Below, one piece after another: positions 1 through 64,000 of a stretch of DNA of 64,000 nt. The stretch is taken from contig RPFO01000041.1 in assembly GCA_009746045.1 (NCBI GenBank), forward strand, positions 5,140,920-5,204,919, written 5' to 3'. Below the pieces are notes generated by a model. That model searched no databases and was not told where the DNA came from. It saw nothing but the letters and a program-made list of their open reading frames with translations. Each line of letters begins with the position of its first letter. The first letter of the stretch is position 1. The translations under genes were made by a program, and so were the position numbers. This stretch comes from Mesostigma viride. Its lineage: Eukaryota > Streptophyta > Mesostigmatophyceae > Mesostigmatales > Mesostigmataceae.

Positions 1-1164
1 ACACTCGCGCACGTACGTCTCAATGTACTCTCGCATGCCTGGCCAATAGAAGTTCTTTCGGGCCCGTGGCAGCAAGCGGTGGATCCCTTGGTGGCCACCG
101 GCGAGAGAGTCATGGAGCTCATGGAGCAGAGCCGCTCGACATAACTCCGGGACGTACAGGCGCCAGCAGTCTGGCCTCACCATGACATAGAGTCGCCCGT
201 CCTGGAACTTGCACGGGAGCTTGCCCATCTGCTTGGGGTGCGACCTGATTGCCTCTAAGGCCGCGGGCTCCGTGACAGTGAACCGACTAATCAACGTCTC
301 CAGGACAGAAGTGATCGTGTACGTGTCCGCCTCCTCCTCAAGGGTTTGGTGCACGTACTCCGAAAAAATGGTAGGGGGCCCGATGCGCTGCAGGTGAAAA
401 ATTCCCTGAGCCGGTACCACGTGGCTGAGTGGCACTCGTGACCGGGACCCCTCCCTTTCCCCGGGGGCGCGCACGTCCTCGCGCGCGGCCTCCCAGTCGG
501 GAGACAGGTCGTCCTGGGTCGTGCGACCGGTGTGGAACAGATAGCGACTGTGCAGCGACTTGTTGCGGGGCTGGGTGACTTCCCGCTCGTGCGTGATGTT
601 ATGCACGTCGGGGCCCTGCACTTGGTATTCGCTGACAGGACTCCAAAAGGAACCGTCAGGGAACCACACCACGCGACGCCGAATGCTAATGTCCACATCC
701 TGCGCGTCCAGCCAGTCGATGCCGATGATGATGTCGGCAGCTCCGAGCGGTGCGACCGTGGCTGTGAGCACCACAGGGATGCCTTGAATCACAGCCTTGA
801 TATCAACCCGACCAGGCGAGGGGCTCTTGCGACCATCTGAATAGGTCACATTCACCACTGTCGCATGTGGCCGGATGTCGTATCCTGCGCGACGCGCCAA
901 TGCCTCGTTGATGAACGACGTAGACGCACCCGTGTCCACCATGAACTGCACGTCCATGACGGTCTTGTCCTTGAGGTAGGGGTCTAATGCTGATCCCGGT
1001 ACAGCCAGACCTCCCCTAAAAAGGAGCAAGTTGCGGGTACCAGCCGGAGTTGCGCGCGTAGGCTGGTCGGAGCTCGCTGCGCTACCCGTGGCCGGCTGCG
1101 TGCTTGGGGCAGAGTCTCGCCCAAGGATGCATCCGCACTTGTATTCGCTACAAGCGGGGTGCGA
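1..1164 (-). CDS. pol fragment: retropepsin followed directly by integrase zinc finger
   Basis: I translated this strand from 1164 to 1 and found one open frame of 388 codons with no stop. The protease active site MVDTGAST is at about 942-919, and the flap-side motif ADIIIGIDWL typical of gypsy proteases is at about 738-709. After a spacer of about 190 residues comes the integrase N-terminal finger: HDS...GGHQG (114-85), then FYWPGM and a Cys at the window edge. The usual reverse transcriptase and RNase H between protease and integrase are absent. Either they were lost by an in-frame deletion, or this family places integrase before RT, as Gmr1-type gypsy elements do. The missing downstream sequence would decide. 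No start codon is assigned; the frame is closed upstream by TAG at 1167-1165. Confidence 0.85.
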
Positions 1165-1221
1165 CTATCTACTGTAACGACTGATTCTGCGCCCGCGCTG
1201 GTATTCGCTACCAACGGGGTG
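1141..1221. repeat. 21-bp direct repeat in the gag-pol spacer
   Basis: Two copies of a 21-bp sequence starting GTATTCGCTAC lie at 1141-1161 and 1201-1221, 60 bp apart, with about two mismatches. They sit in the stop-rich interval between gag and pol, so a small duplication may have helped to break the gag-pol frame. Confidence 0.6.
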
Positions 1222-1314
1222 TCCTTATCTAAGCTGTCTATCTGCCCGACGTTATTGACTTGCGCTACCTATCTACCTGTCCTACATCTACCTCTATCCG
1301 TGTAGGCAGGGACA

Positions 1315-3438
1315 CTACGCACGAGGAACGGAGGGCCGGGAGACCGCCTCGTTCGACCGCCCGGTCCACTCTTCCCCCTCTACCTCATCCTCCTCGTCGC
1401 CATGCCCATAGCCGGCGACCGCCTTGCCATCCATAACCCCCGAGGCGCCATTACCCGAGTCCTGTTGCTGTGAGAACAACTCATTCAACTCGCGGTTCAC
1501 CCGCTGGAACGAAGGACCCGTAGCGCGGGGCGTCTGGTGCTGCGTGGGACGCTGCCGGGCGTCCTGCAACTTGGCTGCGCGCTCGCCCGCGTTGCGAGGC
1601 CGGTCTGGGCGCCGTGCTTGTTCCGGGCGCTTACCGAAGGCAGGCCCGGAGAAACGGGGTGACGTCTGCTCGTCGCCACGATCGCGATCCCGTGGTGGTC
1701 GCGTGCAGTCCTTCTTGAGATGACCGACCTCGCCGCACCGGAAGCATCGCGCCTTGGACGCATCGATTGCATTGACCTGGGGCGCTTCATAGTCGCCGTC
1801 CTCCTGCTCGTGGTCGATAATGTCCTCAGAGGACCCATCTTGGTCCACCGTAGTGAAGTGGACGCGACGCGGTGCAGCACCAGCATGCCGATAGGTGACC
1901 GCTGCGCGGCGGCGTGCGAGCACATCTGACACCTTTAGAAGGTACTGCTGGATCTCGATCACATCCCACTGCTCCCACGGTATCTCAGCAAAGCGCTTTA
2001 GCACCTCATCTAGGAGTTCCGGACTCAGCGCCTCAATGAACCGCGCCCTATATTCGGTCCAGGTCAAGTCCTCAAGGCGAGCCGAGAATGCTTCAAACTC
2101 TGTCAGAAACTCGCGGAACGGCGTGGTGCCTTGGCGTAGCTTGGAAAAAGCCAGACGCTCGTGGAGCTTCCAGTCAGGGGGCACCAGCTTGCGCTCAATG
2201 CGCTCTAGTAGCTCCTCTACTGTGCGAGGGTACAAGCGCGACGCGACACTCTCACAGTTGAGTATGCCGACCACTGAGGGATCCATGCAGTTGGTGACGA
2301 CGTAGGAGATAAGAACCTCGGTAGCTAGCTCCCACCCATTGTGGTTGCACCACGCCCAGTAGATCTGTACCCACATACGCGTCCATTCGTCGATCTCGCG
2401 AGGGTTCATAGTCGCGCGCAGCTTGGGCACTGGTTTAAAGTCAGGCATGGGCGGCGCCTTAAACGCGTCGGCCCGAGGTCCGCCCACTGCGCGATACGGC
2501 GGAACATTAAAGATCGACAACGAGTCATCTGCCGATGCAGGCGCTGACCTAGTCGCGCTGCGTTGTAGCCAGACAGACGAGGGATGCGCGTAGCCAGGAT
2601 CACTGGGTGCCATGCGACTCAAGTTGAGGTTATTGCCATGCGACACGCTCGGCCGCGCAGGTCCGGCTGCTGGGACATTGCGCGCCGGATGGGACGACGC
2701 GGGCCCAGCCTCATCGTATACCGGCGGTGGAACCCTAGCCTCGTCCTGGGTCCACAGCGATGTCGCATTGGACTGCAGGTCACTGCCAAAAGAAACCCGT
2801 CGACCGCTCGCCCAGGGATGTTGTAATCGTTGGGCACGTTGCGCGTGATAATAGGCCGCGTTCTGACTAAGCGGACCAAACATCTGCGACCCGGTCGGCT
2901 GGCTTAGCGGCTGCTGCTGCTGCTGCAACGGCGGAAGCTGCTGCGGCTGCTGCCACTGTTGCTGCGGCGGCGGCGGTGGCTGCTGCTGCTGTACTGGCTG
3001 CTGCTGCCACTGCTGCGGCAACGGCTGTTGCTGTTCCGAATGCTGCTGTGGGGACTGCACTGGGTGCTGCTGCGGCTGCCCGGGCGGGCGTTGCTGCGGC
3101 TGCACTGACTGGTGCTGGGCTGCACTCGTGGGATTCGATCTGGGCCGGGTCTCATCACCTGCCCGTTCCATCAGCTGGTTATACTCAGCCTGCATTCGCT
3201 GCGGCTGGTATTCCTCCCTATTATCCATCCTATCCGCTCCTCGTGGCCTTCGCGGCTCACGGGAGGTACTAGCCAGCTCACCTGGGTGACCTACAGGACT
3301 GCCTTGCTGGTAGGACGAGCCCTGTTGTGATACCTCCTGTACTTGGTACTCTGGGCTGCCCTGCCTATCCAAGTCTGCACCTCCCTCCTCGGAATGACTC
3401 CTAGTCGTGCCGCGTACCTTCTTTTTACCCCGCGGCAT
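1315..3438 (-). CDS. gag: Gag polyprotein of LTR element E1
   Basis: This is the structural nucleocapsid/capsid precursor of the retrotransposon, about 707 residues. I chose the ATG at 3438 (MPRGKKKVRG), because the 29 residues before it read as non-coding leader. The N-terminal third is low-complexity and Gln/Pro-rich (plus-strand positions about 2905-3110). The middle (about 2440-1960) is a gag-like helical region containing the motifs FREFLTEFEAF and LSPELLDEVL. A CCHC zinc knuckle (CFRCGEVGHLKKDC) lies at residues 565-578, followed by an Arg/Pro-rich tail. Knuckle and order fit Ty3/gypsy Gag. The ORF is intact, which suggests a young copy despite the stops before pol. Confidence 0.9.
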   Translation of the reverse strand: MPRGKKKVRGTTRSHSEEGGADLDRQGSPEYQVQEVSQQGSSYQQGSPVGHPGELASTSREPRRPRGADRMDNREEYQPQRMQAEYNQLMERAGDETRPRSNPTSAAQHQSVQPQQRPPGQPQQHPVQSPQQHSEQQQPLPQQWQQQPVQQQQPPPPPQQQWQQPQQLPPLQQQQQPLSQPTGSQMFGPLSQNAAYYHAQRAQRLQHPWASGRRVSFGSDLQSNATSLWTQDEARVPPPVYDEAGPASSHPARNVPAAGPARPSVSHGNNLNLSRMAPSDPGYAHPSSVWLQRSATRSAPASADDSLSIFNVPPYRAVGGPRADAFKAPPMPDFKPVPKLRATMNPREIDEWTRMWVQIYWAWCNHNGWELATEVLISYVVTNCMDPSVVGILNCESVASRLYPRTVEELLERIERKLVPPDWKLHERLAFSKLRQGTTPFREFLTEFEAFSARLEDLTWTEYRARFIEALSPELLDEVLKRFAEIPWEQWDVIEIQQYLLKVSDVLARRRAAVTYRHAGAAPRRVHFTTVDQDGSSEDIIDHEQEDGDYEAPQVNAIDASKARCFRCGEVGHLKKDCTRPPRDRDRGDEQTSPRFSGPAFGKRPEQARRPDRPRNAGERAAKLQDARQRPTQHQTPRATGPSFQRVNRELNELFSQQQDSGNGASGVMDGKAVAGYGHGDEEDEVEGEEWTGRSNEAVSRPSVPRA

Positions 3439-3597
3439 GTTTACCAGTACCACATCCACAAGAGAAGGAAGGAAGGAGAGAGGAAGAAGGAGGAAAATGC
3501 CATGCACATGCCCACAAGCAATCAACCAAGCGACTGCCCTACGTTATTCTGCTAATGTAGCTATTATATAGTAAGCTATAATTAGTACTCTACTCCT

Positions 3598-4023
3598 CTA
3601 GAAACTAGGTGGCTGCCTAGGTGGGGTGCTGACAGTGAGTTGGCTGAACGTGACTGTGACAGCCTGTGTGTCCCCCGTCCTGCTCTCTACTGTTGCACTA
3701 TTGGGTGCACAGCTACGGCCCCTAGGCATTGGGCGAGTCCTAATCTCCTGAGGTGGTGCCTCTACGTGCAAGCCTACTGGACGTGTCATGTATTCCTGGA
3801 TAAACCTATCTGCTTCCCATGCTGTCTTGAATCCCTTAAAGATAGCCCTATGCCTATCCACTATATAGTTCTTGCAGTCTACCCAGCTATAGAAAATACC
3901 TACTTTCCCTGTGCCTCCATCATGTGCCACAGCATAGTAAAGTTGCCTAGATACATCACTATCCCAACCCCCAAGTCCATTATTATATCTATTATTATTT
4001 CTATTATTACTATTAGCCATCAC
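3598..4023 (-). CDS. Small protein with RNase H1 N-terminal (hybrid-binding / viroplasmin-like) domain
   Basis: 141 residues, starting at tandem Met codons (4023 or 4020). Residues about 28-80 carry the hallmarks of the RNase H1 N-terminal hybrid-binding fold: LYYAVAHDG, GIFYSWVDC, AIFKGFKT and EADRF, with conserved aromatic and Lys positions. In cellular RNase H1 this domain binds RNA-DNA hybrids, and the same fold occurs in the plant-virus viroplasmin family. The first 20 residues are Asn/Arg-rich and the C-terminus is Pro/Ser/Thr-rich. There is no RNase H catalytic domain. The ORF lies 160 bp upstream of gag on the same strand, inside the element leader, so it is probably an element-encoded accessory protein. 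A role in binding the reverse-transcription hybrid is inference. Confidence 0.75.
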   Translation of the reverse strand: MMANSNNRNNNRYNNGLGGWDSDVSRQLYYAVAHDGGTGKVGIFYSWVDCKNYIVDRHRAIFKGFKTAWEADRFIQEYMTRPVGLHVEAPPQEIRTRPMPRGRSCAPNSATVESRTGDTQAVTVTFSQLTVSTPPRQPPSF

Positions 4024-4735
4024 ACACGTTGTCTATTGCCAGCAGACAGAGATAGAAAAGAGAAAGGAACCTTTTTACCTCTAGTGTGTGACCTGTCACA
4101 GGGGGGGGATGCCAACTGGCTCTAATCTAATCACTATCACAGAAATCAGGAGCTTCGCGCCCCTAATTCCATACAAGAGGGTAGCCTCCGTGATAACTGC
4201 CCGCCTTTTCGCAAGGACGAAGCCACGGAAACCACCCTACCAGCGCCCACAGCTTTCGCAGCCAGGACGCTAGTCACAATACGTCACAGAAACGACAATT
4301 CACAAACAAAACAACAAGGAGGGGCACATCACCTCACTCCTACGCGTGCAGGTAAGAGAGACGGAGCAAGGCGGTTGGCTGCAAGCTACTACCACATACT
4401 GCATGACAAAACGTACCTTGGCGTTGCGCAGCCGACTTTCCTCCCTGGCTTGTGGCGCCGATTCCTTGTAGTGGTGCAGAGCCGAGCTCCCCGTCGGTGC
4501 CCAGTCGACAGGAGATGCTTCTAAGCCCTACCTATGACCGCCCTTTCAGCTAGACGATGCCGCCGTTCACCACAGCCAGTTCCCAGGCTGGCGGGTCGAA
4601 CTCGGCTTTCTATCTCACTAAATATTGGGCCGGTCCTGCGCAGGCCCTGCGCTATTAAGAATGCACCTAGCGGCTTAAACACAAGGGCTCTTCGCGAGCA
4701 CCTGTGGAAAACCTCTAGAACTACCTCCGATCCAG
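4024..4735 (-). promoter_or_regulatory. E1 leader with candidate tRNA primer-binding site
   Basis: About 710 bp without a convincing gene between the LTR and the small ORF. Immediately inside the LTR, reading leftward from 4735, is C-TGGATCGGAGG. The second element of this family has C-TGGTTATCGGAGG at the same place (6297-6284). A TGG start right after an LTR is what a primer-binding site complementary to a tRNA 3' CCA end looks like. The matching tRNA was not identified. Confidence 0.5.
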
Positions 4736-5416
4736 TGTTACGTCCCGAGCCGGACGGTGCGAAAGATCTAATCTAGTATAAGGTGCAGTTTAATAAGCCG
4801 GCATAGCCGCGCATCCGCGTACCGCGATAGCAAGCAAAGATCGCAGTAAATTGACTAACTGAGCAGCGGTTTATCCTCAGCTAGGCCTTATAGCATGATT
4901 AATTAATCTAGCTATATAACACGGCATGTCATGAGGCAAATGACATCCGGATTAGTGCCCCTTGGTCTGAGAGAGTCGTCAACACTCGTTTCATTAATCA
5001 TCAAACTCGTTTCATTAATTGGTCTGAGAGAGTCAATCGTCCTCAGACCAACTTCACCTAGTTGCGCTACCAAGCTGGCAAGTTGGTGTGCAGGCGCGCC
5101 GACATGCGCGCCGATCTTCCAGATACTGCCGTCAAGCCCCAATAGGTTCTGTATGACGTCTAGGGCCGGCCCGGCCCCTAGAAGATCTCGTACTTCTGGC
5201 TAGGCCCAAAATAACTGGTCCGAAACACACAAAGTACCAAATAAACACACGAAGTCCCGAACTTAGGACAAATTCCCAAATTAAGTCCCGAATTGAGTCC
5301 TATAGTCCGGCGGACTATGAAAGCGAGCTATCGAAAGTCCCAAACGAATAACAAATGACTTTCGACTTATTTATTGAAGGCATCGTTACGCCCATACAAA
5401 GGTTTGGGCCGTAACA
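4736..5416 (-). repeat. LTR 1 (5' LTR of E1), 681 bp
   Basis: On the plus strand it begins TGTTACGTCC and ends GGCCGTAACA, so it has short inverted ends TGTTACG/CGTAACA. It aligns along its length with the LTR at 6298-6935 plus 16762-16800. Shared blocks include GCGAAAGATCTA near one end, CCAAAATAACTGGTCCGAA, and AAGTCCCGAATTGAGTCC near the other. It is diverged from that LTR, so the two insertions are not recent duplicates. Confidence 0.8.
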
Positions 5417-5472
5417 GTATTATACATTATACACCTGGGCCGCGTACGATAGCGTATTGCGTATGATTATAC
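5416..5472. mobile_element. Remnant resembling the end of the hAT element at 18748
   Basis: The stretch with TATTATACATTATACACC and GCCGCGTACGA matches the reverse complement of the left end of the hAT element at 18748-20095. It stops before the terminal CAGTGATG, so only an inner part of that end is present. Confidence 0.45.
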
Positions 5473-6297
5473 ACCGGCGGCTGCAGTAGAGCGGCCCTTC
5501 CTCACAGAGCCCTTCCTCACATGCCATGTAGGGACGTAATGCATTATAGGCTAGCAGAAGCTTGCAAGCAGGAGAAAAGAAAAGCGGGGTTCCCCGGGAT
5601 ACCTCTAAGTGCAGTGACCTTTACCATAAACAAAACGAGGAAGAAGAACAGAGTCTATCACAGCACACGCCCGAGCTTTCCGCAAAACAAGGGCACATTA
5701 CGCTACTCCCCTACGCGGGGCACACAGAGGTAAACCCTGTCAACATAATCGGCCACAGACCGACGGTATCTACCCCAAGACCCGTTGCAGGTCACACAAT
5801 GATGGGCGCCTCCGCGACACCCACAGGCACAAACGACATATAAACGCCTACAGAGAGCACAACATTTAACATAAACCCCCTACGCGTGCAGTCCCGGAGA
5901 GAAGGCACGCGTCTAAGAAAAGAAACCTAAACTAGGTGACGTACCATCGTCAATATCGTTGAGAACCCCTGAGCTGGCCGCCACCTGGTGTCGTTGAAAG
6001 CCGGAGCTCTGGCCGCCACCAAGTGTCGTTGAAAACAGGGGTAATGGCAGCTATTGTCGCCTAGCCCTCACCACAGGGCCATGGCTGGCCCCGCCGAGTA
6101 TCCCGGACTGGCCGCTTGCTGTCTAGGTCGTCGTTGAATCCCTTACGGGCTGGCCGCCGACCTGTCAGCAATCGTTGAATACCGGAACCTCTAGATCTAT
6201 CTACACCAAGCTCCGCCTTGGTTTCCTAACTGGCTACACTAGCCCTCTCCGCGAGAGTTAGCTAACCTCTCCAGCACATTTTTCCTCCGATAACCAG
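5473..6297 (-). other. Leader of second LTR element E2
   Basis: No gene is visible. Parts align with the E1 leader: a purine-rich GAAAAG stretch followed by ACCTCTAAGTG, CTACGCG motifs, and a TCCTCCGA motif next to the LTR. This places it just inside the E2 5' LTR (LTR 2). E1 joins this leader at about 5416, so E1 inserted into E2, or the two became tandem by recombination. Confidence 0.55.
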
Positions 6298-6935
6298 TGT
6301 TACGTGCCAGCCCAGACACCTAGCCTGAGCTACGTAGCGAAAGATCTACCATGCCGGAATTAGGAAGATTCAAGGTGGCCTAATGCAGATTGCGCTTCAC
6401 GACTGGGGTCGTGAGGTATCTGGCACCGCGACTTGATGCCAAGCTAATTAATACACACTTATAATGGCTAGCAATACCAATTACAAATGGATAGTTGCCC
6501 CAGGTTTAATATGAAGGCGTCATCGCACTTTACATTCATCAAACCAAGAGGACGAGACTCTCGTCCTCGGACCAATTTCACCTAGGTCTGCCACTATAAA
6601 GCTGGCAAGGGGCGCCGACATGGCGCCGACCTTCCAAAGCATGCAGTCCACACAAGATCCTCGGGTCGACATCGACCCTCGCCTACAGAATCCACGCATG
6701 AGTACAATATATCTCAACTAGCTATAAAGTACGCAACGCGGCGCGACTGCACCGGCCCCTAGAAGATACACGCATACAACAACCTAGGCCCCAAAATAAC
6801 TGGTCCGAATCACACAAACTGTCATAGTTCCATACAAAAGTCTTGACCAAGGGACAATTCCCCAATTAAGTCCCGAATTGAGTCCCAAAGTCCTACGGAC
6901 TATGACAACAAGCCAAACTACATAATTTATTCCAT
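6298..6935 (-). repeat. LTR 2 (E2), left part, interrupted by a 9.8-kb DNA element
   Basis: Begins TGTTACG as LTR 1 does and follows it block by block to 6935, where a TIR element begins. The missing 39 bp of the LTR, ending CCCGTAACA, are at 16762-16800. Joined length is 677 bp against 681 bp for LTR 1, which supports a clean insertion. Confidence 0.85.
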
Positions 6936-6965
6936 TGGGTGGTTTTACCGGATTAGGATACATTT
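6936..6965 (+). repeat. Left TIR of large DNA element 1
   Basis: 30 bp, identical to the reverse complement of 16732-16761. The adjoining GGATACATTTG ... CAAATGTATCC can itself fold as a hairpin. Confidence 0.9.
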
Positions 6966-7039
6966 GCACGGCTTCAAATGTATCCTAAATGCACCATTGG
7001 CAAACATGGTTTCTGGACATGGTCAATATCATTCATATG

Positions 7040-7072
7040 TTTGGCAAGCATGATATGATCATGCTTGCCAAA
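7040..7072. repeat. Perfect 15-bp hairpin with 3-base loop
   Basis: TTTGGCAAGCATGAT, loop ATG, then the exact reverse complement. It lies about 100 bp inside the left end of large DNA element 1 and could be a subterminal binding site. From here to about 7850 I see no gene. Confidence 0.8.
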
Positions 7073-7854
7073 GATGTTGTCTCTTTTCATATTTCACACA
7101 TATATTATCGGCCTCGGCGTGCCATGCTTCCACGTTTGTTGTCTCTTTTCATATATTGTGAATATGATCAATAAAATTCCAAACATGACCATGTTGGAGA
7201 CTTCAAGTGGAGCATCATGATTACTGTTTTCACTATTACGTAACCCATGGTTCATGTTAACATGGCATAATGAGCAATCCTATTGACCCCATGACTAATG
7301 GTGAAGTTAATAAAGTTACATCGTGGCACGTCACTATAGCATCAAGTTGCATCATTGTGCATAAAGTAGTTTAGCACTGAGTTGGCATGCCAACACCAGG
7401 TACACTAAATAAATTAAAACCAGAATTGATAAACAACCCAGTATCCAAATACAGTATCCATATATATGCAGGTCGTACTACAGGTACAGCCACGGCTGCC
7501 ACGCGGCTTCTGCAGCGATCACGCTCTTTCTCCTAGACAATTGCTCTACTGGTCCCTACAGGTCGGTCGACTTGGACCATGATGCGTCAAGAACAGTTAA
7601 TTGACCGACTTAAACAAGATGTTTGTCTACATGCAGCTGTCTGCACCTAACTAACGCGAAACCGCGTGCTACCAAATATAGGGGCAAATGCATGAGTAAC
7701 ACATGTCAACGCACAACCGGTGGAAATCACGCGATACCAACCGCGGCAACAGTGGTGTGAACATAGCGGGCACTGACATGCAAAAAAGCACCAGCAGCGG
7801 CATCAGTAGCAAATTGTAGTAGCGGAACAATAGCCACTACATCAATGCAACAAC

Positions 7855-8222
7855 ACATCAGCCCAGCAACACAGCAGCAGCATGACCGTAGCACAGCAGC
7901 AGCACAACTGTAGCACATCAACACGGCCGCATAGCAGGAGCACAAGTCAGCGCAGCAGCAACTTAGTATGCCGATTCCTGAATTTCCTATCAGTGGACTA
8001 TAGTCCATTGATAGGAAATTCACTAATAGGCAGTACTAGCTCAGCAGCACGGCAGCAATGCAGCAGTGCATCAACACAGCAGCACGACAGCAATACATCA
8101 GCGGCACGGCAGCAATGCAGCAACACATCAGCACAATAGCACAGCAGCAGCACGGCAGCAATGCAGCAGCAATAGCATGGCAGCACAGCAGCAGCAGCAG
8201 CACATGAGCAGCTCAATGACAA
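7855..8222. repeat. CAG/CAC-rich imperfect repeat
   Basis: Irregular AGCAGCA-type units with interruptions such as GCAGCACGGCAGCAATG. Several frames are open on both strands only because the unit is a multiple of three. It directly follows the stop of the leftward gene at 8239. Confidence 0.75.
7980..8021. repeat. 42-bp near-perfect palindrome
   Basis: GAATTTCCTATCA followed by G or A, then TGGACTA and its mirror, with one mismatched position. It interrupts the CAG-rich repeat, so it may be a tiny foldback insertion. Confidence 0.75.
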
Positions 8223-8238
8223 CAACGCTGCTTGCGCT

Positions 8239-9769
8239 TCAGCAGTCGTCGTCGTCGTCATCGTCATCGGCAAGGATGAGCGCTCGCTTCCGACGCCGGG
8301 AGGCGCCTGCGTTGTTGTTCTCCGCCACAACGTCGCTGGGTGGAACCATCTCGCGCAATCGAGCCTCGGCCAGGGTGATATCCGGCGCTTGCAACGCAGG
8401 GACGACCACACCGGGGCACCCGCAGATCTGTGCCTCCAGCTCGTGGAGAGGCACGCAAGAAACCGCGTCCTCCTCCCAACGGGCACCCCAGTACATGGCT
8501 ACCATGTCGTTTTGCGTGTCGACAACAGCGACACGACCATGGTACCTGCCGTCCCGGCTTTCGGTGCGACCGTCCGCGGATGTCACACGCTCCGACGCCC
8601 AATGACACACGACTTGCCCTACGAGGTTGCGGCTGCCACTCTTGACCTGCAGCGTTACGCCTTCCCAGCATGCCTTCGCCATGCCGACGATGCCCTTCGA
8701 GCATTCAGCATCTTGCCACTTCACGACCGGGTGTTCCGCGTCATAGGGCACCTCCTTCAGCGCCTTTAGGCACTCCTTGGTGAGCTTTTCGTTCGCACCC
8801 AAGGAGACTCCATGGGGCGGCTGACCTCGCTTGCCCACCACTTGTGTCAAGACGAGGTCTGAGGCGGTGATGATCACCGTGTGCGCCGCAGTGGTTGGCG
8901 GATGGGGCCATTGCGCAATGTCTGTATTCCACGGGTGCCACGTGTCATGCAAATGCTTAGCGCGGTATACAAAGAGCTCAATAGAAGGTTGGCCGCCATC
9001 CTCCTTCGCAACCACCTCCTTGATGATGCCAACGAGGACTGGAGTCCACGTGAGCTTCGAGTTGCAGAGAATACCAGCTGAAGGGTGCCAGTATAGAACA
9101 GCGGAGCCTTTCTCAACGCCTTGCATGCGCTTCAAGTAAGCGACCTTGGCTGCCATGGCCCTGTCTTCTGCCGCCCATTCCTGCTGTGTGTGGCCATCAT
9201 GACGAACTCGGTCTACCAGCGGGGTGACGCGCACCGCCTCTGCGTCGACCAACGCCATGAAGTGCTCTTCTTGCGTCGGTGGTGGTTCAGGCGCTGCATC
9301 GTGCTCACGCAGGGCGGAGATGTCCGCGCGAGATGGCCACGGCAAAGGGCGCCACTCCTCAGGCACCTCCTCAGGGGCATGTGGGACTTGACTTGCGAAA
9401 AAAGGCCTTGTTTGGCTTGATGGTGTCGGGCGGAAAGTACCACTGCCAGATGCCATGGGGCAACTTCTCGACCCTTGTTTTGATCGACTCCAGCTCCTTC
9501 CCCAGAAACTCCATGTTCAATGGTGCGAAGGCTGGGGTGTCCTGCAACATCGGAATGCGGTCTGGATCCACAAGTCGGACGCCAAACAGCGGCCGCCCCT
9601 CCGCATCAAACCTGTATGGCTGTGTCATCGCCTTCCCGCACCGTGGCGCGCCTTCCTGTCGAGTCCCCGCGGGCTGCCACGGCGTCTTTTGGGACTCCGT
9701 GGTCCGGTAGGACAACCAGGTCTCTGTGTTGCCCTGTACCTGGAAGAAGACGGCGTGGTGCACCTTCAT
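8239..9769 (-). CDS. Tudor-like protein with basic patch and acidic tail (one frameshift)
   Basis: About 509 residues if one base is removed from the A6 run at 9398-9403. Upstream of it the reading is MKVHHAVFF...KAFF, and the next frame continues ASQVPHAPEEVPEEW to the stop at 8239. Two beta-barrel-like segments are visible. The first, about 9120-8940, contains VLVGIIKEVV and a Trp-rich WHPWNTDIAQW. The second, 8625-8400, runs LVGQVVC ... RYHGRV ... MVAMYWG ... ICGCPGVVVP and resembles Tudor/agenet chromatin-reader modules. The end is SRRRKRALILA followed by eight Asp and Cys, so it is probably nuclear. A homologous C-terminal half is encoded at 34316-34736 in the other large element. The frameshift may be an assembly error or an early lesion. 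A start further upstream cannot be excluded, because the GC-rich repeat there is open. I cannot name a known family. Confidence 0.7.
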
Positions 9770-9784
9770 TGAGCGACCGCGTTT

Positions 9785-10795
9785 TTCAGGCACCGGCTGT
9801 GCCGCTCCGCCGCTCCGCCGCTCCGCCGCCCGCCGGCTGCGCCGCCGGCCCGCCGCGCGCCGGCTGCCCCGCCCCGTAGCCCGTCGACAGGCTGCCCCGC
9901 CCCGCCGCATGCCAGCTGCGCCGGCCCGCCGCCCACGCGCGCCGGCAGCGCCGTTGGCCCCCCGCGCGCCGACGGCCCTGCCCCGCCGCCCGTTGACAGC
10001 CCCGCCCCGCCGCATGCCAGCTGCGCCGGCCCGCCGCCCATGCGCGCCGGCAGCGCCGCTGGCCCCCGCGCGCCGACGGCCCTGCCCCGCCGCCCGTCGA
10101 CTGCCCCGCCCCGCCGCCCGTCGACAGCCCTGCCCCGCCGCATGCAGGCTGCGCCGCCGCTGCCACCTCGCTGCGCGCTGGCTGCGCCACCTCGCCGCCC
10201 GCCGACGGCGCCGCCCCGCCGCGCACCGGCTGCCCCGCCCCGCCGCCTGTCGACTGCCCCGCCCCGCCGCATGCCAGCTGCGCCGGCCCGCCGCCCACGC
10301 GCGCCGGCAGCGCCGCTGGCCCCCCGCGCGCTGACGGCCCTGCCCCGCCGCCCGTCGACTGCCCCGCCCCGCCGCCCGTCGACAGCCCCGACCCACCGCA
10401 TGCCAGGTGCGCCGGCCCGCCGCCCGCGCGCGCCGGCAGCGCCGCTGGCCCCCCGCGCGCCGACGGCCCTGCCCCGCCGCCCGTCGACAGCCCTGCCCCG
10501 CGCCCGTCGACAGCCCCGCCCCGCCGCATGCCAGCTGCGCCGGCCCGCTGCCCACGCGCGCCGGCAGCGCCGCTGGCCCTGCCCCGCCGCCCGTCGACTG
10601 CCCCGCCCCGCCGCCCGTCGACAGCCCTGCCCCGCCGCATGCCAGGTGCGCCGGCCCGCCGCCCGCGCGCACCGGCAGCGCCGCTGGCCCCCGCGCGCCG
10701 ACGGCCCTGCCCCGCCGCCCGTCGACAGCCCCGCCCCGCCGCATGCCAGCTGCGCCGGCCGGCCGCCCATGCGCGCCATGCGCTTCGCAGGTCCA
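9785..10795. repeat. GC-rich minisatellite, about 1 kb
   Basis: Degenerate tandem units built from CCCCGCCGC, CCGTCGACAG, CATGCCAGCTGCG and GGCAGCGCCGCTGGCCC. All frames on both strands are largely open, which is a composition effect. It lies just upstream of the leftward Tudor-like gene and may hold its promoter or an intron. Confidence 0.85.
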
Positions 10796-11878
10796 TTGGG
10801 ATCATGAGGCCTGCGCAAATCTCACCTCGGAGGCCCGTGCTACTTCTAGTAAGATGCTTGCATTTTCAATGCGTCACCTATATGCAGGCATAGAGGGTGG
10901 TACATGGCGCTAGACTCATCAAGGGATAGGAGCCATGCCCTCAGCAATTACTCACCTCCTGGCCCTTGCTGTTGCGGTCTCGGATGAAGATGATGGTCTA
11001 CACGCCGCCGCATGCAAACAAGGAATGAGAGACAAAGCCGTGCGAGGCCAATATGGGCACAGTGAGAGAAACAAGTCGACGCGAACCTACATCACGAGTG
11101 TCAGCGAAGGGGACCCATGGGAGAAGTCTCCCTCCCATGGTATCATTCACGGACACACGCAGCGGCCATGGGAACAGCCAAAACAGCAGGTTCACACACG
11201 CAAGGGCAACGACCTGCAGTGCCTGACCAGCATGTCGGTCAGTTGTGATTGGCAAGGCAGAGCCACACACACCAGGTACACGCTGCATGGGCAGGGAAGA
11301 CGCTCTTACATGAGAAAAAGCGAGGAAACGTGCGCGAGAAGGATATTAAGAGCGATCCGCGCTAGAAGGATGCTACAATAGCATCATATATTCAAGAATT
11401 AGCAAAGAAAGATGTAGAAAAGAGACAAAAGAAAGAAATACGAGAGAAAGCAAAGACAGGGAGCTGCCAAACAGGGCAGACAAAAGGTTACGAGCGGCAA
11501 GAGTTGTGAACGCTGCACTTGATTGCTTTCTCTGACTTGTCAACTGCGAAGAGTGACTGACTTACCTCTCTGGAAATGGTATGCTCAGCATCCCATGGTA
11601 ATGAAATGGTGAGCTATGCTGTCAGACATGCCTATATAACATAGCTACCCTAGGGTCCTAATACAAAACTAGAAATCAAACCATACCGTGAGTTTCCCGG
11701 CTCGCACGGCCTCCTCCCTTTGTGCCGACGCCTGCAAACACAACGGGCCGTGGAGGAGGGTGGAAAGGTGGGCAAGTGTGGAGGAGTTTGGGGGGGACCG
11801 GGTTGAGCAGCGGTGGGGGAAAGATGTGCCGGTCATGATGTTGTCAACTACAGCTGTTGTATCGTGATTCACCTTCAA
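10796..11878. other. Unassigned segment of large DNA element 1
   Basis: About 1.1 kb without a recognisable gene. A 148-codon rightward frame (10935-11381) and a leftward 96-codon frame overlap each other here. Neither shows a motif, and I do not call them. Confidence 0.4.
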
Positions 11879-12162
11879 TAAGTCTACTGTTCTACATCCG
11901 GTGGTGGATGGACACAAGCAATAAAGGCCCCGCCCACAACTCAGATTTCTTTAGAAAATCTACTGATCTACATTCGATGGCGCCTTCACAGAAGCAGGAA
12001 ACTCCGCCCACCGGTCAAATGTGACGCCCAACAAAGCCCCAACTTATTTCTTCAAGAAGTATACTGTTTTACATCCGGTAGTGCTTGGACAGAAGCAATA
12101 TGTAAAGCCCGCCCACAAATCGGATTTCTTTACGAAAAACCTGTTTTACATTCGATGGGGTC
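11879..12162. repeat. Diverged tandem duplication, about 100 bp, period about 178 bp
   Basis: Copy 1 (11879-11980) and copy 2 (12056-12162) share CTACATCCGGT or TTACATCCGGT, CCGCCCACAA, GATTTCTTTA and TACATTCGATGG in the same order. Confidence 0.7.
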
Positions 12163-12235
12163 TTGACAGATTCAAGCAGCAATACTCGTTTCTACCTGCG
12201 TGCGACTGCAGCGGCCGAGTGCTGCAACTTGCCTT

Positions 12236-13548
12236 CACGTCCCAGTCTTCACGTGTCAGTCCTGGTCTTCACGTCTTCACGTCTTCACGTCTTCACGTCT
12301 TCACGTCTTCACGTCTTCACGTCTTCACGACTTCACCTGAACTTGCGGCGTATCGTATCTTTGATACCTTGCATGCACGTCTTCACGTCTTCACGTCTTC
12401 ACCGCGTCTTCACCTGTCTTCACCACGTCTTCACGTCTTCGCGTCTTCACGTCTTCACGGCTTCACCTGAACACCTGAACTTCACCTGAACTTGCCGTAT
12501 CGTGTCTTCACGTCTTCACGTCTTCACGTCTTCACGTCTTCACGTCTTCACCGCGTCTTCACCTGTCTTCACCACGTCTTCACGGCTTCACGGCTTCACG
12601 TCTTCACGGCTTCACCTGAACACCTGAACTTCACCTGAACTTGCCGTATCGTGTCTTCACGTCTTCACGTCTTCACGTCTTCACGTCTTCACGTCTTCAC
12701 CGCGTCTTCACCTGTCTTCACCACGTCTTCACGCTTCACGTCTTCACGTCTTCACGGCTTCACCTGAACACCTGAACTTCACCTGAACTTGCCGTATCGT
12801 GTCTTCACGTCTTCACGTCTTCACGTCTTCACGTCTTCACGTCTTCACCGCGTCTTCACCTGTCTTCACCACGTCTTCACGGCTTCACGGCTTCACGTCT
12901 TCACGGCTTCACCTGAACACCTGAACTTCACCTGAACTTGCCGTATCGTGTCTTCACGTCTTCACGTCTTCACGTCTTCACGTCTTCACCGCGTCTTCAC
13001 CTGTCTTCACCACGTCTTCACGGCTTCACGTCTTCACGTCTTCACGGCTTCACCTGAACACCTGAACTTCACCTGAACTTGCCGTATCGTGTCTTCACGT
13101 CTTCACGTCTTCACGTCTTCACGTCTTCACGTCTTCACCGCGTCTTCACCTGTCTTCACCACGTCTTCACGGCTTCACGGCTTCACGTCTTCACGGCTTC
13201 ACCTGAACACCTGAACTTCACCTGAACTTGCCGTATCGTGTCTTCACGTCTTCACGTCTTCACGTCTTCACGTCTTCACGTCTTCACCGCGTCTTCACCT
13301 GTCTTCACCACGTCTTCACGGCTTCACGGCTTCACGTCTTCACGGCTTCACCTGAACACCTGAACTTCACCTGAACTTGCCGTATCGTGTCTTCACGTCT
13401 TCACGTCTTCACGTCTTCACGTCTTCACGTCTTCACCGCGTCTTCACCTGTCTTCACCACGTCTTCACGGCTTCACGGCTTCACGTCTTCACCGCGTCTT
13501 CACCTGTCTTCACCACGTCTTCACGGCTTCACCTGAACACCTGAACTT
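12236..13548. repeat. CTTCACGT minisatellite with ~148-bp higher-order unit
   Basis: The basic unit is TTCACGTC. It is organised in a larger unit of about 148 bp marked by ACTTGCCGTATCGTGTCTTC at about 12493, 12640, 12790, 12940, 13080, 13230 and 13378, with an ACCTGAACACCTGAACTTC block before each. Non-coding in appearance; open frames across it are incidental. Confidence 0.9.
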
Positions 13549-13790
13549 TGCGTATCGTATCTTTCATACATTGCATCATTTGCATGCCTTGGAGCTGCAC
13601 GTCTTCAAGCAGTGTCACCCAGTTCCCGCTTGATTCAAATGCACTTCGCGCTTGAATTCGTGACTTCGCCCCGCTCAAGGTGGAAAGAATGATGGGCACT
13701 AGCCACGGGAACTATGCCCGATGCTGATAGCCGAAGCGATGACATGGACGAATTGATTGATTTGTGTTATGCCGGGGACGATTGTAGAAA

Positions 13791-14061
13791 ATGGGTGCTA
13801 GGAAAGAAATCTGGTGCCATGAAAGTAGATTTTTTGGCCGGTGCAAACCACCAATGCGCCGGCCGATGTGGCAAGGTCCTGCACGGCAGCCAGAGCGCAC
13901 CCAGCCAGAGCGTACCCAGCCGCTGCCGCCGCCGACCCCCGTACTGGTGGGCGTGGAACAGACGATGAGAGAGATGCAACGAGCTATGGAGAACCAAAGC
14001 AAGAAGGTTGAAGAGCTTGGTTTGCAGCTGCGTCAAGAGGTGCAGAAACAAGTGGTCCAGC

Positions 14062-14100
<39 letters not shown>

Positions 14101-14137
14101 TGCAGCAGCAACTGCAGCAGCAACTGCAGCAACAACT

Positions 14138-14206
<69 letters not shown>

Positions 14207-16255
14207 CTTCAGTTCCCGCAGGCAGCGTCGGCAATGTCGCAGTTTCCACAGGCATTCAATGTCGGCACTGCAGCAGTTTTCGCAGGGACCGTCGGCAGCA
14301 GAGCAGTTCCCGCAGGGATCATCGGTGGTGCAGCAGTTCTTTGTGAGTCATTCGTGTAGTGTTGAGTGGGTGGGGGGGGGGGGGGGGGGGGGTGTAGGGG
14401 GGTTTGACTGTGTGACTGCGTGGCTGCTTGGCTGGAAAGGAGGGTGCGTGGCTGTGTGGCTGCGTGGCTGCGCTGCTGCGTGGCTGCGTGGCTGCTTGGC
14501 TGGAAAGGAGGGTGCGTGGCTGTGTGGCTGCGTGGCTGCGCTGCTGCGTGGCTGCGTGGCTGCGCTGCTGCGTGGCTGCGTGGCTGCGTGGCTGCGTGGC
14601 TGCGTGGCTGTGTGGCTGCGTGGCTGCGTGGCTGCGTGGCTGCGTGGCTGGAAAGGAGGGTGCGTGGCTGTGTGGCTGCGTGGCTGCGCTGCTGCGTGGC
14701 TGCGTGGCTGCGTGGCTGCTTGGCTGGAAAGGAGGGTGCGTGGCTGTGTGGCTGCGTGGCTGCGCTGCTGCGTGGCTGCGTGGCTGCGTGGCTGCGTGGC
14801 TGCGTGGCTGCGTAGCTGCGTGGCTGGAAAGGAGGGTGCGTGGCTGTGTGGCTGCGTGGCTGCGCTGCTGCGTGGCTGCGTGGCTGCGCTGCTGCGTGGC
14901 TGCGTGGCTGCGTGGCTGTGTGGCTGCGTGGCTGCGCTGCTGCGTGGCTGCGTGGCTGCGTGGCTGCTTGGCTGGAAAGGAGGGTGCGTGGCTGTGTGGC
15001 TGCGTGGCTGCGCTGCTGCGTGGCTGCGTGGCTGCTTGGCTGGAAAGGAGGGTGCGTGGCTGTGTGGCTGCGTGGCTGCGCTGCTGCGTGGCTGCGTGGC
15101 TGCGTGGCTGCGTGGCTGGAAAGGAGGGTGCGTGGCTGTGTGGCTGCGTGGCTGCGCTGCTGCGTGGCTGCGTGGCTGCGTGGCTGCGTGGCTGCGCTGC
15201 TGCGTGGCTGCGTGGCTGCGTGGCTGTGTGGCTGCGTGGCTGCGTGGCTGCGCTGCTGCGTGGCTGCGTGGCTGCGTGGCTGCGTGGCTGCGTGGCTGCT
15301 TGGCTGGAAAGGAGGGTGCGTGGCTGTGTGGCTGCGTGGCTGCGCTGCTGCGTGGCTGCGTGGCTGCGTGGCTGGAAAGGAGGGTGCGTGGCTGTGTGGC
15401 TGCGTGGCTGCGCTGCTGCGTGGCTGCGTGGCTGCGTGGCTGCGTGGCTGCTTGGCTGGAAAGGAGGGTGCGTGGCTGTGTGGCTGCGTAGCTGCGCTGC
15501 TGCGTGGCTGCGTGGCTGCGTGGCTGCGTGGCTGCGTGGCTGCGTGGCTGCGTGGCTGCGTGGCTGCGTGGCTGCGTGGCTGCGTGGCTGCGTGGCTGCG
15601 TGGCTGCGTGGCTGCGTGGCTGCGTGGCTGCGTGGCTGGAAAGGAGGGTGCGTGGCTGTGTGGCTGCGTGGCTGCGTGGCTGCGTGGCTGCGTGGCTGCG
15701 TGGCTGCGTGGCTGCTTGGCTGGAAAGGAGGGTGCGTGGCTGTGTGGCTGCGTAGCTGCGCTGCTGCGTGGCTGCGTGGCTGCGTGGCTGCGTGGCTGCG
15801 TGGCTGCGTGGCTGCGTGGCTGCGTGGCTGCGTGGCTGCGTGGCTGCGTGGCTGCGTGGCTGGAAAGGAGGGTGCGTGGCTGTGTGGCTGCGTGGCTGCG
15901 CTGCTGCGTGGCTGCGTGGCTGCGTGGCTGCGTGGCTGGCTGGGGGGGGGGTGGGTGCCGGGTGCGTGGATGCGTGGATGTGTGGCTGGGTGGGTGCGTC
16001 ACTGCGTGGCTGGCTGGCTCTGTGGCTGCGTGGGCGGCTGGATGGCCGGGTCAGCGTGGCTTCGTGTTCAATGGGATGCTAATATGTTGTTGCCTTTGGA
16101 TGCCACAGTTCATGGATTCTTTTGTTCACATGCAGGTGCTGCCGTCTTCCCCATCGACGTCGTCAAGACCGATGTCGCCAAGAAGGATGATGCAATCACT
16201 CTCGGCCATGTTTAACTCATGTGGGCCTTCATGGCCATACGGGAAATATTATTGA
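13791..16255 (+). CDS. Two-exon polyglutamine protein; intron filled by minisatellite
   Basis: Exon 1 (to 14342) encodes a charged stretch predicted to coil (TMREMQRAMENQSKKVEELG), then a Gln tract of about 45 residues with a few Leu, then a Ser/Gln-rich segment ending SSVVQQFF. It stops at a consensus donor GTGAGT (14343). Exon 2 (16136-16255) follows the acceptor TTTTGTTCACATGCAG and encodes VLPSSPSTSS...GKYY before the stop. The join is phase 0 and keeps the Gln frame. The N-terminus is unclear: an ATG at 13714 in another frame encodes a natural-looking segment with HQCAGRCGK, so a frameshift or small intron near 13890 is likely. Function unknown. It lies inside large DNA element 1 and points away from the Tudor-like gene. 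Confidence 0.55.
14064..14206 (+). repeat. CAG trinucleotide tract in exon 1
   Basis: About 48 CAG codons with a few CTG and CAA interruptions (blocks of GCAACTGCA). It encodes the polyglutamine run. Confidence 0.95.
14405..16035. repeat. TGCGTGGC minisatellite inside an intron
   Basis: About 1.6 kb of TGCGTGGC units with variant blocks: GCTGCGCTGCTGCG, and GGCTGGAAAGGAGGGTGCG recurring roughly every 60-150 bp. A G tract lies just before it (about 14370-14398). It fills most of the intron 14343-16135. Confidence 0.9.
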
Positions 16256-16731
16256 ATCATTTCTTTGACACTGAGTTGGCACTACGCAACACCTTTGATG
16301 CACATGAGTGCAGGGCGCATGTGTTGAAACCATGCAACCATGGCGATCCCTCAAAAAGTTTGGTTATGTAATAAGTGACACAATTATTCCGGACGTATGA
16401 TGGCCCAACGTCCTGTAAGGTTGAGTTGTCTTGGAGGAGGAGCGTGATGACCGCGGAAGCCGCGTGGGTGTCTGTAGTGCTATATCTTGAAGATGTACGG
16501 TCTTGGAAGAGTTATGGTCTTGGAATCATATAATAATGAGCTTGGAATAAAGTTGCGGGCAGCCTTCAATTGGCATATGTTGTCTCATTGCGTTAATGGG
16601 TCAATTGTCTTAGTTTATATAATGTATATCTTGGGAAACTCATTGCTTCAATAAAATGCATGCTAGGCGCAATCAACCCCCACAAACACATCTGAAAACT
16701 GCACAGTGCATCAAATGTATCCTAGACAAAA

Positions 16732-16761
16732 AAATGTATCCTAATCCGGTAAAACCACCCA
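16732..16761 (-). repeat. Right TIR of large DNA element 1
   Basis: Reverse complement is identical to 6936-6965. Confidence 0.9.
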
Positions 16762-16800
16762 CAATTTGTTACGTCCGTCTGAAAGGGCCGGCCCGTAACA
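16762..16800 (-). repeat. LTR 2 (E2), right terminal part
   Basis: Contains TTGTTACG and ends CCCGTAACA, matching the terminal part of LTR 1 (GTTACGCCC ... GGGCCGTAACA). It continues LTR 2 after the DNA element. The next base begins LINE A sequence (GCCATGCCCACTGC), so E2 itself was inserted into a LINE A copy. Confidence 0.8.
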
Positions 16801-18325
16801 GCCATGCCCACTGCAGACCGGCGTCTGGCAGGGTTGCGTCCTGTCGCCGTACCTGTTCATTATTGTAGTGGATTATGTTATGCGCCAGGCACGTGCTCGC
16901 TTTGCTAGCATTGCAGGCCGTGCCCCTGGCCTAGCGATCACGAACGAGCTTGGAGAAGGGGGGCCGACTAACAAGCAGAATTTACTAGCTGACCTCATTT
17001 ATGCCGACGACATCACGCTCATCGAGAAGCCGCAGTCTGCCCAACTTTGGCTGGACTGCCTGGCGCTCGAGGCTCGGGCGGTTGGTCTAGTAGAAATCAG
17101 CCCCAAAACGGAGGCCCTGGCCCTCGGCATGGCAGGGCCCCCACCCACACTCCGCCTCTTAGACGACACCAAGGTCAACTACCCTCCTTCAGGCCGCTTC
17201 AAGCTGCTCCGCAGTTGGCTTCCCGACTGCGAGGACAGCATGACGACACGGATCGGCATGGCGTGGGCGCACCTCCATGACCACCGCCGCTGGTGGAGCA
17301 ATCCCGCCCTACCCCGGATCGTCAAGCGTGACCGGTCTTCAAGGTCGTCATTCTGACGATCCTGACCTACGGCGCCGAGACCTGGACACTGACGCAGGAG
17401 CTGGAGCAACGACTCGACGGCACCGTCACCAATTAATTAATTAATTAGACTCGTGCTCCCGTTGGGGAGTCACGGAGCATTAACCCCGATGGATGGATGG
17501 ATGGGTGCAAGCAGTCCTACCGGTCTAATCTATCTACATCGGCTACATGCTACATCTATCTAACAGCATTCTAACTACAACATCTATCTAGGCAGCCGCA
17601 CGCTGCCCTAGGGGAGCTATCTGGCGTGCCTCCCACGGGATTGCACACGCGGGCGCTTCCCCACTGGGGGGGGCTCGTTGTCCTCTATGACCTGGGCCCA
17701 CTTGGCCTTGTCCATCATCTTCTTCCAAATCACAGAGAGGCCTACCGTCACCAAGATGCTGCGCAAGGCCCTATCCCCTTTGGTTTGCACATTAGTAATG
17801 AGGATTTGTACGCTGATTTGCCCTATGTTTCCCACATTATTAGGCACAGGCGCCTGGGCCTAGCCGGGCACCTGGCCGGCACAGATCAGGTAGACACATC
17901 GGATAGACTAGCTGGCACCAAGCCCGCCCAGCCTGGGCGATATGTCCTCACCAGGCTCACCTGGCGTGCCCCAGGCCGCGCGCGGCAGGGCCGCCACCCG
18001 TGGACTTTTCAGTTTTCGTGATAGACTCGGCATGGACATGTGCTACACTAGACGTGACGGGCTCACACCCGGGCAGCCTCCTGGTTTGTCTGTAATATGG
18101 AGGCAGATGGTACGCAAGGATAGATGGCAAGTTGTGATGAAGGAGACCACCCCCAAGTCTGTGGGGGCTCCGCGTGTGACCGCGTATGGCATTCATAGCG
18201 ATTCGGGCCGCGGTGCCCACATGCACCCCTGTAACTAGGACCTAGATAGCTTACACCATCCATTCCATCCCATGTTCCCCTCCCATCGAGGACGCTCACG
18301 TGACGCAGTCACGTGTCTATTAATT
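16801..18325 (+). mobile_element. LINE family A, 3' half (decayed), interrupted by a LINE D insertion
   Basis: Near-identical to 49136-50335 of the longer copy. It starts at the LTR 2 junction with GCCATGCCCACTGC, and continues through the RT YADD box (about 17006), the C-terminal GLHISNEDLYADLPYVSH region, the stop near 18237, the CACGTGACGCAGTCACGTG hairpin and a (TTAA)n tail. Coding is broken by small indels (an extra GTA near 17090, a lost CT near 17333, extra bases near 17955 and 18010) and by the insertion at 17431-17743. This is a dead copy that received E2. Confidence 0.9.
17431..17743 (-). mobile_element. LINE D 3' fragment, 313 bp, 9-bp target duplication
   Basis: Flanked by ACCGTCACC at 17422-17430 and 17744-17752. 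Reversed, it encodes a LINE C-terminus (LSVIWKKMMDKAKWAQVIED ... PVGKRP), followed by a UTR with CCATCCATCC, the CTCCCCAACGGGAG stem-loop and a (TTAA)n tail at the left edge. The protein end resembles the C-termini of LINE A and B (W..M..K.RW ... PVG.P), so the families are related. Confidence 0.9.
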
Positions 18326-18429
18326 AATTAATTAATTCATTCCACGACATTGGAACACCATGCGCCCAGGAGTTAATACAGCTAGTTAACTATTAATTGG
18401 CTAATGTACGAAAGAGACAACTAATGTAC

Positions 18430-18545
18430 GCGTAACTGCATCACGTGAGCATAAGTCCTCAGGGAAATGATTATTGGATGGCCAGGGCCGCGGTGGATGG
18501 TGTAGCTATCTATTTAGTTACACCAGTTTTAGATCCTAGTTAAAA
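18430..18545 (-). mobile_element. LINE A 3'-end relic
   Basis: Reverse complement of the LINE A 3' UTR: CTGCATCACGTGAGCATAAGTCCTCA, then GGATGGTGTAGCTATCTA. Diverged. The 100 bp to its left (18326-18429) shows nothing I can assign. Confidence 0.6.
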
Positions 18546-18747
18546 AAATTAAATTAAATTAAATTATAACATGCCTCCGTGGGGGGGTCATGTAGCACAT
18601 ATTCCATGATGGATGGGGTGGAGGAAGCCGCGTGATCGAACTATCCTAACTCTAAGCTATCTAGAAAATCCTAACTACACTACTCATCAAAACGCCTCCT
18701 CCGCTTGGGGGGAGGTGGCTTGCCCACAGGGTCGGGCGTGTGTGCCT

Positions 18748-20095
18748 CAGTGATGGGTCATACGCGATACGCGTCGTACGCGGCCCCAGGTGTATAATGT
18801 ATAATACGCGGTGTATAATGTATTATACGCTGATCGTACGCTAACCGTTGAAACCCCCTTTTTTGGCATGGTTTTGAGGGGTTTTCAACATTCTGAGCAA
18901 CCAAGCATAGTCTGCTGGTGTTTTTCCATACCTTTTGCCTATACATGACATATATAGCATGACCTTTGGCATTGCCACCACTACCTAAATACAAGCTTAG
19001 TTTCTAACGGTCTAACTTGATAGTTTCTCTTCAAAATCGAGACAACATGCAACTAAGTATCAATACCAGTATCAATGCACAACTCACTGGAAAGGATAAT
19101 AAATTTGTAGAACTCAAGATATGCATGCACTATACATTGCCCCGAGGTGTCGATGACATTGAAGGGCGTCGATGGCATTGAAAGGCGCAAATGAATGCCT
19201 CGCACAGCTCCTCGTCCAGCTGCTCTTTGCTGAGCCCATAAGGTGCGGGCAAATTACCGTCGGTGGATTGGCCCTTTGATGATCCGCTTGGCCCAGCCGC
19301 CCCAGCAGCGCGCCCCGAGGTGTTGCTGGCATGAGGGGACACCCAGTTAGAGGCGTCGGTTTCTACAACGTCTGCACGCCTGTCTTTAAGTGCCGCCCGC
19401 ACATCAGCCTGCTTCTTGGCGTCACTAGTCGCCTTCCTCTTCCTGGTATTGCTTTCCTTCTCCGCCTGCTCGACCAGCAGCCTGTAACGGAGTACTCCAT
19501 CATCCATGTAGTAGTTATTTGTCTGCTGCCGATTCTTGAGGATGCGCTCTTTGCTAATGTATGTCCAGACAGTTTCGGATGTGGCCTCTTCTTCATCGGG
19601 CCGCACATCAGCATCGTGTTCCATTGACTCACGTGTCAGCCATGCCTGGATGTCGATATGCTACGATCTAGGTGCCAGACGACCACGACGTTGCTGGCAC
19701 ACCTTATCACCTTCTTGATCCAGATAAACAGGTGTACGTTTATTCCAAATATACTGTTGCTTATCACCTTCTTGATGATGAATCTTCAGCCTTCCCGCCT
19801 TCACCTTCCCGCCTTCACAAGTCACAATGAACGCGCTTTTAGCTTTAGTGCACTATACACTAGCTAGCTCATCACGCAATTATTTGTTCCTACTACAGGT
19901 CGGCGCGCCGCAGTCTAGGCAAGCAAATGCACCCACCTCGTAAGCCAAAAATATGCCAAAAAATACGCGAAAATACGCAAAAATACGCAAAAATACGCGT
20001 TGCGTATTAAAGTACCCCATTTTCATACGCGCCGCGTGCGTATCGCGAATAATACGCTAAATACGGCGTATAATACGGCGTATGACGCATCACTG
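18748..20095. mobile_element. hAT-type DNA transposon, non-autonomous, 1.35 kb
   Basis: The 8-bp target duplication GTGTGCCT lies at 18740-18747 and 20096-20103. Removing the insert restores the LINE B sequence seen at 31409-31430. Terminal inverted repeats CAGTGATG(G/C)GTCATACGC are about 18 bp with one mismatch. CAGTG-type ends and an 8-bp duplication are the hAT signature. The subterminal regions are rich in TATTATACATTATACACC and TACGC repeats. It has no recognisable hAT transposase. Confidence 0.9.
19130..19624 (-). CDS. Hypothetical protein inside the hAT element
   Basis: 164 codons. The Lys/Arg/Glu-rich helical region contains VWTYISKERILKNRQQ and EKESNTRKRKAT, followed by a Gly/Ser/Ala-rich end and LSKEQLDEELCEAF. 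No catalytic motif of hAT transposase (RNase H-like DDE, C-terminal dimerisation region) is present. It could be the relic of a first exon or an unrelated captured sequence. I do not recognise it. Confidence 0.35.
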   Translation of the reverse strand: MEHDADVRPDEEEATSETVWTYISKERILKNRQQTNNYYMDDGVLRYRLLVEQAEKESNTRKRKATSDAKKQADVRAALKDRRADVVETDASNWVSPHASNTSGRAAGAAGPSGSSKGQSTDGNLPAPYGLSKEQLDEELCEAFICAFQCHRRPSMSSTPRGNV

Positions 20096-20564
20096 GTGTG
20101 CCTTGACAATCTTCTTCCACCGCGTCTTGTCCTGCATGGCAGTCCAAAGACGGGAGAGAGAGTGGATGCGGTGCTCAAACTGGGTTGGGACCACTAGGTC
20201 GTCCAGCAACATCTGAACGTAGTTCGTGACAGGTTTCCCGGCTACCCTTTTGGGAATGTCCGCGGGGCCAGGCCAGGTCAGAATGTGCCGCCCTGCATGG
20301 CTGGCCAAGCCGCTGGGGGCCGGCCAGACCAAGGGTGGTGTCGACCTGGCTGGTGCGGGCAAGGTGTCCTACAAATGCTATCCTACGCTGCCTAATCTCG
20401 TCCGAAACACGAGGCATGCCATGATACAAAGACTCTGATGACGGACGCTCGGAAAAACCTACATTAAGGACCTGTCGGAGCATCCTGTAAACCGTGCCGT
20501 CTAGCCTAGCTGCCAGTTTGGGTGGGAGGGTCCACGCCTCGGCGCCATACGTGAGCACCGTGAT

Positions 20565-22202
20565 AGATGGAAAGAGAGAGCATGGATTGATAGACACGTG
20601 ACTGCGTCACGTGAGCATAAGTCCTCAGCGGGAGGGGAAGTCCTCAGTGGGAGAGGGGTGGTCCCACGCGGAATGGGGTCATTTTTTGCGCATTTTGCAA
20701 GAAAAAAACGCTAGTTTCAATCGTCCGATCGCGTTTTTTCGCGCGAATTTGGCGTCCGATCGCGTATTTTCGAGCTAATTTGGTGTCATAATGCTTAATT
20801 CATGTCAATTTGAGCGTACATTCCACATCAAGAGGCTTGAAATTTAGTAAAACATGTCAATCTAAGGGTATATTTCACATGGAGAGACTCGACAACAACC
20901 TAAACTTCGAATCTAAAACAATAGGATGAGCATTGCCAACCACATGGAGCGCTCATCATTTCCCCTCAACTTTTTTCCTGTGGGGGAGGACGGAGGGAAG
21001 TTGAAGAGGCAGTTGTACTGGATGCCGCTAGACTACGTGATAAAGGTGGCAGAGCTGACGGACAGCAAGAGGAGGAAGTCGAAAACGCAAGAGCAGATTG
21101 CGGAAGCGAAATTACGGATTAGGCCCTCAAAAAATTAAGTGCGACTGACGACCCTCCTATTGGTGTCGTATCCAGACATCTGCCCATAAAGCATCACGTC
21201 TTCTAACTTTGCATACATTGGATTCTCCGGATCCTTGTTCCCTGCCTTCATAACGGCAGAAGTCCACCCATCAGACCAAAAGGCCTCTCGTGCTCCGAAG
21301 TCTTTTTCCCCGTCCATAGTTGTCTCACTTAATAAGTCTCATTTCCAACGTGGGCTTCTCATCACCCTCATTGCCCGCCCCCTTAGCCTCTCTTCCGCCC
21401 CCTTAGCCTTCCCTCCGGAAGTGTCAGCATGTTGAGCCGCTGGTCCGAAGTCCACCGCCACATTTGCCAAGTGTAGGATCCGCTCCACATCCTCCTTACC
21501 TGCGCGCATACCGATCAACCCATCAACGAGTGACTAAAATCGAGTTATTAGAAGAAGAGGGATTGCCAAAGTTTGGATATCAAGTGAGGACACAATCCAC
21601 TCGCAGAAATTTTAGATTACCCTTCTTATAGTTTACCCTTGTTGTCTTTGCACATGGTGCGGTTCGTCCTTCAACCTCTCCTCGCAGATAGACCCGGGCT
21701 GGCATAATCTTACTACGTACTCAAGGCACGGAAAGTTGGGGGGGCAAAAGTGAAAGTTCCTGAGAGCCGACATGAAGATTCAAGGGTCGGCGGAGGAATC
21801 GGGAAGTCGTCCGTCAAATACGGTAAGCAGAGATTCTTAATACCTGGAATCGTCTTTTCGACGCACACCAAACCCGTAAAGGAAGGTTGACCTGCGTTGG
21901 ATACGTCCGATTTCTGAAATCCTGGACACGGGGGCAACTAGCAAACTACACGAAAACTCACGAAAATCGGTGTCAAATGCCTGGGCAGCAACCCAGAATT
22001 ACGGCTTGATCAGGCATTTTTTTTTTTTTTGAGAGTTTTATCGAGACAAATGAAAAAGACAATCCGAGCGTTATCCGTTCCTCGCTGCCAGATTCTACTG
22101 GATACCATGGATGCGCTGACTCGCGTTGACCAAGCTTTATTCTTTGGGTTATCGGCTTCCCAACTTTCCGTGTACTAGACTGGGCCTAAGCCTAAACATA
22201 GT
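20565..22202. other. Low-information segment with LINE tail relic and degenerate coding traces
   Basis: 20590-20630 repeats the reverse complement of the LINE A 3' end. A 70-codon frame at 20926-21138 and a 74-codon leftward frame at 21713-21937 have no motifs. Nothing else is recognisable apart from the possible pseudogene listed separately. Confidence 0.4.
21135..21535 (-). pseudogene. Possible degenerate exon, unknown protein
   Basis: Reading leftward, one frame gives a natural-looking protein (SLVDGLIGMRAGKEDVERIL ... AVDFGPAAQHAD). It is broken by a single TGA near 21335 and then continues LLSETTMDGEKDFGAREAFW ... YAKLEDVMLYGQMSGYD. Gly, Asp and Glu use looks coding-like. A GTAAGG within it might be a splice donor. 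No family recognised. Confidence 0.3.
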
Positions 22203-22292
22203 ACCTCGAGCTACCATGGTCCGGATTCTCCCGATTTCTGGCCTGCGCTGGTTGTCTCTTTGATAGTACTGCTGGTTGTCTCCTTGATAGTA
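22203..22292 (-). repeat. SINE-like dispersed repeat with duplicated end
   Basis: The plus strand carries CCATGGTCCGGATTCTCCCG, ATTTCTGGCCTGCGCTGG and TTGTCTCTTTGATA, then a second short copy of the end (CTGGTTGTCTCCTTGATA). The same sequence recurs at 29651, 50935-51044, 57066, 59136, 59397, 60110 and 60324. Confidence 0.75.
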
Positions 22293-22389
22293 CCACCGAT
22301 ACTAAATATATCCGGCCCTCGGCCACTACACATTCTCTGCTGCCCATGTGCGGCGTGAGACACAACAACAACAACAACAAGCCTAAACA

Positions 22390-22735
22390 GTACGGCGTCC
22401 AGGTCCGCGCCGACCCAGGGGCCCGCTAGCCCTCCAGGTCCACGCAGTCCTCCCGGAGCCGCGGGCAACACTCCTTAAAAGAACTTCCGCAGGTACTTAC
22501 TTACTCCTTAAAGAAGCCGGCGGTAAGGGTCCCCAAGGCCCCGAACTCCAAGACGAAGGGCACCACACGGTGGTGCCCGACATCGCCTTAGGCCGTGGGC
22601 TTGGCCCGCTCAACCCGATCCGCCGGGTAGCCCGGCCGCCGCCTGGGATGCACCAACTGAACCATGCGCACATGGCTAAGAGCCAAGGGGCGAGCCACAG
22701 AAACGTCAATGAGCAAGTGCCGGCTGTCTTATATA
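22390..22735 (-). mobile_element. Fragment of an RLE-type LINE C-terminus
   Basis: Base by base similar to 36547-36835 of the element at 36456-39913: TCCAGGTCCGCGCCGACC, CCCTCCAGGTCCA, TCCTCCCGGAGCC and so on. It carries frame-breaking differences. A (CAA)n stretch adjoins at 22359-22380. Confidence 0.8.
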
Positions 22736-22795
22736 TTTGAAACATTAAGGAGACAACCACATGGCAGCAAGTATCACGGTTTTCCATATACACCG

Positions 22796-22876
22796 TTTCC
22801 ATCCATCCATCGATCCATCGGGGTTAATGCTCCGTGACTCCCCAACGGGAGCACAAGTCTAATTAATTAATTAGTA
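22796..22876 (+). mobile_element. LINE D 3' tail
   Basis: CCATCCATCC, then GGTTAATGCTCCGTGACTCC with the CTCCCCAACGGGAG stem-loop, and a (TTAA)n tail. Same as the ends at 17431 and 59904. Confidence 0.8.
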
Positions 22877-23454
22877 TACATCCTTTCCCGTTCATCACAA
22901 CCCTCAAACTTGTACTTCTGGACTCGCCAAATCAATCAACGAGCGTCGCCCATAAAAAAGCACGACAAGGTATGACACTCCCAACATCCGACTTCAACTG
23001 TAAAATGCACGATTCGGCAATCTTCAAAACATGAAAAATGTAGTCCTCCTTGACACTGTTCCCGATTAGGGATCACGCTATGGCTTCCAACATCGCAATG
23101 TGGTCCAGCCAGTTATCTGTGTAAGCTACACTCTCGCACAACTTAATTTGCGCGCCGACGGCACCCGCACCCGCCATCTCAACACATAGCAAGCACTTAG
23201 TATGGCAAGCGGATTATGGCCTTATCCACTTAATAGCCCGCCTCACCCTTCAAAAGTTTCATTACCGTCAATGTCTCGGGCTGCACATAACACAACAAAA
23301 ACACAGTCACGCATACCGTCGTCAAGCACCTGTAGTCTACGACGCGTCGCTCGAAAACATTTACAAAAAATGATGCAAAGCAACGGAGGCATTTCGAAAG
23401 TATTCGACGAATCAAGTACCCCCGCACAAAAGCATGTTTCACAACCTCGAATTG

Positions 23455-23995
23455 GGGAGGGGTCTCGCTGCAGCTAGACCCTTCCGTGAACGCAAAAAAT
23501 AAACATCGAATAAGTGGGAGGTCTTCCTGCAACTAGACCCCTCAAATCATACAAAGATGAAACATTGAAGTTGGGAGGGGTCTAGCTGCAGCTAGACCCT
23601 TACAGGAATGCGAAAAAACAACCAATAATTGGGAGGGTCTACCTGCAGCTAGACCCTTACATGCAATCAAAAAGGATGAAACCTTGGAAGTTGGGTGGGG
23701 TCTAGCTGCAGCTAGACCCTTACAGGAATGCGAAAAAACAACCAATAATTGGGAGGGTCTACCTGCAGCTAGACCCTTACATGCAATCAAAAAGGATGAA
23801 ACCAGGGAAGTTGGGAGGGGTCTAGCTGCAGCTAGACCCTTACAAGAATGCGAAAAAACAACCAATAATTGGGAGGGTCTACCTGCAGCTAGACCCTTAC
23901 ATGCAATCAAAAAGGATGAAACCTGGGAAGTTGGGAGGGGTCTAGCTGCAGCTAGACCCTTACAGGAATTCGAGAACTTTATCACAAATGAGTAA
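23455..23995. repeat. 120-bp tandem array, left arm of the foldback element
   Basis: Units start at about 23572, 23692, 23812 and 23932, plus degenerate outer units. Each contains the palindrome GGTCTAGCTGCAGCTAGACC and a half-related GGGTCTACCTGCAGCTAGAC separated by AAAAAACAACCAATAATTGG. The period is divisible by three, so frames stay open (repeating GLAAARPL), but I see no evidence of coding. Confidence 0.9.
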
Positions 23996-24029
23996 CATCG
24001 TCTCTCTGCAAAGAGACCCTTGCCAAACA

Positions 24030-25208
24030 TGCAAGGACTGGCGTGGGTGTGCTGGGTGGGATGCGTGGGTGTGGTGGGCATGTGTGCGTGGGTGTGGTGG
24101 TGGGCTAGCATGTGTGCGTGGGTGTGGTGGGTGGCTGGCATGCGTGCGTGGGTGTGGTGGGTGGGTGGCATGCGTGCGTGGGTGTGGTGGGTGCCTGGCA
24201 TGCGTGCATGGGTGTGATGGGTGGCTGGCCTGCGTGCGTGGGTGTGGTGGGTGGCTGGCATGCGTGCGTGAATGTGGTGGTGGGCTAGCATGCGCGCGTG
24301 GATGTGGTGGTGGGCTGGCCTGCGTGCGTGGGTGTCTGGGGTGGCTGGCATGCGTGCGTGGGTGTGGTGGGTGGCTGGCATGCGTGCGTGAATGTGGTGG
24401 TGGGCTAGCATGCGTGCGTGGGTGTGGTGGATGGCTGGCATGCGTGCGTGGGTGTGGTGAATGGCTGGCATGCATGTGTGGGTGTGGTGGTGGGCTAGCA
24501 TACGTGCGTGGGTGTCGCGGGTGGCTGGCATGCGTGCATGGGTGTGGTGGGTGGCATGCTTGCGTGCGTGGGTGTGGTGGATGGCTGCCATGCGTGCGTG
24601 GGTGTGGTGGATGCGTGCATGGGTGTGGTGGGTGGCTGGCATGCGTGCGTGGGTGTGGTGGATGCGTGGCATGCCTGTGTGGGTGTGGTGGTGGGCTGGC
24701 ATGCGTGCGTGTGGTGGTGGGCTGGCATGCATGCGTGGGGTGTGTGTGGTGGCTGGCAGGCCTGTGTGCGTGGGTGTGGTGGTGGATGCATGGCATGCGT
24801 GCGTGGGTGTGGTGGATGGCTGGCATGCGTGCGTGGGTGTGGTGGTGGGCTGGCATGCGTGCGTGGGTGTGTTGGATGGGTAGCATGCGTGCGTGGGTGT
24901 GGTGGGTGGCTGGCCTGCGTGCGTGGGTGTGGTGGATGGCTGGCTTGCGTGCGTGGGTGTGGTGGATGTGTGCGTGGGTGTGGTGGGTGGCTGGCATACG
25001 TGCGTGGGTGTGGTGGGTGGCTGGCATGCGTGCATGGGTGTGGTGGGTGGCTGGCATGCGTGCGTGGGTGTGGTGGGTGGCTGGCATGCGTGCGTGGGTG
25101 TGTTGGATGGGTGGCATGCGTGCGTGGGTGTGTTGGATGGGTGGCATGCGTGCGTGGGTGTGTCGGATGGGTGGCATGTGTGCGTGGGTGTGGTGGTGGA
25201 TGCGTGGC
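24030..25208. repeat. 30-bp minisatellite, left arm
   Basis: Units of GTGCGTGGGTGTGGTGGGTG plus GCTGGCATGC, about 39 copies with scattered variants. Confidence 0.95.
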
Positions 25209-26821
25209 ATGCGGGAAGTGACGCAACGAATGTTATGGCCGAGCAAACTGGGCCTCCTTGCCCGTGGCTGACGGAAATACAATTCAAACAGACGGCCTCA
25301 AAGCATAGTAATGAATGCAACGACGTTCAAAAGCGTCCCAGATCGACATGAAAAGAAACCGAGCGCTAAAGCCGGTAGAATACATGCATGGCGGGACATG
25401 ATGTATTGGAAAAGCCTGGTTGCCTCCGTATCCGCTCCTGACGTGAACAAATGGAAAGAGACCGCCTGGAAGCCAACATATGCATGCGCCACTGTTCCGA
25501 AGCCCAGCAAACACGAACAGAGCTTACCCAGGCGTCATTCCGGGTGCCACCATCTTACCCTGACAGTCGTCATCCTAGCAACCTCTAGCAGAGCTTACGG
25601 CCCCCACAGTCCAGGAGTTTCCATGACCCATCATAACGTACCTCAGCATCGGTGACTTTAAAACCACGCTTCTAAGCGTACAAGAATACCACTAGCTTTC
25701 CTGTAACAAACATGACCAACTGAGCACGTCGCTGTCGACAGCCATACCATTTGTCCAGCGGCCATTTGCGACGCGATGCAATTGATGTGCATTATTTTGC
25801 TGGGCCCGTGGGCCACATCGCCGTCAACGGCTCAACGCTGCGCTCTGGTGGGTCTTCACGTGTGGACGTCAGCCTTCAAGTGTCGTCCAATCTGCTTTCT
25901 CGGTTTCGAAAAATTTGGTCGAGACGATTGCCATCGGCGCCGCGCTTCCACTTTCCGGCGACTGCGAGGATGCCACGTTACCGTTTTCTACCCTTTTACA
26001 GCCGTACGCTTTGCGACCGTTTTCATTACTAGTGTTCCTTTGGAATACGACATTATTAGTAACCGAGCAAGAAGATTGGACGACACTCGAGGGCTGACGG
26101 TTCACACGTAAAAACTCAAAGCGCAGCGTTGAGCCGTTGACGGCGATGATTGTGGCCCACGGGCCCAACAAAATGATGCACATCACAATTCTAACAAAAA
26201 CCAGCAGCCTACCTATTACCTACCCAACCCTAATTGCATCACGCTGCAAATGGCCACGGGATTACGGTATGGCTGTCGATAGGAAAGTGTTCAGTTCGTC
26301 ATGCCGTTGGGAAAGCTAGCTCTCTTTTTGTGCGCTTAGGAGCGCGGTTTTAAAATCACCGATGCTTAGGTACGTAATGATGGGTCATGCAAGCTCCTGG
26401 ACTGTGGGGGCCGTAAGCTCTTGGAGAGGTTGCTGGGATGACGACTGTCAGGGTAAGACGGTGGCACCCGGAATGACGCCTGGGTAAGCTGCATTTTTGT
26501 TTTCTGGGCTTTGGAACGGTGTCGCCTGCATATGTTGGCTTCCAGGCGGTCTCTTTCCATTTGTTCACGTCAGGAGCGGATACGAAGGCAACCAGGCTTT
26601 TCCAATACATCATGCCCCGCCATGCATATATTCCGATATGCATATATTCCACTGTATTTTGCGCTCGGTTTCGTTTTATTTCGATTTGGGACGCTTTTGA
26701 ACGTCGTTGCATGCATTACCATGCTTCGAGGCCGTCTGTTTGAGGTGTGTTTCCGTCAGCAACGGGAAAGGAGGCCCAGTTTGCTCGGCCATAACATTCG
26801 TTGCGTCACTTCCCGCAAGGC
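25209..26821. repeat. Inner arms and loop of the foldback element
   Basis: 25209-25908 is mirrored by 26063-26821: CAACGAATGTTATGGCC, GAACAAATGGAAAGAGACC, CAGTCGTCATCC, GGCCCGTGGGCCACA and CGCCGTCAACGGCTCAACGC each occur inverted on the other side. The loop 25909-26062 is unique. Arms differ by scattered substitutions, so they are not a recent duplication. Confidence 0.8.
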
Positions 26822-27175
26822 AGGTATGACTCCCGCTCTTTGTTTATGTATTTCGATTATGGACAACGCCTTTTTATTCTCTTACCAGCAACCGGGCAGT
26901 GTTTTTCCGTTGTGTTTCGGTCAGCAACGCTTACCGAGCATCTCTGGTGCGTTATTCCCTGTCACGCAGATATTCCTTCGTTCTTCTAACTGGGGTCTGT
27001 TGTATTTCGATTGTAAGTTTTATGAAATTCCCATCAACTGATTTGTTGGCATATTTTGGCTGTTGCACTTACTGCATGCAACTTTGGATAGGCAACGATT
27101 AATAGCTATTATATATTATGTTTGGTAACTATATGTCCTTTTTAAAACTATATTATTCTCAGTATATAAACGCCA
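26822..27175. other. Extra 350 bp in the right foldback arm
   Basis: On the left arm the minisatellite directly adjoins AGTGACGCAACG. On the right, 350 bp intervene, A/T-rich and containing TCAGCAACG motifs like the neighbouring arm. It may be an insertion or a segment lost on the left. No gene seen. Confidence 0.5.
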
Positions 27176-28295
27176 GCCCCCCCAACACACCCAGGCACGC
27201 ATGCCACCCATCCAACACACCCACGCACGCATGCCAGCCACCCACCACACCCACACACGCATGCCAGCCACCCACCACACCCACGCACGCATGCCAGCCA
27301 CCCACCACCCCACGCACGCATGCCAGCCACCCACCACACCCACGCACGCATGCCAGCCACCCACCACACCCACGCACGCATGCCAGCCACCCACCACACC
27401 CACGCACGCATGCCAGCCCACCACCACACCCACACACGCATGCCAGCCATCCATTACACCCATGCACGCATGCCAGCCATCCAACACACCCACGCGCGCA
27501 TGCCAGCCCACCACCACACCCACGCACGCATGCCAGCCCAACACCACATCCACGCATGCATGCCAGCCACCCACGCACGCATGCCAGCCACCCACCACAC
27601 CCATGCACGCATGCCACCCATCCACCACACCCACGCACGCATGCCAGCCATCCACCACACCCACGCACGCATGCCAGCCCACCACCACACCCACGCACGC
27701 ATGCTAGCCCACCACCACATTCACGCACGCATCCCAGCCACCCACCACAACCAGGCACGCATGCCAGGCACCCAACACACCCACGCACACATGCCAGGCA
27801 CCCAACACATCCACTCACGCATGCCAGCCCACCACCACACTCACGCACGCATGCTAGCCCACCCGCGCACGCATGCCAGCCATCCACCGCACCCATGCAC
27901 GCATGCCACGCATCCACCACACCCACGCACGCATGCCAGCCATCCACCACACCCACGCACGCATGCCAGCCCACCACCACACCCACGCACGCATGCTAGC
28001 CCACCACCACATTCACGCACGCATGCCAGCCACCCACCACAACCAGGCACGCATGCCAGGCACCCACCACACCCACGCACACATGCCAGGCACCCACCAC
28101 ATCCACGCACGCATGCCAGCCCACCACCACACTCACGCACGCATGCTAGCCCACCCGCGCACGCATGCCAGCCTTCCACCGCACCCACGCACGCATGCCA
28201 CGCATCCACCACACCCACGCACGCCATGGCAGCCACCCACCACACGCACGCATCCACCACACCCACGCACGCATGCGACACACCCATGCCAGTCC
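27176..28295. repeat. 30-bp minisatellite, right arm (inverted)
   Basis: Reverse complement of the left array (CACGCACGCATGCCAGCC units). It contains an internal duplication: the block 27640-27860 recurs at about 27940-28160 with small changes. Confidence 0.95.
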
Positions 28296-28359
28296 TCACA
28301 TGATTGGATTAGGTCTCTCTTCAGATCTGCTCCCATGAATTTGTGATAGAATTCTTGCC

Positions 28360-29005
28360 TTCGTTGAAGGGTCTACCTGCAGAGAGACCCCTCCCAACTT
28401 CCAAGGTTTCATCCTTTTTGATTGCTTGTAAGGGTCTAGCTGCAGGTAGACCCTCCCAATTATTGGTTGTTTTTTCGCATTCCTGTAAGGGTCTAGCTGC
28501 AGCTAGACCCCACCCAACTTCCAAGGTTTCATCCTTTTTGATTGCATGTAAGGGTCTAGCTGCAGGTAGACCCTCCCAATTATTGGTTGTTTTTTCGCAT
28601 TCCTGTAAGGGTCTAGCTGCAGCTAGACCCCTCCCAACTTCCAAGGTTTCATCCTTTTTGATTGCATGTAAGGGTCTAGCTGCAGGTAGACCCTCCCAAT
28701 TATTGGTTGTTTTTTCGCATTCCTGTAAGGGTCTAGCTGCAGCTAGACCCCTCCCAACTTCCAAGGTTTCATCCTTTTTGATTGCATGTAAGGGTATAGC
28801 TGCAGGTAGACCCTCCCAATTATTGGTTGTTTTTTCGCATTCCTGTAAGGGTCTAGCTGCAGCTAGACCCCTCCCAACTTCAATGTTTCATCTTTGTATG
28901 ATTTGAGGGGTCTAGCTGCAGGAAGACCTCCCAGTTATTCGATGTTTATTTTTTGCGTTCACGGAAGGGTCTAGCTGCAGCGAGACCCCTCCCAACTTGG
29001 AGGTT
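28360..29005. repeat. 120-bp tandem array, right arm (inverted)
   Basis: Reverse complement of the array at 23455-23995, with about five units. The degenerate outer units match the left outer units. Confidence 0.9.
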
Positions 29006-29115
29006 GCGAAAAAATTGTTTCTCAGGTCTACATGATTCTTACGGATACTTTCGAAATTGCTCCATGGCTTTGTATCATTTGCTGCAGATGTCTTGGAACG
29101 ATGCGTCCTATTATT

Positions 29116-29694
29116 CAAAGGCCAAGGCCACCAATGTTTCACCGCAAACAGTGAGCCCCCCGGGATCTCCGGATTAGGTGGGGAAGGTTCCAGAGGACGT
29201 TCCAGCCTTGCCTCCTCGTGCGTCCCCTCAGACGCATTAGGGGTCTGTCATGTCCGTTAGGTCTCCAGCTCCGGCCACACTGCCCGCATCGTTAATTTTG
29301 ATTTAGCCGAAAGGCCCTTCGGAATTAGACGATAGCGTTTTATTAGCTGCAAGTGCTACTGTGCCCGTGCAAATAAATAATTAGTAGCTTGTTTTTTTTG
29401 TTAACGAACAACTCTTGAACTTGCTGCGCAACTTAATAATTCTTTGTTTGTTTGGTATAACCCAACGGAAGGGGGAGTTGAGGCACGCATGTTGAGAACG
29501 GGGAGGTTAAGTGTGAAGTTGCACACACCATATGGTAGAATCGATGTTGAGCAAGTGGGCGAGGGTCTAGCTGCAGAGAGTCCTCAATTGCAATTATTTT
29601 CGTTTCGCTTTGTGCAAGTATTCCAATTGGAGTTGAATTCGGAAATATATACCTGCGCTGGTTGTCTCCTTGATAAGCCGACTCAGTACAGTCG
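29116..29694. other. Unassigned; SINE-like end and a single foldback-type motif
   Basis: 29651-29676 is the end of the dispersed SINE-like repeat (CTGCGCTGGTTGTCTCCTTG). 29563-29580 holds GAGGGTCTAGCTGCAGAGAG, related to the 120-bp unit. Otherwise nothing recognised. Confidence 0.4.
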
Positions 29695-29900
29695 AGTGTG
29701 ATGGGATGGATGGCGCTTATTATCGAAGTCCTAGTGACAGGGGTATGTGGGCACCACGGCCCGAATCTGGGGTACTGTGAATGCCTCCCACCGGCTTGGG
29801 GGTGTCACACGCGGAGCCCCCACTGGCTTGGGGGTGGTCTCCTTCATTACTAATTGCCACCTATCCTTGCGAACAATTGGCCCCCAGATTACAGACACAT
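29695..29900 (-). mobile_element. LINE A 3'-end fragment
   Basis: Reverse complement of the end of LINE A: GTCCTAGTGACAGGGGTATG, CACCACGGCCCGAAT, ACGCGGAGCCCCCAC, GGGGGTGGTCTCCTTCAT, CTATCCTTGCG. Diverged. 29901-30578 shows no gene. Confidence 0.75.
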
Positions 29901-30578
29901 CGATGGATTACGACACTACTTTGCAATACTCGTCGCAAATGAGGGACGTCTTGAAGTCACATGTGACGGGATGGGCCGCGGCAACAGGGGTTATAATTTT
30001 GCTGCTGTTGTTCGAAGGGGCGCACTTTGACATGTATTTTCTACACTTTGACATGTATGCTCGGTTTCTTTCAAAGCACACCTAGTCAATGTTTGCGGTG
30101 CATGGTTCACGCACGAGATGAAGGAGCAAGAGGTGGCCCGGAACGAGGGTGAGTAAAGGTGAGTCGTTTTTTGTTGAATTGAGGGAATTACTATTCTATG
30201 CGGTCAAGATAGAGCCATCAGGTTTCTTCCTAGTATTCTGATCCTAGTATTGTTGGTGATGGTTGTTGTGAAGCCTCTTTTTGCAGCGCGACCTTGATTT
30301 TATTATTTAAGTTATGTAAATGATATAGGCAACGGACGAACTGAAGTGCACGCGATAGCAGGAACGGTAGTAGTCTGAAAGACTTCGACAATTTCCGTCA
30401 TCAGGTTGTCCCCGCACCTTTTTGTAGGCACATTGCCTTGTCAATTAGTACATGCAAATATATATACGATTCCATCAAACTTTTTTTAGAGTTTGTTGAT
30501 TCCCTGAATTGATAGTAAAAAGCTGCTAGCAGGCCATGGAGACGAATTGTATTAGTGCAGGCCACGCACGAATTTTGA

Positions 30579-30860
30579 AGTGGCCCGCCGAGCGGCTGTA
30601 CAATTTTTCCCAGTGAGCGCGCTGCCAAGTGTACTTGTGGGCAAATTTTTAAGTGCCCCGTCACTTCGAGGTATTAAAAATTAGGCTACGGTACGAATTC
30701 AGCGAATTTCAGAGAATTTTCAGTCGAACGAAAGGAAGTGACGCCAACTGCCAAAAAGTTTCTGTTACGAATTTTCTAGTCCAACACTTGGCGCAAAAGG
30801 AAGTGACGGCCAAAACGTTTCCGCTACAAAAATTTCAGTCCCTGAGGCATGGGACAAAGT
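30579..30860 (+). mobile_element. Truncated copy of the AAGTGGCC-ended MITE
   Basis: Starts AAGTGGCCCGCCGAGCGGCT and follows 46734-46960 closely through CAATTTTTCCCAGTGAGCG and the GGAAGTGACG repeats. It then diverges, and no matching right end is found. Up to 31212 only purine-rich sequence remains. Confidence 0.8.
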
Positions 30861-31212
30861 GCACGCGACAGCAGGAAAAGGTCAAGTTAAATAAAACTGG
30901 CGCAAAGTCCGGCCGGCGGAAAATTCGCTCGGCTGCAAAAAATTCGGCAAGAATTTCGGCGCAATGTCCGGTTTTCGGACGATTGAAACTAGCGTTTTTT
31001 TCTTGCAAAAATCTACCCCATTCCGCGTGGGACCACCCAGAGCATGGATGGTTAGGGGGAAAGAAAAAACGAAACAAAAAAACATAAAGTCAAAAGAAAA
31101 GGTTAAAGCGATAATAGTAATAATAAAGAAGAATGGGGGGGGGGGGGGGGAGGGGAAAGAAGAAGAATAAACAATGGGGTACGTAAATCGAGGTCATTGC
31201 TGGGCCCTATAT

Positions 31213-31607
31213 TTGTAATATATTTAAAAAAAATTAAATTATAACATGCCTCCGTGGGGAGGTCATGTAGCACATATTTCATGATGGATGGGGTGGAGGA
31301 AGCCGCGTGATCGAACTATCCTAACTCTATCTAGAAAATCCTAACTACACTACTCATCAAAACGCCTCCTCCGCTTGGGGGGAGGTGGCTTGCCCACAGG
31401 GTCGGGCGTGTGCGCCTTGACAATCTTCTTCCACCGCGTCTTGTCCTGCATGGCAGTCCAAAGACGGGAGAGAGAGTGGATGCGGTGCTCAAACTGGGCT
31501 GGGACCACTAGGTCGTCCAGCAACATCTGAACGTAGTTGGTGACAGGTTTCCCTACCCTTTTGGGAATGTCCGCGGGGCCAGGCCAGGTCAGAATGTGCC
31601 GCCCTGG
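31213..31607 (-). mobile_element. LINE B 3' end, left of large DNA element 2
   Basis: (TTTAA)n tail, UTR and C-terminal coding region (KRRRR ... PVGKPPPP ... LWTAMQDKTRW ... LLDDLVVP), interrupted at 31607 by the 10.7-kb element. It continues at 42304. Confidence 0.85.
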
Positions 31608-31637
31608 AGGGGATTCATAAGTGTTTGCTCAATTTCA
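31608..31637 (+). repeat. Left TIR of large DNA element 2
   Basis: Matches the reverse complement of 42274-42303 at 29 of 30 positions. Confidence 0.9.
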
Positions 31638-31694
31638 TAAATTTTACTCAATTTTTCCACATGTGATTAAATCCTTATATTTGTCAATAAAGCA

Positions 31695-33110
31695 GGGGTC
31701 ATCCAGCCTTCAGACCATGAAAATAGACCACCCACAAAAATTGGGCTCATTCTGAGCTCAAATGGTGACATGTGACAGCATACATGTGCAGTTTTTCGTC
31801 ATTTTCCCCCTTTTCTTACATGAAACAAATATGAATAGTGAACAAATGAACTCATATCAGGATGGGTTCTTGCAGGCAGCATCTAGACCATGAAAATAGA
31901 CCACCCACAAAAATTGGGCTCATTCTGAGCTCAAATGGTGACATGTGACAGCATACATGTGCAGTTTTTCGTCATTTTCCCCCTTTTCTTACATGAAACA
32001 AATATGAACAGTGAACAAATGAACTCATATCAGGATGGGTTCTTGCAGGCAGCATCTAGACCATGAAAATAGACCACCCACAAAAGTTGGGCTCATTCTG
32101 AGCTCAAATGGTGACATGTGACCGCATACATGTGCAGTTTTTCGTCATTTTCCCCCTTTTCTTACATGAAACAAATATGAATAGTGAACAAATGAACTCA
32201 TATCAGGCTGGGTTCTTGCAGGCAGCATCTAGACCATGAAAATAGACCACCCACAAAAATTGGGCTCATTCTGAGCTCAAATGGTGACATGTGACAGCAT
32301 ACATGTGCAGTTTTTCGTCATTTTCCCCCTTTTCTTACATGAAACAAATATGAACAGTGAACAAATGAACTCATATCAGGCTGGGTTCTTGCAGGCAGCA
32401 TCTAGACCATGAAAATAGACCACTCACAAAAATTGGGCTCATTCTGAGCTCAAATGGTGACATGTGACAGCATACATGTGCAGTTTTTCGTCATTTTCCC
32501 CCTTTTCTTACATGAAACAAATATGAACAGTGAACAAATGAACTCATATCAGGCTGGATTCTTGCAGGCAGCATCTAGACCATGAAAATAGACCACCCAC
32601 AAAAATTGGGCTCATTCTGAGCTCAAATGGTGACATGTGACAGCATACATGTGCAGTTTTTCGTCATTTTCCCCCTTTTCTTACATGAAACAAATATGAA
32701 CAGTGAACAAATGAACTCATATCAGGCTGGGTTCTTGCAGGCAGCATTTAGACCATGAAAATAGACCACCCACAAAAATTGGGCTCATTCTGAGCTCAAA
32801 TGGTGACATGTGACAGCATACATGTGCAGTTTTTCGTCATTTTCCCCCTTTTCTTACATGAAACAAATATGAACAGTAAACAAATGAACTCATTTCAGGC
32901 TGGATTCTTGCAGGCAGCATCTAGACCATGAAAATAGACCACCCACAAAAATTGGGCTCATTCTGAGCTCAAATGGTGACACGTGACAGCATACATGTGC
33001 AGTTTTTCGTCATTTTCCCCCTTTTCTTACATGAAACAAATATGAATATTGAACAAATGAACTCAGATCAGGCTGGAAACTTGTAAGCAGCATGTAGACC
33101 ATCAAAATAG
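31695..33110 (+). repeat. 173-bp satellite array, left
   Basis: About eight units marked by AGACCATGAAAATAGACCAC at about 31710, 31886, 32059, 32232, 32405, 32578, 32751 and 32926, with a degenerate last unit near 33097. Each unit also contains GAGCTCAAATGGTGACATGT and TTACATGAAACAAATATGAA. Homogeneous. Confidence 0.95.
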
Positions 33111-33278
33111 ACTGTTTACAGCTCAAAAGGTGACAAATGAAAGGAAAACAATGCAGTTTGATGCCATTGCCACTGTTCTCTTGAATAAAACATTTTTGTG
33201 CGACCAAATGAAATTCATGGGCATTCATTGACAATCCTCGAGGTTCGTGCAGTCTGAATTTCGTACAACGGTAGTATG

Positions 33279-34262
33279 AAGTTCAGACTGGACGGGCAGT
33301 CTCGGGTCTTCGATGAATGAATTCCAGTGAATGCAAGATGAATTGCCGAGACCGACCTGTTAGCAAGGAAATTCGTCCTTTTCGTATGTTCAGACTGGAC
33401 GGGCAGTCTCGGGGCTTCGATGAGTGAATTCCAGTGAATGCAAGATGAATTGCCGAGACCGACCTGTTAGCAAGGAAATTCAAGTCCTTTTCGTATGTTC
33501 AGACTGGACGGGCAGTCTCGGGGCTTCGATGAGTGAATTCCAGTGAATGCAAGATGAATTGCCGAGACCGACCTGTTAGCAAGGAAATTCAAGTCCTTTT
33601 CGTATGTTCAGACTGGACGGGCAGTCTCGGGGCTTCGATGAGTGAATTCCAGTGAATGCAAGATGAATTGCCGAGACCGACCTGTTAGCAAGGAAATTCA
33701 AGTCCTTTTCGTATGTTCAGACTGGACGGGCAGTCTCGGGGCTTCGATGAGTGAATTCCAGTGAATGCAAGATGAATTGCCGAGACCGACCTGTTAGCAA
33801 GGAAATTCAAGTCCTTTTCGTATGTTCAGACTGGACGGGCAGTCTCGGGGCTTCGATGAGTGAATTCCAGTGAATGCAAGATGAATTGCCGAGACCGACC
33901 TGTTAGCAAGGAAATTCAAGTCCTTTTCGTATGTTCAGACTGGACGGGCAGTCTCGGGGCTTCGATGAGTGAATTCCAGTGAATGCAAGATGAATTGCCG
34001 AGACCGACCTGTTAGCAAGGAAATTCAAGTCCTTTTCGTATGTTCAGACTGGACGGGCAGTCTCGGGGCTTCGATGAGTGAATTCCAGTGAATGCAAGAT
34101 GAATTGCCGAGACCGACCTGTTAGCAAGGAAATTCAAGTCCTTTTCGTATGTTCAGACTGGACGGGCAGTCTCGGGGCTTCGATGAATGAATTCCAGTGA
34201 ATGCAAGATGAATTGCCGAGACCGACCTGTTAGCAAGGAAATTCAAGTCCTTTTCGTATGTG
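33279..34262 (+). repeat. 109-bp tandem array
   Basis: Nine near-identical units beginning TTCAGACTGGACGGGCAGTC and ending AAGTCCTTTTCGTATG, period 109 bp. It ends immediately before the Tudor-like gene remnant and may have replaced its 5' half. Confidence 0.95.
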
Positions 34263-34315
34263 CGCGAAACATGAGGGGTGGGAAAACGGAATAAGCACAG
34301 AAAACGGAATCAGCG

Positions 34316-34736
34316 ATGGCGGAGAAGACGGCGATGGCACTTTTCAAATCGCATGTCATGGACGTGCACGAGCCGGAATGGTTGGTGGGGACCCCGGTAT
34401 GCAAGATATTTTCAGGCCCAAACTCAGGGGAGAAGCGGTATCATGCCCATGTGACGGCGTTTAATAAGGAGCACAACATGGTCCATGTGCTCTACACAGA
34501 CGGGGACGATGAAATAGTAGGGTTAGATGAGGTGCGAGCTGCGCTTTGCGCATGCCCAGGTGTAGAGTTACCCAATCTGCCACCCGACTCGACTGCGCGA
34601 GGTTAGGCGGAGATAGTAGAGTGCGTTCGGATCGAAGCAGGTCGCACACCGGGGCACGGCTAGCAAGCAAGCGAAGGCGACCCCGCGCCACAAGCGCCGC
34701 CCTCCCCACATAATTGATGACTCAGACTCAGACTAG
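34316..34736 (+). pseudogene. C-terminal half of a Tudor-like protein, frameshifted
   Basis: The first frame (96 codons from ATG 34316) reads LVGTPVC ... RYHAHV ... HNMVHVLYTDGDDEIVGL ... LCACPGVELP. It aligns with LVGQVVC ... RYHGRV ... ICGCPGVVVP of the gene at 8239-9769. After DST a one-base shift continues RLREV, where the other protein has RLREM. After two stops the same frame ends HKRRPPHIIDDSDSD and a stop at 34734. This mirrors the RRRKRALILA plus acidic tail of the homologue. The N-terminal half is missing. Evidently a relic of the same protein, possibly with an intron across the stops. Confidence 0.7.
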
Positions 34737-36195
34737 CCTTATTGATGTGAGTTTAAATTTTTCAGTTTTAGATCCCAGCGTGCAACATACAGGGATGAAA
34801 AGCACTTTAACATTCGGGGTTCTTTGAACGGAGTTTCTTCTATACGTGAATGCGGGAACAAGAGGCCGCTGGATGAGCGGCTTATAGGTCGCAGTGTTTA
34901 CTCGTAGCTGTTTGGCTAGAGCTTTTGTGATTAGTAGATGCAATATAGTGCATGGTTGAAAAATGAATTAAATAAAATGTGCGTTCCGCGCTTGGGTTGA
35001 TTATACCCGGGCGGAACGGGGCGTGAGGTGCAGTGCCCCTGAAAAGAACAACCTACGCATTATTTAATACTAGCCGTGCAGATTCGGGATATTCTACCCC
35101 CGGTCTGTACGGTTAGCGTCTTACTAGCATCCACTAAACATAAGGGTTTAATGACGTCAGTTAGCTAGGGATAAGGGAGGTTTTGCGACTAAAAGCCGCT
35201 CTGGCTGGTTTTGTCGGCCTCTTTCTTTGCTCGTTGTCGTTGCGGCGGCAGCCGCAGCTATGGGTGCTGCGGAGCAAAATCCCAAAAGCACTGGTTGCAC
35301 TGGCCACTTGGCCAGTGGTGAGACTTCCAGTTGTTAACCGGCCAGGCGTAGTTCCTCGCCCGGTTAACTAAAAGAAAAGAAAAAGATTACCTCCGGTCCG
35401 CACCTTTTCCCCAGCTTGGGGTCTTTGGTGGGCCGGATGCCGTGACAGGTGCTCAACTGTCGCTTGGTCGGCCCAGTGCGCGAGCTGGTGCTCCGTACCT
35501 GGGGATGCTTGCACCCCGGGTTGGAGCCGGATGGCTGGCACTGGCGACCCGTGTCTCGGTCCGCGGCCTGCGGCTTTTTCTTCGGAAATTGCTGCTGGCC
35601 AGCAAACTTTGCAATTGCCTTCCGCCGAGGGGGGGTGGTTGGGGCTGGGGACGGCGATGGGAAAAGCGTCTAAGCTAGAAATTTTTTCCCCACGCATAGA
35701 AACCTCGGGGGGGAATGCGGTCTTGGCTGAACGGACTCTCGTTCAGCCAGGTGCCTGGGGCTGTGGCCTCGGGCATCCGGGCTGGCGGGGCCTGGGCTAG
35801 GTCCACGTTTTTTCTCGAAGCACCCCGGGTCTATGGGGAGACGGCCATAGCGGTACCGACTCGGGGCCCCGAGAGGGGTCATGATAGGCTGGCCGTGCGC
35901 AATCGCAGTGCAAATGCGCTGGGCCTTTTTGGGCCTGGCCATGCATCCACAGCCGCCGGGCACACGCCTCCCGATGTGGGGGGGCTCCCGTTTTGCGGCA
36001 GGGCGGTCACTTGTGACAACAAGCAAGGTGGAGTGCGGCTTCAAGGGAAAGCCAGGGCGGGGGTGATTGGGCAACGTACTTCATGAAGGGCCTTGAACGG
36101 CGTGCCTCCGGGCATGTCAATTAGTGTCACATGTATGCTTCCACTTATTGTTTTAATGAAGATGCTGGTTTTTGTGGGAGCTACGTGGGACATGA
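34737..36195. other. Unassigned interior of large DNA element 2
   Basis: 34737-35390 is A/T-rich without a gene. 35390-36090 is GC-rich with overlapping open frames on both strands, of which one is listed as a possible exon. Confidence 0.4.
35391..35672 (-). CDS. Possible exon of an unknown protein
   Basis: Reading leftward from an AG at about 35673, one frame gives PSPSPAPTTPPRRKAIAKFA, then GQQQFPKKKPQAADRDTGRQ, then a Cys-containing stretch CQPSGSNPGCKHPQVR ... TCHGIRPTKDPKLGKRCGPE. It ends at GAG followed by GTAATC, a plausible donor. The amino-acid composition looks coding, while the other frames do not. No start, no family and no partner exons identified. Confidence 0.3.
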
Positions 36196-36262
36196 AGTAT
36201 TATTGTGCTCTGCGACTCCCCAATAGGAGCGCGTGTTTTATCAATGAATTATTTAATTAATA
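36196..36262 (+). mobile_element. Diverged LINE D-type 3' tail
   Basis: GACTCCCCAATAGGAGCGCG followed by ATTATTTAATTAATAA. Resembles the stem-loop and TTAA tail of LINE D. Confidence 0.5.
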
Positions 36263-36455
36263 ATTTTTTCAGTTGGAAATGACGTCAAAACTGGGCTGAG
36301 TTTAAATGTTACTTATATATATTAAAAATATAATTACTTACAGCAGAGTGAAATCACTCAAACCAAAGCAAACGCCCAGCTATAAACCTATATACAGAGC
36401 CATGTCAAAGCTCTATACTACGATAAGACCAATGGAAACGCCTAACGGGAGGAAC

Positions 36456-39400
36456 CTAATAGCCCTGCTGCACCGCAAAATCAGCCCGCGTACGGCGGAG
36501 CATGATGTCAGCCATGGCCCGAGTCAGCGCCACCGACAAGCGCTGACGCCAATATGACGTCCAGGTCCGCGCCGACCATGGGGCCCGCTGGCCCTCCAGG
36601 TCCAGCCGGTCCTCCCGGAGCCGGCAACACTCCTTGAAGAAGGCGGAGGTCAGGGGCCCCATGGCACCAAACTCCTCCAGGACAAAGGGCACCACACGAT
36701 GGTGCCCGACGTCGCCGTAGGCCAGGAGCTTGGCCCGCTCCGCCCGGTCCGCCGTGTAACCTGCCGTGAGGGAGGCCCCAGCCACGTGGCTAAGAGCCAA
36801 GGGCCGCGCCACCGAAACGTCAATAAGCAGATGCCGGCCACCCCCCTCAAAGTCCAGCACCACGATGTCAGGCCGGTGGTTGGGGGAATAGAAGGCAGCG
36901 CCATCCGCATCCTCGGACCGGATGTTCGCGTGGGGGAAAACCGACCGAATCATGGCGAGCACCACCGTCAGGAGGACAGTGTGCAAATACAAATACCAAT
37001 TCTGATTCTGTTGGCCCCCCATGCAGGCAAGGTAGTGAGTCCCCGTGGGATCCAGCGGCTGCCCACAGCTACCACAAGGCCGCCCGGCCGGAACAAGAGG
37101 CTGCGGGGCAAATAGCTGGTGCCGGAGCGCCACCGAGTAGTGGCTGGGAGCCAAGGCGAATGGGGGGGCCATGGGAAGAGCACGAAGGTACGCCGAGCCC
37201 ACACTCCGCAAGGAAAGCGAGAACAGCCACGCACGTCCCTGGGCGTTGAGGTCCGCGAAAAGAGCAATCCAATCAGCCGTGTGCAGAATACCCGCGTAGG
37301 TTTTCTGGTGTTTATCGATGACGCGAGCAGGGAATGCGGCGGGAGATTGAACGGAGGCGACCGAGGGAGTGCCGCGAGGGAGGTGGCGCTGTACCGCCTG
37401 AGCGGCACGGACGGGAGAACAGGCCTGCTGGATCTCAGCATAGGCCTCCTGGATGGCGGTGACGAAGGGCAAAGGGCTGCTGGGGTCCAGGAGGTCAGGC
37501 GCTGCCGTTGCCAAAAGGGGCAGGAGCCGGCAGCTTTCCGCCCACGACTGAGCGACGGAGCCCAAAAATGCTGCTGGGGCCAGCCGGGCGGCACGAGTCA
37601 GACCGCAGCCACCCATCCGTGCAGGCAGGGAGGCAATGCGAATAGCATGTGGCGGGAGGTCGGGGCCCGGGACCAGCTGCGCCAAGGCCGACTGGATGCG
37701 TTCGTCGTGGCCCTCGGCGGCCAGCCGGACCTGAGCCGGAAGAGCGCCCCGGAGCCAGTGAACGACGCGAGGGTGAGCGCAAAACCACAGAAGCAGACCC
37801 TTGGTCTGCGAATCATGAAGGCGCGCAATCAAGGGCAGTACCTCAGTGCGTGCCTCGAGGGCGGCCCGCAGAGCATCGATGACAAACGCGGGGTCGCCAA
37901 CCGGAACGCCGAGGACATCCAACCCATGGAGGCGCTCGTCCCGGCCCAAGAGCTGGGGCGGAAAGCCGGAGCAATCACCTTGGGGCGAGTACACCGCGCA
38001 CTTGGCCAGGGTCAACTGGAGGTTGATGTCGGCCACCGCGGTCTGCAGTGCCAGCAGAGCCGCGGTGGTGTCCGGCACAGGGCCCAGAAGGTAGATATCA
38101 TCCAAGTAGGCCTGAATAGCGACCGCCGGGTGGGCAGCATGGACCGCTTGGAGGCAACCCTGGAGGGGGGCGGCAAAGTACAGGGGTCCCAGGGGGTCCC
38201 CTTGCTGGGTGCCCGACCGCGACAGCAGGCCGCCGCGAGTGCCGTCCTCCATGATGTGAACCAGTTGGCCGGGCTGGCCGTAGCACACGGCTGTCCAAGC
38301 GTACAAGTCCTCGAAGGACTCCATGACGGCCGCAAACATGCTGGCGCGGGACAGACTGTTGAACGCGTTGTGGCAGTCGACCTTGACGACAGCGTGGGTG
38401 GGGTGGGCCTCGAGGTAGGCCTGCACCGAATGGATGAGGATATCCGCCCCGCCTGGAGTCGTCACCCCCAGCTGGGCCGCCACCGAGGTCTCACCCGCTG
38501 CGAGGGGCGGGCAGAAAAAGGCACGGAGCTCGGGCGCCTTTTGGCGGCAGATCACTTTGCCCACGAGCTTGCGGAGCACCTCACCGCAGGCGATCGGGCG
38601 CACCTTGCCCTCGGGGGGGGCAAGACACCCTTGAGCAGAGCGAGGAGGCGAGCGCCCGCTAACCACTCGCGCGCAGCGGGAGGAACGCGACCAGCCGCCA
38701 GGTCAATGAGGGTGTCAAAGAGAATGTCCTCGCCCCCATGCCCCACCAGGACCTCCAAGTGCTCGTAGCGCCAGCCCGACGGCCCGGTAGAGGAAGCCCG
38801 CGGGACCGCACGCATCACCTCCAGGAAGCAGTCGCGGTCCAGCCGGAGGGGGGCCGGCAGGGGGTCCGGCACGGGCAGCTGGAATCCGGGCTCCGCAGGG
38901 TGAAGAGCCTCCAAGGCCGCCAGGGTAGCCGCATTGGCGGGGGCCAGCTTGGCCATTTCCAAGCGGGTCATGGCCCGGCTGAGCTGCCCCTCGCGGACGA
39001 GGCGGATGACGTCGGCGGCCACCCGCTCGAAGTTGACCTCCCCCGACAGCCGGGCCGTGCGCGGGGGCGGCACGCCAAACAGCCCCTCCCAGTCCCCCTG
39101 CAGAAAGCGTCGGCAACGGGCAATAACCGCACCCTGGAGGCCGCGCACACCACGCCCGAGAGGGGTGAGGAGCAGGCGGGGGGTCACCATGTGCAGTTTA
39201 AAGCCCAGCGGGTCGTCCGGAGCGGCGTGCATGCGCCGGAGAGAAACGATTGCACATTGCGCGAAAAGGCTACGCGCGCGGTGGGGGAGGTCGGTCAGGG
39301 TAGACGTCGGGTTGATGGCGCATGCATCCCAGGGAACCGTGTCAAGCCAACGCCAACTGGCCGAGTAGTCGGGCGGCGGGGGCTGGGAGCCGGTGGGAGC

Positions 39401-39913
39401 CGAGGCGGGAGGGGGGGAGGGGGCCGGGACTGCTGGCCGGTTGAGGGGCCGTTGAGCAACACAGGCGCGCGCGTGCTGAGCGCGCCCGTGAATGGAGTAC
39501 ACCCGCTGGCAGTGAGCTTCCGGGCACCGGTAACAGCTCATGGCCTGCAGATCCGCCGCGCCGAGATCGGGGTGCACAGCGCGAAGGTGCTGGCAGAGGA
39601 GGTTACGGTTGTGGAACACACCAGCACACGGGGACCCCGTGGGAAGCAGCACGGCACACCGGTGAAGGCCGTCGGCGGGCGCTGAGTGGCGGGGAGCGGC
39701 GCCAGCAAAGGCAGGACGTGGGGCCTGCGGCGTCTCCCCAGCCGGGCCGGCAGGCGCGCGCACCACGACCCGACCAGCGCCCGGCATGCCCGCCGGGGCC
39801 ACGGAGGAGGCAGTGCCCACCGGGGAGACCCCCAGCGGAGGGGGATCGAGAACGCCGGCGCCCCTCCCAGGGGGACTCGCCAGCGCGCCCGCGACCACCC
39901 CAGGCCCCGGCAA
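36456..39913 (-). pseudogene. Non-LTR retrotransposon ORF with zinc fingers, RT and restriction-like endonuclease (one frameshift)
   Basis: About 1,150 residues if one base is added to the G8 run at 38613-38620. The upstream frame (39913-38552) then continues LPPPEGKVRPIACGEV in the downstream frame (38666-36456). N-terminal fingers are CAVLLPTGSPC...H...H and CYRCPEAHC...H...C. RT motifs are VKVDCHNAFNS, SGTQQGDPLGP and AYLDD (about 38108-38097). A CGSCG...H...C knuckle at about 37080-37025 is followed by the endonuclease core RPDIVVLD ... LIDVSV (about 36885-36815). This order is that of the early-branching R2/NeSL-type LINEs, which nick target DNA with a PD-(D/E)XK-like enzyme. A homopolymer indel as the only lesion suggests a young element or a sequencing error. 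It lies inside large DNA element 2. Confidence 0.85.
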
Positions 39914-40008
39914 CGAGGCCGGGGGCGGCGGCCGAGGGGTATATATACTGTGCTGAGCCAGTAGACATCGCGCCTTACGCGGATCCGCGCTTTTTACGTT
40001 TCAGTTCA

Positions 40009-40210
40009 GACAACTGGTCTCAGACATGCACGGGGCTCGGCGTGCCATGCTTCCACGTTTGTTGTCTCTTTTCAGACAACTGGTCTCAGACATGCACGGG
40101 GCTCGGCGTGCCATGCTGCCACGTTTGTTGTCTCTTTTCAGACAACTGGTCTCAGACATGCGTGCGGGGCTCAGCGTGCCAATGCTTCAGTCCACGTTTG
40201 TTGTCTCTTT
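40009..40210 (+). repeat. 65-bp tandem repeat, three copies
   Basis: CAGACAACTGGTCTCAGACA, CGGCGTGCCATGC and CCACGTTTGTTGTCTCTTTT occur three times. A single copy of the second half is at 7109-7160 inside large element 1, linking the two large elements or their targets. Confidence 0.85.
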
Positions 40211-40211
40211 T

Positions 40212-42235
40212 CATATACTGTCACATGTCACCATTTGAGCTCAGATCGAATGAGCCCAATTTTTGTAGGTGGTCTAGTATTATGGTTTAAATGTTGCTTG
40301 CAAGAATCCAGCTTGATATGAGTTCATTTGGTCATGATTCCTATTTGTTTCATGTAAGAAACCGGTGCAAATGGCGTAAAACTGCATATTCATACTGTCA
40401 CATGTCACCATTTGAGCTCATAATGAGCCCAATTTTTGTAGGTGGTGTAGTATTATGGTTTAAATGTAGCTTGCAAGAATCCAGCTGGATATGAGTTCAT
40501 TGGTTCATGATTCCTATTTGTTTCATGTAAGAAACCGGTGCAAATGACAAAAGGTTGCATATTTATACTGTCACATGTCACCATTTGAGCTCATAATGAG
40601 CCCAATTTTTGTAGGTGGTCTAGTATTATGGTTTAAATGTAGCTTGCAAGAATCCAGCTCGATATGAGCTCATTTGGTCATGATTCCTATTTATTTCGTG
40701 TAAGAAAACGATGAAAATGGCGTAAAACTGCATATTTATACTGTCACATGTCACCATTTGAGCTCATAATGAGCCCAATTTTTGTAGGTGGTGTAGTATT
40801 ATGGTTTAAATGTTGCTTGCAAGAATCCAGCTGGATATGAGTTCATTGGTTCATGATTCCTATTTGTTTCATGTAAGAAACCGGTGCAAATGACAAAAGG
40901 TTGCATATTTATACTGTCACATGTCACCATTTGAGCTCATAATGAGCCCAATTTTTGTAGGTGGTCTAGTATTATGGTTTAAATGTAGCTTGCAAGAATC
41001 CAGCTCGATATGAGCTCATTTGGTCATGATTCCTAGATTTATTTCGTGTAAGAAAACGATGAAAATGGCGTAAAACTGCATATTTATACTGTCACATGTC
41101 ACCATTTGAGCTCATAATGAGCCCAATTTTTGTAGGTGGTGTAGTATTATGGTTTAAATGTTGCTTGCAAGAATCCAGCTGGATATGAGTTCATTGGTTC
41201 ATGATTCCTATTTGTTTCATGTAAGAAACCGGTGCAAATGACAAAAGGTTGCATATTTATACTGTCACATGTCACCATTTGAGCTCATAATGAGCCCAAT
41301 TTTTGTAGGTGGTCTAGTATTATGGTTTAAATGTTGCTTGCAAGAATCCAGCTCGATATGAGCTCATTTGGTCATGATTCCTATTTATTTCGTGTAAGAA
41401 AACGATGAAAATGGCGTAAAACTGCATATTTATACTGTCACATGTCACCATTTGAGCTCATAATGAGCCCAATTTTTGTAGGTGGTGTAGTATTATGGTT
41501 TAAATGTTGCTTGCAAGAATCCTGGCAGCTCGATATGAGTTCATTTGGTCATGATTCCTATTTGTTTCATGTAAGAAACCGGTGCAAATGACGAAAAGCT
41601 GCATATTTACACTGTCACATGTCACCATTTGAGCTCAGAATGAGCCCAATTTTTGTGGGTGGTCTATTTTCATGGTCTAGATGCTGCTTGCAAGAATCCA
41701 GCCTGAAATGAGTTCATTTGTTCACTATTCATATTTGTTTCATGTAAGAAAAGGGGGAAAATGACGAAAAACTGCACATGTATGCTGTCACATGTCACCA
41801 TTTGAGCTCAGAATGAGCCCAATTTTTGTGGGTGGTCTATTTTCATGGTCTACATGCTGCCTGCAAGAATCCAGCCTGAAATGAGTTCATTTGTCCACTA
41901 TTCATATTTGTTTCATGTAAGAAAAGGGGGAAAATGACGAAAAACTGCACATGTATGCTGTCACATGTCACCATTTGAGCTCAGAATGAGCCCAATTTTT
42001 GTGGGTGGTCTATTTTCATGGTCTAGATGCTGCCTGCAAGAATCCAGCCTGAAATGAGTTCATTTGTCCACTATTCATATTTGTTTCATGTAAGTAAAGG
42101 GGGGAAATGACGAAAAACTGCACATGTATGCTGTCACATGTCACCATTTGAGCTCAGAATGAGCCCAATTTTCGTGGGTGGTCTATTTTCATGGTCTACA
42201 TGCTGCCTGCAACAGTCCAGCTTTAGGTACCCTCA
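40212..42235 (-). repeat. 173-bp satellite array, right, inverted, with dimeric higher-order units
   Basis: About twelve units in opposite orientation to the left array. The eight inner units are diverged and alternate between two types (GGCGTAAAACTGCAT and GACAAAAGGTTGCAT), giving a ~348-bp higher-order period. The outer four, next to the TIR, are close to the left-array type. Confidence 0.9.
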
Positions 42236-42273
42236 GATCTGAAAGATTTTGTTTTTACTCATTTGAAGACTTG

Positions 42274-42303
42274 TGAAATTGAGCAAACACCTATGAATCC
42301 CCT
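42274..42303 (-). repeat. Right TIR of large DNA element 2
   Basis: Reverse complement begins AGGGGATTCATAGGTGTTTG. Confidence 0.9.
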
Positions 42304-43640
42304 CCTGGCTGTCCAAGCCGCTGGGGGCCGGCCAAACCAAGGGCGGTGTCGACCTGGCTGGTGCGGGCAAGGTGTCCTACAAATGCTATCCTACGCTGCC
42401 TAATCTCGTCCGAAACACGAGGCATGCCATGATACAAAGACTCTGATGACGGACGCTCGGAAAAACCTACATTAAGGACCTGCCGGAGCATCCTGTAAAC
42501 TGTGCCGTCGAGCCGAGCTGCCAGTTTGGGTGGGAGGGTCCACGCCTCGGCGCCATACGTGAGCACCGTGAGGACGAGGACCTTGAAGAGCATGCGCTTG
42601 CGGTGCCCGTTAATTAAGGCCCTTCGAGCGCCAGTAGGGTGTGAGCGAACGGAGCTTGGCCCAGGCAAGGCCGATGCGGGTGTCCACATCGTCGGCGGTG
42701 TCAGGAAGCCAGCTCCCCAACAGCTTGAAGCGGTCGCGGAACGGGACCTCCGTCCCGTCGAGCAGGCGCGGCAGCGGTGGTTTACTGGATGCCCCTATCA
42801 CCATCGCCTCAGTTTTGACACTAATCTCCAGCCCCACCGCCCGCGCCTCCAGGCCCAGGCAGTCCAGCCAGGTCTGAATGTGCTCGGGGCTCTCGATGAG
42901 GGTGGTATCATCCGCATAAATCAGGTCGGCAAGGCGGTAACCAGGTCTAACCCCGCCGTGCTCTTTCACGTTAAGGATGTCCAAGCCTGGCTCGAACCCC
43001 TTAAGAGCAGTAAAGCGCGCACGTGCCCGGCGCATGACGTGATCCACGACAATAATGAACAGGTATGGGGACAGGACACAACCTTGCCACACCCCGTGGT
43101 GAAGGGGGAATGGTGGAGTGGTGCCCTTCGCAGTCCGCACTACTGCCTGTGAGCCCTCATACAGACGGCGAATGGCAGCAATAAACGCAGGTGGTACCCG
43201 ATCCAGAGCTAGGATGGCCCAAGCTCAGCAGAAAGGTGGTCGGCACCGACCGCCGCGTCGTACCGCAGGCGAGCAAGGGCGCCGTCCAATTCCTTCAAAG
43301 TGAAGGGGGGGACGTCGGCAGTGGCCAGGCAGCCCTCCTGCAAGGCGGGGACTTGGTAGTCCGCGGCCGAGGAGGGGGGCGCTGGCGGCGGCGGGGGTCC
43401 GGCGACCCCGAGGCGGGCGGCCGTCTCGGGGTGCAGCGGCGGGGGGGGGGCGCGAGCCCCACCGGTCAAGGAAACATTGTGGGCCAACCAGCGGTCAAGG
43501 CTGACCGGCGCCGTGCCGTCCCCCGTGTGCTCCACCGGGGTGCGCTGCCGCCGGCCGCCGAGCCGGTCGAGGTGGTACCACATGTCCTTGCCCTGGTTGC
43601 GGGCCTGGCAGGCCTTGGCAATGTAATGTATGTGAGACAA
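42304..43640 (-). mobile_element. LINE B, RT and C-terminal part (decayed)
   Basis: Continues 31213-31607. Encodes RQRRIAFVGHLARTS, TYGAEAWTLPPKL, a frameshift near 42620, then the RT half with GVWQGCVLSPYLF and LIYADDTTL (about 42920). At about 43205 the sequence jumps to a more upstream part (AVGADHLSAEL; EGCLATADVPPFTLKEL; DMWYHLDRLGGRRQ), so RT motifs of about 150 residues are deleted. Clearly related to LINE A over the RT. Confidence 0.85.
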
Positions 43641-43789
43641 CTATTCCTGGACGCACGGGGGTCTAGTGTTGCCTGAGGATTAGAGCTGTTGTCGGAGATG
43701 AAAGGCGCGACGATCGCGGAAGCCGATGAAAGGTGGCTAGCTGCATGTGTAGGAAGATCTGTATATGGAGTGATAACGGCCATGACCCT

Positions 43790-45163
43790 ATGCCGGACGC
43801 CACTGTCAACATCCAGCCGCTCCACTCCACCGCTCCGCCGAACAGCGACCCTGCCATGGATACCCGCGAGGAGGCCTTTTCTGCCGAGGAAGCTGCCGCA
43901 TTTTTACCTGGCAAATGGCCAGGCCTTAACGCCATCATGCGCCTGTCCCGAGCTGCCGCCCTCACCATCCTGCACCTGGCTGCCGAGAAAAAGTGCGAGA
44001 TCCGGGACTGCAACCAACAGGTTACCCACCTGTCGGACTTTCTCCACGACGACCCCGACGACACTGACCTCTGCCTCGCAGTCTGGTGGACGTGCTCCCG
44101 TCTTTCCGACAGCGCCCTTGAGAGCTTTGTCATGGCCTCTCTGGACCTGGGAGCTGACCCCACTGTTGCGGCCGCCATCAACATCACCGCCAAGCAAGTC
44201 GCCAATACCTGCTTCGATCGCCTCCCTCCCCTCCTCAACGCTGCCCTCAACCCTGTCCACAACCACCTCGCCACCCACCACGCCCATTCCTCACACGCCG
44301 ACACCTCCATCCACTCCGCCATCACCCACATTGCAGCAGGGCTGCAGCAGCAGCAGCAGCTCCTCCACCAGCTCCAGCAACAACTTGCCGCCTCCATAAC
44401 TCCTGCCAAGACCACCTATGCCGCCACGCTTCAGAACCCTACGGATCTCATCAACGAAATCAAAACAGCCGTCAAGGCCAGCACAAGGGATGCTATGCAC
44501 GAACCCATTCGCTCATGCAGTATTGTGGTACGTGGCGTCCCCTCGAACGTCAACGATGCACGCCTGGGCACCTACCTCCGGGGCGACCCCTTCCTGGGGA
44601 AGCTCGGCGTGGCCCAAAGCGTCGTCATCAAAACGGCACGACGGCTCGGCGGCCCCACCGCCCCTGTCTTGGTGGAATTCCACCGCAAGGAGGACAAACT
44701 GCATGTGCAGAAGGCCCGCCGGAACCTCCACGATACCCAACTGAGCATCGACGATTACTATACCCCGGAGCAGCTTGAGGCTCGGGCTGCCGCTTTGAAC
44801 CGGCCGGAGGTCCACGAGGCTCGGGCAGCCAAGCAGGCCAACCCGCAACTACGGTGCAGCATCTATGCCCGCCTCTTTAATGGCGTCTTCATCGTCCGCA
44901 TTAATGGCCAGGACCTTCCTCCAATGACGGCGACCCCCATGGATACCGCCGTGCCAGCGCCCCAGCCCCCTGCTCGGCCCGGCCCGCCGTCACCGCCATC
45001 GCCACCGGCATCGACGGTCACCTGCTCCCCAGCACGTGTGGGGATCCGCCGGGGCAACTTCAGCTCAGGTATGGCTGCCAGGCTTGGCCGTCCCCCTAAT
45101 AAATTCGTTCGCTTTGCACCTGAGCCGGAGCCCGCGCTGCGAACCCTTCTCTCCTATCAATGA
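43790..45163 (+). CDS. LINE A ORF1 protein
   Basis: 457 residues from ATG 43790 (MPDATVNIQ); the next Met (MDTREEAF) is also possible. A helical N-terminal half is followed by a Gln/Leu heptad stretch (LQQQQQLLHQLQQQL, about residue 185) that would trimerise or dimerise. Then comes an RRM-like segment (CSIVVRGVPSN ... APVLVEFHRKEDKLHVQKARR), an Ala/Arg-rich helix and a Pro-rich tail. Coiled coil plus RRM-like nucleic-acid-binding part is the L1-type ORF1 plan. The frame is intact. Its stop overlaps the ORF2 start in ATGA (45160-45163). Confidence 0.8.
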   Translation: MPDATVNIQPLHSTAPPNSDPAMDTREEAFSAEEAAAFLPGKWPGLNAIMRLSRAAALTILHLAAEKKCEIRDCNQQVTHLSDFLHDDPDDTDLCLAVWWTCSRLSDSALESFVMASLDLGADPTVAAAINITAKQVANTCFDRLPPLLNAALNPVHNHLATHHAHSSHADTSIHSAITHIAAGLQQQQQLLHQLQQQLAASITPAKTTYAATLQNPTDLINEIKTAVKASTRDAMHEPIRSCSIVVRGVPSNVNDARLGTYLRGDPFLGKLGVAQSVVIKTARRLGGPTAPVLVEFHRKEDKLHVQKARRNLHDTQLSIDDYYTPEQLEARAAALNRPEVHEARAAKQANPQLRCSIYARLFNGVFIVRINGQDLPPMTATPMDTAVPAPQPPARPGPPSPPSPPASTVTCSPARVGIRRGNFSSGMAARLGRPPNKFVRFAPEPEPALRTLLSYQ

Positions 45164-46733
45164 CGACGCTCGCGGCCCCGCGGCTCCGCGGCTTTAGCAG
45201 TGGGATCTGCCTAACTCCCTTTCCCGCCCCTTTGCCTTCGCAGCCCTCGGGCTGTCGGAGAGAGAGCACCGGGTCGGCAGTGAGCCAGGTCCGCCCCGCC
45301 TCGCGCGGCCGCCTCCGAAACCTCCTCAGACTGCACGCATTTCTTATGCGTGCAGACGCAGACTCATTCTACCTGGCCACCCGAGCCAACCGTCGGCGTC
45401 GCCTCGACGCGTTGGCAGGAAGAATCGAAACGGTGATTGAAAGCATAAGTCCCCAACCCCCCCCCCCTACCCCACCACCTCCACCCCCACCCCCATCACC
45501 ACCCTGCTCCATCTCCGCCCCCACCCCCGCCTGCACCCCCCTTTTCGGTCAACGCGCGCCCTTGGTCATCGCCACCTTCAACGCCCGCACGCTCCAGCCC
45601 GACGCTGACCGCTCACCGCTGTCACTGCCTGCGCAGTGACGACTGTCAGTGCCATCGAGTCTCCAATCTTATTGGTTTCTGCATCGACAATAATATCGCC
45701 ATCCTGGGAATCCAAGAACACAGGCGCACTACATCGGCCCGCGGATCAACTGCCCTTGTTGCTGATGACATCGACGGCTGGCGGAGGAGCGGTGACATAC
45801 AGCCATGCTATTTGGGGGCCCAATACCGCCACCGCCAGGTCGAAATGTCCGGCCCCCATATTGAACTCAGGGTCCAATGCCAACCGCCGGAATGAAACTT
45901 GCTGGCCCCCAGTATGCTAGCGCCCCCCTGGGGCGCCGCCACCGGTGCGCCGACAGCCGGCCCCCATATGCCCCCCCCCAACGCGCTGAATTCGTGTTCA
46001 GTGACCAGATCACACTTTGATCCGAGAGCAAAATGATTAGCTGTAAGTTACGAAAAAAAAACGAAATTTTAGTATCTAAGTTCCGCAGCGCTTGCTGAAT
46101 TTGCCCCCTTTCCAAGGCCCGCTGACAATACTTGAGAAATTCACCAATGAATGTTCGGTTTGAAACTGACCATGGATTGTTACTGGTGGATACACCTGGT
46201 GTAGACGAGCACTTGCCACGTGGCAAATCCCCTTTGGCAGTAGGCTCGCCATACTGTATGGGGGCCATGACCACCCGCCGGCAGGCTATTTCAGCCGCAG
46301 CCCCTATATTTATATAGGGGCCGGACCAATGCAGCCACTGGCAGCCTTGGGGCCAGACCCTAGTACCCGTGAAATTTTGGCTGGGCATGTCACCGCTCCT
46401 CACTGGCGGTTCTACTACGGAGGCGGCGATGGCACCGGGAACGGGGGCGTCGGTCTCCTCTGCTCCCCGCTCGCCGTACGCCACATGGGCGAACCCCAGC
46501 TGGTCAACGCTCGGCTCCTCGTGGCCACTTTTCATTCGATGGAGGGCCACTCGACCTACGCCCTGACGGTGGGCGTTGGTTACGCACCCCACTCCGGCCA
46601 CCCAGAACAAGACCGCAAGGACTTCTTTGCAGCGCTGGAGAACCTGGCGAACGGCATCCCTGGTCGCAACTACCTCGCTCTGCTGCTGGACGCCAACGCC
46701 ACGCTACCACCGGGTACTCATTACAATTCGTTC
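45160..46733 (+). pseudogene. LINE A ORF2, APE endonuclease part (broken)
   Basis: Starts at ATG 45160 in the ATGA overlap with ORF1. A Pro-rich linker leads to IATFNARTL, the first endonuclease motif. A frameshift near 45640 follows, then IAILGIQEHR, with the catalytic Glu, in another frame. At 45783 a 620-bp element interrupts DDIDGW/RFYYGGG. The frame resumes with GNGGVGLLCS, VGVGYAPHSG and LLLDANATL and is cut by the MITE at 46734. The remaining motif (SDHRIV) is beyond it. Confidence 0.8.
45783..46402. mobile_element. Small TIR element, 620 bp, in the LINE A endonuclease
   Basis: The target CTGGC is duplicated (45778-45782 and 46403-46407; up to CTGGCGG if the boundary is shifted by two bases). 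Ends are inverted: GAGGAGCGGTGACAT on the left and its complement on the right. Removing it restores GAC GGC TGG CGG TTC. A strong palindrome CCCCTATATTTATATAGGGG is near the right end. Non-coding. Confidence 0.8.
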
Positions 46734-47490
46734 AAGTGGCCCGCCGGAGCGGCTGTACAATTTTTCCCAGTGAGCGCGCTGCCAAGTGTACTTGTGGGCA
46801 AATTTTTAGGTGCCCCGTCACTTCGAGGTACTAAAAATTAGGCTACGGTACGAATTCAGCGAATTTCAGCGAATTTTCAGTCGAACCAAAGGAAGTGACG
46901 CCAACTACCAAAAAGTTTCCGTTACGAATTTTCAGCCCAACACTCGCGCAAAATGAAGTGACGGCAAGTCTACCAAAACGTTTCCGTTACGAATTTTCAC
47001 TCCCACACGTTTGCACAAGAGGAAGTGACGGCAACTACCAAAAAGTTTCCGTTACGAATTTTCAGTCCCACACTTCGCGCAAATTTTAGTAGGGCTGCAC
47101 GCAAGCTACCTTTCAAAATTTTGCGCTAGTATGGAACGCATTTCATTCGTCTGGAGGAACGCTGCCCGCCAACTACCCCCGTTCAGAATGTTCCGCCGAA
47201 ATTTACTTGAGATTTGGAAATCTGAACGTGCGCGCAAATTTTAGTAGGGCTGCACGCAAGCTACCTTTCAAAATTTTGCGCAAGTATGGAACGCAATTCA
47301 TTCGTCCGGAGGAATGCTGCTCGTCAACTGCCCCCGTTCAGAAAGTTGCGCCGAACTTTACTTGAGATTTGGAAATCTGAACGTGCGGTTGGAGTTTCGC
47401 GGGGAAACCCAAGTTCCCTAGTAATTCACCAATGACGCGCTTCGAACACTTGCCCGCTAAAACCTAAGCAGCCGCTCCGGCTGGCCACTT
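46734..47490. mobile_element. MITE with AAGTGGCC ends, 757 bp
   Basis: TIRs AAGTGGCC(C/A)GCCGGAGCGG. The interior has three to four ~65-bp repeats (GGAAGTGACG ... CCGTTACGAATTTTCA) and a ~144-bp duplication (47087-47226 and 47231-47372). It interrupts LINE A ORF2. Flanks TTCAA/TTAAA might be a target duplication with one change. A truncated copy is at 30579. Confidence 0.8.
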
Positions 47491-47503
47491 AAACGAAACT
47501 TGA

Positions 47504-50239
47504 TGTGGCGGCTGTCAGCACGCCCCCAACGGTACGGTCTCCAATGCCAACACTGAACTTTTTGCTGATTTGCTTACGACATGCGATTTGGTCACTGCCA
47601 ACACTCGCTTTCCACATAGTCCAGATGCTTTGGTCACACACACCTCGCCAACTGGCACTGAACGCTGCATTGACTATGTTGTAATGCGCAAGCGTCATCA
47701 AGGATCTGTACTAGCTGCTCGCTCGCATGTGATCCCCCTGGTGCGCTCCGATCATCGCATCGTCACCGCCCGCATCCGCCTGCGATTCCCCTCGCCCTTT
47801 CGTAAGCACGTGGCACCACCTGATTTGCGCACACTGCAGTTGCTCGAGAAATCTGACGACGCTCTGGAGGACTTCCCTGAAAAACGCGCCCACAAGCGCG
47901 CCGCAGAGGCGTTCGTCGACGCGCTGGACATCCCGGCCAGCCACGCCCAGCTGTTCGCTGCCGGCCCGGCATCGGCCCTTCGGCACCTCGCTGACAAGCT
48001 GCCCGCGGCCGGGGCCCTACTGCCCCCCCGCCCGCCCCGCTTCACCAGCCTGCACCGGCTCCCCGCCGTCATCCAGGCCCGGCAAGCCCTGCGCGACAAC
48101 AGCGACCCCGCCCGCTACGCCCGCCTCAAAGCCGATTACCACTCGGCCATCCGGCAGGCGACCAAGGAGCAGGAGGACCTCATTCATGCTTCATGTCCGC
48201 GAGTCAGGCTTCATGTCCGCGAGTACTTCGCCCACCTCAAGGACCAGCACGGCAAGTACGCCTGGACCCGCCTGCGTCACGCCCAACGGCCCGCCGGCGG
48301 CGCGCAGCCGGCGCCGCGGACGCTCTCTGGCTCACCGCAGCAGCAGCTCGACCAGTGGTATTCCTCCCAGTCCCGGCTGCTCGGCGCCTCCCCGCCGCCT
48401 CCGCCGCTTGGCCCTCTGGCGGCCGCACGCCTGGCAGTAGCACCGGCGGACGTCCCTGCGCCGCCCACGCCGCCCGCCGCTGAGCAGGACTACACGTACC
48501 CAGCCCTGACGGAACCCCTGGCCGACCCCAACGAGCTCCCGCCGTTCACCGAGCTCGAGCTGAGCACCGCCGCCAAGCAACTCCGCTTCTATGCCGCCAT
48601 TGGACCTGACCAGCTCCCAGCCCCGGTGATTAAGCTGACGGCGCTCACGGGGTTCCTGCTTGACGTCTGCAACCGGATCCTGCTTGCCGACGCGCCGCCG
48701 ATTCCTGAGTGGCAGCACAGCTACCGTATTATGCTGTACAAAAACAAAGGTTCCCCTGACGACCCCGCCAACTACAGAGGAGTATGCATCCAGAGCGCCG
48801 CACTTAAGTTGTTCATGCGCATGATCCTCAACCGCCTTCGTTCTGCTCTCGACTGTCACCTTGGGGAAAGTCAAATGGGCTTCCGTCCTGGGCGCAACAC
48901 CGTCATGGCCATCTTCGTCGCGCGTCGCCTCTTCGAGGAAATCGCTCTCCTGCAACCTGGTGAGTTTCCCGCAATCCTGATCTTCGTCGACTTCATCAAG
49001 GCTTTTGACTCTGTCCTCTGGGACGCTCTATGGGCTGTACTTGCTCGCGCTCGCGTCCCCACTCCCCTGATTACCGTCATCCGCACGCTGTATGAGGGGT
49101 CGACCACTTCGGTGCGCACTCACCACGGCATTACCCCGCCATGCCCACTGCAGACCGGCGTCTGGCAGGGTTGCGTCCTGTCGCCGTACCTGTTTATTAT
49201 TGTAGTGGATTATGTTATGCGCCAGGCACGTGCTCGCTTTGCTAGCATTGCAGGCCGTGCCCCTGGCCTAGCGATCACGAACGAGCTTGGGGAAGGGGGG
49301 CCGACTAACAAGCAGAATTTACTAGCTGACCTCATTTATGCCGACGACATCACGCTCATCGAGAAGCCGGAGTCTGCCCAACTTTGGCTGGACTGCCTGG
49401 CGCTCGAGGCTCGGGCGGTTGGTCTAGAAATCAGCCCCAAAACGGAGGCCCTGGCCCTCGGCATGGCAGGGCCCCCACCCACACTCCGCCTCTTAGACGA
49501 TGCCGAGGTCAACTACCCTCCTTCAGGCCGCTTCAAGCTGCTCGGCAGTTGGCTTCCCGACTGCGAGGACGACATGACGACACGGATCGGCATGGCGTGG
49601 GCGCACCTCCATGACCACCGCCGCTGGTGGAGCAACCCCGCCCTACCCCGGATCGTCAAGCGTGACCTCTTCAAGGTCGTCATTCTAACGATCCTGACCT
49701 ACGGCGCCGAGACGTGGACACTGATGCAGGAGCTGGAGCAACGACTCGACGGCGCCGTCACCAAGATGCTGCGCAAGGCCCTTAACATCCCCTTTGGTTT
49801 GCACATTAGTAATGAGGATTTGTACGCTGATTTGCCCTATGTTTCCCACATTATTAGGCACAGGCGCCTGGGCCTAGCCGGGCACCTGGCCCGCACAGAT
49901 CAGGTAGATACATCAGATAGACTAGCTGGCACCAAGCCCGCCCAGCCTGGGCGCTATGTCCTCACCTGGCGTGCCCCCGGCCGCGCGCGGCAGGGCCGCC
50001 ACCCGTGGACTTTTCGTGATAGACTCGGCATGGACATGTGCTACACTAGACGTGACGGGCTCACCCCCGGGCAGCCTCCTGGTTTGACTGTAATATGGAG
50101 GCAGATGGTGCGCAAGGATAGATGGCAAGTTGTGATGAAGGAGACCACCCCCAAGCCTGTGGGGGCTCCGCGTGTGACCAAGTATGGCAGTCATAGCGAT
50201 TCGGGCCGCGGTGCCCACACCCCTGTAACTAGGACCTAG
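47504..50239 (+). CDS. LINE A ORF2, end of endonuclease, reverse transcriptase and C-terminus
   Basis: Open for 911 codons after a TGA at 47501. It begins in the endonuclease (CIDYVVMRK, SDHRIVTARI, about 47747), then a Pro/Ala-rich linker. The RT has YKNKGSPDDPANYRGVC, GFRPGRNT, FVDFIKAFDS, GVWQGCVLSPYLF, LIYADDITL (YADD at 49337-49348) and GLEISPKTEAL. The C-terminus carries YGAETWTL, RHRRLGLAGHLARTD and the W..M..K.RW ending shared with LINE B and D. RT and C-terminal coding are intact, but without an uninterrupted N-terminal endonuclease this copy should not move by itself. Confidence 0.9.
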   Translation, partial: CGGCQHAPNGTVSNANTELFADLLTTCDLVTANTRFPHSPDALVTHTSPTGTERCIDYVVMRKRHQGSVLAARSHVIPLVRSDHRIVTARIRLRFPSPFRKHVAPPDLRTLQLLEKSDDALEDFPEKRAHKRAAEAFVDALDIPASHAQLFAAGPASALRHLADKLPAAGALLPPRPPRFTSLHRLPAVIQARQALRDNSDPARYARLKADYHSAIRQATKEQEDLIHASCPRVRLHVREYFAHLKDQHGKYAWTRLRHAQRPAGGAQPAPRTLSGSPQQQLDQWYSSQSRLLGASPPPPPLGPLAAARLAVAPADVPAPPTPPAAEQDYTYPALTEPLADPNELPPFTELELSTAAKQLRFYAAIGPDQLPAPVIKLTALTGFLLDVCNRILLADAPPIPEWQHSYRIMLYKNKGSPDDPANYRGVCIQSAALKLFMRMILNRLRSALDCHLGESQMGFRPGRNTVMAIFVARRLFEEIALLQPGEFPAILIFVDFIKAFDSVLWDALWAVLARARVPTPLITVIRTLYEGSTTSVRTHHGITPPCPLQTGVWQGCVLSPYLFIIVVDYVMRQARARFASIAGRAPGLAITNELGEGGPTNKQNLLADLIYADDITLIEKPESAQLWLDCLALEARAVGLEISPKTEALALGMAGPPPTLRLLDDAEVNYPPSGRFKLLGSWLPDCEDDMTTRIGMAWAHLHDHRRWWSNPALPRIVKRDLFKVVILTILTYGAETWTLMQELEQRLDGAVTKMLRKALNIPFGLHISNEDLYADLPYVSHIIRHRRLGLAGHLARTDQVDTSDRLAGTKPAQPGRYVLTWRAPGRARQGRHPWTFRDRLGMDMCYTRRDGLTPGQPPGLTVIWRQMVRKDRWQVVMKETTPKPVGAPRVTKYGSHSDSGRGAHTPVTRT

Positions 50240-50292
50240 ATAGCTTATACCATCCATTCCATCCCATGTTCCCCTCCCACTGAGGACTTATG

Positions 50293-50335
50293 CTCACGTG
50301 ACGCAGTCACGTGTCTATTAATTAATTAATTAATT
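50293..50335 (+). other. LINE A 3' hairpin and (TTAA)n tail
   Basis: CACGTGACGCAGTCACGTG can pair with itself, followed by TCTA and a TTAA microsatellite. The same end occurs at 18293-18325 and, without the hairpin's first half, at 61618-61643. Probably the site read by the RT. Confidence 0.65.
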
Positions 50336-50347
50336 AACGGCCATGAC

Positions 50348-50934
50348 AAGAAGTGGCTGACCGGGTGGTGGATGAAAAGAGAGAGCATGGGTGGTTAGGA
50401 AAAAAAAAGAAAACATGTGTGTATGCTTCGATTGTTGATTCATTAATTAATTAAGAGACACGTGACTGCGTCACGTGAGTTGATCGATTGTTGATATCAT
50501 CAATATAAAGAAAAATCATAGTGGTGTGAAACAGCAGATCGTGATTAATCAATAAAAAAATCACGGAGACTGCGTCACACGGATTCCAATAAAATAGCCT
50601 TCAACCGCTCTCAGACAACTACCCTAGTCCTTCCACGGCGTTGGATCGCCAATGCGTCCAGGCTTAGTTGTCTCACTTCATAGACAACAAGCCCAGGAAC
50701 GAGGGCGCCCTTGACTAGCCTACCATCTCTCACTACCACATGCAGGTGCGCAGGGCACAGAGGACTCTCTCGGCATCAGGGTGCAGGCCCAACTGTGGGT
50801 GCATTACAACAATAGGTAGGCTGACACAAAGCAGATGCTTTAAAGGTGATGTGTGATCAAGACGTCGACCGGTTGAGGCGCAGATCATGATAAAAATACC
50901 CGGCCGCCACCCTGCTCTATATAGCGTTCCTTTC
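50348..50934. other. Intergenic remnants left of the dynein gene
   Basis: 50440-50480 holds a reversed LINE A end (TTAATTAAGAGACACGTGAC). 50610-50690 has AGACAACT ... GTTGTCTCACTTCATAGACA, related to the 65-bp repeat at 40009. No gene seen. Confidence 0.4.
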
Positions 50935-51044
50935 CACCATCCTGAACGACACAAACGCGGATCAGATAACAGCAGGCTCGAGCAACGGTGGTCCGGATTC
51001 TCTCAGATTTCTGGCCTGCGCTGGTCGTCTCGTTGATATCATGG
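50935..51044 (-). repeat. SINE-like dispersed repeat, longest copy
   Basis: Contains CCATCCTGAACGACAC, CAGCAGGCTCGAGC, GGTCCGGATTCTC and GGCCTGCGCTGG. A second short copy of the end follows at 51070-51096. Confidence 0.7.
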
Positions 51045-51283
51045 TCACTATAGAATATAGTAATGCCATGTCTGCGCTGGTTGTCTCATGGATATCTAGC
51101 GTCATTGATAGAAGGTGTTGCAAGCTGGCTGCTCTTCATAAAAAGAATGGCAAGGGTTTTAGGCTTTGGGTTACACTATCACAAGGAATCGGCAACCCCA
51201 TTGCAACTGACCACTTTCTGAGGTACCAAAAAAGCACCGGCACTCCCAGCCCTGCAAACGTAAAAGGGCCATCCCGGCCAGCC

Positions 51284-54016
51284 TCACTTGCGCCGCCGCT
51301 GCAGCAGCTTGTTGAAGAACTCCTGTGGATCGGCCGCCTGGGCCGGTCCACCCGCGCCTGCCGGTGGGGGCGCACCCCTGGGGGACCTGACAGGTGTGAG
51401 CCCTAGTGGAGAAAGCGCATGATCCGCCCCGCCGCTGCTGCCAACGTCCGCTATGCCCATGGCTCCTCCACGTGCGACATGTCCACTAGCACCCACGTGG
51501 GAGGCTGGCGGGGCAGGCAGCATGAACAAACCCCCACTTCCCCCTGCGGCTGAGGAAGACCCTGGCAGGGGGGTGTTCCCGCCGCTAGCGTCGCGCATCC
51601 CGGCCGGGAAGGGCGCCACCTCCCCTCCCTGGAACGAGGCCTCTGCGTCATGAAACGTGACGTCATCGTCGGCGTTCGCGGCATCCCCCGCGAGGTTATT
51701 GCTGCTGCTGTTGTTAGACGAGGGGGGGGCTGAGTTGGCCCACCCGATGAGGGGCGCGGGAAGCACCCCCGTGCCGGACCGCAGAAGCGCCCCATGGTCC
51801 AACGCTGACCCCGCCCCCCGGTCACTGACCGCCCCACCCCCTGAACCATGATGACCCGAGGAGGACCGAGAGAAGTACGCAGGGGAAGGGCCTGGGAGTG
51901 AGGCGGCGATACTGGCTGCCGAGAGACCCCCCCCTGCCCCTGCCCCTGCCCCCCCCCTGTCCCTCTCGGCTTGTCCCTGGGCCACCTTGAGCGCGGCGAG
52001 CTTGTTCAAGTCCAGCCCCTTCTGCCCGCCGCCACCAAATGAGACGCGGTCGCCGCCGAAACCGCCGCCGCTGCCACCAAACGGCAAGCTCGAGCGGTCC
52101 CGGTCCCCCAATCCCGTGCCGCCACCTGGGCCCCCCATCATCATCCCGCCCAGGTTGATGCTGCTGTTAGAGCCGGAGAGGGTCCCCCCAGCTCCCGCGC
52201 TGACACTTGTCGCGTGGTGCTGCTGCTGGAGCCGCTCCACTAATGCTTGCTGCTGCGCCGCGAGGAAACCCTGCTCCTCCTCTGCGAGCTCCAACAGCCC
52301 CCTACCCCCGCGATGGACACTCACGCTACCGCCACCCCCGGTACTGTTCCCCCCAACGCCACCCCCACCGGCAGTCACCGTCCCCAGCCCCCCCCGGCGC
52401 GCCAGAAGGCTGCCCTTGCGGCCCCGCCCGCTCCCGTTCAGCGCCGCGCCGCCCAGGGTGATGCTCATGTTCAGGCCAGGGTCCCTGGGCGCATCGAGCG
52501 CATCCTGGAAGTAGGGCGAGAGTGGGGCGGCCCCGTCGGGAGGTGACCCGGGACCCACGCCCTCGATGCCCGTTTTGCTCAGATTTCCCTCAGAGCCGCC
52601 CCATTGTTGCCCACCGATCAGAGAGGCACTGGAACTAGGGACCGAACCCGAGGAACCCGAAGCACCGATGGCGGTCAAGGGTGAAATGCTTGCCCTTTTC
52701 CCAGTTCGCCCGTCCGTCCCGGATCCCCCCCCCTCCTCGGTGCCGTCGTCAGCAGAGGCGGCGATGCGGGAGAGCGCCTCCGTCGCGGCCAGGGATGTGG
52801 TGCCCCCCTGGGCGAGCAGCCGCGCCGCGACGGCCGCGATGGTGGCGGCCGAGTCCCACCCAGCAGGGACGAAGATCTCGTCGCGGCTCACCAGCTGCGC
52901 CTGCGGTAGGCCCCTGCCGCCGGCCTTGAAAAGCGCGCGACGGCGCTGCTGGGCCCCGCGTTCAAGTCTCCCCGGGCTGATGCTATTGCTGCCGCCCGCA
53001 CCCGGAGATAACGAGTTTAACAAAGCTCTTTGGCCGGGTCCTCCGATGAACGAACCTGGGCCATCTGCAGGATGGGACAGGGAGATGCGAGCACCCTGGT
53101 CGGCATCCCTGTTGGCCAGGCGCATCATCAGGTGGTCATGCAGGAGATCCACGCAGCGGCCTGTCGCTGAGGACACGTACAGCAGGGACGCGCCCAGGGA
53201 CAGGCAGGCGCGGCGCAAGGCGGTCTGGAGGGCCTCCAGGTCGGCGTCCGACAGCTGCTGTTCTGCTTGCACCTCGGCCAGTTTGTCGGACTTGGTGCCG
53301 ACGACGACCAGGGGCAGCGCCAGGTTGACTTCCACGTCCAGGCCGGGGAGTTGGCCGGCCAGGTCGGCCGATGTGCTGGCGGTGTCCGAGCTATTTTCGT
53401 CGCCGGGGCCGGACTCGGACGCGAGAATCGCGGCCGCGTAGTCGCGCCAGGGCGCGCCCACATCGTCCATGAGCTCCGCCACGTGGCGCTCGTCCATGTC
53501 GCGCAGCACGTCGGCCATGTGGGACCGCAGGCGGGAGACCCACTGGCCCAGGGAGAAGAGGGCGGTCCAGGGACGGGACATGTCGAGCAGGATCACGACG
53601 ACCGCATTGGCGGCCGTGGCAGGGTTGAGCGCGAAGCGAAGGAGGCGAGCGTCGCTGGTGCTCCACACGCTGACCTTGCGCTCGCGGGAGCCGGAGTTGG
53701 CGCCCGGCGCCCGGACGAAGATGGACGAGGAGCGCCGTTCGGGGGTCACGTCTGGGGCGGCTGCGGGAGCGTTAAGGAAGGTGTAGCCAAGCCCGCGACG
53801 AACAGCTGCTACCGCGCCGGATTTCTGAGCGTCGGCGGATAGCTGCAGTCCCAATGGCAGGCCATCGTCTCTCGCCTTTAGCGCACGAAGGAGGGATTGC
53901 TTCCCGGTCAACGGGTCGCCTACGATGACCACCGAGTGTGCGGAGGCCACCGGCGCCCCTGCGACCAGCCCCGGCGGATGCTGCGATAGCGCGGCAAGCG
54001 CAGAGCCGGCAGCCAT
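51284..54016 (-). CDS. Cytoplasmic dynein light intermediate chain
   Basis: 910 residues in one exon from ATG 54016. The N-terminal Ras-like domain has the P-loop GDPLTGKQ (residues 33-40; the usual Ser/Thr after Lys is Gln), VVILLDMSRPWTALFSLGQW (139-158), LVVVGTKSDK (236-245), ALRRACLSLGASLLYVSS (266-283) and the family-specific IFVPAGWD (381-388). A Gly/Ser-rich linker of about 500 residues follows. The last residues (EFFNKLLQRRRK, 899-910) match the short amphipathic effector-binding helix of LIC. In the family the G-domain sits on the dynein heavy chain and the tail helix binds cargo adaptors. The protein is longer than animal LICs (about 500) because of the linker. The intact frame, and no mobile sequence inside, argue for a functional host gene. 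Confidence 0.9.
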   Translation of the reverse strand: MAAGSALAALSQHPPGLVAGAPVASAHSVVIVGDPLTGKQSLLRALKARDDGLPLGLQLSADAQKSGAVAAVRRGLGYTFLNAPAAAPDVTPERRSSSIFVRAPGANSGSRERKVSVWSTSDARLLRFALNPATAANAVVVILLDMSRPWTALFSLGQWVSRLRSHMADVLRDMDERHVAELMDDVGAPWRDYAAAILASESGPGDENSSDTASTSADLAGQLPGLDVEVNLALPLVVVGTKSDKLAEVQAEQQLSDADLEALQTALRRACLSLGASLLYVSSATGRCVDLLHDHLMMRLANRDADQGARISLSHPADGPGSFIGGPGQRALLNSLSPGAGGSNSISPGRLERGAQQRRRALFKAGGRGLPQAQLVSRDEIFVPAGWDSAATIAAVAARLLAQGGTTSLAATEALSRIAASADDGTEEGGGSGTDGRTGKRASISPLTAIGASGSSGSVPSSSASLIGGQQWGGSEGNLSKTGIEGVGPGSPPDGAAPLSPYFQDALDAPRDPGLNMSITLGGAALNGSGRGRKGSLLARRGGLGTVTAGGGGVGGNSTGGGGSVSVHRGGRGLLELAEEEQGFLAAQQQALVERLQQQHHATSVSAGAGGTLSGSNSSINLGGMMMGGPGGGTGLGDRDRSSLPFGGSGGGFGGDRVSFGGGGQKGLDLNKLAALKVAQGQAERDRGGAGAGAGGGLSAASIAASLPGPSPAYFSRSSSGHHGSGGGAVSDRGAGSALDHGALLRSGTGVLPAPLIGWANSAPPSSNNSSSNNLAGDAANADDDVTFHDAEASFQGGEVAPFPAGMRDASGGNTPLPGSSSAAGGSGGLFMLPAPPASHVGASGHVARGGAMGIADVGSSGGADHALSPLGLTPVRSPRGAPPPAGAGGPAQAADPQEFFNKLLQRRRK

Positions 54017-55006
54017 TCCAGTAAGAAGAGCAGCAATCCTCTCAATTAACTCTTCGAATGTACAACAGTCACTCGTGCAGTCATTCTAGTTGGCAGTCGA
54101 CCATGATATCCGCGGATCGAAACCGCGGCAGAACCAACAGAATTTGGAATGCCAGACAACGGCTTTACGGAAATGTTATATTTGTAGAGGTAATTTGCGT
54201 GCATGCAGGTGCTAATAAGACATTCTTCTTGCAGTCAACCCCGCCCCCGTTGGGTTTTATCTACATAACAAATTCCAGTCGTGTTGCATCAGCGTCGAAC
54301 GTGGGAACCCGAATTCCGAAAAATGTCCGAAAAATAAGAAAGGAGCAGCATGCAAGCAGCATGGCATATTTTTCCGGGTAAATGGGTATTTTTTATTCAC
54401 CAATAGGAGTATCGTTAGGGAGGGGAAGGCCGGAGTCGCCAAAGAAATGGGTTCCCAGTCGCCAAAGGCGAATCCCTAGTCGCCAAAGGTGAAATCGGGC
54501 AGCATAAGCGGAATTTTTCACTGTTGTGTCAGCCAGAAGAATAAGCAAACCTGCTTGCAGACCGGCCAGCCTGCGTGGCTTTGATCAGTCAGGAACTCAG
54601 GATCCTTTACCTGAGTACTGAACGAAAAGAGAATATTAAGCAATAAGCAGCTGGCGAGATGGCGGCCGGTACTGTTGAGTACCTCTGTATTATTTCATGA
54701 ATTCATCGCGCACTCTTCCCGAGGCCTTTTTCCGCGTCGATGGCTGCTGTTGTGCGAGCCTTCCTGAATACTTAATACTTAGAATAGCGGATTGTGACGC
54801 CAGTGAACCGACGAAGCTACGTAGCTTTGGCTTTTTAATGGCATTGCTATCAGTCGGGACATTTGCGGGCTAGAATAGGAAAGCCTACAGTACAAAATGC
54901 ATCATTGATTTTATGAGTGGGACGAACATGAGCAATGGCAGCACGCGGAATTTTTGTCTGCGCTGCCTCCATCAGTGGATTATGCAGCGGCCAGGGAGCG
55001 GGCTGA
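54017..55006. other. Region upstream of the dynein gene, no gene recognised
   Basis: About 1 kb, A/T-richer than the gene, presumably with its promoter. 54440-54500 has two GTCGCCAAAG repeats (CCAAAGAAATGGG, GTCGCCAAAGGCGAATC, GTCGCCAAAGGTGAAATC). Confidence 0.4.
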
Positions 55007-56635
55007 TGCTTATTCACGCGTGGTATCCCGCAACGGCCCTATCAACAAGAGCAACAATGCACACTTTGCCCGCCAGGAGGCCCTTCCCACAAGATGCGGT
55101 ATGCGACGCGGACGTGCAGCTGCACCCGCTGTCTCGATGTCATCAACGAGGGCGGCCGTGAAGCCGACCTTGCTGGCGGTGACGAAATTCTCCGTGATGG
55201 CACCGACGAACAGCTGCTTGGTGGCAGCCCCGAATTCGGCGCTGAAAAGCTGCACAGCGAGAGCCAGGAGCTCGGCACTGAGGACTACCAGTGCCCGTTC
55301 CTTGTCAAGTATCTTGTGTGTCATGCCACGTTGAAGACCGGGATTTACACGCTCCGCGATGCTCCACACGCATTGCCGGATGATGCCCCAGGAGGCTCAG
55401 TGCCCACTCCTCAGAAGATTGTGAAATTCACCAAAGAGCTGAAGGAGAAGCTGAAACCTTTGATGGTCGACGCAGGGCTTCAACCGAGCGCTGCTCGCAA
55501 TCTCTTTCGAACCCAGAATCCCGACATGCCGCTGTCTTCGCTTGGCCAGTGTCAGAATGCGAGCAAGCGGATGCGCAGGGAGGATGGCAACAACAACAAC
55601 GAGCTGGATAAAATGAGCGTGTACATTCAGGGCAAGCTATGCCGCGATGATCTGGATGATCATGCCTTTTACTTCTTCGGCGTCCCCGAGCACGAGGATG
55701 GCACGCCTAGATTAGGGCTCAGAGATGGGTTCGTGTACGGCGATGGAGACCCTGCTCGTGGCGATGACGGCGTCTTCACTCTGATGATCACCACAAAGGT
55801 AAATTGTATTGATCAGGATAAAGGCATGGGAGGGAACTTTGTACATTGCTGGCATATGCTTAGGGATGATGGCTTCTAATGATTCAGCTCTTCCTCAGTT
55901 TATCACCCACCTCCACCCGCCCGCCCGCCCGCCCGCCCGCCCGCCCGCCCGCCCGCCCGCCGCCGCCCGCCCGCCCGCCCGCCCGCCCGCCCGCCCGCCC
56001 GCCCGCCGCCCGCCCGCCCGCCCGCCCGCCCGCCCGCCCGCCCGCCCGCCCGCCCGCCCCCGCCCGCCCGCCCGCCCGCCCGCCCGCCCGCCCGCTCGCC
56101 CATCCGCCCGCCCGCCCGCCCGCCCAACCAACCAACCAACCAACCAACCAACCAACCAACCAACCAACCACCTGCCCACCAAACAGCCAGTTAACCAGCC
56201 AATCTATCAGCCAATAAATCAGCCAGCTATCACGCCACTCTCTATCACCCATTGCGTCTATTCATGGCACGCTGTCGGGCACAATTTTCTTTCGTTGGCT
56301 CACTGCTGAAAAGGCAATAGTGCCATGTGTGGCCGCAGCAGTGCCATGGTCATCAGGGTAACTATGCTTGTTCTGCTACCTTAGCAGCCTAAGTGTCTCT
56401 AAAATCGACCTCTGACATGTAATATAGGACCATGGCTATGCTAATTCTGATTTATTTTCGGATAGGAAGTTGGGTTGGTTACTTGGACTGTTATTGCTGA
56501 CTGTGTTGTGCTGTTGCATTTTGTGCATTTTTTAAGCGCACATCTATGTTTAGTTATTTCTATTGAATGCAGGGAAAAGCTCCACAGTGGTATCCAAGGC
56601 TTTTCCGAAGACCATGGGCATTTTCTGTCCACTAG
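55007..56635 (+). CDS. Two-exon protein, probably N-terminal part of a Mutator-like transposase
   Basis: The exon 1 frame is open from 55007 to 55798 (first ATG 55094). It has a Cys cluster CTLCPPGGPSHKMRYATRTC followed by SCTRCL, then TGIYTLRDAPH, a basic helix PTPQKIVKFTKELKEKLKPL, GLQPSAARNLF, and finally GDGDPARGDDGVFTLMITTK. A Cys/His cluster, a G.H-type linker, a helical 'pt..k..v' segment and a 'pF.l.iTTK' strand before the catalytic core are the N-terminal plan of MULE transposases. Donor GTAAAT is at 55799. The intron contains a CCCG microsatellite. Acceptor CTATTGAATGCAG leads into exon 2 (56573-56635, KAPQWYPRLFRRPWAFSVH, stop). The catalytic DDE domain is absent, so it is a truncated or co-opted copy. 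The family assignment is tentative. Confidence 0.45.
55912..56172. repeat. CCCG microsatellite followed by CCAA microsatellite, in an intron
   Basis: About 210 bp of CCCG units with a few breaks, then CCAA units (56124-56172) and degenerate CCAGTTAACCAGCCAAT. It makes several frames appear open. Confidence 0.95.
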
Positions 56636-57343
56636 ATAGCAAGCTTGGCACGTATTCGGAGTAGCCTTGCTTATGTGCTGCACAGGGCAGAGCTATGCTT
56701 GCACATGCGTAGTGGCAACATGTCTTGCTGTTTTCAGTTTCTGCCAAGCATAACCAGTCCCATTGTCATTGCCATATGTTACGGAGGCATCCTAGGAGTA
56801 AGATGACCAATGGCAGACTTGGAAAACAGCCGTGTCTGTTTCCTCATACAGTGTGAGATGTCATGTTAAGTGAGACAAAGTTCTATGGGTGTGGAAAATT
56901 TTAAGTCGCTCCCCCCCCCCACCCACCCCCACCCCCACCCCACCCCCCACCCCCACCCCACGGTACCCTATTTGGACAAGTTTGCTTTTGGTACCAATTG
57001 ATGTAATAGATAAACGATGTTATTAAGCATTTATTTTCTCAAACATGTCATAAATGACACATCGATCCAGATTTCTGGCCTGTGCTGGTTGTCTCATTGA
57101 TATTAAGTGATGTTTATATAACCCTACATGTCATAGATCCCTCCAGATGTCTGACCCTCGCAGACCAGTTTCCTCGTTGATAAATCGCCTTATTGCGGAA
57201 TCTATGGCATAGGTCCCAGTTGGTAGCTAGTTCGAACCCTGATTTGTCTGGCTACCGTGAGTTCTCGCATTTTTTCGCGTACAGGCCGTTGGCAGCATTT
57301 AGTCCATTTGCTGCCTTTCTTGAGGATAACAGTTTCTGACAAC
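56636..57343. other. No gene recognised; C/A tract and two SINE-like ends
   Basis: 56911-56962 is CCCCACCC-type simple sequence. 57066-57106 (TTTCTGGCCTGTGCTGGTTG) and 57142-57182 (a diverged copy, CCAGATGTCTGACC...CTCGTTGATA) are two copies of the SINE-like end in tandem. Confidence 0.55.
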
Positions 57344-57347
57344 TTAA

Positions 57348-59069
57348 CTCGTCGTCTGTCTCTGGTCCTCTACGGAGGACTGAGTTGAACTCAGTCCTCT
57401 CTAGAGGACCGAGTTTTTGGGTTTCGTAGAAAATTCGCCCCGGTCAGAATGTTTGACAAAAAAATTCTCTCAAAATTTATTCAAATACTACGTGAAAAGA
57501 TCTTTCTTGGACATATTTTTGGGATTTTTTTGGATTTGGTATGAGCGGCTAAATGTACGGTCAAAGTACAGGTGGTAAGGGTACTTTTCCACGTGAAACG
57601 CGAGTTCCGGAAATGCACGACCTAGCCATGGCGGCTCGCGCCCATGCATGCAGTTTACGTTTGCGGACGAGTTAGCTGTCCAAACTCAGGAAATAGATTT
57701 AAAATGCTCTAAAGATGATAAAAATCAATTTTTAGCTCGCGGGGATGCGATTTACCCGGTGTCGGCACTGTTCTTGCTGGAAAAAACTGCGATAAGGCAG
57801 GTCGACGGAATTGATGACTGCGCTTGCTTTCCGGCGCAATTTCAATGGCTGATAGGTTTCTTTCTACATTTTAACATGCATCGTATTAGAATAAATTGAG
57901 TGACAGTATAGATTTGATGATTTCGACCATTCTGTCACGTCATGGTCTATGTGCCGCAAAGTGCCACTTTTGCGGGCACCGCCTGGGCCAAGGTAACGCC
58001 AGCCGTGCCAGTTAAAGCCGGATAATCGTTGCCTCTTCGTTTCTTGATGTTCTTACATGAGTTTAAGCTTGCGAGGCGTTGTCAGGTTCAAGTCTTGATG
58101 CTCTTTCTTGACCGTTGCCTGCCCCTCTCTAAAACCCCCTTTTCAGATGATGTTAGCAGGCATTTGCCTTAACCCAGTGTAGTTGTGCAGGGTTTTAGGA
58201 GCTGTGCAGGTTTAAACACCTTCGTAGATGTTAGTTATTCTTTTGCTACGTTCATACTGCATGATTGTGTGGCCACGGGCTGCGTCAAGGGTGCATTCAA
58301 GCTTTTACGGGTGAGTGAAAAGTCTTGGTGACAAACCACTGCCATCATGTGCCAGCAACTATGTTGGCCACATCATGGCAAGGCAAAACAGTTATAGCCA
58401 TATCTATTGTTGTTAGAAACAATGGAAGTATGCTTAACCTACCTATTATATTGGTGGTTGACACTTATAACATAAGCCTTTGTTGGTACAGATATCCAAG
58501 CCCTTTCCCTACATGCATGCATAGGCTCTCACTGCATGATAAGGTATGATATACCTGAAGTATGATGATGCAAGTGTGTTGCCCTGTAATGCTTGAAGGG
58601 AAATGAGTTGATTGGGATGGTTGGTGGCCACGGTGGTGTGTAGTATGACCGCACTTACATGCTAGCAAAGTTAGCAAAAGCCCCATTCCTCTCCTGAGGA
58701 CTGAGAGTTTTTTAATTGTTTCAGGCAGTTGCAGTGGCCAAATCGAGCCCAGTTTTTTGCCACTTTTCAAGAACTGTATTGTTTACATGCCTATATTTTT
58801 TCTTCATGCACCAGGATTTGATTGAATTTTTCCCACTCGTTCTTATCCCGAAAAATGCAAATTCGCGAGAGGTGCCCAACGTCCGTGTAATTTTCAGGTG
58901 TTCGGGTCAGGTTTTCACATATGCAGTATTTTTGCCAACAAAATGACATCTAGTACACCCCCGATCCACATCAAAACATTTGGGATGGACCCCCCACCTA
59001 GTCGCTACACGCGGTTGAAAATTGTCAACTCAGTCCTCCTGTGAGGACTGAGTTGGGACAGACGACGAG
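57348..59069. mobile_element. TIR element with TTAA at both ends, 1.7 kb
   Basis: TTAA at 57344-57347 and 59070-59073 flanks perfect 13-bp inverted ends CTCGTCGTCTGTC, each followed by further inverted GGAGGACTGAGTTG motifs that can fold as hairpins. A TTAA duplication is used by piggyBac- and Kolobok-type elements, but TTAA could also belong to the repeat because the right flank is itself TTAATTAATT. Small frames inside (83 codons at 57648-57899; 58716-58946) carry no motif. Confidence 0.65.
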
Positions 59070-59135
59070 TTAATTAATTACTGATAAATACACGTAGGCT
59101 GCATCACATGTATGAGCATAATCCTCAGTTATTTC

Positions 59136-59177
59136 TCCCGATTTCTGGCCTGCGCTGGTTGTCTCCTTGATAATCCT
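59136..59177 (-). repeat. SINE-like repeat end
   Basis: CTCCCGATTTCTGGCCTGCG and CTGGTTGTCTCCTTGATA, near-identical to 59397-59441. Confidence 0.75.
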
Positions 59178-59396
59178 CAGTTATTGATTAATAGGCACAC
59201 CAGTGCGTCACATGGGTGCCAACAAAGGAACCTCCAACCCCCATACATTACAAGGAGGGAGGGGGCGCCCCCGACTAGCGTGCACTAGCCTCTCTCATGC
59301 TGCCACGAGTGGGCAGGCCACAGAGCGCTCTCGCCGCATCATTAATTAATTAACTAATTAATATTCAGTTGGGCCCGACCCGCACGAAATACATGC

Positions 59397-59441
59397 GATT
59401 CTCCCGATTTCTGGCCTGCGCTGGTTGTCTCCTTGACATGC
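59397..59441 (-). repeat. SINE-like repeat end
   Basis: GATTCTCCCGATTTCTGGCC and CTGCGCTGGTTGTCTCCTTG. Confidence 0.75.
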
Positions 59442-59547
59442 AAACGCGGCATACATCAAGTATTAAGTGCATGGTTGGGGCATGATGCAGACGATATTTG
59501 TAACTTCGGTGTAATTATTTTCTAATGAGATTAGCATAGTAGTCCGT

Positions 59548-59904
59548 CAAAGAACAGCTAGTAGAGGACATGGGGGGCCTAGGCCTCTCCGTGATTTGGA
59601 AGAAGATGATGGACAAGGCCAAGTGGGCCCAGGTCATAGAGGACAACGAGCCCCCCCCAGTGGGGAAGCGCCCGCGTGTGCAATCCCGTGGGAGGCACGC
59701 CAGACAGCTCCCCTAGAGGGCAGCGTGCGGCTGTCTAGATAGATGTTGTAGTTAGAATGCTGTTAGATAGATGTAGTATGTAGCTGATGTAGATCTATAC
59801 ATTAGACCGGTAGGACTGTTTGCACCCATCCATCCATCCATCCATCGGGGTTGATGCTCCGTGACTCCCCAACGGGCGCACGAGTCTAATTAATTAATTA
59901 ATTA
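59548..59904 (+). mobile_element. LINE D 3' fragment, 12-bp target duplication
   Basis: ATAGTAGTCCGT at 59536-59547 and 59905-59916. Encodes LSVIWKKMMDKAKWAQVIED ... PPVGKRPRVQSRGRHARQLP and a stop at 59714, then the UTR, CCATCC repeats, a CTCCCCAACGGG stem-loop and (TTAA)n. Same length class as 17431-17743. Confidence 0.9.
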
Positions 59905-60109
59905 ATAGTAGTCCGTGGCATGCCCATGCGCATAACATCCCCTTTGGTTTGCACATTAGCAATGAGGATTTGTACGCTGATTTGCCCTATGTCTCCCACA
60001 TTATTAGGCACAGGCGCCTGGGCCTAGCCGGGCACCAGGCCCGCACAGATCAGGTAGACACATCAGATAGACTATAGCTGGCACCAAGCCCGCCCAGCCT
60101 GGGAGATAT

Positions 60110-60175
60110 CAAGGAGACAACCAGCGCAGGCCAGAAATCGGGAGAATCCGGACCATGGTAGCTTGGCATCATCAT
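60110..60175 (+). mobile_element. SINE-like element, 66-bp copy inserted in LINE A
   Basis: Starts CAAGGAGACAACCAGCGCAG and ends GGTAGCTTGGCATCATCAT. The flanks GGGAGATAT and GGGCGATAT are a 9-bp duplication with one change, and the empty site is seen at 17937. This shows the repeat is mobile. Confidence 0.75.
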
Positions 60176-60322
60176 GGGCGATATGTCCTCACCTGGCGTG
60201 CCCCAGGCTGCGCGCGGCAGGGCCGCCACCCGTGGACTTTTCGTGATAGACTCGGCATGGACATGTGCTACACTAGACGTGACGGGCTCACACCCTGGCA
60301 GCCTCCTGGTTTGTCTGTAATA

Positions 60323-61399
60323 TCAAGGAGACAACCAGCGCAGGCCAGAAATCAGGAGAATCCGGACCTTGGTAGCTCGAGCCTGCCGTTATCTTGTCCG
60401 CGTGTTCGAGTCGTTCAGGATGATGAATATGACTGGTGATGGAAATGTGTAGCTTTGTGCATTGAAATTATGGCTGGCTTACGTGTAGAGCCAGGGTAGG
60501 GAAACATGTCACGAACTACGTACCGATGTTGCTGGATGACCTACTGGTCCCAGCCCAGTTTGAATACCGCATCCACTCTCTCTCCCTTCTTTGGACTGCC
60601 ATGCAGAACAAGACGCGGTGGCAGAAGATTGTCAAGGCTCACACGCCCGACCCTGTGGGCAAGCCCCCTCCCCCCAAGAGGAGGAGGCGTTTTGACGATC
60701 GGGCAGTTAGGATTTTTCTAGACTAGGTAGATTAGCGTTAGGATAGTTAGATTACGCGGCTCTCTCCTTTCCACCACCCATCAAGGAATATGTGCTACAT
60801 GATCTCCCAACGGAGGCATGTTATAATTTAATTTAATTTTTTTACGTGTAGAGCGACTAGATGACCTAGACGGTGGGGCCGGAAACAGCTTGCTTGATCA
60901 GGGCGCGCGTGTGTTAATTTCGAGCCACTGGCCGGGAGTGTCTAGGGGTAAGCACCATTGCTGCGATCGCTCTCCCACCATTTACGAGGAAATACCCGCA
61001 AATGGGAAACCACTGAAAAGGTATAGCTAGTCAGTCATTACGTACGTTAGCCATGCCATGATTCCAAACGTCCAAGAACTGCACACGGTGCAAAGGCAAA
61101 AATCCGGAGGACAGCACTTTCAAATGTGTGGTGGGAACCAAAAGCCCACATATGCCAGAAAACATCGTGTTGCTGCAGCGACGCGACGATGTGGACAACG
61201 AATCACGTTCCAGGCTCGGAACGGCCGCAAAGGAGATCTGGCACCACAGGGTTCAGATGTGCGGAGATACTACGCGATCCAGCCGGTCCACGACCTGTTT
61301 GTAGAGCTTGTGCCAAGGGGCAGCACCGAACAGATGTGGGTGACGTTGCAAAAAACACCGGACTTGACGAAGCATAATGTCTCGGTCATAGTCTTATTA
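60323..61399 (+). mobile_element. Composite insertion in LINE A starting with the SINE-like repeat
   Basis: TTGTCTGTAATA lies at 60311-60322 and 61400-61411. It starts with CAAGGAGACAACCAGCGCAG and continues GCTCGAGCCTGCCGTTATC, with GTTCGAGTC (60404-60412) fitting a pol III B box. It then contains a LINE B end and about 550 bp of unassigned sequence. Confidence 0.6.
60489..60845 (+). mobile_element. LINE B 3' end
   Basis: Encodes LLDDLLVPAQFEYRIHSLSL ... LWTAMQNKTRWQKIVKAH ... PVGKPPPPKRRRR to the stop at 60726, then the UTR with CTCCCAACGGAG and a (TTTAA)n tail. Confidence 0.85.
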
Positions 61400-61677
61400 T
61401 TGTCTGTAATACGGAGGCAGATGGTACGCAAGGATAGATGGCAAGTAGTGATGAAGGAGACCACCCCCAAGTCTGTGGGGGCTCCGCATGTGACCGCGTA
61501 TGGCGTTCATAGCGATTCGGGCCTCGGTTCCCACAACCCTAGCTGTACCTAGGACCTAGATTAAGCTTCCACCATCCATTCCATCCCATGTTCCCCTCCC
61601 ACTGAGGACTTATCCTCACGTGTCTATTAATTAATTAATTAATGACACGCAAGTACTTACATACTTATTAAGTGCAA

Positions 61678-63470
61678 GTGTCTATTTGTCATGAAAAAGG
61701 CCTCAATTGAGGCCTTTTTTTTCAGCGGGTGTTGCATGTTATTACAATGAGCCAACAAACTTTATTCCAAATATGAGTGAAGGCCATGCATTATTATGAT
61801 TGTTTTGGGGTTCCCAGCGCTTAACATCAGTCATATAGCCCCAATACCTATTTAATTATGATTTAATAAAACAGGGTGCCGCTGCGATGGCACCATCAAC
61901 ACAACATGACCATAGATACAAGCGACAAAAAGGCGCCAGTACTCAGTTCCCTCTGCATGTAACGTGTCTTTTGGACCTTACGAGGTTTCCCCACGATACG
62001 GTAAGCATGGCATGACATGGCATGCTCCCCAAGGGCCCCCTCACACACACTTGCACGGCCGGGGCTGTCGCGCAGCACTGCAGGCAGCAACAGCCTGCCA
62101 TGGGTGTTGCACGTAAACATGAGGAATCCAAAGCCTCTATTACAAACACGCACAAGGATCATGCATTATAATGATAGGTGTGACCTTCCAAGCGCTAAGC
62201 TTCACTCACATAGCCCCCATGTTTAGGTTGTTACAGTATAATCTGACAGGGGTTTGCTGCCGCGGCAGCAGATGAACAGCACATGGCAAGATATACAAGC
62301 ATAACTGGACACCATTTCCACACTCTTCTAGACCTCTTAGCTTGATTTTGGGCTTTGCAAGGGTTGCCTGAGACATGGCCAGCGTGGCAGGAACTGCCAT
62401 GCTTCTTATGGAAAGCAAACACGTCTACACGGCGGGGGCCAGCCGCAGAGCACTGCACGAAGTACTATAACCTGCATTACGACACATCGGCACTAGGCGC
62501 CGATAGGCAGCTAAAAACTGACGATATCACAAGCAAATCGATGCCATTACCTTTCTACCACCAGGACGCACTTACATTTCACAACCCTCACACCTGGGAT
62601 CACTAAGCACGCATATGCGCTGGCGCTGAACATGGCTGCATCAGAAAAGCTGTTCAAGCTCGGCGTTTTCAAGTTGTCCGGAAGCGATGCAGCCCGCAAA
62701 TCTGTTCGGACAGACGCTCCATGCGTCGTCCATTGACGTATGAAAGCGGCTGCAGCGGCCTCACCAGCGCTGTTCGCATAATGGCGCTCCCATAGCTGGG
62801 GGCGCGCGCGCGTTTATTGTCCGCATCCCAGTTTTTCCTAGCTAAAAACACCCCTTCCTCTATCTACGGATCCACGCCAAAAGGCTCGAAAATAGCCAGT
62901 GCCCCTTTAGTCACGGCTGCCCCAACATCCCCCCCCGCCGTTCCGCTAGTCTCCTTCCCAGCATATCGAAGCACCGGCCTGCTGGCAGGCGCACTATCAA
63001 CGCCGATTACGCCCCATCTGAATTTCACTAACCTGGCATTCACCACACAAATAACGACCCCACGATATTAGAAATCGACTTTCGACCCATTTAGCGATCG
63101 GGCTAGCTTCACGGATAATTTATCTACCCGACGCGCTCCTTACTGGTCGAAATGATGCACGAACGTGGCCATACGGTCTATTTTACTCGAGGCCGCCATG
63201 GTCGTGCATTCATTAAAATTCGTCGTCCGGTTGCACGAAAGTGGCCAAAATAGGTACTTTCCTCCACCACATAATTTTCAGTAACCGTCGACCCCTGTCG
63301 ACCCCAATGGGTCAGGACGCTCAGCACATATACCAGATTCGCGCCACTGGGCCCGGACGACCCATAGGACCGGTCCTTCCCGCCAAAATAACCGTCCCCT
63401 GGTGACCTTGGTGAAAAAGGCCTCAATTGAGCCAAAAGGCCTCAATTGAGGCCTCTTGACAAATAGACAC
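61678..63470. mobile_element. TIR element with internal 26-bp palindromes, 1.8 kb
   Basis: GTGTCTATTTGTCA at 61678 and its complement at 63457-63470. Just inside each end is GGCCTCAATTGAGGCC (26-bp perfect palindrome with A/T arms at 61694-61719; two copies on the right). No clear target duplication. 61744-62480 is a diverged ~400-bp tandem duplication (CATGCATTAT, CATATAGCCCC, ACATGGC...GCA). No gene recognised inside. Confidence 0.6.
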
Positions 63471-64000
63471 AAGACCTTGAAGTAGACTTGTCCCACTTAA
63501 TTTTGAGTGATCTTGACAACTATTACTTGATAATTGATATTCATTAATGGCTCATGCAACGATTTTGTTAAAAATATATTCATTGTAAAGTCCATCACTA
63601 TAGATACAACCAGCGGAAGAATTCGGACCATGGTAGCTCAAACCTGCCGTTATCTTGTCTACAATTGTAGAGTCGTCGAGGAATATGGAAGTGAGTGTCC
63701 ACTCTATGTTGTACATACGAGCATACAGCCCTATTCAGGGTACATCCCAGTTGGCATCATCAAATACCATACCATGTAAACTTGTGCCCCAAAATGCAAA
63801 TGACCCAAAGGTCGCTAAAACAAAATTGCGGCATTTATAAACCGGAGTAGGCAGGCACGGCCTTACCATCCGGCAAGTGCAGGCTCATCTCAGATTCTTT
63901 GCACATGCCTTGCTGAAAAAAAAAAAACGGACCTGGCTTTCTTTTTGACAGCTTATCATTAATCTTTACCCAGGTACTGCAATCAATTGCAAGGTATGTG
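63471..64000. other. Window end; SINE-like fragment
   Basis: 63606-63690 resembles 60335-60425 (ATTCGGACCATGGTAGCTCA, ACCTGCCGTTATCTTGTC). Otherwise no gene seen. Confidence 0.5.

Follow-up and report, generated by a model that had tools for sequence, protein, structure and literature searches.

Tudor-like remnants of a probable DUF7869 transposase in two TIR elements of Mesostigma viride

RAG1-RAG2 / ProtoRAG is a TIR DNA element of the Transib type with 5-bp duplications, in which a DDE recombinase is joined by a second, convergent gene with a PHD-type reader. In the chromodomain integrases of chromoviruses, a reader is fused to the C-terminus of the DDE integrase and serves in targeting. 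Foldback-type TIR elements have long inverted ends composed of tandem subrepeats. Gypsy-10_Ec32 of Ectocarpus is an LTR retrotransposon that encodes a protein with a Tudor-type reader at its end; its authors knew of no earlier report of a TE with a Tudor domain (PMC12477816). A search of the literature on Tudor or PHD domains and transposons did not show, among the matches listed, any DNA transposon to which a Tudor domain is fused, and the only earlier Tudor-bearing element among these matches is an LTR retrotransposon. For DUF7869 (PF25273), the Pfam family name gives no function, and a literature search found no paper.

The window (the whole stretch analysed, 64,000 nucleotides of the Mesostigma viride genome) holds two TIR elements, each with a Tudor-like, acidic-tailed region (copies 1 and 2; Table 1). 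These copies are very probably C-terminal remnants of one transposase family after loss of the DUF7869 region, which is absent from both. As in Gypsy-10_Ec32, a mobile element has a protein with a terminal Tudor-type reader; there it belongs to an LTR retrotransposon polyprotein, whereas the element here is a DNA element with TIRs and its full protein has DUF7869. A Gypsy LTR element with a Tudor domain was ruled out, since element 1 has TIRs and the nine of its open frames scanned beside P0001 lack a Pfam match at E 0.01. In contrast to RAG1-RAG2 / ProtoRAG, the system here has a divergent second gene with a weak PHD match, and it is the transposase that bears the fused Tudor-like reader. Chromovirus integrases differ in belonging to retrotransposons and in using a chromodomain rather than a Tudor-like domain.

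The earlier note, made from the letters alone, had joined the two window proteins into one family, and this is borne out: copies 1 and 2 are 33% identical over 84 aa (E 2e-8). Translated search of the whole window with P0001 (tblastn, E up to 1) found only P0001 itself and the place of copy 2 (E 7e-5). Copy 2 has an open frame at 34295-34603 on the plus strand, after which the frame changes; against a longer relative, copy 2 aligns over 34313-34630 and onward over 34635-34733, so the match does cross a frameshift as had been claimed. The acidic tails described there are likewise present, as eight Asp in copy 1 and DSDSD in copy 2, and the TIRs of the two elements do differ.

The fuller arrangement is seen in longer relatives. 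In four long frames (L029, L031, L032 and L036) the DUF7869 region is collinear with the Tudor-like region, and one uninterrupted frame of 1,729 aa joins both halves. DUF7869 scores 52.2-58.5 bits in L029, L031, L032, L033, L036 and P0005, against a Pfam cut-off of 26. In L036 the DUF7869 domain is followed by a variable repetitive linker and then by the Tudor-like domain, which covers about residues 1590-1690 of the frame; after it come a basic patch and an acidic tail. The DUF7869 protein of the relatives carries conserved acidic motifs, and the domain looks like a DDE catalytic domain, with D387, D482 and D521 or D523 of L036 as candidate residues. For the DUF7869 fold, an AlphaFold model of P0005 built from four sequences reached a pLDDT of 34, too low to be of use. 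Compared with other DUF7869 proteins, the domain belongs here to a TIR element flanked by a 3-bp target duplication, and a single frame encodes it together with a Tudor-like domain.

These frames bear on whether the Tudor-like protein is instead a separate accessory gene, acquired independently or shared by two element families. It stands alone in both window elements, their TIRs differ, and at E 0.01 Pfam gave no match for P0001 or nine other open frames of element 1 (a subset of its frames, each at least 120 aa), all of which would suit such a gene. Collinearity with DUF7869 in the four relatives and traces of the fuller arrangement in both window elements speak against it, and the 1,729-aa frame largely refutes it, leaving it very improbable. 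Of the earlier interpretation, a Tudor-like protein in TIR elements stands; a free-standing accessory component does not, since the protein forms the C-terminal region of a transposase-like protein with DUF7869.

Table 1. Features of the two elements, in window positions
Feature	Position	Strand	Basis or remark
Element 1, TIR transposon, 9.8-kb	6937..16760	.	Ends common to 10/10 copies; TIR; length; L033-L035 comparison
Left TIR of element 1, GGGTGGTTTTACCGGATTAGGATACATTT	6937..6965	+	
Right TIR of element 1	16732..16760	-	Inverted copy of left
P0001, 425 aa, probable transposase C-terminal part	8242..9516	-	Tudor-like domain, basic patch, eight-Asp tail
MKVHH... open frame, 132 aa, upstream part of same C-terminal region, other frame	9374..9769	-	L036 match
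GC-rich minisatellite	9800..10777	-	Comparison with L033, L036
Filler, ~1.1-kb, without L033 counterpart	10780..11872	.	
Remnant of divergent PHD-like / Gln-rich gene	13693..14255	+	807-aa open frame in L035
Element 2, TIR element, about 10.7-kb	31607..42304	.	
Left-end 173-bp tandem array	31704..33112	+	Also in L031
Scrap of putative transposase exon, 42-bp, from just past DKID motif	34258..34299	+	Matches L031 8225-8266
Decayed C-terminal Tudor-like region, broken frame	34313..34764	+	Adjoins 42-bp scrap
Right-end 173-bp tandem array, inverted	40214..42222	-	

In element 1, P0001 ends in SRRRKRALILA, eight Asp and a Cys. On the minus strand it overlaps the MKVHH... frame, of whose first 124 residues 121 are identical in L036. 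The 509-aa protein proposed earlier consists of these two overlapping frames linked across a frame change, and the frame change is the same in the 11/11 copies examined (the window copy and K1-K10). The counterpart of the GC-rich minisatellite in L033 and L036 is the repetitive linker within the transposase open frame. The ~1.1-kb filler occupies the place of ~2.0 kb in L033 that code for the N-terminal and DUF7869 part, and it had no match at E 1e-3 in window positions 16762-64000 or in L029-L036. On this comparison, element 1 is an internal-deletion derivative without the DUF7869 region.

The termini of element 1 are GGGTGGTTTTACCGGATTAGGATACAT and its inverse. When pieces of at least 300 nt, above 88% identity and near the diagonal were aligned, the start fell at window positions 6934-6937 and the end at 16760-16761 in 10/10 other genomic copies. 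The 27-bp TIR is exact at both ends in 10/11 copies, the right TIR of K3 having one mismatch. The protein lies between the TIRs in 10/10 fetched copies, in keeping with the placement first noted. A 3-bp target-site duplication accompanies 9/12 copies (TAC, TAC, TGG, TAG, ATG, AGA, TTT, TAA, TTA); among the 12 examined, none was found at the window copy, K1 or K7. Two known superfamilies were ruled out. CACTA / EnSpm TIRs begin CACTA, whereas these begin GGGTGG or GAGTGG; PIF/Harbinger makes TWA target duplications, and TWA fits 2/9 here.

Divergence among 11 copies is 0.04-0.10%, and element 1 multiplied very recently. Some truncated transposases repress the full enzyme (e.g. the P-element KP), and the truncated reader protein of element 1 might itself be selected for repressing the full transposase or for interfering with it in a dominant-negative way. 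Its 425-aa frame is open in 10/10 fetched copies and 99/99 scored matches, and a partial gene model of P0001 sits in a 7-member database cluster. The open frame says little, however, because among copies so young constraint would not yet show, and the frame change severs it from its upstream part; selection of the truncated protein is distinctly unlikely.

Element 2 has a different construction. Its TIRs (GAGGGGATTCATA(A/G)GTGTTTGCTCAATTTCA, at ~31607 and ~42304) enclose the arrays of 173-bp units, and a possible 3-bp CTG duplication is present. Long inverted ends of tandem subrepeats recall Foldback elements, but here a short TIR encloses the subrepeats, and the DUF7869 relative L031 has the same arrays. 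On sequence comparison, which includes the exon scrap, element 2 is an internal-deletion derivative of an L031-type element. Among 40 full-length matches to its type of terminus, 31 have a Tudor match within 16 kb on the inner side and 3 on the outer side (111 of 150 Tudor matches used), again with the protein between TIRs. Derivatives shrunken by loss of the enzyme core are spread widely through the genome, copy numbers being lower bounds.

In the proposed mechanism, the full transposase has the DUF7869 and Tudor-like domains and is encoded by 11-kb-class TIR elements, which also carry the PHD-like / Gln-rich gene in divergent orientation. Once bound to the TIRs, this transposase would mobilise the element by cut-and-paste, producing 3-bp target duplications; derivatives such as elements 1 and 2, which keep termini without the DUF7869 region, would have been moved in trans. 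The Tudor-like domain would most likely anchor the transposase at histone marks and in this way direct insertion or chromatin access, and a role in target choice or in escape from silencing, as first suggested, may be envisaged.

PTM/DIR17-like Tudor (PF21743) scores 23.5 bits for copy 2 and 19.7 for L031, both below the cut-off of 27.2, and did not match P0001, L029, L032 or L036. The C-terminal domain could also be an SH3-like barrel that reads no histones and has DNA, RNA or the transposase itself as its ligand. This is somewhat unlikely: the top VIA-align match is a plant Tudor in complex with H3K4me1, 41 of the 50 matches listed are Spindlin (22) or Tudor, PHF1/PHF19/MTF2, SMN, TDRD3 or PHF20-type entries (19), some of whose matched regions are Tudor domains, and PTM/DIR17 Tudor is the sole Pfam family at E <0.001 for these pieces. 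Sequence searches of the PDB with P0001 and with the piece of copy 2 had no match at E 1, and those with two alignments yielded chance-level matches only.

It is possible, if rather short of probable, that DUF7869 defines an undescribed eukaryotic DDE transposon superfamily, in which the Tudor-type histone reader of the transposase and a PHD-type reader of the partner gene share the choice of sites by histone mark in a RAG1/RAG2-like division, and that in this basal streptophyte alga such a system recently drove a burst of deleted derivatives. On the main reading, a probable transposase role falls to DUF7869, for which Pfam names no function, and a DNA transposon joins the elements reported with a Tudor-type reader. 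Because a single sequenced genome holds numerous near-identical insertions, target choice by histone mark can be tested directly against chromatin maps.

For the second gene, the PHD finger (PF00628) scores 13.9 bits whole and 16.2 as a piece, below the cut-off of 24; a C/H pattern is visible in L029-L030 and L035, and a Pfam search of the window remnant gave no match. A captured host gene was set aside: no host homologue of P0001 is evident, because a protein search at E 0.001, limited in sensitivity, returned two Mesostigma gene models only. Searching with a two-sequence alignment returned a Mesostigma gene model and a single Prorocentrum lima entry.

Full-length relatives elsewhere in the Mesostigma viride genome (440-Mb assembly, 2,243 contigs) join the Tudor-like protein to a DUF7869 domain. 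A genome search with the piece from copy 2, the decayed protein in element 2, gave 700 candidates; the 150 scored comprise a near-identical set, two groups at ~83% and ~76%, and several weaker ones, among them a group with open frames of 827-1,508 aa. The longest (L029, 1,508 aa) has DUF7869 at residues 462-603 (E 4.1e-14), followed by a region 46% identical over 395 aa to P0001, the 425-aa frame of copy 1 in element 1, and an Asp-rich tail. The same order is found in L031 (78%), a 2,726-aa frame (DUF7869 E 1.6e-14) with a long 21-residue repeat run between DUF7869 and the Tudor-like end, an in-frame minisatellite expansion. The unit occurs dozens of times in this transposase frame (731-8908, minus strand) and once in the related gene model P0005. 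Further Tudor-bearing groups near 38% and 76% contain either frames of 181-450 aa or a broken piece that recurs.

The DUF7869 region of L029 retrieved 342 genomic candidates, 106 of them scored: 12 near 100%, seven full-length at 61% and ~72 at 55-56%. The 55% group includes L033, a 1,219-aa frame (DUF7869 E 8.8e-16) whose 11.2-kb copy, completed by L034 and L035, is flanked by TTA on each side and bears the left TIR of element 1 and a right TIR with one mismatch. L036, from the same group, is a single unbroken 1,729-aa frame (E 1.4e-15): DUF7869, a repetitive linker, then 511 residues beginning MKVHHAVFF. These agree with the window protein at 121 of their first 124 positions and, starting at VPHAPEEV, at 371 of 382. 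Another DUF7869-bearing copy of this group lies ~38 kb upstream of the window, at G000:C1579:5102127-5103275; the window itself spans 5140920-5204919 of that contig. A eukprot entry from the dinoflagellate Prorocentrum lima (P0006) is 100% identical to the L036 protein across the aligned length, which suggests cross-contamination of that dataset.

Element 1 aligns with L033 on both sides of a gap: L033 1-1816, with repeat pieces to 2539, matches window 8976-10777, and 4530-5701 matches 11873-12976. Element 1 thus lacks ~2.0 kb of L033 that encodes the N-terminal portion and DUF7869; 1.1 kb of other, possibly captured, DNA (10780-11872) occupies the place of the DUF7869-coding part of relatives. 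The window minisatellite at 9800-10777 corresponds to the L036 linker. Since the L033 frame stops at 1,219 aa and L036 runs 510 further, changes in the array probably shift the frame; alternatively, the linker may be spliced out.

A search of the whole window with P0001 recovers itself and copy 2 alone; BLASTP aligns P0001 with the copy 2 piece at 33% identity across 84 aa (E 2e-8). A different TIR bounds element 2, at ~31607 and ~42304; next to it come inverted arrays of 173-bp units, which L031 also carries. Its positions 34258-34299 match an L031 transposase exon directly past the DKID motif and 34313-34764 match the Tudor-coding end, all L031 sequence between the two being gone. Element 2 gives the same picture as element 1, with loss of the intervening transposase region.

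The earlier note suggested that the protein may be a conserved component of a family of large DNA elements and proposed checking whether its genomic hits lie between TIRs; the distribution around element 2-type termini supports a place inside TIR elements. A genome search with the outermost 100 bp of element 2 gave 40 full-length matches among 151 candidates, and 31 of these termini have a Tudor match within 16 kb on the inner side (111 of the 150 Tudor rows used, from the ~100%, 83% and 76% groups; 39 weaker rows omitted). Outer-side matches occur at 3/40, each of them on contig C2, in which elements lie side by side; the nine termini with none may be deleted or unscored copies. Nine of the 31 inner-side pieces, all in the 76% group, are oriented opposite to the queried end, as are two more, one each from the 100% and 83% groups.

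Element 1 has ten further copies in the genome (K1-K10), whose alignments begin at window 6934-6937 and end at 16760-16761. Of the 11 copies, the window copy included (9,044-9,824 bp long), 10 carry a perfect 27-bp TIR on each side; K3 has one mismatch on the right. A 3-bp duplication adjoins the termini in nine of 12 element 1-type copies compared (K2, K3, K4, K5, K6, K8, K9, K10 and the copy on C667) and is absent beside those of the window copy, K1 and K7. Mean pairwise substitution among the 11 copies is 0.04% (2,842 columns) and 0.10% (1,288 columns), in a sample chosen for 100% protein identity and so biased toward young copies. All 99 scored P0001 matches, out of 837 candidates, are ~100% identical, giving a copy number of at least 99. 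In K7 (L021-L022) a second forward element 1-type TIR, perhaps of a neighbouring element, lies ~2.3 kb past the right end (joined-stretch position 18242).

A second gene accompanies the transposase. On the opposite strand, L035 carries an 807-aa frame with PHD finger-like Cys/His spacing (PF00628 E 0.056 for the complete frame and 0.011 for a piece of it, each below the cut-off); L029-L030 hold a similar piece with a Gln-rich frame downstream, and element 1 retains a remnant at 13693-14255. This organization is consistent with a TIR transposon of two genes, in which the putative transposase ends in a reader domain and deleted derivatives would be moved in trans. Acidic residues conserved among the DUF7869 relatives (DKxD, LQxDGGSENRN, GHTHxDxDQKFG) fit a candidate DDE triad. 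A Tudor domain in an Ectocarpus Gypsy element is described as the first in any transposable element to the authors' knowledge (PMC12477816). Among the open-access literature matches listed, none reports DUF7869 or a DNA transposase bearing a Tudor domain. A protein search with P0001 (E 0.001) returned two clusters, each a Mesostigma viride gene model, which points to this basal streptophyte alga as the host.

Coding features of the window
Feature	Position	Strand	Remark
Zinc knuckle, weak gag match	1315-3543	-	
Copy 1, 425-aa frame (P0001)	9516-8242	-	overlaps 132-aa frame
Copy 1, 132-aa frame	9769-9374	-	overlaps 425-aa frame
Reverse transcriptase frame (RVT_1)	16799-17356	+	just under cut-off
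Copy 2	34295-34733	+	frame change within
Reverse transcriptase frame (RVT_1)	36456-38702	-	within element 2
Reverse transcriptase frame (RVT_1)	47504-50239	+	
Dynein light intermediate chain domain	51284-54085	-	DLIC E 3e-30

The NIES-296 genome is 66% repeats, LTR elements taking the biggest share, according to its genome paper (PMC6947507). The zinc-knuckle region is likely an LTR element, and the dynein frame is probably a host gene. The two plus-strand RVT_1 regions share 97% identity across 632 nt, and one further RVT_1 frame is present besides those tabulated. A third inverted structure (23338-29110) is foldback-like, with ~640-nt arms, 93% alike and made of 120-bp repeats, and inner inverted 30-bp arrays.
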